64,000 nucleotides of DNA, from the NCBI GenBank assembly GCA_963971425.1, contig OZ020514.1:19007406-19071405 (forward strand). Reading direction: 5' to 3'. Source of the DNA: Bryoerythrophyllum caledonicum (lineage: Eukaryota > Streptophyta > Bryopsida > Pottiales > Pottiaceae). Under the pieces are notes generated by a model, which saw only the letters and a list, made by a program, of their open reading frames with translations, was not told the origin of the DNA and searched no databases. How positions within the stretch are numbered: the stretch's first letter is position 1; each line of letters opens with the position of its first letter. The position numbers were made by a program, and so were the translations under genes. This document shows, one piece after another, positions 1-64,000 of the stretch.

Positions 1-1319
1 GCCGAGAGTCCTTTCCTCCCAAGTTTTATTTTTTCGACCCTTAGACCTTTTTCAGCAACACTTATACTCACCACGACCCCTCAACATCGGAGGACCGATG
101 TAGTTTAGAAGGGGGATTATGTTAAGCGGAGAACCAAAATTAGAGGAACCAGATAGTAATTTTCTTTTTTGAACACCGGATGAGTTTTTAGCTCTCAAGT
201 GGATGAACCTGGACAGGCGGATGACATCCGTCCTGACCAATTTCATCTGCCAGTTTGATGAACCTAGACGGCAGGAGGACTTTCATCTAGTCCAGTTTTC
301 TTCCTCCGGATGAAACCAATTAGGATTTGGAGCACATTTTGGACGAGCTTTGGCAAGCTCTCTTTCTATCTTGCAACTTCGAGCTAGAGCATAGTCACTA
401 AAGTTTAAAGGATTTTTTAGAGTGTTAAAAGGTTACATTGGGATTGGAAGACTTCGCTATGTAAAAAATAGTGAGCTAGTTGTGAGCCAAATAAACCCGC
501 TTCTAGTGGGAAGCCTATCTTGAACACAAGACCCTACTCTAGGGATTCAGCCCCTTGTACAACCAACAATCACGACCATACATGCATACCTCATATTAGA
601 GTGCAGCGGTTCATGATGTGTTTAATGTAGAATTTTGTTTATCATAAGTGAACTAGGGTTGGATTCTGCCTTTGCCTTATGGCCAGACTTTGAACATCCA
701 TAATTTTTGCCTTATGGCTCCATTTTCAATGTTTTCTGGCTTGAAAGGGATCAGCACGTTCTTGTTAATTTGATTAGACCACTTAGGACCAAGTCTAGAC
801 CAAGACACGACCTCCACAGCAGCCAACGGCAGACAGACCCCCTTCAAAACTTTAGAACTTTGTTCGACCTGAATTCCTTGTTAATAACTTCAAATTCAGC
901 GTTTTTTCCTTCTATCCTTGCTAGTTTTTTGTGCTTTACACACAAGAGTCATCCAATCAATCAACCGACTCAAAAAGGCACTCACAAGCATTCGACCAAC
1001 AGTACAATTAATCACCACATATACTTTGATTCACGACCCATACAACACAAGCACACCTCACCACTCGGTTGCTCACGGACTATTGTCATGCAAAATCACC
1101 TTCACCGGTTTTTTAAAAAAATTATCTAAATTTAAAATATTTTTTAGGTTTAGAAAACCCTAATTCTGTCCTAATTTTTACAGCGCTTCCGCACAATTTC
1201 TTAAGACGGTAAATTTATTGTTCTCCCGCTAAGGCATGCAACAATTGCAACACAATCACACTATCAATTCATGAGATTAGCAAGTTAAGGAAGGAGAGCT
1301 CCCTGATCCAGAATTGCAA
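1..1319. other. Unassigned region before the minisatellite
   Basis: I see no convincing gene here. Short open frames exist (for example around 707-1129 on the plus strand), but they are rich in low-complexity Ser/His/Thr and show no motif or splice context. The first 300 bases repeat GGATGA and GGAC words without a clean period. This is probably old repeat-derived spacer. Confidence 0.4.
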
Positions 1320-4300
1320 TTCACCCTCTGCCCTTGGTGCTCGGCTCAGCAGGTGCTCTTATCTTCGCCTTTGTGATCTCTCAAACCAGCTGGTGCTCTT
1401 GTGTTCGTCTTCTCGTGATCTCTTGGCTCAGCTAGTATTCTTCTCTTCGTCTTCGTGATCTCCTCTTGCTCGCTGTGATGTTCTTCTCTTCGTCTTCGTG
1501 ATCTCTCGAATCAGCTCGTGCTCTTGTGTTCGTCTTCTCGTGATCGCTCGGCTCAGCTAGTGCTCTTCTCTTCTCCTTTGTGATCTCTCGAATCAGCTGG
1601 TGCTCTTGTGTTCGTCTTCTCGTGATCTCTTGGCTCAACTGGTGCTCTTCTCTTCATCTTCGTGATCTCTTGGCTTAGCAGGTGCTCTTGGGTTCGTCTT
1701 CTCGTGATCTCTTAGCTCCGCAGGTGCTCTTCTATTCGTCTTCGTGATCTCTTAGCTGAGCTAGTGCTCTTATGTTCGTCTTCTCCTGATCTCTCGGCTC
1801 AACAGGTGCTCTTCTCTTCGCCTTTGTGATCTCCTCTTGCTCGTTGTGATGTTCTTCTCTTCGTATTCGTGATCTCTTCTGACTCGCTGTGATGTTCTTC
1901 TCTTCGTCTTTGTGATCCTTTCTTCTTCGTGATCTCTTCTTCCTTGCACTGATGCCCTTCTCTTCCTCTTTGTCATCTTCTATTGCTCGCTCTGATGGCC
2001 TTCTGTTTGTCATCGTGAACTCATCTGGCTTGCTCTCATGCGTTTCTGTTCGTCATCGTGATTTCCTCTTGCTCGCTGTGATGCCCTTCTCTTTGTCTTC
2101 ATGATCTCCTCTTGCTCGCTGTGATGTTCTTCTGTTTGTCTTCGTGATCTCTTCTTGCTTGCAGTGATGCCCTTCTCTTCCTCTTTGAAATCTTCTCTTG
2201 CTCGCTCTGATGGCCTTCTGTTTGTCATCGTGATCTCTTCTTGCTTGCTCTGATGCCCTTCTCTTCGTCTTTGTGATCTTCTCTTGCTCGCTGTGATGTT
2301 CTTCTCTTCGTCTGCGTGATCTCCTCTTCCTTGCCGTGATGCCCTTGTCTTCGTCTTTGTGATCTCCTCATGCTCGTTGTGAAGCCCTTCTCTTGGTCTT
2401 TGTGATCTCGTCTTGCTAGCTGTGATGTTCTTTTCTTCGTCTTCGTGATCTCCTCTTGCTCGCTCTAAAGCCCTTATCTTCGTCTTTGTGATCTCCTCAT
2501 GCTCGTTGTGATGTTCTTCTCTTGGTCTTCGTGATCTCCTCTTGCTCGCTGTGATGTTCTTCCCTTCGTCTTCATGATCTCCTCTAGCTGACTGTGATGT
2601 TCTTCTCTTCGTCTTTGTGATCTCCTCTTGATCGCTGTGAAGTTCTTCTCTTCGTCTTCGTGATCTCCTCTTGATCGCTGTGATGTTCTTCTCTTTGTCT
2701 TCGTAATCTCCTCTTACTCGCTGTGATGCCCTTCTCTTCTTCTTTGTGATGTCCTCTTGCTTGCTGTGATGTTGTTCTCTTTCTCTTCGTTATCTCCTCT
2801 TGCTCCGCTCTGATGCCGTTCTCTTTGTCTTCGAGATCTTCTCTTGCTCGCTTTGATGTTCGTCTCTTTGTCTATGTAATCTTCTCTTGCTGGCCGTACT
2901 GCCCTTCTCTTCCTCTTCGTGATCTCTTCTTGCTTGTTGTGATGTTCTTCTCTTCGTCTTTGTGATCTCCTCTTGCTCGCTGTGATGCCCTTCTCTTCCT
3001 CTTCGTGATCTCCTCTTGCTTGTTGTGATGTTGTTTTCTTTCTCTTCTTGATCTCTTCATGCTCGCTATGATGTTCTTCTCTTTGTCTTTTTAATCTTCT
3101 CTTGCTCGCTCTGATGCCGTTCGCTTTGTCATTGAGATCTGCTCTTGCTTGCTATGATGTTCTTTTTTTCGTCTTCATGATCTCCTTTTGCTCGGTGTGA
3201 TGCTCTTCTCTTCGTCTTTGCGATCTGGTCTTGCTCAATGTGATGTTCTCCTCTTCAACTTCGTGATCTCTTCGGCTCATCAGGTGTTCTTCACTTTGTC
3301 TTTGTGATCTCCTCTTGTTCGTTATGATGTTCTTCTCTTCCTCTTTGTGATCTCGTCTTGCTTGCTGTGATGTTCTGCTCTTTGTCTTCATGATCTCTTC
3401 TTGTTCACTGTGATGTTCTTCTCTTTGTCTTTGTGATATCTCTTGGTCACCGTGATGCCCTTCTCTTTGTCTTCATGATCTCCTCTTGCTTGCTGTGACG
3501 TTATTCTCTTCATCTTTGTGATCTCCTCTGCTCGATGTGATGCTCTTCTCTTCGTCTTTTAGATCTACTCTTGCCCGCTCTGATGTTCTTCTCTTCTTCT
3601 TCGAGATCTCCTCTTGCTTGCTCTGATGTTCTTTATGTCGTCCTTGTGATCTCCTCTTGCTCGTGGTGATGTTTTTTTCTTCGTCTTCCTGATCTCCTCT
3701 TGCTTCCTCTCATGTTCTTCTCTTCGACCTTGTGATCTCTTCTTGCTCGCTATAATGCCCTTCTCATCTTTTTCCTAATCTCCCCTTGCTCGCTATCATG
3801 TTCTTCTCTTCATCTTCGTGATCTCCTCTTGCTCTCTTTGATGCCCTTCTCTTTGTCTTTGTGATCCCCTCTTGCTCTTTGTGATGCCGTTCGCTTCGTC
3901 TTTGTGCCCTCCTCTTGCCAAGTTCGATGCCCTTCTCTTTGTCCTCGTGATCTCCTCTTGCAGGCTGTGATGTGATTCTCTTCGTCTTCAAAATCATGTC
4001 TTGGTCATTGTGAAGTTCTTTTATTTGTCTTCCTCATCTACTCTTGCTTATTCTGATGATCTTCTGTTCGTCTTCGTTATCTCCTCTTGGTCGCTTTGAT
4101 GTTCTCGTCTCGTCTTCGGGATCTCCTCTTGCTTGCTGTGTTGCATTCTCTTGGTCTTTGTGATCTCTTCTTGCTCACTGTAATGATCTTCACTTCGTCT
4201 TTGTGATCTAGTCTTGCTCAATATGATACCTTTCTCTTCGTTTTCGTGATATCCTCTTGCTCGTTGTCACATTCTTCTCTTCGTCTTCGTGATCTCCTCT

Positions 4301-7190
4301 TGCTCCTTGTGATGCCCTACTCTTTGATTTCGTGATCTCCTCTTGCTTGTTGTGATGTTCTTCTGTTCGTCTTCGAGATCTCTTCTTGCTCGCTGTAATG
4401 TTCGTGTCTCGTCTTCAGGATCTCCTCTTTCTTGCTGTGATGCCTTATCTTGGTCTTCGTGGTCTCCTCTTGCTCGTTGTGATGATCTTCACTTCGTCTT
4501 CGTGATCTCTTCTTGCTCGCAGTGATGTTCTTCTCTTGTCTTCGAGATCTCCTCTTGCTTGCTGTGATGCCTTCTCTTGGTCTTTGTGATCTCCTCTTGC
4601 TCGCTGTGATGTTCTTCTCTGCGTCATCGTGAAACACCATATTCATTATACTAGGAGATTGGGAGCCTCCCAAAATATTATATGAAGCTTAAGTCGACCT
4701 AAACATGCAAATGTTTAGTGAATTTACACAATGAAATTTGTCCTATATGTACAATATGGGTACATATTCAGCTCGAGTCAAGCTGAATGTGCACAAACAA
4801 TTTCTATTGGGAAAACCATTCATACCTTTCAAAGTCCTGGAAATCTCCCAATATAATGAATATGGTGTTGTGATCTCCTCTTGCTCGCTGTGATGTTCTT
4901 CTCGTCTTTGTGATCTCCTCTTCCTCGCTGTGATGTTCTCTTTTTCGTCTTCGTGATCTACTTTTGCTCGCTGTGATGTTCATCTCTTCGTCTTCGTAAT
5001 CTTGTCTTGCTCGCTATTATGTTCTTCTCGTCGTCTTTGTGATCTTGTCTTGATCACTGTGACGTTCTTTTCTCTGTCTTTGTGATCTCATCTAGCTTGT
5101 TGTGATGTTCTTCTCTTGGTCTTTGTGATCCTCTTGCTCACTGTGATGTTCTCATGTTTGTCTTCGTGATCTCCTCTTCCGAGTGTGGTGTTCTACACTT
5201 CGTCTTTGTGATCTCTTCTCCCTCGGTGTAATGTTCTTGTCTTTGTCTTCAGGATCTCCTCTTGCTTGTTGTGATGCCTGCTCTTGGTCTTCATGATCTC
5301 CTCTTGCTCGCTATAATGATCTTCTCCTCGTCTTTGAAATCTCCTCTTGCTCACTGTGATGCCCTTCTCTTCGTCTTGGTGATCTCCTCTTGCTCGTTGT
5401 GATGCCTTTCTCTTCATCTTAGTGATCTCCTCTTGCTTGCTGTGATGTTCTTCTCTTTGTCTTCATGATCTCTTTCTGCTCGGTGTGATGCTCTTCTCTT
5501 CCTCTTTTTAATCTCTTCTTGCTCGCTCTGTTGTTCTTCTCATCCTCTTCTTGATCTCCTCTTGCTTGCTGTGATGTTCTTCTCTTTGTCTTTGTGATCC
5601 CGTCTAGCTCGTTGTGATGTTCTTCTCTTGGTCTTCGTGATCTCCTCTTGCTCACCATGATGATCTTCTCTTTGTCTTTGTGATCTCCTTTTCCGTGTGT
5701 GGTGTTTTACACTTCGTCTTTGTGATCTCTTCTCCCTCGGTGTGATGTTCTTCTCTTGGTCTTTGTGATCTCCTCGTGCTTGTTGTGATGTTTTTCTCTT
5801 CGTCTTCGTGATCTACTCTTGCTTGCTGTGATGTTTACCTCTTCATCTTCGTGATCTTCTCTTGCTCATTGTGCTGCCGTTCTCTTCGTCTTTGTGACCT
5901 CCTCTTGCTTGGAATGATGCCCTTCATTTCGTCTTCGTGATCTCCTCTTGTCGGCTGTGGTGTTCTTCTTTACGTCTTCGTGATCTCGTCTTCATCACAG
6001 TGAAGTTCTTCTCTTTGTCTTCTTGATCTCCTCTTGCTCGCTCTGATGTTCTTCTCTTCGTCTTCGAGATCTCCTCTTGCTTGTTGTGATGTTTTTGTCT
6101 TTGTCTTCGTGATCTCCTCTTGCTTGCTGTGAAGTTCTTCTTTACGACTTTGTGATCTCGTCTTGCTTGCTTTGATGTTCTTCTCATTGTCTTCGTGATC
6201 TCCTCTTGCTTGCTATGAAGTTCTTCTTTTCGACTTCGTGATCTCGTCTTGCTCGCTGTGATGTTCTTCTCTTGGTCTTTGTGATGTTCTTCTCTTGGTC
6301 TTTGTGATGTTCTTCTCTGCATCTTCGTGATCTCCTCTTGCTCATTGTGATGTTCTTCTTATCGTCTTCGTGATCTCCTCTTGCTTGCTGTGAAGTTCTT
6401 TTTTTCGACTTCGTGATCTTGTCTTGCTCGTTGTCATGTTCTTCTCTTGGTCTTTGTAATCTCCTCTTGCTCGTTGTAATGTTCTTCTCTGCATCTTCGT
6501 GGTCTCCTCTTGCTCTCTGTGATGTTCTTCTATGCGTTTTTGTGATCTCCTCTTGCTCATTGTGATGTTCTTCTTATCGTCTTCGTGATCTTGTCTTGCT
6601 CGTTGTGATGTTCTTCTCTTTGTCTTTGTTATCTCCTCTTGCTCGGTGTGATGTTCTTCTCTTCGTCTTCGTGATCTCCTCTTGCTCGTTGTGATGCCCT
6701 TCTCTTCGTTTTGGTGATTTCCTCTTGCTCGTTGTGATGCCCTTCTCTTTGTCTTTGTGATCTCCTCTTATTGGCTGTGATGTTCTTTTCTACTTCTTTT
6801 TGATCTCTTCTTGTTGGCTGTGATGTTCTTCTCTTACTCGCTGTGATGCCCTTTTCTTTGTCTTCGTGATCTCCTCTTGCTCGTTGTGATGTCCTTTTCT
6901 TCATCTTTGTTACCTCATCTTTCTTGTTGTGGTGTTCTTCTCTTCGTCTTCGTGATCTCCTCTTGCTTGCTGTGATGTTCTTCTCTTCGTCTTCGTGATC
7001 TCCTTGGCTCAAGTGGTGCTCTTTTCTTCGTCTTCGTGATCTCCTCTTGCTCGTTGTTATGCCCTTCTCTTTGTCTTCGTGATCTCTTCTTGCTTACCGT
7101 GATGCCCTTTTCTTTGTCTTCGTGATCTCCTCTTGCTTGCTGTGATGCCCTTTTCTCCGTCTTCGTGATCTCTTGGCTTAGCTGGTGCTT
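1320..7190. repeat. 43-bp minisatellite, about 5.9 kb
   Basis: The core unit, read from GATCTC through CTTGCTCGCTGTGATG to TCTTCGTCTTCGT, recurs every 43 bp; for example two units start at 6954 and 6997. Roughly 130 units are present with point variation. Units at both edges (about 1320-1820 and 7000-7190) are a different version containing GGCTCAGCTGGTGCTC, while the middle is more uniform, as expected if unequal exchange homogenises the core. The minus-strand unit has no stop codon in any frame, so many short Arg/Lys/Glu-rich open frames appear there. Because 43 is not a multiple of 3 they rotate through all frames; I read them as a by-product, not a protein. Confidence 0.93.
4633..4869. 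mobile_element. 237-bp MITE inserted in the minisatellite
   Basis: A 237-bp non-repeat block interrupts the 43-bp array. Its ends are inverted repeats: AACACCATATTCATTATA at 4633 and the reverse complement at the right end, with GGGAGATT also mirrored further in. It is flanked by GTGA at 4629-4632 and 4870-4873, and removing the element plus one GTGA restores a normal minisatellite unit. There is no coding capacity. A 4-bp target duplication fits Sola or piggyBac-like families better than hAT or CACTA, but the superfamily is not assigned. Confidence 0.85.
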
Positions 7191-7423
7191 TTGTGTTCAA
7201 CTCGTCTCTAATCTAATCGCCCTTTCTTACGCTCACCAAGGCTTGAGGCTCGCTCTCGATTAAGTCTACTCTCCGAATTCCTTCCTGGCGGGGGCTTGAG
7301 GATATCTTTTCTTATCTCGTACCTAATCTCTCCCTTGCTCCTTTAGTCTTCCCGCAGTCCCTTTGCAAATGAGCTCCCCTTGTTGGAGTAACCCCCCAGG
7401 CAACTTGGTCTATTATGCAGTAT

Positions 7424-7451
7424 TTAACTATTTTTGGACTTTGCAAAGTCC
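7424..7451. repeat. Left inverted end of A1 with terminal palindrome
   Basis: This is the terminal inverted repeat candidate. It overlaps a perfect 16-bp palindrome, GGACTTTGCAAAGTCC at 7436-7451. The same palindrome with the same flanks (ACTATTTTT before, AGAAATAAGGAAG after) lies at 40553-40568 at the start of A2. Confidence 0.7.
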
Positions 7452-7541
7452 AGAAATAAGGAAGAAGGATTTTAGTCTCATAAAATAGTTGCACCAAAGA
7501 ATTTGAAAGGGATACCCAGTTAATTTATTTCAATCATTCAG

Positions 7542-9037
7542 CCGGATATCTCCGGATGGTTTCAGTGATACAATACAAATCGAATATAGTGATAAAACAA
7601 GCGTGAAATTTCGTTCGTCGTGATCGACAAAATGATAACAACTTTCAAGCTAACACGTTTATAAAACATACCATGTAATATGGTGTACTAAACAATTCTG
7701 TGGTAATATCGTGTAGAAGATGAGTACAGTGCATTTCAGAGCTTGAAGCATTGACATGTAAGGAATGGCGTTCAGCCATCCGGAGATATCCGATCGAAAG
7801 CAAAGTACTAAAAAAATAATTGCTCGGGTGTTCAAAAACGACAATGCTACTCTGGAATGAAGTCTCTTTACAAAAGCGTCTGATATAAGACCAAATGTAG
7901 GAAAAAACAGTGACTGGTCTCAGCAAAATTCCTGGATCAAACAACAAATTCGATCCTTGCATTAACTCTCTGAAGAGCTCTAAAGATCCTTCCAGTGAGC
8001 CGATGCGTACATGTCCGAGTCAACATGAGACCCTGTGTCACAACCAGTTTGAAATGGGCTGCAGCTGCCCTCCGAAGAAGATTCCTCCTCGTCTTCATAC
8101 CACGGGTCGTCCTCCTCTTCTTCTTCAACCGAAGCACCTCCATTAAGGGTTTCCGAAAGCCATCTCCTCTCTCTCCACCGTGGCTATGGACTAACAAGAC
8201 TTACGGCTGAAAGACAAAACATATAGATTGTTGGAGTCCTGAACCCTCTCTTATACTATCCTCCCCACCCACCCACTAATTACCCTTCTCGAGCGTAGGT
8301 ACATTGATTTAAGTTGCCATAACACCGAGACTGATGGACTTAATGGTAGATGCCAAATTCATGAATGAACAACATGGTAGGCCACGCGTCAAGCGACCTG
8401 TCGTAATGAGATGTGAGAAATACAATCTCCGCCACCAACCATCAGCATCACTTCAATCATAAGAAGGAACTGGGATGACTGATACGAACTGTGAAATTGA
8501 CCGCTCATTTTCATTTTAGCAGTGGCATGTCATAAATCAAAGAAGGAACCAACCAGGAGAATGCCCAAAATGTCTCTGTAATTTAGAAACAAGTTCCATT
8601 GTCAGAGAAATTGCAGTATCGTAGTCAGTGAAGATCTCCGGATAAAATACAATACTATTCAGAACACCTAGGTAAGCTCAAAATTGGGAAATGTGGACCC
8701 CATTGTTAAGAATGGTGGATGTGAATCTCGTATCCGGAGATCTCCGGCTAGATCTCACCGACTTGAACATGGCAATACATGAACATCCGTCCGACCACGA
8801 AATTTGTCTTCCATACCCGGAGATCTCCGGTAAGCTTTCTAAGAGACATGCGGGTCTAATAATATTCCGATGGCATAAACCAGTCAATAATGATTGTGTC
8901 ACTACTCAATGTATCCTAATTACAGTGAATGGAAGAGCACAAATCCGGTTCTCTTCACGAAAACTGGGGAGAGCTGAACGGAGGGATGTCGAACTGGGGA
9001 CCATATAATAATCATCTTCACAGCCGGAGATCTCTGG
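7542..9037. repeat. Family-A palindromes, left cluster of A1
   Basis: Five copies of CCGGAGATCTCCGG or near versions lie at 7542-7555 (CCGGATATCTCCGG), 7780-7793 (one end changed), 8734-8747 (perfect), 8817-8830 (perfect) and 9024-9037 (one mismatch). They lie on the 3' side of the minus-strand transposase, so A1 has palindromes on both flanks of the transposase gene. Confidence 0.9.
7980..8163 (-). pseudogene. Small acidic protein, internally deleted copy
   Basis: The frame reads an acidic run, EEEEDDPWYEDEEESSSEG, and then ends SDMYASAHWKDL before TAG at 7980-7982. It is homologous to the intact 115-codon acidic ORF at 42010-42357 in A2. Here about 165 bases between the start region (ATG at 8163) and the acidic run are missing, so the start is out of frame with the rest. 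I recognise no known domain. Its repeated position beside the transposase suggests a second gene of the A element. Confidence 0.6.
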
Positions 9038-9129
9038 TGCTCCTCCATAAGGACGTAGAGACTCTACGAGATTTTTCAGAAACAGAATTTCACACAACAG
9101 AATTTTAAATATTGGGACTGATCACCATA

Positions 9130-12100
9130 TCAGGGATCAGCGGCATTCGCTTTCTCTAAGTTCACAAGGGCTGCTTCCTTCATTTTACGTGGAATGGATT
9201 TCGTAAGTTGGTTAACTTTGCTTGATCAAGTCGCAAACAACACAGAACTCACATGACACCATACATGCTTCTCTTGGTCTGGAACCCAAGTGGCTTCCCA
9301 ACAGTCCTGGTACTTCCGCTTCAGATTCTTCTGCTTGTTATCAGGCTCCCAATACTTAACGAGGAATTTTCCATGGTTGACATTACCCTCATCCTTCACG
9401 ACGTCCGAAACTGCTCTACCCTATCAGACAAGATAGATGTCTGGATCACTAGGTCTAACTAAAATCCAGGACGCGAGACGAATATCATGCCAAGGATTAA
9501 ATGTGGACTTTGGGGCTTCATTGGCAGGTCCACAGTAAGGCTCGAGAACCTCATCTTCGGGAGTGACATCCAATGGTTGTGGAAGCGATCCTAGTGGATT
9601 TTCACCTCCCTCATGAGGGCCTCTCCAATCATGGGCAGGCCAGAATCCCTCTTTGAGCTCGGAGGGCGTCTATGGAAGTGGCTTGTCAAACTCGTCGATG
9701 ACGTCCTTCCAGTACTGCAGGTATGGGCGGATGGAGTCTGCGTACCCTGCGCACTTTGACATTCCGGACGCCCAATAGTCCATGTACTTTCGAAGCCCCA
9801 TCTTTATGAAGTTTTTGTTCTCCGTCGCTTTTCTGGAATTGTCTCTGGAAACATCTTGGTTTCCGACCGGGTTCTGCTCCTCATTACCCCATATGGGCTT
9901 CAAAGGAACGGGCTTCGGAGAGCCTGTTGGAAGCATGGGACGTCCGCTGTCATCTACCTTCCAGAGTTTTATCGGCTCTCTGTTCATAGGTAACCACTCT
10001 GCGTCAACGGCAGATTTCTTGAACTTCATGACCGAAACACCATCATTGTCAACGTAGAACTTGAAAAGATGCATATCACTTAGTCCCACCAGAGGTGCCG
10101 CCCCACTGCATAAGTAGCCATCGACGTAAGATTTAAAGTCGGCCACCTCTTGGATAACTTCCGGCATGAAGGCTAGTTTCTGTGACTTCATGAATGCCTT
10201 CATCACATCCGATAGAATATATGTACTGCTTTTCTTGAGTTCTTCCGATAAATGACTAAAGTAAGCATCAATATCTTCATGCGTATGTCCGACCACCAGG
10301 AAGCCAACATGTATCTCCTTGAAAACACATCGAGCTGTTAGCAGTGATAAGAATGCCATCAAGTATTGGTTCTTGTTGTCCTTTGTTGAGTTGTGGAGCT
10401 GCAGAAACAATTCTGGTGGCAACGGTTTCGGTCTCTTAAAAGCACTTGGCTCCACGGGCTCTAAAGCGTCGACACACCTGCTCTTTCCCCTCATGAGCGT
10501 CGCAAACATCGAGTTTGAAGGTGGGTGCTCGAAGAGCGCGCGCGTCTCATGTAATGGTGCTCCCTCAAGCCGCCTAGAAAGTTTTGCTAGAGAGGATATG
10601 GTGGCGTTCGAATCTCCAGGCCATAAAGCAGGAGCATAGTGAGCATACGCTCCGTCGACATGACCGTGTGCCACCATTCCGATGACATTCATGGGAAGCT
10701 GTCCGAGACCAAGTGTTGCCTTAGTAGTCCTCCACATGCGTGGAAGGGCCGTCTTCGCAGTGTCCATCTTGTCGTGAATGACACAAAGAAAGGTCAGCGG
10801 CTTCGCCTTCGACTCCTCTCTCCATGTCGCGTAAAGCTTCCGGCATGATTGTTGGTGATTCAAGTGAGCTTGCCTGTTGGTATAGAATAGCTCATATGTG
10901 GGCGTTCCCTCTGGAGTTGTCAGTAAGAACTGATTGAACTCATCGCAAGTATTGCATTTTGCGAAGGTGTTTCCAGATGGTTTAATAGCAACATTCCCAA
11001 AGAATTCCTTCCTTACCCTCCTAACTGTGGACTGACTTACAGGAGGGAGACCGTAGGAGTCGTTAATCTGCAAAATAAAAAATTAACCTAGTGAGAGGAG
11101 AAATTCAGAAGTACAATCCAACAGACGGTGCGAAGTATAGAGTTAATCAATTGAAGGTCAATGCATGTCAACGATGACCCAGCCGGAGATCTCCGGTTCA
11201 GATACTTCGACTTTGGTCGACGGAGGAAGGAGAGTACAAATCCATTGCAATATGCGGGGACTGATAACGTACATCATTGACGCAGGCTCGAATTTGCTTC
11301 CAGTTGTTTCCCGCAGGAAGATACTTGAGAGTGTCAATTCGACCATTTCCGACACTCCGCATTTGGTGAGGCATTTGATCCGCGTTGTCATTAATAATGG
11401 ACGTCATTGAGCCCATCGCCTGTATAGTCGCAAGCCGTGGGCGCTTGATGCCCTTGTTACCATGAGTTGCATTGATGACTCCTCTACTGAAATGACCGAT
11501 GTACGTGTGAAACGTGGACTTCCGAATTCCATGGATCGTGTACCATGCAACGGAGCAGACCTCCGTTCCCAAGAGCGTGACGTACTTTCTCTTCCGGTCC
11601 CCATTAACGGAGTGGAACTGCCCGCCTACCGAGATCGCATATTCCTTTCTGTCTTCAAAGGATTTGTCATAGACATTATGTCTAACAGAAAGAGTCTGGG
11701 ATTGTGGAAAATACTAGCAGCATCGTTTGGGACAGCACCTTTCCGAGCTGACTTTGCGAATTTCGTCGTCCGTAGTCCTCTTTGTGTACAAGGATTCCTT
11801 CTCGTTAAGGTCTTGCTGTCGGGAAATGAAGCGGTAAGGCTCCTTCGCACGACCCCCCAAATGAGCACCAGAATCAGGTTGTAAAGGTAGGGATGCGAAA
11901 TGATCAATTGTGCTTTTCAAAGACCGACCGAAAGGAAAACAACATTCAAGAATGGGCCAAGATTCATGACTCATAATTCTCTCCATGTCTCCCACAAAAA
12001 CATCAAGGACAATTACACCAATATTATCTTCTCCCAAACATCCACTTCGGAAATGATCCGTTGGGAAAGCGGCCATGATTCTCCCAGATCAGTGCACCAA

Positions 12101-12601
12101 CTCATCTCCGTCCAACCGCTGCATTTCAAGTCCAACCCATCGCTCTCGTGATACGAATGGAGACTCGTCGGACCGGAGATCTCCAGTTGGAATCATGACA
12201 TCCGCCCTTCTCCATAAAACGGTCCGCCGGAGTGTGTGAACAAGTGAATCGTATCCGCGTTGCAAAGGAATGAGTGGTAATTCTTCGGCCGCGGAGCATA
12301 TGGCCGTTGGTCTAAGTAATACAAACTCACTGGATTCGACAAGTATGTCAACTCCAAGCCATTGATCCATGGGGTGAACCTCAACAATGGACGCTTCTCC
12401 AATTTCGCCTGAACCTGGCCTCATAAGGTTCACGGACATTCCTGACCACAGAACCTCCGATCTTCCAGTAGACTCTTGGGATGGATCATCTACATCCGTG
12501 TAATTCACATGTACAAAATCGGGGCACTGAGCTGCGACCATGGCAAGGTCTTCCGAGTCACTCTCCCACCAATCTGAGTCAGACATAATCCCGTGCTGCA
12601 T
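9130..12601 (-). pseudogene. DUF7869-type transposase, copy A1 (decayed)
   Basis: This minus-strand gene has two main exons. The 5' exon (12601 to 11273) holds an acidic N-terminus and a helix-turn-helix-like segment (TEVCSVAWYTIHGIRKST). The 3' exon (from 11067 down) is open for about 466 codons. It carries a Cys pair (KCNTCDEF), an RNase H-like core with VIHDKMDTAK near residue 99, LHNSTKDNKNQ near 227 and VGHTHEDIDAYF near 261, as in the DUF7869 family. Against A2, TAG at 11714-11716 and TAG at 9670-9672 replace Gln, and later TGAs replace Trp (near 9460 and again near the C-terminus); a TGA near 12088 replaces Tyr. Past these the frame continues to a TGA at 9130-9132. Transposition of the parent element is the inferred role. 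This copy is probably dead. Confidence 0.85.
11068..11272 (-). other. Intron of A1 transposase containing a palindrome
   Basis: The minus-strand donor GTACGT lies at 11272-11267 after codons for CVND. The acceptor TTTTGCAG ends at 11068 before INDSYGLPP. The splice is phase 0 and restores a protein that aligns with the uninterrupted B copy (NEVNSRFGLKP). A perfect family-A palindrome sits inside at 11183-11196. In A2 the same intron keeps a palindrome (46978-46991), but its acceptor has changed from GCAG to GCAT. Confidence 0.75.
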
Positions 12602-13001
12602 CGGTGAATGATCGGTTGGTGGCTGATGTCCTCAATGAGAAATTGTGTGCATGTAGAGTCAAACTGGATGACCAACTTCAATATCATCGGCTGGGCTTGC
12701 CGGAGATCTCCGACAGAGTGGAGAATGATCAACAACGACAACTTCTTGTTTCAGTAAGGGAGAGAATGGTGGAGCTAAATGTTCCATTCGTATCTAACCG
12801 GAGATCTCCGGTTAATCAGAACTAGGCTGGCCATGAGACTTTCTATGAACATTTTACACAGAACAGAAGTAGCCGGAGATCTCCAGGAATCCTGCTTATG
12901 AAGATTCTGACATCCACTGGAATCAATGGGTGAAACCGTGGTTCCCGGGCGAGATTGGCAGAATCCAGAATAGCATGGTATGGACAGCCGGAGATCTCCG
13001 G
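12173..13001. repeat. Family-A palindrome array 5' of A1 transposase
   Basis: Copies lie at 12173-12186 (inside the open frame, read as GDLR), 12700-12713, 12798-12811 (perfect), 12873-12886 and 12988-13001 (perfect). The last four are 73-115 bp apart and lie just upstream of the transposase start near 12601. That placement suggests a promoter or subterminal binding array. Confidence 0.88.
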
Positions 13002-14057
13002 TTGGATTTTTTTTTCTTGATCGAAACAACAGCCGTACGGAATATTCGCGAGTATGGCGGTGTGATACAGTTGCAAAACCCGGTTAACAGTTCGGTTTCA
13101 CACGCCAAGAAATCACGTCATCTATATACTCGAGTCGAATAAAATTACTGCTTCTGGGCTATGACTGTATCTTCGGAGACGATTAGTTACAGAATCACTA
13201 CACGAGAGCTCCCGATCGACTCAAAAGGCAGAATGCAACACAATCTTCACCAATCCTCACAGATAGACGGCGAATACGGAATTTTACGAGGGAACATACT
13301 TAACATTCCTGGAATAATGTCGATTCGTTTCCCTACAATTATCTAGCACGATGTCGCGCACGCGAACACTCTCACTGACTCGCTCAGCTCCCACAGTATC
13401 TCAAACCTCCAGAGCAAAAAAGGATGAGAGCTGAGTTGGAGGATACTCTTATCTACCTTTCCATCACCTCCTGGAGGGAAAATTCAGGCGCTCAAATTTG
13501 AAACGAATCTTCGGCATGCATGCTCCTTCAAACTAACTGCTGTACACCATCATGATTGTGCGCATTCTTCGACGTGCCCATGCCCGAGGCCACATTCCAC
13601 TCATGACAATGAAAGGCTCGTACTCTTGGGATGACCGTATTATAAGGATACCATCTAGTTCCCAGAGTGCTGCAAATTAGAAAACGGTTGATGAAGTATC
13701 CCCCATGATGTATCTTTGAATATACTAGGGCCGCATCACGTCTTAGACTAAGTCACAGTAAAATGTAATCGTACAGGACATCTTGTACTCACCTTTGTTA
13801 ATTGAATTATACCCTACCCAAAGAAAGGAGACGGCCCTCTGCTGCCTACTAGTATTGTTCATCAGGCAATATAGGACTCAAGTAGAACATCGGCGTTCGT
13901 TTCCAATTAGAATAATCTCCAATATTTCCTAGTTCGACAAAAGTTATATGGATGCTTGAGAAGAAATGTGCACAAACAACTGACCACATGCTTTTAGAAG
14001 TACAGCAACCCAGTCCTATGAATTTGGGTACAGCTTCTGTGTTCACGCTGGATTGTG
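13002..14057. other. Spacer inside A1
   Basis: No gene was found. Short open frames lack motifs, and no splice structure ties them to neighbours. No family-A palindrome occurs here. Confidence 0.5.
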
Positions 14058-14300
14058 CATCAGGGTTTTAGGTTTTAGGGTTTAGGGTTTAGGATTTATA
14101 GTTAGGGTTAGGATTAGGGTTAGGGTTTTAGGGTTTAGGGTTCATGGTTCACGGTGTAGGGTTTAGGGTTTAGGGTTCATGGTTTTCATGGTGTAGGGTT
14201 TAGGATTTAGGATTTAGGGTTTTCACGATGTAGGGTTGAGGGTTCACGGTTCCTAGTTCACGGTTTAGGGTTTAGGGTTAAGGATTCAGGGTTCACGGTT
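14058..14300. repeat. Interstitial telomere-like repeats (TTTAGGG)
   Basis: Degenerate tandem TTTAGGG and TTAGGG units, mixed with GGTTCACGG and GGTTCATGG variants, run for about 240 bp. TTTAGGG is the common plant telomere unit. Flanking sequence on both sides shows that this is internal rather than a chromosome end. Confidence 0.9.
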
Positions 14301-14554
14301 CACCGTAGAGGGTCTGAGTTCATGAAGGTTGAGGGCTTATATCACCTATAAATGTATAAATTAAAATTATTTTATAACTATGAACTATAACCTTAAGTTT
14401 ATCGATAACCATAACTTTAAAAAAAAACCTGGATACCATATAGTGTAAGGAATTTAGCGAGAATTGAACAATAACTATTTATTTTGATACATTATAATTT
14501 AGTTAGAGAGAGAATAAAGAAGAGAAGGAGGGTAATGGATTTAATTTTAGAGTA

Positions 14555-14900
14555 GACTAGCTGTTGGCGCTTGCTTTGCAATGCATTAGCCCAACCATAT
14601 TTATGTATTTTAAATATTGAAAAGTATTAAAAAGTAAAAGGGGGAATGGTTCACTGTGTTGTTGACAACGCGGTTGATTGTAGCGTTTTTGTAGTTCACT
14701 GCATGGTTGATTACGCGATAGTTCAATCTGTGGTTTACTGCACAAATTATGATTTTAGTAGTATGACTAGGAGTTGGGGCTTGGTTTGCAACGCATTAAA
14801 TCAACCATTTTCATGTAGTTTTTATATCACAAAGTATTTAAGAAAAAAGGTAACAACAATCTACATAAAATATAAATATAGCTTTGAAACCTATGCATTA
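14555..14900. repeat. Dispersed repeat with TTTGCAATGCATT and GGTTGA words
   Basis: GCTTGCTTTGCAATGCATTA at 14568 and a variant near 14779 flank a block rich in GTTCACTGCATGGTTGATTA-like words. The same pieces in reverse orientation occur near 52020, 57620 and 57820, and GCAGTCAACCGC words near 57490-57560. This looks like a multi-copy non-coding element whose ends I could not define. Confidence 0.65.
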
Positions 14901-14939
14901 ATTTGAATAATGTAATAGAATGGGATAGAAAAAAAATAC

Positions 14940-15830
14940 TATTACAATAGTTCAATATTATTAACTAAGGATGGAGATTGAGAAGGAGGGGAGAGTAAAA
15001 CTAAAATAAATAAATAAAACAAGTAGGAGGGAGAGTAAGGGAGGGAGAGTAAGAGAGGGAGAGACTTGAGGGATTTATTTTTAGAGTAGTTTATATTTTT
15101 AGAATATGTAATAAGGGGAATCTAAAAAGAAAATCAAATGTAAAAAAGAGATGGAGAGGGAGAGTAAGGAAGAGAGGGAGAATAAGGGAGGGAGAGTAAG
15201 GGATAGGGAGAGTAAGGAAGAGAGGGAGAGTAAGGGAGGGAGAGTAAGGGAGGGAGAGTAAGGGAGGGAGAGTAAGGGAGAGTAAGGGATAGGGAGAGTA
15301 AGCGAGGAAGAGTGCGGGATTGTTTTAAAGAGTGGTTAATTATTTTTAGAATGTAAATTTATTGAAATGAGGAGAAATCCAAAAAATTAAAATTCAAGAG
15401 TAAAATAGAGATGGAGATGGAAAAGGAGGGGAGAGTAAAACTAAAATAAGTAAAAAACAAGTAGGAGGGAGAGTAAAGAAGGGACATAAAGGAGAGTAAG
15501 AGAGAGAGAGACTTGAGGGATTTATTTTTAGAGTAGTTTATATTTTTAGAATATGTAATAAGGGGAATCTAAAAAGAAAATCAAATGTAAAAAAGAGATG
15601 GGGAGGGAGAGTAAGGGAGAGGAAGAGTAAGAGAGGGAGAGTAAGGGATTTTCTTAGAGTAGTAAGTTAATTTAAGAATGTGTAATTATTGAAATCATGG
15701 GGAGTCTAAAAAATATTAGAATCAAGATTAAAAAAGAGATGGAGATGGAGAAGGAGGGGAGAGTAGAACAAAAATAAGAAAAATAAGTGAGGGAAAGAAG
15801 GGAGGGAGAGTAACGGAAAGAGAGATTAAG
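14940..15830. repeat. Purine-rich tandem repeat, about 445-bp unit
   Basis: Blocks of GGGAGGGAGAGTAAG alternate with a spacer containing GACTTGAGGGATTTATTT, seen at about 15063 and again about 448 bp later. A third partial unit begins near 15745. Within blocks the short GAGAGTAAGG motif is itself repeated. The strand asymmetry is strong (almost pure purine on the plus strand), with no coding potential. Confidence 0.85.
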
Positions 15831-16882
15831 CTTTTTCACTTATGTCCTTTTAAATTCAAGTATAATAATTACTCTAATACCCGGTGAACCCGAGTATCTA
15901 TTATAGTCATATCTAATACCCATGAAACCGGGTATCAATACGTCTTGTCACGCATGCTCACGACATTGACAATGTCATAATTGTGAAATGTACACGTTGT
16001 ATATGTACGTGATTTCAGCTGATTTTTTAACTTCACCCATTGTCATCATGAGCCGTCACACCCTTGCGCCGTCCAGCTTGTCCTCATTGGGTTTTGGGCC
16101 CTCCAAGCATGAACCATTTCTTGTTTTCTATGGGTTTTGTCTTCGTAATGTCGAAGGTAGTGAGCGGAAGTGGCGGGAGGGGTTTTCTTTCTTGATTTGC
16201 GGAGTCGGCGTCGACGCATTAGGTTAGGTTCGTATGCGCTGTGAGAGGCCGTTGGTGTGCGAGGTGACTGTTGATTTAAGTGAGGGACATTGAGCGTACC
16301 GTGGAGAGGTTGTTAACTGCATATAGACTGAAGGTAAGAGAGCAGGACTGAAAGAGAGCGAATGCACTAGGAAGAAAATTGAAGAGCGTCTAGGTTCAGC
16401 AGCCAAGAGTGAACAACGCTGCGGTTGGGTGGCGTCAACACGAACGACCACGACGTACGGGTGCGCCGATTCGGCAAGTGAAGAAGTATGTAAAGTCTCA
16501 GAAATGGCTTTCAGTGAAATTTCAGTTGAATTTGCACAGGACTGCTTAGAATCGTCAGTGGAGCAGGTGTAGGGTTCGGTAAGCTTCATTAGGGTTCGAG
16601 AGAGTCGAATAGTACTGATGTTGTTAATTGTTTGAGCGTAATAGAAGGGTTTAGGGTTTAGGGTTCTGGTGTTTTGTGCATTCAGTTTCGAAGGGCCATA
16701 AATGAAAAATTTATGCAGTGTTGATGTATATTCCGCCGAATTCTTGTCAGTCAAAACTGGACCTTACATTCTAGGGCTTTTGAGTAATTGTAGAGTTTGT
16801 CGTTCTGAGTTGTTGAATGCTGATGTATTGCAGAGCTGTGTATACACTTTAATCCAGAGTAGTTCTTGGAGGAGATTGGGAA
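15831..16882. other. Upstream region of the ParB-like/HAD gene
   Basis: The first part has partly mirrored words ATACCCGG and CCGGGTAT near 15880-15930. A minus-strand open frame at 16224-16754 has no recognisable domain, and I treat it as incidental. The segment just before 16883 probably contains promoter and 5' untranslated sequence for the plus-strand gene, with one short TTTAGGGTTTAGGG run near 16650. Confidence 0.4.
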
Positions 16883-16932
16883 ATGGCGACTACAACAGGG
16901 ACGTCGAGTGAGACTCCGTGGGATGGAAACCG
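16883..16932 (+). CDS. Candidate first exon of ParB-like/HAD gene
   Basis: ATG at 16883 opens a 50-base exon reading MATTTGTSSETPWDGN and ending at a strong donor, CCG followed by GTAAGT at 16933. The context AAATGGCG is good for a plant start. The next strong acceptor (TCATCTTGCAG) is about 1 kb away at 17975. The family-A array lies in the proposed first intron. The link to the downstream exons is inferred from order and splice signals only. Confidence 0.5.
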
Positions 16933-17498
16933 GTAAGTCAACATAATTGAATTGTTTTTGCTCAGTCCGAGCGACCGGGTGGGGTTCCATTATTTGAGTG
17001 AGTTTCGAATTAGTTCTATTGTTACCGAGTGGACAAACACTTGAATGATTTAGATAAACCTCAGAAATTGCATACTAGAATTCAGATGTCTGTTTGGCTA
17101 TAGTCGATTGGTTTTCTATTGTCCCGTGAAGATAATTGTATATCTATTCATGAATATGCTAATGATTTTGGAATTCTAAGAATGTTTGAATGTGTTTGTC
17201 CTCACTGAGACTGTCGAGTCTGGTTCGATTCAATGTATATAGTGTAATCCATGTAGAGTCGTCAAATTTGGCGTTCCATCGTAACATTAGCGGATTATTC
17301 TTCTTGTGTGTAAGGTCGAGTTTTAACAGAATTGTGTGAGCTTTTTTGAAACATTTATTTATGTTCTTGAATATGTAACTTGTTTTTTTAATATGTCAAA
17401 CTTCAAGAGTTCTACGTCAAACCTCTCTGTAAATGAATGTAAATATTCGAATGATGATATGATGCGATTAGTGCTACGAAGAGCCGTACTTGCTTCAG

Positions 17499-17814
17499 CC
17501 GGAGATCTCTGGCTGTATCCCAAATTGAATACGGAGTTCCAGTAATCAGCCGAAGATCTCCGGATGATGTAGCGGTCAGATGAATATGTAAACCCTATAC
17601 AGGCATTAGTAATTCTCGAAAGCAGCCGGAGATCTCCGGACATATCGAAAAAGTGGAGGTTCGCGTTGATGGACATTTGAATATCGGGAACCTCCACTTA
17701 GAGGTCTTCAACCGGAGATCTCCGGATCAGGTCAGAAATGGATCCGTTAGAGCAGCCAGGATTCGATCCTTGTCGGATGCACTTGACTTCCCCAAATCAG
17801 CCGGAGATCTCCGG
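17499..17814. repeat. Family-A palindrome array 5' of ParB-like exon
   Basis: Five copies lie at 17499-17512 (one mismatch), 17550-17563 (one mismatch), 17626-17639, 17712-17725 and 17801-17814 (the last three perfect), spaced 50-90 bp. Most are preceded by CAG, giving CAGCCGGAGATCTCCGG. The array lies between the candidate first exon and the ParB-like exon. That makes it either an intronic array or the promoter of a gene starting near 18 kb. Confidence 0.93.
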
Positions 17815-17975
17815 GTACTGTCCCTTGCTGGCACTGTGATACAGATTTGGAAGCACGATTCATGGATTCAACATCTATGAATATGTCTGGTGATATAGTG
17901 TCGGATTCCCGATATTGACCAGACAATTGCAGTGATTTTTAACTGCCTGTTTGTTCTTTCAAAATCATCTTGCAG

Positions 17976-19192
17976 GGATTCGTGGTCATCCACACTTCCA
18001 ATTGAATGTCGACCCGGGAAACTTGGGGCGTTTGTAGAATATTGGCTCCTTGAGTTTGTATACAGAGGGATACACAATGTCGGCTACGTATACATATGCC
18101 AAAGAGCATATCCCAGTGGGGCATCAAGCTCATTAAAACCTCTGATGGTGCCTGGGAATTCGTCCCTCAGCTTCGGATTGGCAAACGGGGACACCCCGAC
18201 ATTGGTCTCCAGGTTCTCGAGATGCAGGGTCTTGATGACGACGTCAGTCTCGTTGTCGTCCAGGAGATCGTGGACTCCTCCACCGAGCCACATATATACG
18301 GCTTGATCCTAGAATCATCTAAGATTTCGGATGAGATGGTGCAGACCTGCCAGATTGAGAACTTTTTATTTGCCCCTCCAACGGGTGATACATGGTTTCC
18401 GGAGTACATTAATGAGCAGTGGAAGTGGATGGCTGAAGCACAAGAGAAGTCCCGAATGCCCGTTCCTGGCGCAACTCCCAATTTGTCTCTGACAGCAGCA
18501 TCGATCTTGGCAAGAAAATGCAAGACCACCTTGAAGACTTCGACCCCAGGTTCCTCATCGCGGGCGGAGAAGGGGAAGAAAGCGAAGGCCGATGAGCCTG
18601 GCCTCGCAATCGAAAAGTGCCTGAACTTCACACAGGCTGACCTCACCAAAATGAAGCGGACAGAAGTGGAAGCAATTGGCAAGGTACTCGACGACGCGTT
18701 CAAAAACGTTTACATACACAATAATAAGCCTTTGACAGTAGAAGACCCTGTCACGAAGAAGGATGTCGTGAAGCTCGTTCATTTCGATAGGCTGCACCAG
18801 GCCCCCCCTGGAGGATTAGTATACAGGGGCATCCAGAGAGAACGGCTTGAAGGAATTATCAACGCAGTTCGCGCGTCTTCGAAGGCCACCGCACCTGAGA
18901 TTCACATTCGAGTCCTGCCACTGAAGAAGAATCCTGAAGGAAGTAAGGTGGAGTTTTTCGCAACCAAGCCGACTAAGGAGGACTGCCTGCGAGACTCGAC
19001 ACACTTTTACATTATCGGAGGTCAGCATACTATGGCGGCGCACAAGGTTTTGTCACACGAATTGCCAGCAACGTGGACACTCGAAGAGATCTCCCACTTT
19101 TCTATCATCCCGGTTTGGACAAAACCGGACCCCAAAGACATGACCCTGCTACAGCTCTCGCGCGCTCTTAACCAAGATCTGACGGGTCTGGG
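17976..19192 (+). CDS. ParB-like domain exon
   Basis: The acceptor CATCTTGCAG ends at 17975, and the frame is clear from an ATG at 18096. The 366-codon stretch contains YRGIQRERLEG near residue 242 and FYIIGGQHTMAAHKVL near 305. That spacing and the GGQHT motif resemble the ParB/sulfiredoxin-fold family, whose members carry GxHR-type motifs; here Thr replaces the usual Arg. Residues 145-170 are a Lys/Ser-rich linker. Upstream of 18096 two other frames also look protein-like, so a small indel or another intron is likely. A donor GTAGGA follows at 19193 and overlaps an in-frame TAG. Biochemical activity is unknown. Confidence 0.6.
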
Positions 19193-19378
19193 GTAGGAGC
19201 AGAGTTTCATTGAGCAGCTGCAAACGTGCAGAGTAAAATGGTTTGAGTTCGGAAAACCAGCCCCCCAACTGTATAGTTGTCCACAATCTGATGCATTCTC
19301 GATAAGCATACATTCTCAACCTGAATAGATTTCATTTCCGTGGATGTGCTCTGTCCTCACAGCAACCAAACCAATCAT

Positions 19379-19392
19379 CCGGAGATCTCCGG
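19379..19392. repeat. Family-A palindrome in intron
   Basis: A perfect CCGGAGATCTCCGG lies between the ParB-like exon and the next exon, about 30 bases before the acceptor TTCTAATTGCAG at 19424. Confidence 0.85.
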
Positions 19393-19424
19393 CTGCTTAC
19401 ACCCTGTTATTGTTCTAATTGCAG

Positions 19425-20716
19425 ACGTTCCAACGACAAGTGGTGCCAACGGTTTTTACACACCTCGGTAAAATAGACCCAAAGACGCAAAGGTCCCACT
19501 TCTATTCAAAATGGATGATGCGCTGGTCTAGAAGTGGATCCGAATCGATAGGATGTTCGTCGCTGGACTCTTACTGGACTCCAACGGGAAGACAGGGGAC
19601 CCAGCTAAGCTGAAGCGGAAACCTCTGGTGCAGAACGACTTCAAGCCTCTTTACAAAATGCGCTCTGAAGACCTAGACTACCTCGCGAACTTAGTGCTCG
19701 AGATGAAGGTCTGTGTAAAGTCCTCCAAAGCGGCAAACCAAGGTACTATGAAAGGGCAAGCGGAGACTCTCGAAAATGCAGCGAACAGGGAGAAGAGAAT
19801 CCGTGCAATGAAGAATGAACTGATGCTTAAATACAAGTCGCACCCCCTTTCCTCGAAGTCTGTTGACTTCGTTCCATACACGAAGGAGCAGTGGGACGCA
19901 TTTGCCGAAGAGAGGAATATTGGAAGGGTCCTGCTCGAGTCCTGGGTGGACGCCGCTAATCACTCTGCCAAGGGTAAAGCTTGGCTTGAGGGTCGGCTGA
20001 AGGTGATTAACAAGGATACCGACCCCACTCTAGACTTCCTCGTGTCCATTTGGAGTCAACACATAATAGAAGATGCTGCCGAGGCCACATCCACGGATGA
20101 CACGTCCCTGTTCGACTCCAAATACACGTACAAGGTTATGCCTGACAGAGGGGGCGAGATCGCCGAAGTACTTATCATGCCGGACATTCAGCAGTGGCGT
20201 AACGTCACTGACCCTCACTTTTACTTTTTTTTCCTTTACCGCGTGAAAGACGACATATGCCGTGCACAGGTGCTGGATGTGTTTGACTTCAAAATCATTT
20301 TCGACCATCTCGAAGTGGACACGAAGGACGGGCGGACGAGGGTCATATCACCGTCGGTTCTTATCACTGACGTCGCAGGATTCGTTGAATTGAAGAGGTA
20401 TATCACTCTTCGGCAGAGAGAGTCCAGAGGCAAGGTGAAATTGTGGGCAACGCATGTCGTCTACTACTTCCTCCACCCTGGTGATGGATTTCTGGTTCCA
20501 GTAATTTGGGTCGAGGAGACAGTATACTACGTATTCCTATATGAATACGATTCAAGCGAGACACCTGCTCAGTCATTTAAGAGGCTCTTCAAAGGCCACC
20601 CGGAAAGAATGCCGGCTTTCTTTTCAGCCGCTCAACATAAAGAGACCATCCAGTGCTGGAAGCAAACCGGTGTCCGACAACTGAGGATCTCGGTCCTCGA
20701 TTCGCTATTCACTTGA
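19425..20716 (+). CDS. Middle exon of ParB-like/HAD gene
   Basis: The acceptor ends at 19424. The open frame from 19553 runs 387 codons and reads like a folded, charged protein (MFVAGLLLDSNGKTGDP at its start; DFKIIFDHLEVDTKDGRTRV further on). I recognise no domain name. The first 130 bases are uncertain: two frames alternate, with TAG codons, and a frameshift is likely. The frame ends with TGA at 20714-20716, just before a donor-like GTATGG at 20730. Since the next exon is clearly part of the same gene, this TGA may be a decay mutation or mark an alternative exon end. Confidence 0.5.
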
Positions 20717-20887
20717 TACATCAGAGAGGGTATGGTGGTTGTCAATGTTCATGGAGGACCACATTTAATATACCTCGGCTTGGTAAGCAGAAAATCCTTC
20801 CCATGCAATCCAATGTCTAAGATTTCCCGTCCAGATACAGTTATATGAATTGGATGACGCCTTACTCAGGTTGTTTTTGGTTTGCAG

Positions 20888-21103
20888 ACTCACGACGTGC
20901 AGGTCCTCGAGATTGTGAACAGCGAAGATGCCAAAGTCAAGGCCGAATCCTACGCAAAACAAATATTCAAATTCCACTTGAATATCTTAGCCGACGTTAC
21001 CGACGCCGATACCGAGGAGGCAGTGGAGACTGACATCACTGGGTCGACCCCAGGCGCTAGGATTCAAACACGGGCTATGTCGAGGATGAATTACACCGGC
21101 GAG
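20888..21103 (+). CDS. Exon of ParB-like/HAD gene (hydrophilic)
   Basis: The acceptor TTTGGTTTGCAG ends at 20887, and the exon reads THDVQVLEIVNSEDAKVKAE for 72 codons, ending GAG before donor GTATAA at 21104. It is phase 0 at both ends and joins in frame to the next exon at 21327. It is rich in Asp, Glu and Thr at its C-terminal half. No domain was recognised. Confidence 0.6.
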
Positions 21104-21130
21104 GTATAACGCCTACAGATACTACCTTAC

Positions 21131-21256
21131 CCGGAGATATCTGGCTGTTCATTCGATTCGGATGCCCTCCATTCTTCAGGACTCTTCTTTATCATTGCCA
21201 TGTTCAATTTTAGTTTGCGCGGTAGACAAGGACAACTATGAATCGGAGATCTCCGG
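21131..21256. repeat. Two family-A palindromes in intron
   Basis: CCGGAGATATCTGG at 21131-21144 and TCGGAGATCTCCGG at 21243-21256 lie in the intron between the exons ending at 21103 and starting at 21327. Each has one or two changes from the consensus. Confidence 0.8.
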
Positions 21257-21326
21257 GTGTATGATACCGTTAACTTTTGTATTGCGTCTTAATGTTTTCC
21301 ACACTGACTTCGTCAATGTGACGCAG

Positions 21327-21944
21327 ACGTCTGATGCCACAATGCTTGATGTTGATATGCGGACTGAACCGAGTTCATCAGCGGTTCCCAATTTTAGACT
21401 CGAGTCCTTGACCACAGCCGCGCGGATCATCGGTGCGGGCACCCCAACCGACCCCTTGCAGGGTAACGATGATGAACCACCTCTTCCTGTCAGGCGTGCC
21501 TCACCTAGTTCGACAAGCGACTCTACTCTGGAAGGTAGACGGCGTACCTCTCAAATGGAAACCAGTTTGCATTCCGATAGGCAACGTTCTCCTCCGCCAG
21601 ATCTGGACGATGATACGGCAATGTCCGATCGCCTGGAGTTCGACGACACCCACAGAGCACCTGGAGATCTTCCGCTGGACAACCCTTTGACGACGCGTCC
21701 TGAAGTGGAGGTTGTGTCCAAGACTGCCGAGGACTTGACTTTGCGTGACACCGATCACACGATGGATGAGGCATCGGCGCAACAAACATTGCGTGAATTA
21801 CATGTTATGAGCCCTCCGCGCAGCCCTCCGCACAGCCACGGGCAGCTGGCTCAAAAAGAGAAGAAGAAGGCAATCGCCAAGAATCCTGTGCCGAAAGTTT
21901 CTCTTCCTCCGCCTACAGTTCGGACAAGGGCCCAGAAAGATAAG
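21327..21944 (+). CDS. Disordered linker exon of ParB-like/HAD gene
   Basis: The acceptor GTGACGCAG ends at 21326, and a 206-codon phase-0 exon ends AAG before donor GTGAAC. The sequence is low in hydrophobics and rich in Ser, Pro, Asp and Arg. It has PPRSPPHSHG near the end and a basic QKEKKKAIAKN patch that could be a nuclear-localisation signal. It looks like an intrinsically disordered linker between the ParB-like part and the HAD part. Confidence 0.6.
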
Positions 21945-22040
21945 GTGAACAGTTACTTGTCCATCAAACCTTCTTCATTGTTCTCCGGACAGTTCACTCT
22001 ACGCAGACCGTGTTCTTACCACTCTATTTCTCGTATTTAG

Positions 22041-22152
22041 GTGTCGGCAGGATCAACACAGTTGAAGGATGTCGGTGGCAGAAACCTCGCACAGACTGCT
22101 CAAGTCGTTGGTGTAGCTCAGACTTCTAGGGATACTACACCTACTGTCCTAG
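22041..22152 (+). CDS. Short linker exon
   Basis: The acceptor CTCGTATTTAG ends at 22040 and the exon reads VSAGSTQLKDVGGRNLAQTA. It ends CCTAG before donor GTGCCT with one base left over, which joins in phase with GT at 22322 to make a Gly codon. The phase match supports the model. Confidence 0.55.
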
Positions 22153-22321
22153 GTGCCTAATATGGACATTCATACTTACGTGCCATCATCTATATAGTGT
22201 TCATTCTTCCATCGAGCATTTCAGGATTGTGAGTGCGGAACACTTTCATATGTATCTTTGCAATTTCTCTAAGCTGTACAAGTTCCTCATCTCAGCCGAC
22301 GTACTCGTATTTTGGGTTCAG

Positions 22322-22995
22322 GTCCGAAGAGGTTTACGACGATTGTCCGAGAGCCTCCAATCGAGAATCAGGTAACACAACAACGGGTTTATCATGTCGT
22401 GTTTGACTTAAATGGAGTTCTTGTGCATAGGGGGGAATTTAAATAGGGACAACCGAGAGACATCAAAGTAAGGCCTGGTTCCACTGAAATCCTGAACTTC
22501 GTGGGAGAGAAGGCTACTGTCTCATTCTGGAGTAGTGCAGTGGAAAAGAATATTGTGGATATCATCAAGGAGTTGCGCAAGAAAGGTGCTACCATTCCGG
22601 AAGGCGCCAGAATCCTGACGCACGCCGATTGCACAAAAACATCATATATGCTTCCATCTCATCCAAAGAAGCCAATTTTCCTAAAGGACCTGACAGTTTA
22701 TAACAGCAAAGCGTCGCCCACGTCTCCTAAGGATGTCTTGCTTGTGGACGATACCCCACTAAAGAACGTCCTTAACGATCCCTTTAGCGCAGTTCATCCG
22801 CCATCATGGACTGGGAATTCGGGTGAAGCCTGGTTGACCACCATGTTTCTCCCATGGCTCTCCGGAGTGCTAGCGTCAAATGAGGATGTTCCCGACTTTG
22901 TTAGACGGAATCAGTTGAAGTTTGCCAGTGATCCAGTAGACAAAAATTCCCCTCAGGCCCGCACCGTGGTGAAGGGCATAATTTTGGCGCCTTAG
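22322..22995 (+). CDS. FCP1-type HAD phosphatase domain exon
   Basis: The acceptor GGGTTCAG ends at 22321. The frame reads VYHVVFDLNGVL (HAD motif I, Asp codon at 22404; the second acidic residue is Asn, which I recall as common in the plant DLNGVL subgroup), then FWSSA (motif II region) and LLVDDTPLKN (motif III Asp pair at 22747-22752). This is the order and size of an FCP1/SCP-like phosphatase core of about 190 residues. FCP1-type enzymes dephosphorylate Ser/Thr residues, classically on the RNA polymerase II tail; the substrate here is unknown. An in-frame TAG at 22444-22446 lies between motif I and the rest, so this copy may be inactive. It ends with TAG at 22993-22995. Confidence 0.72.
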
Positions 22996-23239
22996 AACAA
23001 TGAAATATACTGGATAGTATTAACTCTATGCTTTGTAAATGTTACGTCAAGAATGTCTGTGGGATTTTGACCTTTCAATTTTGAAGACAAATGATGTTGT
23101 CAGTAACGTTATTTGTTGAGGTCCTTTTGATTTGTTATTGTTGGTGTCTCACCCCCAAACTTCACCCTTAATATCTGTGAACACTATTAAGTATTCTCCG
23201 ATTCATTTCGACTGCAGAACGTTGGTCTGGGAGGGGCAC

Positions 23240-24100
23240 CCGGAGATCTCCGGTCGAATTCGTGTCACTTGAACTCCTCCTACCATATTTTCTTCTCATT
23301 CCAATGCTCTATTTCTAATTCGATGGTCTTGCCTTCTTATTTGCAGGTCATAATCATATCTCTCCGCGGTCCTCTCTGCTCGGACGAGGTCCTTGACTCG
23401 GCCAAGTCCCGATCCATGCAGTTGCCTTCCTTTGATGACACGGCAGATGTCATTCGAATACTACTGCGGTATTTCAATGTCGGGATCTGGTCTCCTATGC
23501 GTCCAGATAGGCTCATGGAGGCGGCCCAAGTGTTATTGCCCCCAGACATCTTATCAGATATTCTTTTTTGCTATGCCAGCAAACAGACTCGAAGGCCTAC
23601 CTATGTTAGGTTTCTCCACATCTTTAAGAAGGCCTCATTTAATCCTAGAACAAGGCATTATTTGTGGCCTAAATGTGTTGTTGTTGCAGATCTAGATCCA
23701 TTCAAGAATCCTAGAAAGGCTATAGTCCATTATCTAACATATGGGAGACACCATACAGGATGGGTAGAGGGCATCTGTAAAACACTAAAATTAGAATAGT
23801 TGAATCAATTCTCCGTAGATTACACGCGCCTCTTATCAATGGCTACCCTTTATATATTGTATGACACTTTCTTATAATGAAACAGTTTAGTACTGGACTC
23901 TTACTCCGATTTCATCCGGAGATATCCGGTTGCATGTTCTATCAATTGCGAGTAATTTCTGTCCGCATCTCTGTCCCATTTTTCCCTACCACATGTTTTC
24001 CAACCACACATTTGTGATGTACAGTATGTCCATCAATTTCTGTTTTAGGACTCGGTTCTTCTTCTGGTTTCCACTTTGATATTCACCCGGAGATATCCGG
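23240..24100. repeat. Family-A palindromes around the second HAD-like exon
   Basis: A perfect CCGGAGATCTCCGG lies at 23240-23253 (upstream of the exon at 23347). CCGGAGATATCCGG lies at 23916-23929 and 24087-24100 (downstream). The last two share the same TCT-to-TAT centre change, and both are followed by GGTTGCATGTTC or GGCTGCATGTTC, so they probably duplicated together. Confidence 0.88.
23347..23799 (+). CDS. Second, degenerate HAD-like exon
   Basis: The acceptor CTTATTTGCAG ends at 23346, and a 150-codon frame runs to TAG at 23797-23799. It reads VIIISLRGPLC where motif I would be, then RYFNVGIWSPMRPDRLMEAA, which matches the motif II region of FCP1-like proteins. The expected motif-I Asp is absent and no motif III Asp pair is visible. 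The C-terminal half (YLWPKCVVVADLDPFKNPRK) looks native. It may be the 3' end of the same gene, a partial tandem duplicate of the HAD exon, or a separate gene. Confidence 0.5.
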   Translation, partial: VIIISLRGPLCSDEVLDSAKSRSMQLPSFDDTADVIRILLRYFNVGIWSPMRPDRLMEAAQVLLPPDILSDILFCYASKQTRRPTYVRFLHIFKKASFNPRTRHYLWPKCVVVADLDPFKNPRKAIVHYLTYGRHHTGWVEGICKTLKLE

Positions 24101-24292
24101 CTGCATGTTCCGGACTCACGTATTGTCTAAATTCAAATTTGGTCGCTCTAGCCATTTCTTCCTTCATAAGTGTCATTGGTGATGCATTTAATGCTTGAAA
24201 AGTACTCTACACTCCTCGGCTTTTATGCTTCACTATCTTTTATGAGGCACATCTCCGGATCTTTCTTTTAGTCCTTAGTCCAGAATTCACCT

Positions 24293-24312
24293 CAAAGTCC
24301 AGAAATAGTTGA
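24293..24312. repeat. Right inverted end of A1
   Basis: CAAAGTCCAGAAATAGTTGA is the inverted counterpart of the left end at 7424-7443 (18 of 20 bases). Family-A palindromes stop just inside it. The 16-bp terminal palindrome seen on the left is not complete here. Confidence 0.5.
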
Positions 24313-26686
24313 ATTGGACATTCTTGCCTTCTCTTGCTCGTTCCCCTCATTTGGGCGCGCTTAAGCCGCCACCTCGGCTGCCACCATTAATGAGCTATTA
24401 AAAAACCTTAATCTTCATACTAAATCCTTCCAAGTCACCCTTGCAACAACTAAAGAGGTGCCTCCACTAACCTAAAAATACTCCACTAGTAATTTTAATC
24501 CCTTGTCACATGACGTGCACATGGGTCAAAAAATAATTGAGGCCCTTTAACTGATTTAAGGGTTCTAATTCCACCTAAATCTACCTAACCTTGAACCACC
24601 TCTGCATGGGACTACTTTTAATTAAATAGTGATTGGTGGACGCTTTTGCCTCAAGCCTTTTTAGCTCTTTTTTAATTAATTTTTATTAGGCTTTTGAGCC
24701 TCATTCTTTTTACTTTCTCCTCACCTTAATTCTTTGTTTTCCTTCTCATCTCACCCCTTCTAATTGTGTTAAAATCGCCGAGGTTACTCGAGGTCTCCGA
24801 ATTGGTAGGAGGTCAATATTTTCTACATTCTTTTCTTCTTCTTCTTTTTTCATCATTCTCCTTATTTTATTTTTAATCTTTATTTTTTTTTCACTCTATA
24901 TATTTTTTTGGTTAACCACATAAAAGCCTTGATTGCCACAATATGGCTTCTAAATTGAGAATTGGTAGATTAAGAGGCCAATTGGCCATTTTAGCAAGTA
25001 GTCATGGGTTAACTCAATCGTTTAACCCATTTTACTACTTCGTAGCATCAATGTGTGAGTTATTTAACCCTTTTGACACCTTGAGCCGATTTTGGGGCTT
25101 GCACTAGCCAATAAAATCCAAGGTGATTTGAGGTTTTATGAGAGGTTTAGAGAAAATCAAGGTTTCTTTAGGGTTTCTAGGGTTAACATAGAAGTGAATT
25201 TATAGATCAACCTCCCTTTAACAAGAGCTCAAACACATACTAGTCGTTTAATGACGACGTGCAGAGGTGCTTTTCCTACATTGAGGTCTGGAATTGGAGC
25301 CGCCTATCAGGCACATAAATGCCCCGAGCTCGTTCCAAGAACCTGTCTCGCAGGTTATGACGGAGATCGTCCTCCATGTTGTTAAATGTGCCCATGCCCA
25401 AGTCCGGAAGCTTATGGTCGGTATCCAACGTCGAAACATGCTCATCGGTCTCATCAATATTGGACCCAAGCCTAAAGTCTGTTGTAGAAATATTCTCCAA
25501 GTGATCTGATCGGGGTGAGCGATAGTACAAACCATAAACTAAAATCACCTTGAGATCTATCTACAGATACTAGGTACTCATCATAAACTAAAATCACCTT
25601 GAGATCTATCTACAGATACTATCTAAAGGGTAAGGGTACAAACCGGCAATGTGCACCTACAAAACCACCAACTTTGTGGTTCACCGGTCATCACCTCCTG
25701 CTAGAACAAGTCCAACCACAATCCTCTACATAGAAAGGTGTTGTTGGCCATGAACTCAATTTCACCCCTACGGTATCCTATCACAATCTAGTACAACAAG
25801 AAATGGGGCCACTAGAAAACACGGGCAGCAAGCCTGCCACACGGGGAGGTACCGCACAAGAATCCAGAAATTAAAAGTGGATGCTCTCTTCTAACAACGT
25901 AAAAGCAGAACTAGACAAACGGATCAAAGCCACTGGCACACGCTTGTAGTGGGTGGCTCCAAGTCGCAACACCTGCTAGCAAAGAGAAAACACTCGAAAG
26001 TGATCCCCCCATGTCTCAAACTAAAGAAGTAGAGGGACGTTGAACGTTGTGATTAGAAACAAAAATCCATCCAATGCAATGCAACAATGGATGATTCAAC
26101 GCGTCAAAAGGCAAATCCAACACTAAAATTGGACTAAAATGGCAAATTCTCCATTGAAGTTTGTTGATAATGGAAAGAGTAGAGAAGGGCTGAGCAAGGG
26201 TAAGGGACCATGAGCCCATTAGTGGGTGGGCTTAAGCGTGGGTGCAACGTGGCTAGTGCAAGGGGACCAGATGGCGGTAGCACTCAATTGCGAACAAACT
26301 TGCAGGTACCCCAAAATCGTGCCGTAGACCCTTCAAAAGTGAGTTTTGTGTGTGGCGCAATATGCACATATACAACCTTAAGTGGATGACAATCATCCAT
26401 GTATGAATACAATGTGCCGCTGCATGTCCCTAAACCTGTAGATTATTAACAAACTAATATACGTCAATATACTACAATATGGAGAGGATCTCAATGCTAC
26501 GTTGCATGACGGAACGGTGATGAATTTTAAAAGTCGCCTCTGCACAAATGGCTTCCTTTGTTTAGTACTTTGCGTAATCATAGAACATGCAAAAAAATTA
26601 TTGAACTTCTTGAAAACATGAAATATCAAACATACCTACGCAAAGTGAGTTGACGCAAGTCACTACCTCTGCAAAGTTTTCTCTTG
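24313..26686. other. Mostly non-coding spacer with a short direct repeat
   Basis: A block of nearly 40 bp beginning CATAAACTAAAATCACC occurs twice, at 25533 and 25582. The minus-strand frame at 25276-25548 is acidic and protein-like (SNIDETDEHVSTLDTDHKLP) but has no recognisable domain; it could be a gene remnant. The rest is AT-rich with many stops in all frames. Confidence 0.45.
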
Positions 26687-27135
26687 TCATTGGTTCTCAT
26701 ATGCCAAGCTCAATCCCTGATCCATCGAGCCGCATGTGAATTGCGTGTGTTTTTCTTCAGGGGTGTTGAAGTCAAAGTTGGAAGGCGCCCAAGTCCACGA
26801 CATGCTAAACTGACAACTATTGACAAACTCTTTGAACTCCCAATATGCATTAGACCAAAAAGAGGTGGTGGAATTAGAATATAGCTCATACGATTGTGTC
26901 TCGTACACCTCAACTACCGTAAAATAATTATAGACCAAGACATGCCTTTTTTGAAAGAACTAAATGATATAATGTACTATCTCCAAAAGTGGCAAGAAAC
27001 AAGACAATGCAACATGAACCAAAATATTACTAGGAAGCTTGATATTTTTTCTCAAGGTTTCTCTTGTTGCAGCATTCAAATCCTTGTCAAGTGGATCCTC
27101 AGCCATCTGTGTCATCAATGTTTATACTCCCCCTT
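26687..27135 (-). pseudogene. hAT-type transposase remnant
   Basis: On the minus strand a frame reads MAEDPLDKDLNAATRETLRK, then CFLPLLEIVHYII, TAG, FFQKRHVLVYNY and TTSFWSNAYWEFKEFVNS. This resembles a segment I recall from plant hAT-like transposases (LPLLEIVH, then a hydrophobic run and an aromatic FWxFK motif). One in-frame TAG lies between YII and FFQKR, and the frame breaks with TAA at its 5' end. Only an internal piece survives. The family assignment is from memory of motif style. Confidence 0.5.
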
Positions 27136-28039
27136 GACCCTTGTCAGTTCTTGCAAGTCGTCGGGTCAGATTTCCTCCAAAAGGCACTCAATTGTCGTTA
27201 AATGCTTCCAAAGTACACCGCACCGCTCTTGCTCCCAAGAAGACGTATAGTTTCATACTAAATAAACTACAAAAACTTAACTACCAAACACTACTTTATA
27301 GATTAGCTTTCCAACTCATTCCTCTGCTCAATATCCGGACGTTCTCCGAACTTCTTACAATAGCTTCCAAAACTAATTTTCTAAAAGTTGGGAGGGAGTT
27401 TTATTTATCACTGTCCCTCCTCAGAGAGTCTTCCGGACGATTTGAATGAGTGACCGGAAGGCCACTGATCTTGTTTATGTAAGTGGCCAGATTCCCCAAT
27501 GTCTTGTGACTTAAAGTGGCTAGACACCCACTACCTCGTATCTTATAGTGGCTAGACACCTACTCTCCCTACTCCGCTAACAGGTGGAAGATTATTGCTG
27601 CTTAACCCTCACTCTCACAACACCCGGATAATTATCCGGACGCCTAGGCAATTACTCTACCCCTACCTTTCCGGTGTCCGCTCTACCAGGCGCCGCTTCC
27701 AACTGTTGGCTCCGGGATCCGGATCCGAGAGCTGTTGGTAGCAACTACGCCATCGGGACTGCCTCCATCGATGAGTCCACCACCGTCCTAACCTGTCTTC
27801 CAAGGAAGTCCCAGAAGCTTGCACTTGGGCTAGGAGGATCTTCCACCAGGCGTCTTTCCATTGCTGGCATAGTCTTCCTGGAAGTGATTGAGCTAGGCGT
27901 CAGCCGGAAGGCAAGAAGAGTCCCGATAGAAAATCCTTCCAAAAGCATCTTCTCCAGCTCTTTGAGTGTTCCCAAACTCGACAGGGTATAGTTACTCCAA
28001 CTCATTGGAGAGGCAAGTTCTGGAGTTGTCAATACCTTC
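27136..28039. other. Spacer with decayed coding traces and one palindrome
   Basis: No intact gene was found. A perfect 16-bp palindrome, CCGGATAATTATCCGG, sits at 27624-27639. Words containing TCCGG are frequent from 27330 onward. Minus-strand traces near 27740-28030 are interrupted by several stops. Confidence 0.4.
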
Positions 28040-29197
28040 TTACGCTTTCTGGAGCTCTACGGATGCACTTGTGGAGGCCTTGCCACGTCCGGAGTGGTCA
28101 TGACCCGCACTACGATAGTCATGTCGTCCGGTGCTTGGGTACCTCAAGTCTCCAGCCCTTCCGGAGACATTCTCCACCAGTTCTTGCATCTGGACCCAAG
28201 TCTTCTCCATCTTCTGGCTCTGATCATGGAGGAACCAGATGATCTGCACCCAATTCAGCTTGTCCTTCTTCTCCAGCGGCTCCGTGAAGAGGAGGCTCCA
28301 GTTGACGGTGTCGTCCGAACTTCTGCCAAAGCCTGCGCCAAGGCGTTTGCCCGATCTTTTGCCTCCCTTTTCACTACATATGCTTCCGCCAACGTCGTCT
28401 CCGTCCTTTCCAGCTATTCTTGTATCTTATCCCAACTCTGAATGATCACAGCCTTCTAGTTTTCCATTGTCTCTAGCCAGAGTGTGTTGTTCTTGAGCTC
28501 CGTGATCCGGCGGATAATGTTGAGTAGCTCCTCAATTTTCAATTGTTGCCGGATCTAGTCAAAGACTTCCAGTCGGCACGTACAATTGATTGATCAGGGC
28601 AGCCTGCCAAGCCACATGGTTGAGGAGCTTCATGATGTCTATCCTTACTACTCCGGCAAGTTTAGAAGGTTCCGCTCATAGCACCCGGCCTACTCGTGGT
28701 GCTAATCCGGTTGCTTCTGGCTTCTCATGCGTCTCATCCTGGTAGCTTGGACTCGCCGGCTTGGATTCCCTTTGCACCAATCGGCTTCTCTATTGGGTAT
28801 GGGTGACCGGAGATTGGGCTGACACTTCCGTTTCCTCCTCCTTCTCAAACTCTGGCTCCGGCCCTCCATAATTTTGGATGCTCAAGAGCTCTTCATAGGC
28901 GTCTTGCTCCGGAGGTGTCAGCATCTCATGATGAGCGTAGAAGTAGACGATGTAGGAGGATAGGAGAGTTCCAAATTTCTTCACCTTCTGGAGGCTTTTT
29001 ACCATCCGGTCGACCATGTTGCTCATTAGGGAGGCCCACTCCACCGAGATCTTCCCTCTCAGTGCTCCTAGGAACATCGCCACCCTGGCTTCTCTAGGTG
29101 GAAGATCAAGTTCAAGAACCGGACCACGATCCACGCATCCTCGTAGCGCAGATCTTTTGCGCTGAAGCCGTCCTTAGGGTCAACGTCTTGGGTGAAC
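28040..29197 (-). pseudogene. Decayed gene with coiled-coil region
   Basis: A 114-codon minus-strand frame at 28790-29134 reads LPPREARVAMFLGALRGKIS and EQDAYEELLSIQNYGG. Further along, a heptad-rich frame reads RTETTLAEAYVVKREAKDRA, predicted coiled coil, with two TAGs in Gln-like positions (28457 and 28424 area). Another frame, 28040-28249, carries QKMEKTWVQMQELVENVSG. I do not recognise the family; a gag-like or structural transposon protein is one possibility. Frames change several times, so it is a pseudogene. Confidence 0.45.
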
Positions 29198-30281
29198 TCT
29201 CAAAAGCAATAATATAGAAAAAAATGATATGCTTTAACCTGACTCATTCAGAGCAATGAAGGAGGTCATTGTATCAATAGGGACATCTCACCAACATGTT
29301 AGACAATTGGTCCAATTGGGACAAACTAAGCTATGAGAAAATAAGCTATCAAGATAAACAAACTTAGTTTAATTGATATTTGAAGCCAATAAATATTTTG
29401 AAGAAGTATTACAAAGTTTATAATGCTTAAGCTTTGTACAATAGTCAAGGAAGTTTAAAAGGTTTTACAAAGGTATATCTAGTTCTTGAAAATGTTGTTT
29501 GCATTTTGTTACAATCTCTTGAAGATTAGGGAACAATTGATTAATACTCAAGGTGCTATAAACCTCTAATAACATGCCACATCAAATCAAAGCTTTTCAA
29601 GTGTAGGACATATTACCAAAATTAACTTCTCCATTTACATCCTCAATATTATTAACAGCTAGCTGGAGAAAATATCATTTAACAGAATTATTCAGCATTT
29701 CCGACCATTGTCCATTTTCTCGCGCTGAATTTTGCCACAAATTCAATTAAATTGATTCTGTCTTCTTTGCCTTCCATTGCCTTATCCATCCGTCTTTGAT
29801 TTTAAAGATGATAAAAGTGTAATCATATTAACACAAATGCGTGGAGCAAGGCGGCAAATATTAGAGAGCTGATTGCTTTGCTGCCAATAGGGATGACAAT
29901 CTTGGTATCATGCTATGGCTACTACAATTGTCAACCTACACAAACTTGGTTTGTCAATATATATCTGCTTGAAATGCTTAAGGTTTTAAAAAAAACTCTA
30001 GAAATGAATGTCAATCCATCCACCTCTTCCGTCCTATGCTAGACACCTAGGATAAAATCTTCAAGACCGCCGAGTGAATAGTTGTTGTTGGCATTTGTAG
30101 ATACCAACATTGGAGCCAGGGTTGTCAAACTGACGGACGTCCGGTTCGCCTGTCCGGTAGAGGTCTCGCCCGTCCGATACAGTCAACCTAAAGTTGACTT
30201 ACCATCAAGGTAAAAAACATGCGAAGTGGCGGCCACGTTGGCACTACATCAATGCCACGCAGGACATGGACGTGTTTAAGT
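29198..30281. other. AT-rich spacer
   Basis: I see no gene, repeat array or RNA. Stops are frequent in all frames. Confidence 0.5.
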
Positions 30282-30391
30282 AGGGGCGGGGACTAAAGGA
30301 AAGAGGGAGGTAGTGCGGGGACATCCACGCCCTACCCATGCGTGGGCCAGGACGCCCCCGCCCCTTCATGGGTAGGGCGGGGACGTCTAAC
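30282..30391. repeat. Family-C GC-rich repeat cluster, 3' of kinase gene
   Basis: Several pieces of the family-C motif occur: GGGGCGGGGAC at about 30283, GCGGGGACATCC near 30315, GACGCCCCCGCCCC near 30351 and GGGCGGGGACGTC near 30375. The block stands out as GC-rich within AT-rich surroundings and lies beyond the 3' end of the minus-strand kinase-like gene. Confidence 0.7.
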
Positions 30392-31847
30392 CGTTGCTGG
30401 AATAGATTATAGAGTTTAAAGTTACCATATATTGGTAGTGAAAACTGTGGAATTTGGAGGGTGGGTGAAAGCATGCTACACCCACCCCATTTTGGGCAAA
30501 AACCATGGTATATTTTTAGAATAATTTGGTATATTTATAGTATATTTTAAATTTATCTTTCAGAAAAAAAATATAAATTTTTATTTTTTTCAAAAGTCAC
30601 CATATGCCGACCTAGGGTTATATATGAAGCATTGTTTTTGACAAAAAACCATTAATGAAACGACCCAATCCTTAGTCATTTTGAACCATGTACGATCGGC
30701 TTGTTTTCTACCAATTGGATTTGAAAATTTGATTTTTTTTATTAGATAGTCCATTCACATCACCCTATCAATGTTCATGCAAATTTTCATCATCATAAGC
30801 ATCACAAATCACTCAAAAATAGTATATTTGTACAAATCTAGTATTTTGTGACAAGTATATTTCTCCCACAAATTCAGTCATACAAATGAAATCATTGATT
30901 GACCAACCAAATTTTTAGCATTTGTTTAATGCCATTCAAATTGGGAACAACATTCTATCATCAAAAATCTGAAAACAAAGGTAAATCTTCTTTGGTAGAC
31001 AAAAGAATGTTCATTACTCCTACAAAAACAACTTGTGACACGTTTTTAATACCGATGTAGCTTGCTTTTACCCGGGTGTACTACTTTAATTATCAATAGA
31101 GTCTTGCAAGAACTTTTTTACTTTGAATTAGAGCGGTTCACATGTGCACTAGGTTGATAGCTTTGCATTGACGTATTATATGTAAAGAAAAGATTTATAT
31201 CCAATTATTGATGATTATTTTTCTTTTTTCTACTTGGTTGTATACAAAAATGTTCCAACCTTATAAGAAATCAAAACGGAAGTTTCGTATGTGAGGAGAG
31301 AGATCAATAATCACAAAACAATGAAGAATGTCTAAATGACCAAGTTCAATCAAAATTTCAGACCAAAATCAATGTGCATGTGTGTGAAATACAACATAGT
31401 ATGTGGCATAGTATTCACTGTATTCACTGTATTTGAGTGTATACGGTGTATTTTGTGTTGTATTCCTAGCTTTTCCAAGAGTTCTGTAAATCCAAATCAT
31501 GATTTGATTGTGGGAGAGTGTTTGTGTAACAAGTGCCCGAATCTGAACCTTGTATATCGAAGCCTAGTTCCTCATGGATTTCATGCAAATTGAGTTTGAG
31601 CACCTCCGGAGTCCCAATTTTGAGCTTTTGGGGCGCTAAAGGGTTAAGACAATGCACAATTGAAACATTTTCCATGAAAGAAAGGAGAAACACCAAGTGC
31701 GAGAATGATGTAGTAGTGACAAATTAAAAATTGGATGTATACAAAATTGATTAAATGAGACGTATGGCAATTACCAAGTACACATAGTCATCTACAAAGA
31801 TGTCGTATTGTCTACTTAACCACCACATGCGAAACTAATACAACTAA
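30392..31847. other. AT-rich spacer
   Basis: No gene was found. The plus-strand open frame at 31336-31593 has no motif and lies opposite or beside the kinase 3' end. Confidence 0.5.
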
Positions 31848-33434
31848 TTAACAAAAAATATTGTCAATAACAACATAGAGGCATAGTCCGGCAGTGGGGG
31901 GTTTCATTAATGTGTCTATAACATCTGGCACAGAAGACCGTTCACTCACATCTTCTTTCTGTAGGCCTTCCAATTTCAGCTTAAGGTGTACATATTGCTC
32001 CGTGTTTTTGGTGGTGAAATACTGTGTGTCCCATTCTTCTTGCCAAATGCGAGAACAAATCCAACCCACCGCAAATGCATCTGCTGCCTTGGAGTAAAGG
32101 TGTGACCGTTGCATGACTTCAAGCGAGTTTGTGGAGCCCTGCTCCCCAAAAACATATAATAGTTTTGGTGCTACAAACCATCGTCGCTCTCTCTCCTCTC
32201 GAAGCTGCTCCATGAATTGATAACCATACCTTGATGACTCATTCTCCACAACCCGACTAGAAAGCTCCTAATTGCAAATTCCTATGTACACCGTATCGGA
32301 TTTCCACTCATCAAAGTGGAGCAAAACATTCGATGGAGAGAGGTCATTGTGTATATAATTCACATCGTGGCATTTCCCCACAATGAAGAGCAACGATAGC
32401 GTGAGGTTTAGTCGATTTTTGCTGAAAGTTCTTACCCACCAAAGCTCTTCAATCGACAACCCTGTATTTTGATTCATCTGAATCTGTTCAAACGGCAATG
32501 ATTCGTCTACTTTCGAGTCATACTTGGACCATAAAGAAGCCAGAGATCCCCCATTCCACTAGAGCGTGTACCCTTCCATAGTTTTCAGGTGGATGTACGA
32601 AAGTCTAATGATCCCTAGATGCACCACCGGACACCCTCCAGCCTCGTTGATGATGTCTTGGCGCTTCTCCCTCTTGTTGGTCTTGGTCAGAGTCTTTCCA
32701 GCGAAGTAAATCCAACTTGGAATGTTTTCCAATTTTGTTAGCATCACCTTCCGTACAGCCCCATAGCCACCCACCGCTTTCTGTCGTGGCATTGGAAGCA
32801 CTATAGCGCAACTTTCAAGCCACTTGAATGTTCCACCGACGTAGTGAGCCAAAATTTGGTCCTCAATTGTTGCTTTCCAAGGAGCGAGTTTCTTCTTACG
32901 GGAAGAAGAGTAATGTTGAACGAAGATCTAGATCATCTTCATCTTCGCTACAAGTGAGTTGTCCTCAATGTTTGAGTTGCTTCCATCCTCCTTCCTCGTG
33001 ACGTAACACCACTTCCCAACAATATTGGTGGTTATTGCAGTCACTTGTGTGTCCAACCACTCCGAATGCAACCAATAATCTAAGAAATCATTAAATCTCT
33101 CAGATTTATCAAGGTTTGACATTATTTCGTGTCCCATGTCAACGGTCAACCTATAGTATCCCTCTTCGTTGTGCGCCAAATATCTCCTCATCAATGCTTG
33201 TCTCGTTCGGCGGTTGTAAAACTCGACGGCAATTCCTCTACATTCAACCATGTATTCATGCGGGGGCATGTCTAGATTTGGTGTCTTCTTCCGCCTCTTC
33301 CCGCTCGATGATGACGGATTCAATGATCCCGACGTCAACTCCGTATTGGTGGACAGAAGCACCGTCTCACCAACATCATCCAAATCCATAAATTGGGGGC
33401 GCTTCTCCATCGACCTACTTCTTTCTCCCGCCAT
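31848..33434 (-). pseudogene. Protein-kinase-like gene with three in-frame TAGs
   Basis: A single minus-strand frame of 529 codons runs from ATG at 33434 to TAA at 31848, with only three internal stops, all TAG (32928, 32559, 32268), and no indel. The first 168 codons are a non-kinase N-terminal part. Then come a Gly-rich loop (AVGGYGAVRKV), a candidate lysine (FAGKTL) and a catalytic loop HNDLSPSNVLLHF (HRD-like, with Asp and Asn kept). After these come YIGICN-TAG-E where a DFG-like motif belongs, VAPKLLYVFG (APE-like) and KAADAFAVGW. From memory related plant proteins read CDWG at the third TAG, so D-to-N, W-to-TAG and G-to-E would all be G-to-A changes. It is a likely pseudokinase gene, divergent from the RING gene across a shared promoter. 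Confidence 0.72.
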
Positions 33435-33647
33435 ATGTGAAAGTCAACTCTCTACCGTGGTCGAAATTCCAAAATGATGGTTTTAAGAAAAACCGCAAAG
33501 AGTCTGGATGCAATAAATGGGCCAAGCCCGACCACCCACCAAACTCACTTTCAGGCCGCAAAGAAAACTGACACGTGAGGGCTAGGAAGTGGACTTGGCA
33601 GAGAATAAAGACAAAAGTCCGCTATTTATGTGGTTTCCCGGGTTTTA

Positions 33648-33677
33648 GCGGAGACGTCCCCGCCCTACCCGGGTGGG
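33648..33677. repeat. Family-C palindrome upstream of kinase gene
   Basis: GCGGAGACGTCCCCGC at 33648-33663 is a palindrome with one mismatched pair, followed by CCTACCCGGGTGGG. It lies about 215 bases upstream of the kinase start at 33434. The CACTA element begins directly after it. Confidence 0.75.
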
Positions 33678-35923
33678 CACTATAAAAAAACCATGTTTAT
33701 TATGTCGTCAAGGCTGTTACGTGTTGTGTTTTCTGTGATGTCACGTGTTAGTCGAAAAATTGCTACAATACCTCGAATTTAGTTTGACGTTGCATCAAAC
33801 GTGATCCTGTTAAAGACAAAACGCGTTGATGTCACCGTAGACATGCACATTTTTTATGACGTAAAAAGAAACGTGACCACGTTAGACTATAACGTCATAG
33901 AAAACACAGGATGTCCACGTCAGCCACAGTTGCATTTAATTTCACTGTAGATGACTGTAGCCCGTTGCCCAAAAGCAAAAAACTGAGGAAATGGGCAGCT
34001 TTCATCCGTAATGGATGAAATATGTCGCAAGGAAGGAAGAGCCGAAGGGTGACTTACACAAAAGCAACCTCCACAGCATCTACACTTTACTTTTCGGAGT
34101 GTGGATGAGAGAAAACTGAACTAAGGTGATAGAAGTGGGAGGTGGAGAGCGGCAAAGCTCACTACAACGCTAAGAGGACGGAGATTAGGAGAACAACAAG
34201 GAGTAGAAAGAGGCAACTTGAAGGTGATGGAGCAAAGCAACAGCGGCTATGGCGGCGGCTATGGCGACAGCTATGGCCGGAGCCATGGAGCAGTGATGAT
34301 GGAGCTAGCTCGGAGCAAGGAAGGCGATCTGCGGCACATCAGGACGGCGAGGGGAGACCTCAAAGGAAAGAAGAACGATGGTAGGGGGAGCTTTGGCCAT
34401 AGCCGGCTAACCCCAGTCATAGTTGACCTCAGCCATAGCTAGGAAATCCTAGCCATAGCCAAGTTCGATGTTCGCTACCGCGGAGAGGCTGCTGCAGGAG
34501 CAAGGTCGAGTTCAAGAATTTGCAAGTTTACACGTTAGTACGTCCTCTTCCGTGTTTTTTTTATGCTCACAAATGAGTTATTGACGTCTTTCCTTGATGT
34601 GACGGCGTCGACGTGGCGGGTCGATGTGACGGCGTCGACATGACGAAGTGAACACAATGGAGGCAACCTTTCAGAGCCCCTGGTACGCATGACATCCCTG
34701 AATCCTTTATTTGGCAAGTGTACTTCTTCAAAACCGCCAGAGTTGGTATAATTTGCGACTTTTAACGGTTTGAGAGGACAAGCTCCCGTCAATCCTGACA
34801 TCACAAATGACAGTTTGTAACGTCAGTGACAACAAAAGCAGTACATGTGATTTACCTTATGGCTGAGTGTAGCCTCTAAATGCATTTGTTTTTCACAGGG
34901 AGGTCCTATTATTTTCATCTTTGGATGTTAGATGTTGTTTTTCCATGTTATTGGGAATGTAAAGTTGTTGAGCTTTGGTAAGAATATGAATTTAGTCATC
35001 TGATGTGTCAAACTTCTGAACTCACGCAGAAAGATATCGAAGCACTAGGTGAGCCATCAACCCGTCCACGACGTGGTGCAAAGACCTTACATGCTGTGAA
35101 GGCAACGTAGCAAACGGCTAATGCCCAACACCGAAGCAGGTTGGTCTACCTAAACCTCCTCAGGTATTGTAGACAGGTTTCGTATGTCATATTTGGATTG
35201 GTAGAACAAAAGGATATATAAGATGTTTTGTGTTGCTGCTGGCAACAAATGTAGCAACAATATTCCACGCTTGACCACTGTCTATGTTACTTGGAATGAG
35301 AAAGCCAAGTTGACGTGTGACCATCATATAGAATAGCAGTTTTTTAAAAGCATGTTTAAAAAAACGTCCGCAAGAACATGCTAAATGTTCAAGTGAACAT
35401 GAACTCCAGCATGAAAAAGGTCAATGACAACATATAGGTAGAACGCGCCAACGTCAGGATCGATGTCATTAAGAACACGAACATGTCATAACAAACGTCA
35501 AAAGTAACAGCCCTGTGTGGACAAAATATGCACTAAAACCATGATGTCAGGTGACGTAGACTGTCCACGTCAGAAATTGAGAGGTCCAAGTTAGCAAATT
35601 CAAAATTCCACATCACTGTCACTGTGAAAATGGAGTTGGATGAAAAAAATCCTACGTGGCATTGCCCGGATGAAGGAATTGCTTATGTGGACGTGGGACC
35701 CCCTCCACGTGGAGCCCTTTCCAAAGCTCTTTAGACCATGTTCATTTGGATGTCAAGAGGTTGACAACCCCAAATCAACCATGCCACCCAAAATTTTGGA
35801 CGTTTTTTGCCTGTCAAGGTAGACGGATTTTAGGTGACATCAACATTGATGTCACAGCATGTTCATTTTGATGTTCAAGCATGTTTTTCAACGCGTCACA
35901 AAAAACAAGGGTTTCTTATAGTG
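33678..35923. mobile_element. Non-autonomous CACTA transposon
   Basis: It begins CACTATAAAAAAACC at 33678 and ends GGGTTTCTTATAGTG at 35923, a clear CACTA-type inverted repeat pair. It is flanked by GGG on both sides (33675-33677 and 35924-35926), the 3-bp duplication typical of the superfamily. Subterminal regions are dense in TGACGTC, ACGTCA and CACGTG words in both orientations, as in En/Spm subterminal repeats. No transposase frame was seen. Inside, 34240-34480 has GGCTATGGC and GCCATAGCC inverted words that could fold. At 34577-34640, GATGTGACGGCGTCGAC is tandemly doubled. Confidence 0.88.
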
Positions 35924-36040
35924 GGGGGTGGAGATACCTCCGCCCCTGCCCTCGTGGGGCGGAGACATCTCCCCCTCTAAACAGGTGGGGGCGGAGATGC
36001 CCTCGCTCCTCCCGTGGAGACGTCCCGGACCCATCGCGGA
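35924..36040. repeat. Family-C array upstream of RING-like gene
   Basis: GGGGCGGAGACATCTCC near 35956, GGGGGCGGAGATGCCC near 35986 and GTGGAGACGTCCCGG near 36015 lie 170-250 bases upstream of the ATG at 36210. With the CACTA element removed, this array abuts the one at 33648-33677, giving a shared divergent promoter of under 600 bp. Confidence 0.78.
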
Positions 36041-36209
36041 GACCCTCGACGAGTGCTTTGTCTATCGGCTATATAATATCGATCCCGCCCTTAATTTTCC
36101 CTGCCTTACATACTCCCTCTTCGTCCACCTCTTTATTGAGTTGGTTGTGGGCGTCGTACGAGGACTTCATCCATTCGCATCACAAATGTTATTAAGATTT
36201 TTTCCACCC

Positions 36210-38487
36210 ATGGCCACGCCTGTAGAAATGGATAAAGAAGAACGAGATAAGAGTCGACTACAATCGGGAAACAAACAGCGGAAGAGGTTGCATGTACTTC
36301 AAAATCCAGTAAAAGTGGCTTTTAAAGGTTGGGAAGAAGTTCGGGGGCCATGGAGTTTTGAAGATTGCGCAAACTTCATCAAGTGGTGCCATATCGACAA
36401 GGCTTTCCCAGAGAAGCGACACAATTATCACTGACGCTTTCACAAGGAAAATTTATAGAAGTGCACCGACGAGGCGTTCAAAAATCGGTGCATTGAAGTA
36501 TACCAGGTGTTGTACGACATCCCTTATGTCAAAGGCAATGAAGTAAATCTCTTTCTTGCACGAGGTGTCCACGCGGAGCTAAAGTTGGGCAAGAGGGTGG
36601 ATTGGTCCACCTTGAAAGCTTTGGGAGATAGCATAAAAGTTCCTTCTCCGGCGAATGGATTGATTCCAATGTGCGCACAGAGGTATCCAGAAGGCGGATT
36701 GGGCAAATTGATGGTGAACACTGAACCGGTCGACACGTACGAGACCGATCTCTCAAACACGGATACAAGCTTTGACGGATCCCACATTCCAATCACAACG
36801 AGCCGAAGGACACAAGCGCGCACCAAACGAAGGAAGGCAGAACAGACGGTTAACGTAGTCGTTAACGATACCATTAATGAAGTTGTAGCTCAGGTGCAAT
36901 CCCCCGCGGTTGTTGATCGAACGTTCGAAGATCCTACTGGTGCTATTATTGCCAGCACAATCCAAACCTTGTTGAACCAATTGGAAGAGAAAAGACAGAA
37001 TTATTGTCATTGCACGATGAGGTTCGCAAGTTGAGAGTTGAACTCAATGACAAAACCATTGTATTTGACCAACAACAACGTGATATGGAGGAGCTCAAAC
37101 TTGCCCTACAAGCTAATACAATGACCACAAAAGATCGTAAGCCACGACGGGAGGAGGAAGGGCTTCTATATGTGTCAACCCAAGATGATTCATTGTTGTT
37201 TGAGGAGGCCCCTATCAATACAGCTATGGTCACCAAAAAAGAGGGTGCGGCGGGTGACGGCAGCAAAGAGCTCGCTAAAGCTCGTGAAGAGAATTCAAGA
37301 CTAAAAAGTTGCTTGGATGTGTTGGTAGAACATTACTATTGATGGAAATTGGCATGCGTCTTCACGGTCGATTGGTCCCGACAATTGGTGGCGGAATTTT
37401 AGAAAATTGACAACAACTATACCGAAAACAACCAAGAGAGGGTGTTTGGTTTTACGTCGTGGGCCCTCATAGAGATCTTTTCAAGATGGATGAAATGGCA
37501 ATGGTGAAAACCGCCGATGGGCAAACAACCATCGATTGGTCCCGTTACAATTGGGATTTCAAAAAGGAGGTTCCATCCACCCTCGACCATCGGGGCAATC
37601 CCATGTTATTGTGGCCACAACCTTCGAGCTTTGTATCCGATGGTACGACTTGCTCAATTTATCTAAACCCATTTGGTCCAGAAGGTGGGATGCGTCTAGG
37701 CACTTGCAAGCACTTGTACCATCCATTTTGCTTGATTAACTTGATGATTGTACGCCGGCGGTGCTCATTGTGCAAGGCCCCTTTTCACGAGCGATTGTAC
37801 GAACTTTTTGGATTAGTTCTATACATGCCCCCGCATTGGGAGTTCAATGTGACGAACGCTCATGATCAATCACATATGTGGGGAAAGGATTTGGTGTGGA
37901 GCTGGAAACTGAAGATGCACTCGTTGGATAAGATGCACCTCTCAAACGAGTGGGGTTGGGAAAGGGACCTGGAGCAGATTGTCCGGGTGTGCAAGAATTT
38001 GATCCCATTAAAGGACAAATACGGTCAAGGAAAACGAAATTTCTTCTACCAAAGCTTTAATGGCCATCGGGACGAGAATGGGGAGCAATTTCGATTCGGA
38101 CCTCATCCACGGCAATGGTTGTGGGCCGTTGATGGAGTTTGCATCACAGACAACAACGAGGATCACATTTCTCACGACATTGACGAAACGGACCCGCAAG
38201 AACTTAGGCAATTATTGGAATCACAGTGGAAAGAAATTTTTCAAAATGATGAAATCGACTTCTTGCTTCATGTGCACAGTCCAGGGACACGGCAAGTGCT
38301 CGACCAGCTCATGCAATCCCAAATCGTAAGTGCCGTGTTGGATGAAGATGGACTAGCGAGGAAAACACGATCGACCTCTCGTAGACTTGTATTCAGCTGG
38401 GATGAATACCTCCCGATGCACGTAGGGGCACACGTCAACAAGGCAGGGGCAAGTGGCACTACTAATAGCCCGATGAATATTGACTAG
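36210..38487 (+). pseudogene. RING-like gene, decayed full-length copy
   Basis: ATG at 36210 opens MATPVEMDKEERDKS. The frame carries TGA at 36432 and TAG at 36456, then continues to a one-base deletion near 36998. A coiled-coil segment (DEVRKLRVELNDKTIVFDQQ) follows to TGA at 37340, then TAG at 37400 and a one-base insertion near 37444. The last 342 codons (from 37459) are open. They hold a RING-type pattern with Cys65, Cys83, His85, His88, Cys91, Cys102 and Cys105, but the second expected Cys is Tyr68. RING domains usually act in ubiquitin ligases; function here is unknown. The copy at 39642 has CGA and AAA where this copy has TGA and TAG, which shows the stops are mutations. Confidence 0.75.
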
Positions 38488-39410
38488 GTGTATTTTTTGT
38501 TTTTGCGGTACCAAGAGACATTTTTCTTACAATGCTCTATCTTTTAGCGTTTAATGTATTTTCTCATTTTTGTACTACATTATACATAGTAAAAAAATAT
38601 GAATAGTAGTGTCTACATTCTACTTGATAATAGTGGTGTAATTATGGATGTACTTAAGCCTCATAAGGATTTGTGCGTTTGTATAGAACAAAATGGTATG
38701 GACCAATTTTTAAACCTCCAAACATTTTTAATCCATAAAGGACCAAGGCATTTTTGCACCAAAAACACTTCAAAACTGCTCGGCTATAGTATAATGCCTA
38801 AGTAGGGAGTCAAAACCTTTTTATTTCTACATCTAATTGTAGGATCTCAATAAATACTTCTCTGTTAATGGCCAATTCACATTTTAGTTATTAGATACTT
38901 GATATGTTTTAGACTGATGATCCAAATGGTCAATATGAAGGTCTACACCACATATTGTTGTGGAAAAAATCAAAAGAATTAAAAGTTAAAATCTCTAAGT
39001 TTTATGTCGTAAGACATTTTTGTTTTTGATACCTTGCCTGACAATGTGTGGCAATATGTGAAAATCTTTGACTTGGGTTCAAGCGCTATTTTCCACTAAA
39101 GACAAGATTTTTTAAGAGAAAATGTGAAAGAAAATAATTTCTAATCCCTTATGTCCGCTCCAAAACTAATAGGGAGCTAATAAAGGTGTTCCTTATTGGA
39201 GAGCGTGCCGTCAAAGGTCGAAAGTCGTACTTTCCATTTCGGCTTCTTTCCTAGAACTAGGGAAAGACATTATCTGCGTGTTATTTTAAGTGCAATGCAA
39301 TCTTGTCGGTACCAGAAAAAAGGCACCCCATATTCAATTGTGCACCCGCCCTATAGAGATGAGGAGTGCCCCAGCCAAGCAACAATGCGCCTCAAACGCC
39401 TATTTCTGGA
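38488..39410. other. AT-rich spacer
   Basis: No gene was seen. It probably includes 3' flank of the RING-like gene and older debris. Confidence 0.5.
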
Positions 39411-39500
39411 GATATGTGGAGACGTCCCCCCCACAAACAAACAAGCAAACGTCCCGGCCCCTGCCCAGTAGGGGCGGAGACGTCCCCGCCCCTGCCGAGT
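39411..39500. repeat. Family-C palindromes upstream of truncated RING copy
   Basis: The clearest example in the window is centred at 39481. GGCGGAGACGTCCCCGCC is its inner part, and the full 22-bp arm pair spans 39471-39492 with one mismatched pair. GTGGAGACGTCCCC (39417) and ACGTCCCGGCCCC (39449) precede it. The array lies about 150 bases upstream of an ATG at 39642. Confidence 0.85.
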
Positions 39501-39641
39501 GACTATTTTAATGAAATTCCGCCCCATTTGTCCCCATCTCGCCTACTCCTCTCCATCCATCTCTTCATTGAGCTAGTTGTTGGCGTCGTAGGGGGTCTTC
39601 ATTTATCCAATTACACCAAATATTTGGATTAGGTGCAAACC

Positions 39642-40270
39642 ATGGCTTCACCCGAACGATTGGCCAAAGAGGAGCAAGACAATACCCGCGTACGAGCGGG
39701 GAATGCCCATCGGAAGCGGTTGCACGTTCTTCGTAATCCCGCGAAGTTAGCCTTTTGTGGTTGGGAAGACGTAGAGGAGCCATGGAGTTTTGATGATTGC
39801 GCAAACTTCATCGAGTGGTGCCACATCAACAGGCTTTCACAGAGGAGTGACACAACTATCACCGACACTTCCACAAGGCAAACCTGAAACACTGCGCCGA
39901 CGAGGCATTTAAACATCAGTGCATTGAAGTTTACTAGGTTTTGTACGACGTCCCATTCGTCAAACCCGACGAAGTAAATCTCTTCATTACGCGGGATGTT
40001 CATCATTGCGGAGGTGAAGTTGAACAAGAGAGTGGATTGGTCCACTTTGAAGTCGATGCTGGGGAAGATAAATATTCCTTCCCCAGAATATGGAATAGTT
40101 CCAATGGAATGGCACAAGTATTCGGATTGTGGATTGGAAAAATTCATGACAGTGATGGACGAGTCACGACCCACCCAGCTACAATACCGACACATCGAGT
40201 TCAGATTCGGACTCCGACGGAACCCATGTCCAAGTCGCAAGCGAAAAGGCACAAGCACGTGATAGACTGA
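39642..40270 (+). pseudogene. RING-like gene, truncated second copy (N-terminal part)
   Basis: ATG at 39642 starts MASPERLAKEEQDN, and the product aligns with the first 190 or so codons of the copy at 36210 (shared WSFDDCANFIEWCHI, VLYDVPFVK and RVDWSTLK). Relative to that copy there is a frame change near 39840, TGA in place of CGA, TAG in place of CAG near 39933, and another frame change near 40015. The coiled-coil and RING parts are absent. Promoter-proximal sequence upstream is also shared (near 36130 and 39570), so a gene with its 5' region was duplicated. Confidence 0.75.
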
Positions 40271-40582
40271 GGAAGACCGAACGAGCCCTTCACCAACGTT
40301 ACCACTGACTAGGTGTATTTAAAGGTTTAGGACGTAGCAAATTTTTTTTTTGAACAATAATCTTGTTCTAAACATGATATTATTTTTAAATATCCTTTTT
40401 GTTTGTAACGGTACGTCTTATTTAAAGAACTTGCACATTACATTCTACTAGAAGCTTATACTACCCCTTATGCATGGAGACTTGCATAGCTCCCTTGCTA
40501 TTGGACACTTGATTTATTATTTTCTTTAATGATGCTATATTTGACTATTTTTGGACTTTGCAAAGTCCAGAAATAAGGAAGA

Positions 40583-41448
40583 GGGCATAAGCATGCTAAG
40601 GGGGGTAGAAAACAGGCAAAAATAATATACTCCATAGTATGTTAGCTTTGAAGTCCTTTGTTAAATTATTGTTGAATGCCAACCGTCCATTTTTTAGGTG
40701 GGGAGAAATCATGGCCAACAAAATGTTAGGTGAGCTGAAAATCTCTTGAACAAAGTGCTGATTTTTGGGACTTTGTGTTGTCATAACACATGTTGCTCAA
40801 TAAGTAGCCGAACCCTTTCTCGAGATGAAAATATTGCATACTACAGAGTCTGAAAATATACTAGAAATACTATGCAGTATATCAATTTTTTCAAGGCTAG
40901 GTTTTCAACCGAAAACTAGATTTTGAAGAAAATCATGGAAAATAAAAATATTTTTTAAAACACTTTATGTTCTGAGATAGATTATTGTATGCTAAAGAAG
41001 GTTCAATAAGAATTTGGAGCAAAAATCAACATTTAACCGCCATTTTAAGTATTTTTGACAATAAATTCATTTTTTGCTATTACAAGTAAATTTAAGTCTC
41101 TGATCATATTTTTTCATTTGGAATGACTAAAAAGAACATATTGTGCATGTAATCTGAAAGTTTTGTAGAATTGTGAACTTCTAATCTCCCACAAGAAGTA
41201 TATTTGTATACTTCTTAAAACTGTGACAAATATATAGTAATTACAAATATACTTCTTCTCATTGAACTGTAGAGGGTTTCGGTGAAACTTTATGATATGT
41301 GTGATGGCATGGAAGTGAGGACTCACATTATAGAGACCAATATTTGAAATCAAAAGCAAATTGGGTATGTGACGCGAAAGAGCAGTTGTCACATGGCAAA
41401 AAACGGTTTGTGACACTATATTCGTACCACCTTAGTCGACTATCACCC
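40583..41448. mobile_element. 866-bp non-autonomous DNA transposon inside A2
   Basis: Comparison with A1 shows an extra 866 bp between GAAATAAGG and AGGATTTTAG. Its ends are imperfect inverted repeats: GGGCATAAGCATGCTAAGG on the left and, reverse-complemented, GGGTGATAGTCGACTAAGG on the right. It is flanked by AAGA at 40579-40582 and 41449-41452; removing one restores the A1 sequence. It is non-coding. The superfamily is unassigned; a 4-bp duplication was also seen for the MITE at 4633. Confidence 0.82.
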
Positions 41449-41819
41449 AAGAAGGATTTTAGTCTAGTAAATTAGTGGCACCAAAGAAGTTGAAAGGGAT
41501 ACCCAATTAATATATTTTAATCAATCAATCGGATATCTCCAAATGATTTAAGTAATACGATACAAATCGATTATAGTGATAGAACAAGCGTGGAATTTTG
41601 TTAGCCGTGATCGACAAAATGATAACAACTTTCAAGCTAACACGATTATAAAACATGCCATGTAATATAATATACTATATATTCTTGTGGTAGTATAGTC
41701 GAGAAGGACCAAAAAACATGGGTCGACGTCCAGTGTCCTTCCTATGAACAATGATACGTAATGCTATAGTACATTCTAGAGCTGGAAGCATTGACATGTC
41801 ACGAATGTTGTTCTTCCAT

Positions 41820-43297
41820 CCGGAGATATCCGGTCGGAAGCAGAGTACTCAAGAAATAATTGCTCGGTTATTCAGAAACGATAAAGCTTCTTCGGAAGAA
41901 CAATAGTGTCTGATACAAGACCAGATCTACTAGACAGTTGTGACTGGTCTCAGCAAAACTCCTGGATCCAACAAAAATTTCTATCCTGGCACTACCTCTC
42001 TTAAGAGCTCTAATGATCCTTCCAGTGCGCCGGTGCGTACATGTCCGAATCAACATCAGACCCAATGTCACACCCAGTTTTAAATAGGCTGTAGCAGCCC
42101 TCCGAGTCAGATTCCTTCTCGTCTTTATACCACCGATCGTCCTCCTCCTCTTCTTTAGCCGATGCATCTCCATAGAGGGTCTCATCTACTTCGGAGTCGA
42201 TCTCCTTCTCGTCCTTGGCGTCATAGTCGATGCCGTCGTCCTTCTCTTGAACATATACTCTCTCCATCCTTCGTGTAACTCTCCTCTCTACCGAATCCGT
42301 ATCTTCCCTCTCCCTCTCCCTCTTGCTACTTGCGGAAGCCATCTCCTCTCTCTCCACCCTGGCTATGGACTAACAAGACTTAAGGTTGAACCACAAAACA
42401 TATGGATTGCTGCACACGTGAACCCTCTCTTATACTTTCCTCCCTACCCACCCATTCATTACACTTCTCAAGTGTAGGTAGAGGAAGCGTAATTGAGTTG
42501 AGTTGCCATAACACCGAGACTGATATAATTAAAGGTAGATTCCACGGTCTTGACTCAATAATATGGGAAATTAAGCATAGTAGGCCACGCGTCAAGCGTC
42601 TTGTCGTAATGTGTTGTGGGGAGTACTATCTCTGCCGCCAACCATCAGCATCAGTTGAATCATAAGAAGGTACTCGGATGGCTGATATGTACTGGGTCTT
42701 TGACTGCCCTTTTTCATTTTAGCAGTGGCATGTTATAAAACTAAGGAGGAACCTGTCAGGAGAAAGCCGAAGAGGTCTCGGATAAGTTCCATCGTCAGAT
42801 GAATTGTAGTTTCTTAGTTAGTGAAGATCTCCAAATTTGATACTATACTCTCCAGAATACCTAGGTAGTCTCATGATCCTCTTCATGGACCCTATTGTGG
42901 AGAATGGTGGATGTGAATCTCCTAACCGGAGATCTCCAGCTAGATCTATGACCGATGTATATGGCAATACATGAACATTCCTCCATCCACGTTATTTGAA
43001 GAGAACATTTGGCCTTACGACAACCCTTGTCAGCTAAGGAAGTCAAGGAGAAGCGGTTCTTCTTCAAAATAAATAGCCGGAGATCTTCGTTAAGCTTTCA
43101 GAGGGACGTGCGGGGCATAAAATATTCTGGTGGGATACACCAGACAATTGTGATATTGTCAGTACTCTATGAATCCTAATTACAGTGACTGGACGAGCAC
43201 GAATCCGATTATCTTGAAGATGACTTGAGGGAGTTAATGGATCGGATGTCAAAATCGGGGCCGAATGTTAATCGTCTCCAGTACCGGAGATTTCCGG
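41820..43297. repeat. Family-A palindromes, left cluster of A2
   Basis: Copies lie at 41820-41833 (CCGGAGATATCCGG), 42926-42939 (one mismatch), 43077-43090 and 43284-43297. A decayed one, CGGATATCTCC, sits near 41520, matching the first A1 palindrome. Each corresponds in position to an A1 copy and most differ by CpG-type transitions. Confidence 0.85.
42010..42357 (-). CDS. Small acidic protein of A-type element
   Basis: An intact 115-codon frame starts MEREEMASASSKRERE and continues EKDDGIDYDAKDEKEIDSEV. It ends APAHWKDH before TAG. It is strongly charged, with a basic/acidic N-terminus and an acidic centre, and has no transmembrane segment or recognised fold. A deleted homologue sits at the same place in A1. 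It is transcribed in the same direction as the transposase and lies about 1.1 kb downstream of it. A role in transposition or regulation is a guess. The second ATG (MASASS) is an equally good start. Confidence 0.6.
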   Translation of the reverse strand: MEREEMASASSKREREREDTDSVERRVTRRMERVYVQEKDDGIDYDAKDEKEIDSEVDETLYGDASAKEEEEDDRWYKDEKESDSEGCYSLFKTGCDIGSDVDSDMYAPAHWKDH

Positions 43298-44568
43298 TGC
43301 ACATCCGTGAGGACGTTAAGACTCATTGAGATTTTTGTACTACACAACAGAATTGTAGATATTGGGACTGATCATCGTAGATCTAACTCACAGACTGGAA
43401 GACTCTCTATAGTTCATCTTCTCACAAAGATATTACAAGATGAGCGCGAGAAGCTTGATATACTAGTCTGCCCTTAGGGGTCAACGGCATTCGCTTCCTC
43501 TAAGTTCACAAGTGCTGCTTCCTTCATTTTACGCGGAATGGACCTCGTAAGTTGGTTTACTTTGCTTGACCAAGTCGCAAACAACACAGAAGTCACATGA
43601 CACCATACATGCTTCTCTTGGTCCGGAACCCATCTGGCTTCTCAGCAGTCCTAGTACTTCCTCTTAAGATTCTTCTGCTTGTTATCAAACTCCCTATACT
43701 TACGAGAAATTTTCCGTGGTTGGCATTACCTTCATCCCCGATGACGTCCGAAACTGCTCTTCCCTGCCAAACATGATAGATGTCAGGATCACTAGGTCGT
43801 ACTAAAATCCAGGACTCATGACAAATGTCACGCCAAGGATTAAAAGTGGACTTCGGGGCTTCATTGGCGGGTCCGCAGTAAGGCTCGAGAACCTCATCTT
43901 CGGGAGTGACATCCAATGGTTGTGGAAGCGATCCTAGCGGATTTTCACCTCTCTATTGAAGGCCTCTCCTATCATGGGCAAACCAAAATCCCTCTTCTAG
44001 TTTGGAGGGCGTTTGTGGAAGTAACTTGTCAAGCTCGTTGATGACGTCCTTCCAGTACTGTAGGTATGGGCCAATGGAGTCTACATACCCTGTGCACTTA
44101 GACATTCCGGACGCCCAGTAGTCCACGTACTTCCGAAGCCCCGTCTATATGAAGTTTTTGTTCTCCGTCGCTTTTCTGACCTTATCTCTAGCAACATCTT
44201 GGTTGCCGATCGGGTTCTGTTCCTCATTACCCCACACGGGCTTAAAAAGGACGGACTTGGGAGATCCTATTGGAAGCCTGGGACGTGCACTTAGTCCCAC
44301 CAGACGTGCCGTTGTCGTGATATGATATAGTTCATAATATAAAAAATAAGATTGAAAAGAAAAAAAAAGAATTTAGCTAGTTATCGTAATTGTGGAGAAT
44401 AACGGTTTTATCCTCAATTACCTTATCAGGCTAGAAGCTTATCTTAAAGGATCTTTACTGCATCTAGTCACTAGCTCAGGGCTTAGGAGCATCCACCGGT
44501 TGGTTCTCCTGCTAATTCCAGCAGTCCCCTGACCACGCGAGCGTCAGCTGCTCTAACAAGCCAAGGAA

Positions 44569-44624
44569 TCGAACCTAGACTGGCGAGGTGCAATAAAATG
44601 CTTAGCCAACCGAACTAAGCCGCG
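44569..44624 (-). repeat. tRNA-like segment, probable SINE head
   Basis: On the minus strand, TTAGTTCGGTTGG (A-box-like, 44606-44618) is followed 21 bases later by GGTTCGATTCC (perfect B-box form, 44575-44585). The spacing fits a tRNA-derived RNA polymerase III promoter. A full cloverleaf is not evident, and a T-rich run lies downstream near 44345-44365 on this strand. It is more likely a tRNA-derived SINE than a functional tRNA. Confidence 0.5.
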
Positions 44625-45060
44625 GTCGATGGCAGTACGTGGGCTCTAATGATATTTAAGGCATTCTCTAACTCTTCTAAGATCAAAAAAATTAAATAGA
44701 GTGCTAGGGAATCATGGTTTGTAGTAGAAATAAGAAATGTTAAGTTTGGGGTAAGTTTAGAGAGAGAAATTTAGTGCCAACTTGTAGTAGAGTTATAGGT
44801 TAGGAAATAAAAGTCAAGCTAGGCTTATGTGGGAAGATATGGATAAGATTTGGAGGTAAATGGACTTTGGTGTCCAAGGGTGAGTCAAAATGAAGGCTAG
44901 GGAAGCATGGGCTGATTTAGGCCCTTGACTCTCCTTCCCTCCACCCTCGGCCAAAGCCTCCTACGTTTGGCATAAAAAGACGCTCGGATTTTCTAGTGTG
45001 ACAGGTAGAGTTTATTGAGTTTTTATGTCAATTTTTAGATTGTTGTAGAACTTGTTTATA

Positions 45061-45780
45061 GCTTTTCAACAAGCTATCACACGCTCCAGTTGAAGTTACT
45101 TACAAGCTGTGGTGTGGATCTGAATAAAAGAGGGTATTGCTGCCATGAATTTTCGAGAGTCGTAAACTTATTCCATGTAGAAACTTGTATACGAAGATTG
45201 AGATGGTGAATCTTTGTGTGAACAAGAGCAATTGTATTCGCTTTTCAATGAACTATCACAAGCTTGAATCCGAGTTTTTATGGAGCCGTGGCACTTGATT
45301 CATTGAAGAGGTGTTCTTGGAGGAACGGTTTTTATTCGACAAGTTTTAAGCAGTGACTTTGAGCAACCATAGTTCATTATTATTAAAGCTAGTAGAAATG
45401 AAACTCTTAGCACTTGTTAATCCTGTTGTTGGCTTTTCATAAAGCTATTACATGTTTATTTTTAAGCTATAGTGCAAGAATTATGCTAGTTTGAATTGGT
45501 AGGGGTCGGTTGCCTTCAATAATTTAGAGCAGCAACTTTGACTCTTCATAGAAATAGTTGTTAAGATCTTTTTGTGTTAAAACTTAGGATATAAGAACCT
45601 TACTATATTAGCTTTCTAAAAAGCTATTACATGTGTTTACATAATTATTTTTGAAGTAGAAGAGCCCGACTTAGTGGGAAGGGGTTCTGTTGCCCAATGT
45701 TTATATAACATTACGTTTGACTACTTGCAAGGGTTTGTTAAGATGAACCAAAAATTCGATTTTTTATGGAGATCAAGACT
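45061..45780. repeat. Four degenerate tandem units of about 180 bp
   Basis: GCTTTTCAACAAGCTATCACA-like words start at 45061, 45240, 45432 and 45611, so spacing is 179, 192 and 179 bp. The intervening sequence is also loosely alike (GTGGTG or GTGCAAG then TTGA). It is non-coding. Confidence 0.7.
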
Positions 45781-46977
45781 TCGGCCATCATTGTCCAGCG
45801 ATGGAACTCATATTTGTGGCGTCTTCCTTCTGTTTTGACTAAAATTGGTAGTTGCCAAGAACCCAGTGTTTCCCAAGGCAAATTCTCTCCCCACGACACC
45901 GCCCTGCTGCATAGGTAGCCATCGACGTACAATTTAAAGTCGGCCACCTCTTAGATAACTTCCGGCATGAAGGCTAGTTTCTGTGACTTCATGAATGCCT
46001 ATATGAAATCCGCTAGAATATATGTACTATTTTTCTTTAGTTCCTTTGATAGATGACTAAATTAAGCATCAATATCTTGATGCATATGTCCGACCACCAA
46101 GAAGCCAACCTAAATCTCCTTGAAAATACCTTGAGCGGTTTGCAGTGATAAGAATGCCATCAAGTATTGGTTCTTGTTGTCCTTTGTTGAGTTGTGGAGC
46201 TGCAGAAACAATTCTGGTGGCAACAGTTTCGGTCCCTTAAAAGCACTCGGCTCCACGGGCTCTAAAGTGTCAACGCACCTGCTCTTTCCCCTCATGAGCG
46301 CCGCGAACATTGAGTTGGGAGGTGGGTGCTCGAAGAGCGCGCGCGTCTCATGTAATGGTGCTCCCTCAAAGCGCCTAAAATTTTTTGCCAGAGAGGAGAT
46401 GGTAGCGTTCGAATCTCCAGGCCATAGAGCATAGTAAGCATACGCTCTGTTGACATGACCGTGTGCCACCATTCCGGTGACATTCATAGGAAGCTGTCCG
46501 AGACCACATGTTGCCTTAGTAGTCCTCCACATGCGTGGAAGGGCTGTCTTCGCACTGTCCATCTTGTTGTGAATGACACAAAGAAAAGGTCTATGGCTTC
46601 GCCTTCGACTCCTCTCTCCATGTCACGTAAAGCTTCCGGCATGATTGTTGGTGATTCAAGTGAGCCTGCCTGTAGCTACAGAATAGCTCGTACGTGGGCG
46701 TTCCCATTGGAGTCGTCAGTAAGAATTGATTGAACTCATCGCAAGTACTGCATTATGCGGAGGTGCTTCCAGATGGATTGATAGCATTTTTTCCAAAGAA
46801 TTCTTTCTTATCCTGCTAACTGTGGACTGACTTACAGGAGGCAGATTGTAGGAGTCGTTTGTATGCAAAATAAAACAATAACCTAGTGAGAGGAGAATTT
46901 TAGAAGAACAATCCAACAGACAGTGCGAAGTACAGAGTTGATCAATTGAAGGTCAATGCATGTCAGCGATGACCTAG

Positions 46978-46991
46978 CCGAAGATCTCCGG
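46978..46991. repeat. Family-A palindrome in A2 transposase intron
   Basis: CCGAAGATCTCCGG, one change from consensus, sits at the same intron position as the A1 copy at 11183. Confidence 0.8.
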
Positions 46992-47966
46992 TTCAGAAAC
47001 TACGACTTTGGTCAACCAAGGAAGGAGAGTACAAGTCCATTGCAATATGCAGGGACTGATAAAGTACATCATTGACGTTGGCTCGAATTTGCTTCCAGTT
47101 GTTTCCCACAAGAAGATACTTGAGAGTGTCAATCCGACCATTCTCGATACTCCGCATTTGGTGAGGCATTTGATCCGCGTTGTCATTAACAATGGGTGTC
47201 ATTGATCTTATCGCTTGTATAGTGGCAAGCCGTGGGCGCTTGATGCCCTTGTTATAGTGAGTAGCATGGATGATTTGTCTACTGAATTGTCCCACGTAGG
47301 TGTGAAACGTGGACTTTCGAATTAAATGGATCATTACCATGCAACGAAGCAGACCTCCGTTCCCAAGTGCGTGACGTACTTTCTCTTCTGGTCCCCATCA
47401 ATGGAGTGAAACTGCTTGCCTACCGAGATCGCATATTCCTTTCTATCTTCAAAGGATTTGTCATAGAATTTTTGTCTAACAGAAAGAGCACGGGATTGTT
47501 GATAATATTGGCAGCAGCGTTTGGGAGAGCACCTTTCCGAGCTGACCTTGCAAATATCGTCGTCGGTAGTCCTCTTGGTATACAGGGATTCTTTCTTGTT
47601 AAGGTCTTGCTGTCGAGAAATGAAGCGGTAAGGCTCCTTCGCACGACCCCCCAAATGAGCACCAGAATCAGGTTGTAAAGGCAGGGATGCGAAATGATCA
47701 ATTGTGCTTTTCAAAGACCACTCGGAAGGTAAACAACATTCAAGAATGGGCCACGGTTCATGACTCATAATTCTCTCCGTGTCCCCCACGAAAATGTTGA
47801 GGTCGGTTACACCAATCTAATCTTCTCCCAAGCAACCACTACGGAAATGATCCGCTGGTAACGCGGCCATGATTCTCCCAGAGTAGAGCACCAACCCATT
47901 TCCGTCTAACTGCTGCACTTGAAGTTCAACCCAACGCTCTCATGGTACAAATGGAAAGTCGTCCGA

Positions 47967-48777
47967 CCGGAGATCTCTGGATGGAATCATGACATCCGTC
48001 CTTCTCCACAAGACGGTCTGCTGGAGTGTATGAACAAGTGAATCGTATCCGCGTTGCAAGGGAATGACTGGTAATTCTTCCGCCGTGGACGTGCTGGCCG
48101 TTAGTCTAAGTAATACGAACTCACTCGAACCAACTAGTATATCAACTCCAAGCCTTTGTTCCACATGGTGAACCTCAACAATGGACGCCTCTCCAATTTC
48201 ACCTGAACCCGGCTTTATAAGGTTCACGGACATTCCTGACCAAAGAACCTCCGACCTTCCAGTAGATTCTTGGGATGGATCATTGTCTTCACATGTCCAA
48301 AATTGGGGCACTGAGCCGCGACCATGGCAAGGTCGTCCGGGTCACGCTCCCACAAATCTGACTCAGATATACTTCCGTGCTCCATCGGTGGATGTTCGGC
48401 TGGTGGCAGATGCCTTCAATGAGAGAATGAGTGGATGTGGATACGAACTAGATGATCAAGGTCATTATCCAAGGCTGGGCTAGCCGGAGATCTCCTACTG
48501 AGTAGAGAATGATCAACAATGACGACTTGTTTAAGTAAGGAAGAGAAGGGTGGAGCTAAAAGTTCCATTTGCATCTAACCAGAGATCTCCAGTTAATCAG
48601 AACGAGGCTGTGGAGCAAACGTTTGAAGAACATTCCACACAAGAGTAGCCGAAGATCTCCGGATATCGTGCGTTAGACGAAAATGACAGCCACTGGATTC
48701 AAGGGGAGCAACTGTGGTTAGCAATCGAGCTTGGCAGAATCCAGACTAGCACGGCATGAACAACCGGAGATCTCCGT
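47967..48777. repeat. Family-A palindrome array 5' of A2 transposase
   Basis: Copies lie at 47967-47980, 48484-48497, 48579-48592, 48649-48662 and 48764-48777, matching the A1 array copy for copy. All five carry one or two changes. The pair 12798 (perfect) and 48579 (CCAGAGATCTCCAG) differ by two G-to-A changes at CpG sites that do not preserve the palindrome, so there is no compensation in this dead copy. Confidence 0.85.
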
Positions 48778-49471
48778 TTGGCTTCGTGGATGGTTCGCTA
48801 GCCGTTGCGGCCGTAGTTGTTGGTCGCCTTGGAGGAGGACGGCTTGATGTTCTTGGAATGGATGAACCCGATGGATTCGCCACATCTGCAGTACTTGCTC
48901 GAGGATGTCGTCGTTGCGTGCCTTCTACTGGTGCTTGACGAGCTTCAAATGCAGACAATAAGTGGTGAACTCGTACCAACCGCCTATTGACCTTCACGGC
49001 GTCATTGTTATCCCAGGGAAGGTACTTCTCCAACGCCGCTTTAAGAGACCCCTGACCGTTCCTCACCACGCATTCAAGCAGTTCTTGGAAATCAAATTGG
49101 CCGTATGAAGTTCCTACTTTCACTACAATGGAGTGGCACTGTGGAAGATCATCTCCATCTTCATTGACAGCCTGGACTCCAAGTACAATGAACTCCATTT
49201 GCTGCTGCTCAATGAATGAAACTCTTTCATTTCGGTTCAGCGATACAAACGGAACGTTGTCGTTAACTTTGAGCGTGATTTGGATACACTTCCCAGCTTT
49301 TGCGAGGGACCAGCTCTTAACGACATCCTTGAATGCCCATAGACTTCCATAGTTCTCTACGACTTCTTCTATGAAGGGTGACGGCGCTACTCGATTTACA
49401 AACCGCTCGATGAAATACTCAGCGGATGAGTAGTCGTAGTTGTCATCCCAATCCATTTCGGTTGTCGCCAT
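48746..49471 (-). CDS. Unknown protein, intact frame
   Basis: ATG at 49471 (MATTEMDWDDNYDYSSAEYF) opens about 241 codons without a stop. The first 165 residues look folded (FIERFVNRVAPSPFIEEVVE; then VPFVSLNRNERVSFIEQQQ). The last 60 are Pro/Thr/Arg-rich (RTSSRPPPRRPTTTAATA) and run through the family-A palindrome at 48764 (read GDLR). No domain was recognised. It lies upstream of the A2 transposase on the same strand, so it could be that gene's first exon or a separate gene. A family-B palindrome array begins 45 bases upstream of its start. Confidence 0.6.
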   Translation of the reverse strand: MATTEMDWDDNYDYSSAEYFIERFVNRVAPSPFIEEVVENYGSLWAFKDVVKSWSLAKAGKCIQITLKVNDNVPFVSLNRNERVSFIEQQQMEFIVLGVQAVNEDGDDLPQCHSIVVKVGTSYGQFDFQELLECVVRNGQGSLKAALEKYLPWDNNDAVKVNRRLVRVHHLLSAFEARQAPVEGTQRRHPRASTADVANPSGSSIPRTSSRPPPRRPTTTAATASEPSTKPNGDLRLFMPC

Positions 49472-49515
49472 CTGAAATATCAAAATGAAACTCAATTTAG
49501 TAGTACATTATCAAG

Positions 49516-49888
49516 CTTATCCTTGGCCCGAGGATAAGTCACCCTGTAACTAATCAGCGTTTTTTATCGGCAGGCTTATTTTTTATTCTAGAACATTTGA
49601 TTAACTACTTTGCCGGTTTGCAATCGTTTGATTTAAGTGCATATCGTTGTTTATTTTGTTTAATCTATCCTCGGCTCGAGAATACTTTTTCAACATCTGG
49701 TATATTGTTACTTGGGTTAAGGATCAAGTCGATTGTTAGTGAATCTTATGACGCTTACGTGACTAGTGATCTTCATTTTGGACTTTATCCTCGGATCGAG
49801 GATAAAACGTTGTTTAGTATTGGTTGCAATTAGTCAAATACACAGTAATTGAACCAAGGCAAGGCGGTTATCCTCGACTCGAGGATAA
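49516..49888. repeat. Family-B palindrome array 5' of unknown ORF
   Basis: Four copies of TATCCTCGANTCGAGGATA or near versions lie at 49516-49538, 49666-49684, 49785-49806 (perfect arms) and 49868-49888 (perfect arms), spaced 80-150 bp. They lie immediately upstream of the minus-strand ATG at 49471. Confidence 0.92.
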
Positions 49889-50339
49889 AATGATCCCAAG
49901 AATGGATGTTTTCCATGTTATGCAACAGTTCATAGCACACAAAATCGCAAGCAGACTAGCACACATACACACAGAGATTATGAAAACAAACTCTCTAACA
50001 ATGGTTACAGTACTTTTTCACGCACATATACAATGATATTCTTACAAAAGCAATCAACGCAAAATTGAAAAAGGTATCATAAACTTACTTGGAGTGTATG
50101 GGAAGAAATCCAACGAGAAGCTGTGGTAGACAACTTCGCAGTGCACTTTTGATGTGTCGGGAAGATCTGTAAAATTAGGGTTTGGTTCACGTCCACAACC
50201 TGAGAAAACTCTCGCACGACAACCGAAACCCTCGCTAAGAAAATCGAAACCACCGACACCTACACAGTTTAAATACCTTGCAAAACACTATCAAAACCCT
50301 TGCTGGAATGAATCAAATTTCAGAAGCCTTCAAACCCTA

Positions 50340-50732
50340 AGCGCAAGCAATCATGATCTCACGTGCACATACACACACGTAGGGCTCACACACACACCTA
50401 AAACTCACCTTCACTCACCTAAAACTCAATCACACACACGTTAAACTACACATACACTCACATAGATACGCACACACACGCGCGCACACACTCGCGCACT
50501 CACACAACGCACACAACGCACTAACACGCGCACTCACTTCTCATACGCACACAGAAAAATAAGATTATACACAAACCCTAGCGAGCTGTGACTTAGAGAG
50601 AGAGACACACATACAACGCACACAAAACGCACATACAACACAAACAATCGCGCCCACACACGCGCACTCAAACGCGCACTCACTTCCACACGCGCACACA
50701 GAATATGAGAGTAGACGGAAACCCTAGCGACT

Positions 50733-50763
<31 letters not shown>

Positions 50764-50765
50764 GG
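50340..50765. repeat. CA/CG-rich and GA microsatellites
   Basis: CACACACACGCGCGCACAC-type tracts extend over about 380 bp, in two partly duplicated blocks that each end near AAACCCTAGCGA and CTTGTGAGAGAG. A (GA)n run ends near 50765. Alternating purine-pyrimidine CG/CA tracts can adopt Z-DNA. There is no gene. Confidence 0.85.
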
Positions 50766-51382
50766 AAGTGTCATGCCCTCGTTCACCTTTGAAAAAGTGA
50801 CGGGATTGGTGGCTTTTCCACTTTTTCGCCACCTTTGGATAGAAACCTAATTTTAAAGCGACGTAACGGTTGAATGTCTAATCACTTTCATTTTAGAAAT
50901 TTCACTGAGATTACGCATTCCTTCACTACGCTCTTCGGTGAATGAATTTTTGTTAATTAAATTGAATTTGTGACGTTTTCATCCGTCCATTTCATTGTTG
51001 CAAGAATGATTTGTAAACTACCAACTTTGGCATACTCTTGCATGATGAAAATGTTTTCTATATTAGTTTATTTGGATAGTTCTTAAAATTTTACTTCATA
51101 TAATTATATTTAGAGTTTTTAAATTATTGTAATCGATGTAAATCATTATATTTTTCATTTCGATTGTATTGTAAATTGTTATTCTTATAACTTTTATATC
51201 GTAACTTTGTAAACAACTATTACATACATTGTCAATCAAATTAGGACTCTTTGAGTGGATCTATATTATATTTGATTTACTGTTTTTTTTTTTCCTGTGT
51301 CAATTTTATAATATAAATTGTAAGTTCGTAACTAGTTATGATTTGTAAGTAGTTATGATAATTTAATTTATGATTGGTATAG

Positions 51383-52410
51383 CTATCCTCAAATCAAGGA
51401 TAGTTTGTAATTAGAAAGTAAACAAAATGCATGAATTTGCTCAAAATAGCTGCTGAAATTATCGGCAAAAAGTCTCAAAATTCTAATACTCTCTCAACAT
51501 GTTAAACTGCAAAAAATCAAAAACCTAATTATTTTTTTTCAATTCAATTCTATTACACTGGAGTGTTACCCGTGTCCTCCGGACACAACATTTTTTTGTG
51601 TTGAGTCCCCACCTCCCCGTCCCCTAGCCCTTTCCCTCCAATCCATCGTCCCCCCATCCTTGTCCCCGTCCCCCGTCTCTGTCTTTGTGCCCGTACCCGT
51701 CCCCATCCCCGTCTCCATTCCCGTCTCGTCCTTTTATCCGAAACCCTTACTTTTAGCTTTTCATTTTTATCCAAAACCCTAGCTTTTAGTTGTTAACTTT
51801 TAGCTTTAAGCGTTTTTCCTCGACGCATCACTTTTTCATCCAAGCTCGACGCGTTCATCCATTTACGCGTTCATCTATTCAACGTGTTCTTCATCCTGTA
51901 TTCTTTTATAGACATAGATTATTAGAATTCATGCAAAGGTATCCAAGATATGTGTATAATTTATGTAGATTTTCCAGAAAAGTTATTTTTTATTTGTTGT
52001 GATATAAAAACTACATTAAAATGGTTGAACTAATGCGTTGCAAAGCAAGTTCCAACTGCTACTTTTTAGTTAAAATTCTAATTATAATTGAAATAGCTAT
52101 CCTCAAATTAAGGATAGTCTATAATTAGGAAGTAAACAAAACGCATGAATTAGCTCAAATTAGCTGCTGAAATTATCTACAAAAAAAGTCTCAAAATTCT
52201 AACCTCTCTCAACATGTTAAACTGCAAAAAATCAAAAACTTAGTTATTATTTTTCTAATTATAATTGGAATAGCTATCCACGAATCAAGGATAGTCTATA
52301 ATTAGAAAGTAAACAAAATGCATGAATTAGCTCAAAATAGTTGCGGTAATTATTGGCAAAAAGTCTCAAAATTCTAATACTCTCTCAATATAATGAATAT
52401 GATCATAATT
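51383..52410. repeat. Three copies of a ~150-bp repeat carrying decayed family-B palindromes
   Basis: Units begin with CTATCCTCAAATCAAGGATAG-like palindromes at 51383, 52097 and 52273. They continue through GTAAACAAAATGCATGAATT and AAAGTCTCAAAATTCTAA, and a fourth unit is at 57896. Within the same block, 51600-51740 is a C-rich tract of CCCGTCCCC words. The palindromes here are decayed relative to the arrays at 49.5 and 59 kb. Confidence 0.8.
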
Positions 52411-55134
52411 TATTATATTTGATTCTTATCATTTGAATTAGTTTAGAAATATACTATTTGTTACAATATGTAAACGTTAAAATTTTCATGTTTTAGGTAT
52501 TTTCAATCTAGTAGACTAAATAGGATTGAGTATTGAACTGTTTAGGAAATATCTTGTAAATGGAAACTGAAAAGCTTTGTAGATCCTAAAGTAGAGTCAA
52601 TTGGAGCCAATCTTGCCCTCTAGCTTCTAATCCTAAAAGATGTCTTCAAGATAGCATCTCTTTGATTCTGATTGCAAGGAGTACGTCTATTAGACTGTGA
52701 ATCCTTAAGTGAAGTTGAAAAAGGAAAGAAAACACAACACTACAATAGAAATCAGAATATTTTTAGAGTGATTGTCGAATAGATGCCTGAGTTATAGAAA
52801 TTTTCATGTAGCAACGATATTGTAGAAAGCCATGGAATATGTTCAAGTTGAATTGAGGACTGCTGTTCATAAATAAAAACAAGTATTATTAAATCAATTT
52901 GACAGTGTTCTGTATTGGAGTTGGTGTCTAGCCAAGCGTCTTAAACAATGATTTTTGTCTTATTGATGTTTACTCGGGATAAGAAGGTGTTTGAGAATGA
53001 TGATGTAGGTTACAGTAATTGAAGTCAATTTTACACGGTTTGGATTATGGTCTGGAATTTATGCATACATCCTTCATACATGATCTGAGGGTGTGGTCAA
53101 ATTGACATACTGTTGAGTGGAACAGATTGGGTATCGTAAGATGGCACTAGAGATAAGAGGAACAGTTGAAACTTGTCCAATCGAGCTGTGAATTTGGAGT
53201 TACTCTTATTGAATTGAGAGAATTATATTTAAAACTCTGTGCATAGTAATTTAATAATAATAAATACGACAAGGTTGGCATAAAATAAAATGTTTTGATG
53301 AGTGGCATTGATTGGAACTGCCCTTATAGAAAGTTGAACTATGGATCTAGAAAAGAGATCATAGTCAGAGAAAAGTTATTATAATTAGTGACCGTAACTC
53401 TATTAGATTGAGTAGAGTAGAAGGGCCCATCTAATCTACAATAAATCTAGTGAATAGAATTATATGAAATAAAGTAAGTATTAGATTGATTACTGCTTGA
53501 AATTTATAGAGTAGAAATGAATTTTATTCGGTCACCTATTTGAATTTTCTTAGATGAATGATAATTAAGGAGTGATCACCCTTAACAACTAAGCCTATAA
53601 GATCAAATAGAATTTAAAGGAAGACCTTGAATATTTATCAGAATTATTATTGTCATTGTAGTAACATAGAAAAAGCCATATTTTATGAAATTTCTATAAA
53701 TTGTCCCGCTAATTAAGGAGGACTTAAGGACTAAAAAAGTGATTATGAAAGAAGAATAAAGTGATGAATTGAACTAGGTGAGTTATGATGGATTTGCGAA
53801 AGAAATTATTATAAAAGAGTAAGCGGGAGTTTGCTTAAGATAAATGATTTTCACTCACCATGCCTCATGCATCATTGCATACCATAAATTGATAGAAGGA
53901 ATTCAATCATTAGTGAGTAGTCTCATGAATAATTAATGAATTGCATACAGGGCATGGCTACTGTCTAATTGAATTGGTTACTATCTGTTTGAACCGGCTA
54001 TTAACGCCTAGGAGTTGATACTCCCTGGTTTATTGTCAATTTGAACTACCATTTTTCCTTAATATTTGAGGAATGTAATAACGGTAAATCAAGAATGAAT
54101 TTTAGATGAATTTAGAGAATTATAGCTTTGGATTTTTGTTTCAGAGAATCTTTTATGATAATAACAAAATCATCTACTTTAACACCTACACATTGTGACC
54201 CTTAGTTACTTCAATACACTAAACGAAAAGACCATTTCCCGAACCAATGTTATAAAGTAGTCTAGAGTAAGATAAGTGATCTTCAACTTTTTATACTACA
54301 CAATACTTTTTTATTATAAATACTTCTCCCCAAAGGAAATAATTGCCAAATGAAGATACATTATTCCATCAAAAGTAGTAATATTCAAATTTTTTGTTAT
54401 TTTAGATAGTCAAATGGCTATTAATACGACAATATTTTGGAGAAATCATGAGAATTGAAATCATTATGATCCAGTTAAATTTGATACTGTTATTCATAAT
54501 TTGAATTCCTAATATAAATATGCAGAATACAATTTTTTCTTAAATCCTATCTCATAAATGATTATATAATTTATTTCTTACAAAATAAACATCTCTTTTA
54601 CCAATTTATTTTGAATACTTCAAATGTTAATATGAATTTTCTTTAGACTCTGATTATCAATGGATAAGTAAATTTAATGAATACACATATCACACATGAA
54701 CTCAATGAACTAGATGAATTGTATAAGTTAAACTAAATATAGGTTTTCTTTGAATTCTCGAGATGAAGCTTTTAGTCGAAGATTTCTTTCGTAAATTTCT
54801 TATATAACACGTTTAAGTTTGATAGCTGATATTCATAAGGCTAAAGGTATTTAATTATTGATAGATTGAGCAACCATAATCATATGTTATGCTTATTTTC
54901 TTTCAATTATTTATAAATATACAATCATTGAAAAAGTAACATACTTTAAATTTCTGAATATTTAATTAAGTAAAATCTTTTTTATCCATGTTAAGTTTGT
55001 TTGCGTTACATACTTTAGAAGAGGTTTATATTACTTAATTTTTGCTATTTTAGGACTCTTTAAGATGAACATTGATTGTTTTAAAATTTAAATGAATGGA
55101 AAGTCAAAGAATTATAAATTTTGTTAAATAATTT
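52411..55134. other. AT-rich gene-free region
   Basis: Stops are dense in every frame. I see no repeat structure, RNA gene or palindrome array. Confidence 0.6.
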
Positions 55135-55414
55135 GGAGATAATTTTTTGATTGTTTTTTTTTTGACAGAAGCAAAGGAAGTCTTTACTGCAAGGAAAGAA
55201 AAACACGGCGAGCCCCCGCTAGGGCCGGCGAGGCCGGGCCAAAACCCAGGCCAAGTTAGTGGTTAGAAAAAAGGTTAGGTGTGAGTCCTAAACTATCACT
55301 ACTCCTAGCATAGTAACAAGAGAACAACTTCCATTTCGGTCTCTTATTAACCCATGAGGCGAGAATCTCGTTACAACACCATTGTTTCTTGAAGCGTTTC
55401 AGGAGATAATTTTT
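55135..55414 (-). mobile_element. 5'-truncated LINE 3' end with target duplication
   Basis: A 254-bp block, GC-rich in its middle (GCGAGCCCCCGCTAGGGCC), sits in AT-rich DNA. Read on the minus strand it encodes a short frame (KQWCCNEILASWVNKRPKWK) and ends in a poly-A run (T-run at 55154-55163). It is flanked by a perfect 13-bp direct repeat, GGAGATAATTTTT, at 55135-55147 and 55402-55414. A poly-A end plus a 13-bp duplication is typical of target-primed retroposition. Confidence 0.75.
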
Positions 55415-57454
55415 CATATAGACACTCAAAACTGTTATTCAACACAAATTTGACGAGTTTTTGTAGTGCTTGCATTGTTTGAGATTAATTTAGCATTCAA
55501 CACGTATATTTTGCTGAACTTTTACTTACTCAAAGTAAGTTTTAATGTCAACTATCTCCTGCCTAATCAACCTTTGTTGATCCACTTAAGGTGTATAAAA
55601 TACTTCAGTACTACTTAACCCCAATCCTAGTTCCTGATCAATTTCAAACCAAAATTGCTTCTAAACTGCTGATTCGAGTGCAATAAGTAACAAAAGAAAC
55701 AAATACCTGTATTTCTAAATTTTATCGTAGGATCGTAAAAAATACTTACCAAATAATCAACTTACAAAACTTCATTGACATTGACCGGACGGATTGAAAG
55801 ATTTTAGCGTTTGAAGAAGGAAAATGGTTAAATTTCTTCCCTGCGTTGAGTGGATCAACAAACTTTCACTTCACTTAATGTTAAACACTTGCACTATTTT
55901 TGAGATTCAAAATGCATTACCATTATGTTTAGCATGATTCTAGTTCCTTGTACACCAATACTTAAAGGTAAAGGAGTGTAGCATATTCAAAAACAGTCTG
56001 CAAAGATTTGGAATTCATAAAAGGTCATTTATTCACGTTTTGTAGTTTTTTTGAACTAAATGTGATTTAGAATATTGTTCCAGACAGTCAGTAACAAGGT
56101 TAACTTCACATATCCTTGTAGATTAAATAAAAATGGAAAACTATGAGGATCTATATGGTTTATGAGGAAAAGAAGATGCTTTTGTGTTTCTTGATAAATA
56201 ATGTGAGAAAATGTTTGACTTGGGTTAAAAATATTTTGATACCCGAAGACAAATTTTGTTTTTGTACATCTGCAAACAAGGAAATATTCTTACTATGTCA
56301 GAAAAATCTCAATGTCAATAGAAACTTCTATGAACAATATGAAGCTGCGCAGAGTCTATATTTTTAATTTTCAGTGGTACTAACTTTCAAACCACAAACC
56401 AAGAAACATAATAAAAACACCTATACAAAGTTTTGACCAAGGAAAATCTAGTATAAAATTTTAAAACACAAAATATAGATATTTTGTATCATAGGTAATT
56501 GCCCGAACTCAAGAAATTCCCTCCAAGGAGATTTTTTTCTTTAGGGGTTAAGTATATATTTCCTACAAGAGCTAAAACAAGCTACAAAGTTTAATTTCAT
56601 CTAATATTTTGTAAAATCATTTCAGTAAAGTTTTTATATAAGTAGTATGAAATATACATTTTTAAAAGCATGAAATGATTCAACAACAATTGGTTGTTTT
56701 TTTAATCAAGTCTATAACAATATGATATTTAGTAATACTGATATCATTTTATAGTTAAACTCTATCTTGGTATAGAAAAGAATACAATGTAAGTTCGATG
56801 AGTTTGAAATAAATATTTTTGTTTCAAAAATTTGCATGTGATATTATGCTTCCATAAATTTTTTATTTGTCTAACATTTAATTTTTTCATTAATTGATAA
56901 TTTGATATCTAATTCATTGGTGTTCTTTTATACCATTCTTGTGAAGATATATTGTAGAGGTTTGGTGTAGATTCTACAACAGTTTCAACCAACAATTAAA
57001 CAATAATTTAAGTTCTATTGAACATTGATTTTTGTTTAAAAATAAATGAATATTGTATTGAGTTTTCCTTATTACCTAATTTATAAAGTTGGTGAACAAA
57101 AATCTTGACATAAACTCGGTGGACATGGACTTAGTGGTGGAACAAACAATCACTTTATTCACGCCGGCCCTTTAAACCGGAGTTCTTCTTTTACTTGTAT
57201 GTGACAGAAAACATTTATCATCTTACTTAAAAGTGATCAAAATTTGAGAAAAGTCTGATTTTTTATTAATGAAACATATAATGCTTTAATGAAAATATAA
57301 TACTTTTACCCTGAACGAAATTAAATTTTCTTCAATTCTTATTTGAAAACAATACTAAACCAAATGATGTAGATTAAAACTTTTAATATTCTAAGAGTTA
57401 TTTTCTTTAAATCGATTCAGATTTTACTACGCTTATCATACTACTAAAATCATA
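55415..57454. other. AT-rich gene-free region
   Basis: No gene or structured repeat was found. The plus-strand frame at 56143-56367 has no motif and looks incidental. Confidence 0.55.
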
Positions 57455-58120
57455 ATCCGCACGGTGAACCACGAAGCAATAAAACACGCAGTCAATCGTG
57501 CAGTGAACTATTCAAATGGTGCAGTCAACCGCACAGTTAATTGCGCAGCTTACCGCGCAATGAATCATGTTACAATTTTTTAAATATAGTTTATAATATA
57601 AAATCTTCATTAAAATGGTTGGACGAATGCAATGCAAAGCACTAGCTTGAGTTTTTGGATAACAGTGTGAAATTTGCATTTCTGTGTTGCAATTTGTGCT
57701 TATCCAAAATATATTTGTAACTCTTGATTACAAATTTTACGTTCATAACATATTTATATTTTATGTAGATTGTTGTTACCATTGTTTTTTATATTTTGTG
57801 ATATGAAAACTACATTAAAATGGTTGAACGAATGCATTGCAAAGCAAACGCCAACTGTTAGTTTTTAGTTAAAATTCTAATTCTAATTGGAATAGCTATC
57901 CTCGAATCAATGATAGTTTATAATTAGAAAGTAAACAAAATACATGAGTTAGCTCAAAAGACTTCTGTAACTGTCGGCAAAAACTCTCAAAATTCTAATA
58001 CTCTCTCGATATATTGAATATGATAATAATTTATTATATTTGATTCTTATCATTTGAACTAGTTTACAAATATACTATTTGTTACAATATTTAAACGTTA
58101 TTTTTTTTAAAAATCAATTT
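57455..58120. repeat. Dispersed repeats, reverse copies of the 14.6-kb and 52-kb families
   Basis: GCAGTCAACCGCACAGTTAA-like words (57480-57570) and ATTAAAATGGTTGGACGAATG (57612 and again near 57812) match, in reverse, the block at 14555-14900. From 57896 the sequence matches the 51383/52097/52273 repeat, including CTATCCTCGAATCAATGATAG. Confidence 0.7.
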
Positions 58121-58328
58121 TTTTGAAGACTTTTTAGCAGATTTTTGTTAGTTTTTATTACTTTTTTACATATAAACCAAATATAAGTTTCAGTTTTTCA
58201 TTCATTAGAAAACCCAATTTTGTCAAAACGAATCTCATTTTGTTTTATTCGGGTTTGTCGCATTCCTAAATTGAAGTGACTCGAAAACCTGAAAAGGTCA
58301 CCTGAAAAGTTGAGACAAAAGTACATTA

Positions 58329-58373
58329 TTTTCCCGCCCAAAAATGCTGCCGTTGGAAAAAGTCTTTCCCGCC
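58329..58373. promoter_or_regulatory. Two E2F-like sites
   Basis: TTTTCCCGCC (58329-58338) and TTTCCCGCC (58365-58373) match the E2F consensus TTTSSCGC within 45 bases. They lie about 0.5 kb upstream of the family-B array. No adjacent start was proved, so function is speculative. Confidence 0.35.
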
Positions 58374-58842
58374 CACCTCTCTTTTTTGGGCACCAGAGCA
58401 TATCTCGACATTCATACTCCCCCCTGGAAATTCTCATTTCGAACTCTTTCCTCTCTGTGCCTCGCCTCCACTTCCACTTTTGTGTTTCAACTCTTGCCTC
58501 TACAGTAAGATACTCAACTAAGGTTTATATTGTTCTAGGTCTTTTTTGGGGACACGAATGTCTTGGATAGGTTTTTGGGGAAGGAGTATAAGTGTGGCTG
58601 TATTTCTTATATTGTTGTATTTCTTGCACGTTGATTGAAGTCATTTTCATTTTCTTTTTGTCTCTGTCACACCGGTCATTTCAATGTTTTTTCCTCTACA
58701 TCATGTGCAAGAGTAAAGGTCGACTTCCCCATCGCACGTTATTAAGTGTTGTTGACCATTGAGTAGTGCAGCGATCCTTGTTCGCACTTCAACTTAATCT
58801 CTATCTGTGACACTCCGCATATGACGGAATCACTGTAGCACT

Positions 58843-59672
58843 GTTATCCTCGTGTCGAGGATAACCTAAACTGATATAATCAGATGAGATGAATAAATAA
58901 ATAACCAACAATGACTTATCCTCGACTCGAGGATAAAACAAAGGAATCATAGTGCTCACAAATTTTAAGTGTAAAGTATTGTACGAATACAGCGATAATG
59001 TTTTAAAATTACAGTTATCCTCGAGTCGAAGATAATGGATGAAAACTTGTTGAATTTCAATGATAATATAATGAGTATATTGCATGAGATCATTGGTTGG
59101 ATCTGGGTTTGATGTCTTGTCCATCTTCGCCCATTATTGATTGTTTATCCCCCAAGGGTGTTGTCCTCGAGTCGAGGATATCCGATATCCGTGGAAAGGT
59201 ACTAAATATTTCGATATTAAAATTTATGATAGTTATTCTCAAATCGAGGATAACTGACTTTGAGTTTGATGTCATCTAAGGCGTATGTTGAATGTTAATT
59301 GTCAAATATCAGATTTATGTTTTTTGGTAAATTGCCAATGTCATTTATGCTCTCAAATCTTTGAGAAATCTTTTGGAGTTCTATCCTCGGTTCGAGGATA
59401 TCTCACTGAGGCTTTATGCAATTCATATTTTAAATCATAACTCGATTGGTTCTTGACAAATTAAAATTTAATGAGATAATTTTCTAGTTATGAACTTGAT
59501 TGATTAATCTTTGAATGTTTCCCTTTGTTCGGAGTGATGTGTATATGTGGAGTGTTTCTTCGGGTTCAAATCATTAGTGATTTGTTAAACCTCACTGTGG
59601 ATTTAATGAATGATCTCCTAATTCAGTATTTATATTTTTTATATCTGCAATTATCCTCGTATCGAGAATAAG
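58843..59672. repeat. Family-B palindrome array 5' of B transposase
   Basis: Seven copies are present: 58843-58865 (perfect arms, GTTATCCTCGTGTCGAGGAT core), 58915-58938, 59014-59036, 59161-59180, 59232-59254, 59381-59401 and 59651-59672. Spacing is 70-270 bp. The last copy ends about 107 bases before the transposase ATG at 59779. Arms are well conserved while the central bases vary. Confidence 0.95.
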
Positions 59673-59778
59673 CGTATCTTCGTTGTTTCATTCTCCTCTC
59701 ATAGAAGCTGTTCTTTACAATTATGATGATATAACTGAATGACTCACCCTCTGTCTATTTCATTGTGATATCTTGAAG

Positions 59779-62699
59779 ATGGAAGATCGCTCATACGATG
59801 TTGTTGTCCGAGTTCCACCTACCTTGCCTCCAGGTGTTGCTGCATGTGATGGAATTCCTCGTGCGTCGTGGTTCTCAAAACGCGTGATCCTTTGAAACAC
59901 ATCTGGGGCTGATGTTGAAATTGGACTTTGCTAGAGTGTTGATTCTGGATTTGTTCCTGAAACTGGTGGTCGGCCACTTGGAGATGATTATGTTGCGATT
60001 CTAATCGCTGAATGCTTAGACGAGACTGAAATTCCATTGAACTGGATGTTTGCCCTTCGAGCGTGGCCAACTCGATAGGTCTTTCTTTGCAACGTCAATT
60101 TGTACGACCAAGAGCAAACTAGCATTTACAATGCTGCTCTAAAAGTATTTCGTCGCGGTCCTAGAGTAGGCGTTCGACAGTACAAAACCACTCGTCAGAG
60201 AGTAGAGGGTCCTTCCCCACGAAAGAAGGAAGTACTACTTACTTCACAATCGATCAACTCTGTTGCTAGCACTGTCTGTCGTCCAAGAAATTGTACTGAA
60301 CGATTTCCACGGTGTTCAATTTTTGTGCTTCGCTCCCAAGTTTACCATGACATTGGAGGTGTTTTCTTTCAGAAACATGTCTGGCTTGATGTACACAGGC
60401 AGATCTACATGGATTCCAATGGCAACAATGTGGTGACGCTTGATGGAATTGATGTATGCCAAAATGCATGGTGTACTATCATGGGGGTTAGCCGAGCCAC
60501 ATTCTACCGGTACAAACGAGAGGCAAAGGACGGGATGCAGGCGGGGGCACACGGCAATACTGGTTCAAAGAAACCCCGGACTCATACTCTACAGGCAATT
60601 GCTACTCTACATGATATACTTGATGATGCTGCTGATCACAGTACTAATAAGACTACTACACTTGGCACTGGGGAGAAGGTGGTCTCGAAACACCTGCTTG
60701 CCTCTTTTAAGACTACTGCACTTGGCACTTGGCAATGGAGTGGAGTGTTGCCCAAAATGAATGAGGTGAATTCAAGATTTGGCCTCAAACCAATATCTTT
60801 GTTTGGTCTTAGTCGAATTTGGAGCTCTCAATTTGAACAATACTCTACTAAAAAGCCTGGTGACAACTTTGCTCGCTGCGGAAGATGCGACCAACTCAAG
60901 CAATTAAAGAAGGCTTGTACACAGGGGTCCTCCTCATATAAGATGTGGGAAGTCAAATTGCAATTACATTAGGCCTCTCAACAGACTCATCGTATTTTAT
61001 ATTATGGAAACCAGAAGAATTTGGAAGAAAAACCTAATGAGGTTGTGTGCGTCATCCATGATAAAATGGATCATAGCAAAACCGCATCTCCTCATTTTTC
61101 TCACAAGAATTAAGCGACGGAGTCCTTCATGAAACTGCCTGTGGCCGTAACTGGAATGATTGCGCATGGACATGGAGATGTTCGTTATGCCCATTATAGT
61201 CTTGACATCTTCCCCACCGACTCGAACCACACTGTTGGATCCATTGCGAAGTTACTTCGAGACTTAGAGAGTCCACCGGTGTATTCTTCTCGTGAATTAT
61301 TTACGGGAGGAAGAGCTTCTCCTCTCTCTCAGGCTGTGCTTGCGGATGCTAACGTGTGTCTTGGATCCCTTGCTGCTCCATCGGTTGAGCATGTTCCTGC
61401 GAAACAATTACCACCAATTCTCCAAATGTAGTTGGATAATGCCACAGGGGACAATAAAAATAGATTTGTGTTTGCTTTCTTTTCCCTCCTCGTTCATATG
61501 GGTATTTTCCGTGAAGTGTATGTCAACTTCTTACTTGTTGGTCATACTCACGAGGATATTGATGCAATGTTTGGGAAATGGAGTTCCAAACTCAAGTCAA
61601 ATAGCTATCCAACGATTCCACTCTTGATGAAATCATTCATGGATGCTGAGAAAATGCCAGTTATTCCACACGTCATTGAAGAGGTGCCCAATTTCAAGGG
61701 CTTTTTGGAAGGATATTTGTGCACTGGCAAAGGGGCCGTTACGGGTCACACGAAGGGCCAACAATTCAAGTTCTACAAGGGCTCAGATGGATTGCCAAAG
61801 ATGCAATACAAAATTCTTTGTACAGATAGGGATCATTGGTTGCCCGAGGAGGATGGAGGAATCCAAGTGTGGAAAGTGACGCAGATGGTATGCCAATTTT
61901 GCCTCGTGGTCAGCCGCTTCCTCTCATTCCGCGACGTCATAAGAATTATGATGAGGTTTTGAAGGGTATCTCTGGGTTTCTAAGTCTTCGGGAATCTATG
62001 GCTAACAAGGATCTCTCGGGTGAATATAGGAGGAAGAACGAGCATATTATGTATTATTGGAGAGGTGTTAAGGCTGCCCTCGAGGGGCCTTTGGAAGAAT
62101 CGTCTCTTCTACGAGAGGGATTCTGGCCTCTATCTAGATATGCTCCATCTATGGTGGATGAATATGAGATTGATGGGTCGTTGAGGGAGGAGTATGCAAA
62201 GGACCTTCCATTCATTGGACAACGACATCATTGTCCTCCTCCATCGTTTCGGGTTGGTAGAGATGTGTACGAGGGCTATGTACTTGCGGTGCGTTCTACT
62301 GATGGGGATTTGCGCCCATTTTGGATTGCCTTGGCGTTGACTAATCCACATCCGGATCGTGAACATTCTCATGAGATTAAAGAGCAATACTTCAAACGTG
62401 TATCCCAACGTCATGTGGACTTGGAAACGTACCAAGGGTGGGATTCTAATCATGGGAATAATTGGGTTGAAGAGACTGAATCTGAACCAATCTAGGTATA
62501 TACAGATTGTATTTTAACGGCTTGGAAGCCTAGGTTGCGTGGAAACACAAGCTCCTCTAGGTTAAGAATTCCAAAATCACAAGTAGACATAATCAAGGCA
62601 TCTTTAGCTGAATTATAGATTTCAACGGAATTTGTGGTTTTTGGAGACTGGAGTTATTTTACCAATATAAAATAGGTGGGGGTGCATGTACTTATTTGA
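59779..62699 (+). pseudogene. DUF7869-type transposase, copy B (decayed)
   Basis: One frame from ATG at 59779 (MEDRSYDVVVRVPPTLPPG) runs to about 61880. It then needs a one-base shift and continues to TGA at 62697-62699. It holds a helix-turn-helix-like segment (DVCQNAWCTIMGVSRATF), a Cys pair (CGRCDQLK), and an RNase H-like core VIHDKMDHSKT, LDNATGDNKNRF and VGHTHEDIDAMF. Unlike A1 and A2 it keeps Asp in LDN. In-frame stops: TGA 59893, TAG 59932, TAG 60076, TAG 60970, TAA 61111, TAG 61429, and TAGs near 62493 and beyond (the first of these could be the true end). TAG 61429 aligns with CAG in A1 and A2. It has no intron where A1 has one. Confidence 0.85.
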
Positions 62700-63491
62700 T
62701 TTTTTGTTCTTCCGTACTGGATATTCTATTAAGTATTTACTGAACTAGTATGTACAGGATGGAATTGTAGACTTTGATTGTGCGCATAGCATATTAATTG
62801 TAGATAGAATTTGATTAGTTTTTGTAGTTCCATGTAGTGATGTAATGTGTTGCTTTTAATATTATACAATGGAGCCAAGAGTTTTGTTACAGTATTGATG
62901 TATATATGGCGGTCCACATTGTGAGTGTCATTAATTGTATATTTATCTTTGATGCATCGATACTTTCTATTGATAGCAATTATTGAATGGATTGCTACAA
63001 CACATGCTAACTTCAATGCTAGGTATTTCAACAACCTTGTTGTTTGGAAATAGTATAACCTCCTGAAATTGGTAATTATTTCTCTTCCAACTGAAAATGT
63101 ATGCATTTAGGTGGAATTTAAATGAGTGTATATGTGTACCCCAAACCAATTTTATTCCCCTGAGAGGGGTTATCATATTTACTGCCGCTTATATTTATAT
63201 GGAGTAATTTTATCCTTGCAATGGTTTTTTATCGGATGTTCTAGTTTTTCTTAGGTAATATGCTCCATATCTTGGTACATTTTAAGCTATTCACTATAAT
63301 CATTACACACCCAATTAAATATGATATTCAATTTCATACAAAATGAATTCAACAATCCATGATTTGGCGCGATTATTTAGCATTTTCAATCGAGATTGAA
63401 TCTCAATTTAGTACATAGTCTCAAATTAATGAATTTAATAACTGACTAAAATTAGACACCATGATAAATTGAGACTCCAAAATGTCCCATT
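62700..63491. other. AT-rich spacer
   Basis: No gene was seen. The minus-strand frame at 62729-63106 lacks motifs and is Ile/Asn/Tyr-rich as expected from AT-rich DNA. Confidence 0.5.
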
Positions 63492-63998
63492 TTAATGAGT
63501 ATGGTGTTCTAGGGCAACTCCATCTCCCTTTAGCGCCACATGTTCCTTTAGATACGGATTTGAAATGGCCCTAGCGTAGTCAATGTCAGAGAAAATAGTT
63601 TGCGACCTTGTTTCAAAAGAGTTCGCTAGGTTGGTCGCTATGTCATTCCATAGACTAAAAGATTGTTCTTTTAGAGAAAATACATGCCGTCAAAGATTGT
63701 GCATTACAAGAGAGGCTCGACCCATTGCTGGATCTCGACCATCAAACACACGCAATGCCCTGAAGTTATCTAGGGTCATGTAAACGTAATTTTGACATCG
63801 TTGCCAGGAGGCCACGTCTTGAATGGTTATCACTACGTTTGACGAAGCGATAGCCACATGTTCACTGTTTTGCCTATTTCGTAGGATAGCATAGTAATTT
63901 AGAACACGTGGATGGTCTTTCAGCTACTGCAACACAACCTTCAATTTGACCATTTGGTCCAATATGAAGAAATTACAAGTAAATCTGATTTTGCTAGG
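63492..63998 (-). pseudogene. hAT-type transposase remnant at window end
   Basis: A minus-strand frame enters from the window edge (RFTCNFFILDQMVKLKVVLQ), passes TAG at 63924-63926, and continues LKDHPRVLNYYAILRN, ASWQRCQNYVYMTLDNFRAL, and VFDGRDPAMGRASLVMHNL. After TGA at 63690-63692 it goes on to DYARAISNPYL and ends at TAA 63492. TRF/SNFxML-like and HYAGALLNPYL-like motifs are characteristic of hAT transposases with an RNase H-like fold. The first stop follows Gln as LQ-TAG-LK, probably CAG before mutation. The remainder lies beyond the window. Confidence 0.7.
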
Positions 63999-64000
63999 CA

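What the first reader, a model, noticed from the sequence alone, without database searches (positions are those of the whole stretch)
7542..59672. Three unrelated palindrome families, each tied to its own genes and placed 5' of them
Family A (CCGGAGATCTCCGG) arrays lie upstream of the A1 and A2 transposases and the ParB/HAD gene. Family B (TATCCTCGANTCGAGGATA) lies upstream of the B transposase and the unknown ORF at 48746. Family C (GGCGGAGACGTCCCCGCC) lies upstream of the kinase-like and both RING-like genes. Same design (3-7 copies, 50-270 bp apart, roughly 45-420 bp from the start) with different sequence suggests each gene set has a cognate DNA-binding factor, perhaps the transposase. This could be an undescribed self-recognition or autoregulatory system of these elements.
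Basis: partly seen in the sequence, partly recalled or inferred. Interest (0 to 1): 0.9.

Follow-up and report, generated by a model that had tools for sequence, protein, structure and literature searches.

The report
Transposon families with private palindrome barcodes
Several families of large jumping genes in one plant-like genome each carry many copies of their own private palindromic DNA word around their genes, which looks like a docking-site barcode that lets each family recognise and switch on itself.

Summary
The palindromes are real and far beyond chance. In the 437 Mb host genome motif A occurs 2718 times against 3 for its reversed control, B 914 against 0, C 1292/1242 (forward/reverse) against 0. 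The reading needs correcting. A1 and the "ParB/HAD" gene are one ~17 kb transposon (window 7415-24321) with two head-to-head genes. A2 is a second, damaged copy fused to a B-family gene at 48784. Sites lie 5', 3' and between exons, not only 5'. C belongs to another kind of element, beside a DUF659 (hAT-type) ORF. Predictions: a DUF7869 contig from another assembly (L001) carries palindrome D, which then occurs 3707 times against 0 here, beside D-type transposases. Of two further families picked by transposase similarity, one (F) has its own palindrome; the other showed none, perhaps because its promoter was not covered. Related transposases share palindrome cores (B/D CTCGANTCGAG; A/F GATC). 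Families A, B and D share a homologous accessory gene. Best reading: family-specific docking sites for an element-encoded protein, working like Arabidopsis VANC anti-silencing. No binding was shown, and some DUF7869 families had no array in the pieces read.

The parts
7415..24321 (.). A element, one ~16.9 kb DNA transposon with two head-to-head genes
   Evidence: Terminal inverted repeats at both ends (2 of 22 mismatches). Aligns end to end with element E1 at C1:1561635-1579389 (about 91-94% in the main blocks). Flanking 4 bp TATT/TCTT (1 mismatch) in the window; TAGG and ACAA exact in E1 and E2.
7415..7443 (+). left terminal inverted repeat
24293..24321 (-). right terminal inverted repeat
9133..12631 (-). 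DUF7869 transposase gene of the A element, decayed (in-frame stops; LHN where the alignment consensus has LDN)
   Evidence: PF25273 E=1.9e-41; 62% to P0001 over 650 residues, stops inside
   Evidence: 51% to P0110; PF03031 E=1.9e-9 for 22447-22995; whether both parts are one gene was not settled
12700..13001 (.). A array 5' of the transposase (4 sites)
17499..17814 (.). A array 5' of the accessory gene (5 sites)
7542..9037 (.). A sites 3' of the transposase, up to near the left end (5 sites)
11183..11196 (.). A site between transposase exon ORFs
12173..12186 (.). A site inside the first transposase ORF; coding or intronic not settled
19379..19392 (.). A site between accessory exon ORFs
21131..24100 (.). 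A sites within and 3' of the accessory region, to near the right end (5 sites)
40532..48784 (.). A2, second truncated A-element copy carrying two inserts (40586-41449, 44286-45899)
   Evidence: 77-88% identity to 7412-13008 in the longer blocks; 10 A sites
48746..49507 (-). 5' part of a B-family accessory gene, fused at 48784 to A2
   Evidence: 385 first-look candidates, 150 scored; homology mostly ends at residue 242-244
49518..49887 (.). B array 5' of the B accessory gene (4 sites)
   Evidence: the same layout at C1:16268001-16271500 with 7 sites next to a 47%-identical relative
58845..59670 (.). B array 5' of the B transposase (7 sites)
60079..62534 (+). B-family DUF7869 transposase, decayed
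   Evidence: PF25273 E=1.2e-33; 54.8% to L001 over 367 residues, 3 stops in the fragment
30138..40531 (.). C element (partial): kinase-like gene (-), RING-like gene (+), second ORF related to the RING gene's first part, C sites at 33647, 35927-36030 and 39415-39490
   Evidence: 83-90% identity in the main blocks to C1:7840601-7852600, whose kinase ORF passes PF00069 (3.6e-9) and which has a DUF659 ORF (4.1e-35); its RING match (2.8e-5) is below Pfam's cut-off

Best explanation
Each palindrome family is the cognate docking site of one transposon family's own sequence-specific DNA-binding protein, repeated in clusters through the element's noncoding DNA. Shown here: families A, B, C, D and F each have a different palindrome; in A, B and D arrays sit in front of both head-to-head genes, and A and B sites also lie 3' or between exon ORFs; A sites are conserved above their surroundings; related transposases have related palindromes (B with D, A with F). 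Inferred: the palindrome is bound by a dimer of an element-encoded protein, most likely the GQH-motif accessory protein shared by families A, B and D (or the N-terminal helix-turn-helix-like part of the transposase). Binding at many sites switches on or de-silences the genes of that family in trans, so that a family recognises itself and no other. The C elements, with an unrelated hAT-type transposase ORF and kinase and RING-like genes, appear to have reached the same design on their own.
For: Genome counts: A 2718 v 3, B 914 v 0, C 1292/1242 v 0, D 3707 v 0. The 50 listed A sites all lie in four A copies. 24 site positions in an alignment of four A copies, 21 of them present in all four; mismatch 4.1% (core 1.6%) v 9.6% other noncoding and 7.4% coding. 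Leave-one-out with CpG-matched controls: 2.5-5.2% v 7.1-10.1%, reached by 0, 0, 0.4 and 0% of 1000 samples with each of the 4 reference copies. 6 of 9 B accessory relatives on C1 below 18.83 Mb have an exact B site within 500 bp 5'; another at 47% protein identity has seven sites identical over the central 15 bp, five of them exact over all 19. Two more B accessory copies have B sites both 5' and inside or after the first ORF. Predicted from L001, D was found beside D transposases (C1:7678110, C1:12824437) although the N-terminal halves are only 70% identical. F: 3 exact and 3 one-mismatch sites just 5' of its transposase. Accessory homology of A, B and D.
Against: No binding, expression or methylation data. 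The accessory protein matches no Pfam or NCBIfam family and no PDB sequence credibly, and its own model is poor (pLDDT 42). Not every DUF7869 family has an array in what was read: none 5' of L023, none 5' or 3' of L028 and L038 (one cluster at 60%), a non-palindromic 25-bp tandem 5' of L033, none 3' of L022, none in L067 where the promoter may not be covered. 3 of 9 B relatives lack an exact upstream site. 5 of 24 A positions fall in ORF ranges of E1 that I took as coding, though some of these may be introns. The F word is an imperfect palindrome and has no genome count.
Confidence: 0.62

Rival explanations
1. The palindromes are transposase-binding sites used to assemble the transposition complex, like the subterminal repeats of CACTA or Ac elements (recalled).
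For: Sites also lie near the ends (first at 7542, 127 bp from the left end; last ends at 24100, 221 bp from the right end). The palindrome type follows the transposase type. The transposase N-terminus has helix-turn-helix matches, all below Pfam's cut-off.
Against: The densest arrays sit at promoters in the middle of a 17 kb element, and others lie between exon ORFs. The inverted repeats at the ends are a different sequence.
Confidence: 0.2
2. A host transcription factor or host repressor binds them; the elements carry or attract host sites.
For: Promoter-proximal position; palindromes are typical of dimeric factors (general knowledge).
Against: Each family has a different palindrome, the type follows the transposase, and the 50 listed A sites lie inside A elements, not at other genes.
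Confidence: 0.1
3. The sites have no function and are merely inherited by copying within repeat families.
For: A2 is a copy of A1; sites keep the same places in all copies read, as copying would give; the L022-family site is part of a 61-bp tandem repeat.
Against: Many near-identical palindromes at different places within one element; lower mismatch than matched controls; D conserved between L001 and this genome.
Confidence: 0.06

Closest known systems
VANDAL transposons and VANC anti-silencing proteins of Arabidopsis (PMC5735166, passages seen; PMC10398659, abstract and outline seen)
   Same: DNA transposons with a transposase gene and an accessory gene; short family-specific motifs accumulated in noncoding regions; related families with different motifs; TE-encoded protein recognises its own family.
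   Different: There the motifs are short words not described as palindromes (YAGTATTAY; AGTTGTCC/AC) and the elements MULE-like (recalled). Here they are 14-21 bp palindromes in DUF7869 elements and in elements with a DUF659 ORF, with a GQH-motif accessory protein in A, B and D. Binding and demethylation were shown there, nothing of the kind here.
CACTA (En/Spm) elements with TNPA-bound subterminal repeats (recalled; search listing only)
   Same: Many copies of a short motif near the ends, bound by an element protein; large elements with more than one product.
   Different: Here TIRs begin ATGC, TSD is 4 bp, and arrays are also mid-element and between exon ORFs.
hAT superfamily (for the C element; link of DUF659 to hAT is recalled)
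   Same: DUF659 domain in the ORF 0.3 kb downstream of a C array.
   Different: Lies with kinase and RING-like genes that also have C arrays; ends and TSD not determined.
Bacterial ParB-parS (recalled)
   Same: A GQH-x-V-x-A motif reminiscent of ParB-like folds, and palindromic sites in clusters.
   Different: No profile or structure match to ParB was found; resemblance only.

Membership tests
VANDAL/VANC | MULE-type transposase (VANA; feature recalled) | tested here: not met
   The A, B and L001 transposase ORFs match PF25273 DUF7869 above cut-off and no MULE domain up to the E-values used
VANDAL/VANC | VANC homologue encoded by the element | not tested
   No VANC sequence was compared; the accessory protein matches no Pfam or NCBIfam family
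VANDAL/VANC (works like) | Family-specific motif repeated in noncoding DNA of its own family | tested here: met
VANDAL/VANC (works like) | Element protein binds the motif and removes methylation | not testable with these tools
   needs EMSA/DAP-seq and bisulfite data
CACTA | TIRs starting CACTA and 3-bp TSD (recalled) | tested here: not met
   TIR ATGC..., TSD TAGG and ACAA (4 bp) in 2 of 3 copies with both ends seen, 1 mismatch in the third
DDE/D transposase with RNase H-like fold | RNase H-like catalytic core with conserved acidic residues | tested here: inconclusive
   [not shown]
hAT (C element) | hAT-type transposase domain | tested here: inconclusive
   PF04937 DUF659 E=4.1e-35 in L063:1051-1998; the ORF is cut by the end of the stretch and the link of DUF659 to hAT is recalled
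hAT (C element) | 8-bp TSD and short TIRs | not tested
   ends of the C element not determined
ParB | ParB/Srx domain by profile | tested here: inconclusive
   No ParB-type Pfam hit up to E 0.5, none in NCBIfam or among PDB sequences; only a GQHxVxA motif

The most novel reading that the evidence does not exclude
A transposon self-recognition system of general use in this lineage. An accessory GQH protein, distantly like ParB, loads at family-specific palindromes and spreads along its own element the way ParB spreads from parS, shielding the whole element from silencing. Protein and palindrome co-diverge, splitting one transposon stock into many mutually blind families, and an unrelated hAT-type element has converged on the same scheme.
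Probability: 0.15. Interest if true: 0.95.

Novelty: new variant of a known kind. Interest (0 to 1): 0.77.

Why it matters
It gives four DUF7869 families (A, B, D, F) and a different, DUF659-linked element (C) in one genome with readable, different self-recognition words, and for A, B, C and D hundreds to thousands of natural sites. How selfish DNA keeps its regulators specific, and how protein and site diverge together, could be tested directly. The palindromes also mark which transposon family a decayed fragment came from. VANC/VANDAL is the plant example of sequence-specific anti-silencing known to me (from the two papers seen and recall).

Tried and rejected
Taking A1, A2 and ParB/HAD as separate genes that share a motif: rejected. 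ORF 48746 as kin of the A accessory by profile comparison of the truncated window copy: no signal; the full-length B gene did show it. Viral contigs: no relatives for the A1 protein, alignment A1 or alignment A2. L002 and L003: distant DUF7869; no repeated palindrome in L002; L003 has an 89-bp tandem with GTTCG...CGAAC palindromes 3' of the match, not followed. Sequence search for a solved DUF7869 structure: none up to E 1. Foldseek gave no match under E 0.001. Structure of the accessory protein: too poor to use. Genome-wide count of the F motif: not completed. Literature: no paper in the held library has the term DUF7869; of two searches on moss/palindrome/anti-silencing terms I saw the first 10 listed of 142 and of 32 papers, titles and abstract starts only, and none described this system. 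The right end of the B element was not found; more B sites lie 15 kb beyond the window.

Selections made before counts: one search left out 1-7300; one search used only C1 below 18.83 Mb, because the tool listed only the first 50 B sites, and only the relatives among the 150 scored; searches list only the first places, although the counts are whole. Of the 30 DUF7869 loci, flanks were fetched for five (L022, L023, L033, L038, L028), and for L023 and L033 only the 5' side. Of the two families picked only one 5' piece each was read.
Full report
What is there. The window lies in a 437 Mb eukaryotic genome, with TTTAGGG-type repeats at 14061-14299 and protein relatives in a liverwort and in unnamed metagenomes; the species is not known to me. 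Motif A has 32 sites at up to 2 mismatches against 0.09 expected, B 15 at up to 3 against 0, C 7 matches at 4 places against 0.01. A search that presupposed no motif found the same A and B clusters and almost nothing in shuffled DNA; it did not find C.

One element, not three genes. A 22-bp inverted repeat occurs three times in the window: at 7422 (+), 40539 (+) and 24314 (-), the next best being 6 mismatches away. Two of these enclose A1 and the ParB/HAD gene. Four further places rich in A sites were fetched; E1 aligns end to end with the window's 7.4-24.3 kb (about 91-94% in the main blocks), E2 likewise with E1, and E1 and E2 show ATGC-starting ends flanked by exact 4-bp duplications TAGG and ACAA; the window copy shows TATT/TCTT. 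E3 lacks one inverted repeat and E4 is a half copy. So the A element is a ~17 kb transposon with a DUF7869 transposase and an accessory gene placed head to head. The window copy of the transposase is dead (in-frame stops); E1 has an open frame of 535 codons followed by one of 650. A2 is a truncated copy whose right side is fused at 48784 to a B-family gene: relatives of that gene mostly match residues up to 242-244 of 253.

Where the sites are. In an alignment of E1, E2, E3 and the window copy there are 24 site positions, 21 of them present in all four copies: 5' of both genes, 3' of both, between exon ORFs, and near both ends. 5 of 24 fall in the seven ORF ranges of E1 that I took as coding. 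Mismatch between copies is 4.1% at sites and 1.6% in their core, against 9.6% in other noncoding DNA, 11.7% in close flanks and 7.4% in coding DNA. Because sites were picked by match, I repeated this with sites defined in one copy and scored only in the other three, against CpG-matched 14-mers: 5.2, 4.2, 3.8 and 2.5% against 9.8, 10.1, 7.1 and 9.5%, with 0, 0, 0.4 and 0% of 1000 samples as low.

Genome test. Exact counts against the reversed motif: A 2718 v 3, B 914 v 0, C 1292/1242 v 0, D 3707 v 0. The 50 A sites listed, of 2718, all fall in the four fetched A copies. Of 9 scored relatives of the B accessory gene on C1 below 18.83 Mb, 6 have an exact B site within 500 bp upstream against 0.009 by random placement, 1 more has sites within 5 kb, 2 have none. 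A relative only 47% identical in protein has 7 sites right in front of it, identical over the central 15 bp, 5 of them exact over all 19.

Predictions. A scan of prokaryotic genomes found a DUF7869 gene in a small contig filed under a desert-crust cyanobacterial bin, L001, probably a eukaryotic stray. It carries its own palindrome, TTTAGCTCGANTCGAGCTAAA: three copies 5' (one exact, two with one mismatch) and several degenerate ones 3'. Its transposase is nearer to B (54.8%) than to A (34%), and its palindrome shares B's core CTCGANTCGAG. In the window's genome transposases 81-83% identical to L001 exist (77 scored of 4275 first-look candidates), the palindrome occurs 3707 times, and both of the D transposases that lie in the listed part of C1 have exact sites 1.4-1.6 kb in front of the matched part. 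D also has a head-to-head accessory gene with its own array. From two more families were picked by transposase similarity and one 5' piece of each was read. One, F, has 3 exact and 3 one-mismatch copies of CGTARGATCYTACG (an imperfect palindrome, 6 of 7 pairs) just in front of the transposase; among those compared at the N-terminus A is its nearest relative (41.8%), and it shares with A the length of 14 bp and the central GATC. The other, L067, shows none, but its promoter may lie outside the piece. Other negatives: no array 5' of L023, none 5' or 3' of L028 and L038 (one cluster), a non-palindromic tandem 5' of L033, none 3' of L022. 5' of L022 there are five copies of an imperfect palindrome inside a 61-bp tandem repeat. 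So arrays occur in several but not in all DUF7869 families read.

The accessory gene. The A, B and D accessory proteins are homologous: D against B E=1.6e-32 and 2.4e-31, A-type relative P0111 against D 1e-8 and against B 5e-9; 16 columns are invariant in 8 sequences, among them G-Q-H, V and A. No library names it, so "ParB" is a resemblance only. The A element also has an NIF/HAD phosphatase-like part (E=4.1e-13 in E1).

Family C. In several of the copies listed, C sites fall in ~8 kb units with four arrays. In the one copy read, C1:7840601-7852600, they lie beyond the 3' side of the kinase-like gene (PF00069, 3.6e-9), between it and the RING-like gene (best RING match 2.8e-5, below cut-off), in front of a related ORF, and 0.3 kb in front of an ORF with DUF659 (4.1e-35), which I recall as hAT-linked. 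So C is a different kind of transposon with the same layout; whether kinase, RING and DUF659 genes are one element rests on the shared arrays.

How it most likely works. Shown: family-private palindromes in promoters, 3' regions and between exon ORFs; conserved in A; following the transposase lineage; with a shared accessory gene in A, B and D. Inferred: a dimeric element-encoded protein binds them and acts on the genes of its own family. The nearest known system is VANC/VANDAL, where motifs in noncoding DNA direct a TE-encoded protein that induces loss of methylation (PMC5735166, passages seen). A role in transposition itself is the main rival; the mid-element promoter arrays speak against it as the only role.

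Limits.

Noticed in passing
window 1340-7189: Long 43-bp minisatellite (TTCGTCTTCGTGATCTCC... unit) with strong strand skew, ending about 220 bp before the A element.
   Followed up: no
window 14061-14299: Degenerate interstitial TTTAGGG array inside the A element, between its two genes.
   Followed up: no
window 51350-52479, 57750-58100, 14544-14914 (reverse): AT-rich dispersed repeats of about 150-250 bp; the copies at 51-52 kb and 57.9 kb carry four decayed B palindromes and may be non-autonomous relatives of B.
   Followed up: partly
G000 whole genome: DUF7869 transposases are very numerous (3613 first-look candidates), many of the scored ones with open frames of 1066-1087 codons, so probably recently active families.
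   Followed up: partly
G000:C1: Relatives of the 48746 gene seem over-represented on contig C1 (65 Mb), many with stops; not counted. Could be a non-recombining chromosome.
   Followed up: no
window 7435-7452 and 40552-40569: The left end of the A element carries two head-to-head copies of the inverted-repeat core, forming an exact palindrome TGGACTTTGCAAAGTCCA.
   Followed up: partly
[not shown]
   Followed up: no
L050:1028-1480: 61-bp tandem repeat with GAGGCATATGTCTC in front of a different DUF7869 family.
   Followed up: partly
L003:4972-5149: 89-bp tandem repeat holding GTTCG...CGAAC palindromes 3' of a distant DUF7869 match.
   Followed up: no
window 63715-63983: Fragment similar (74%) to the DUF659 ORF found beside the C element elsewhere.
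   Followed up: no
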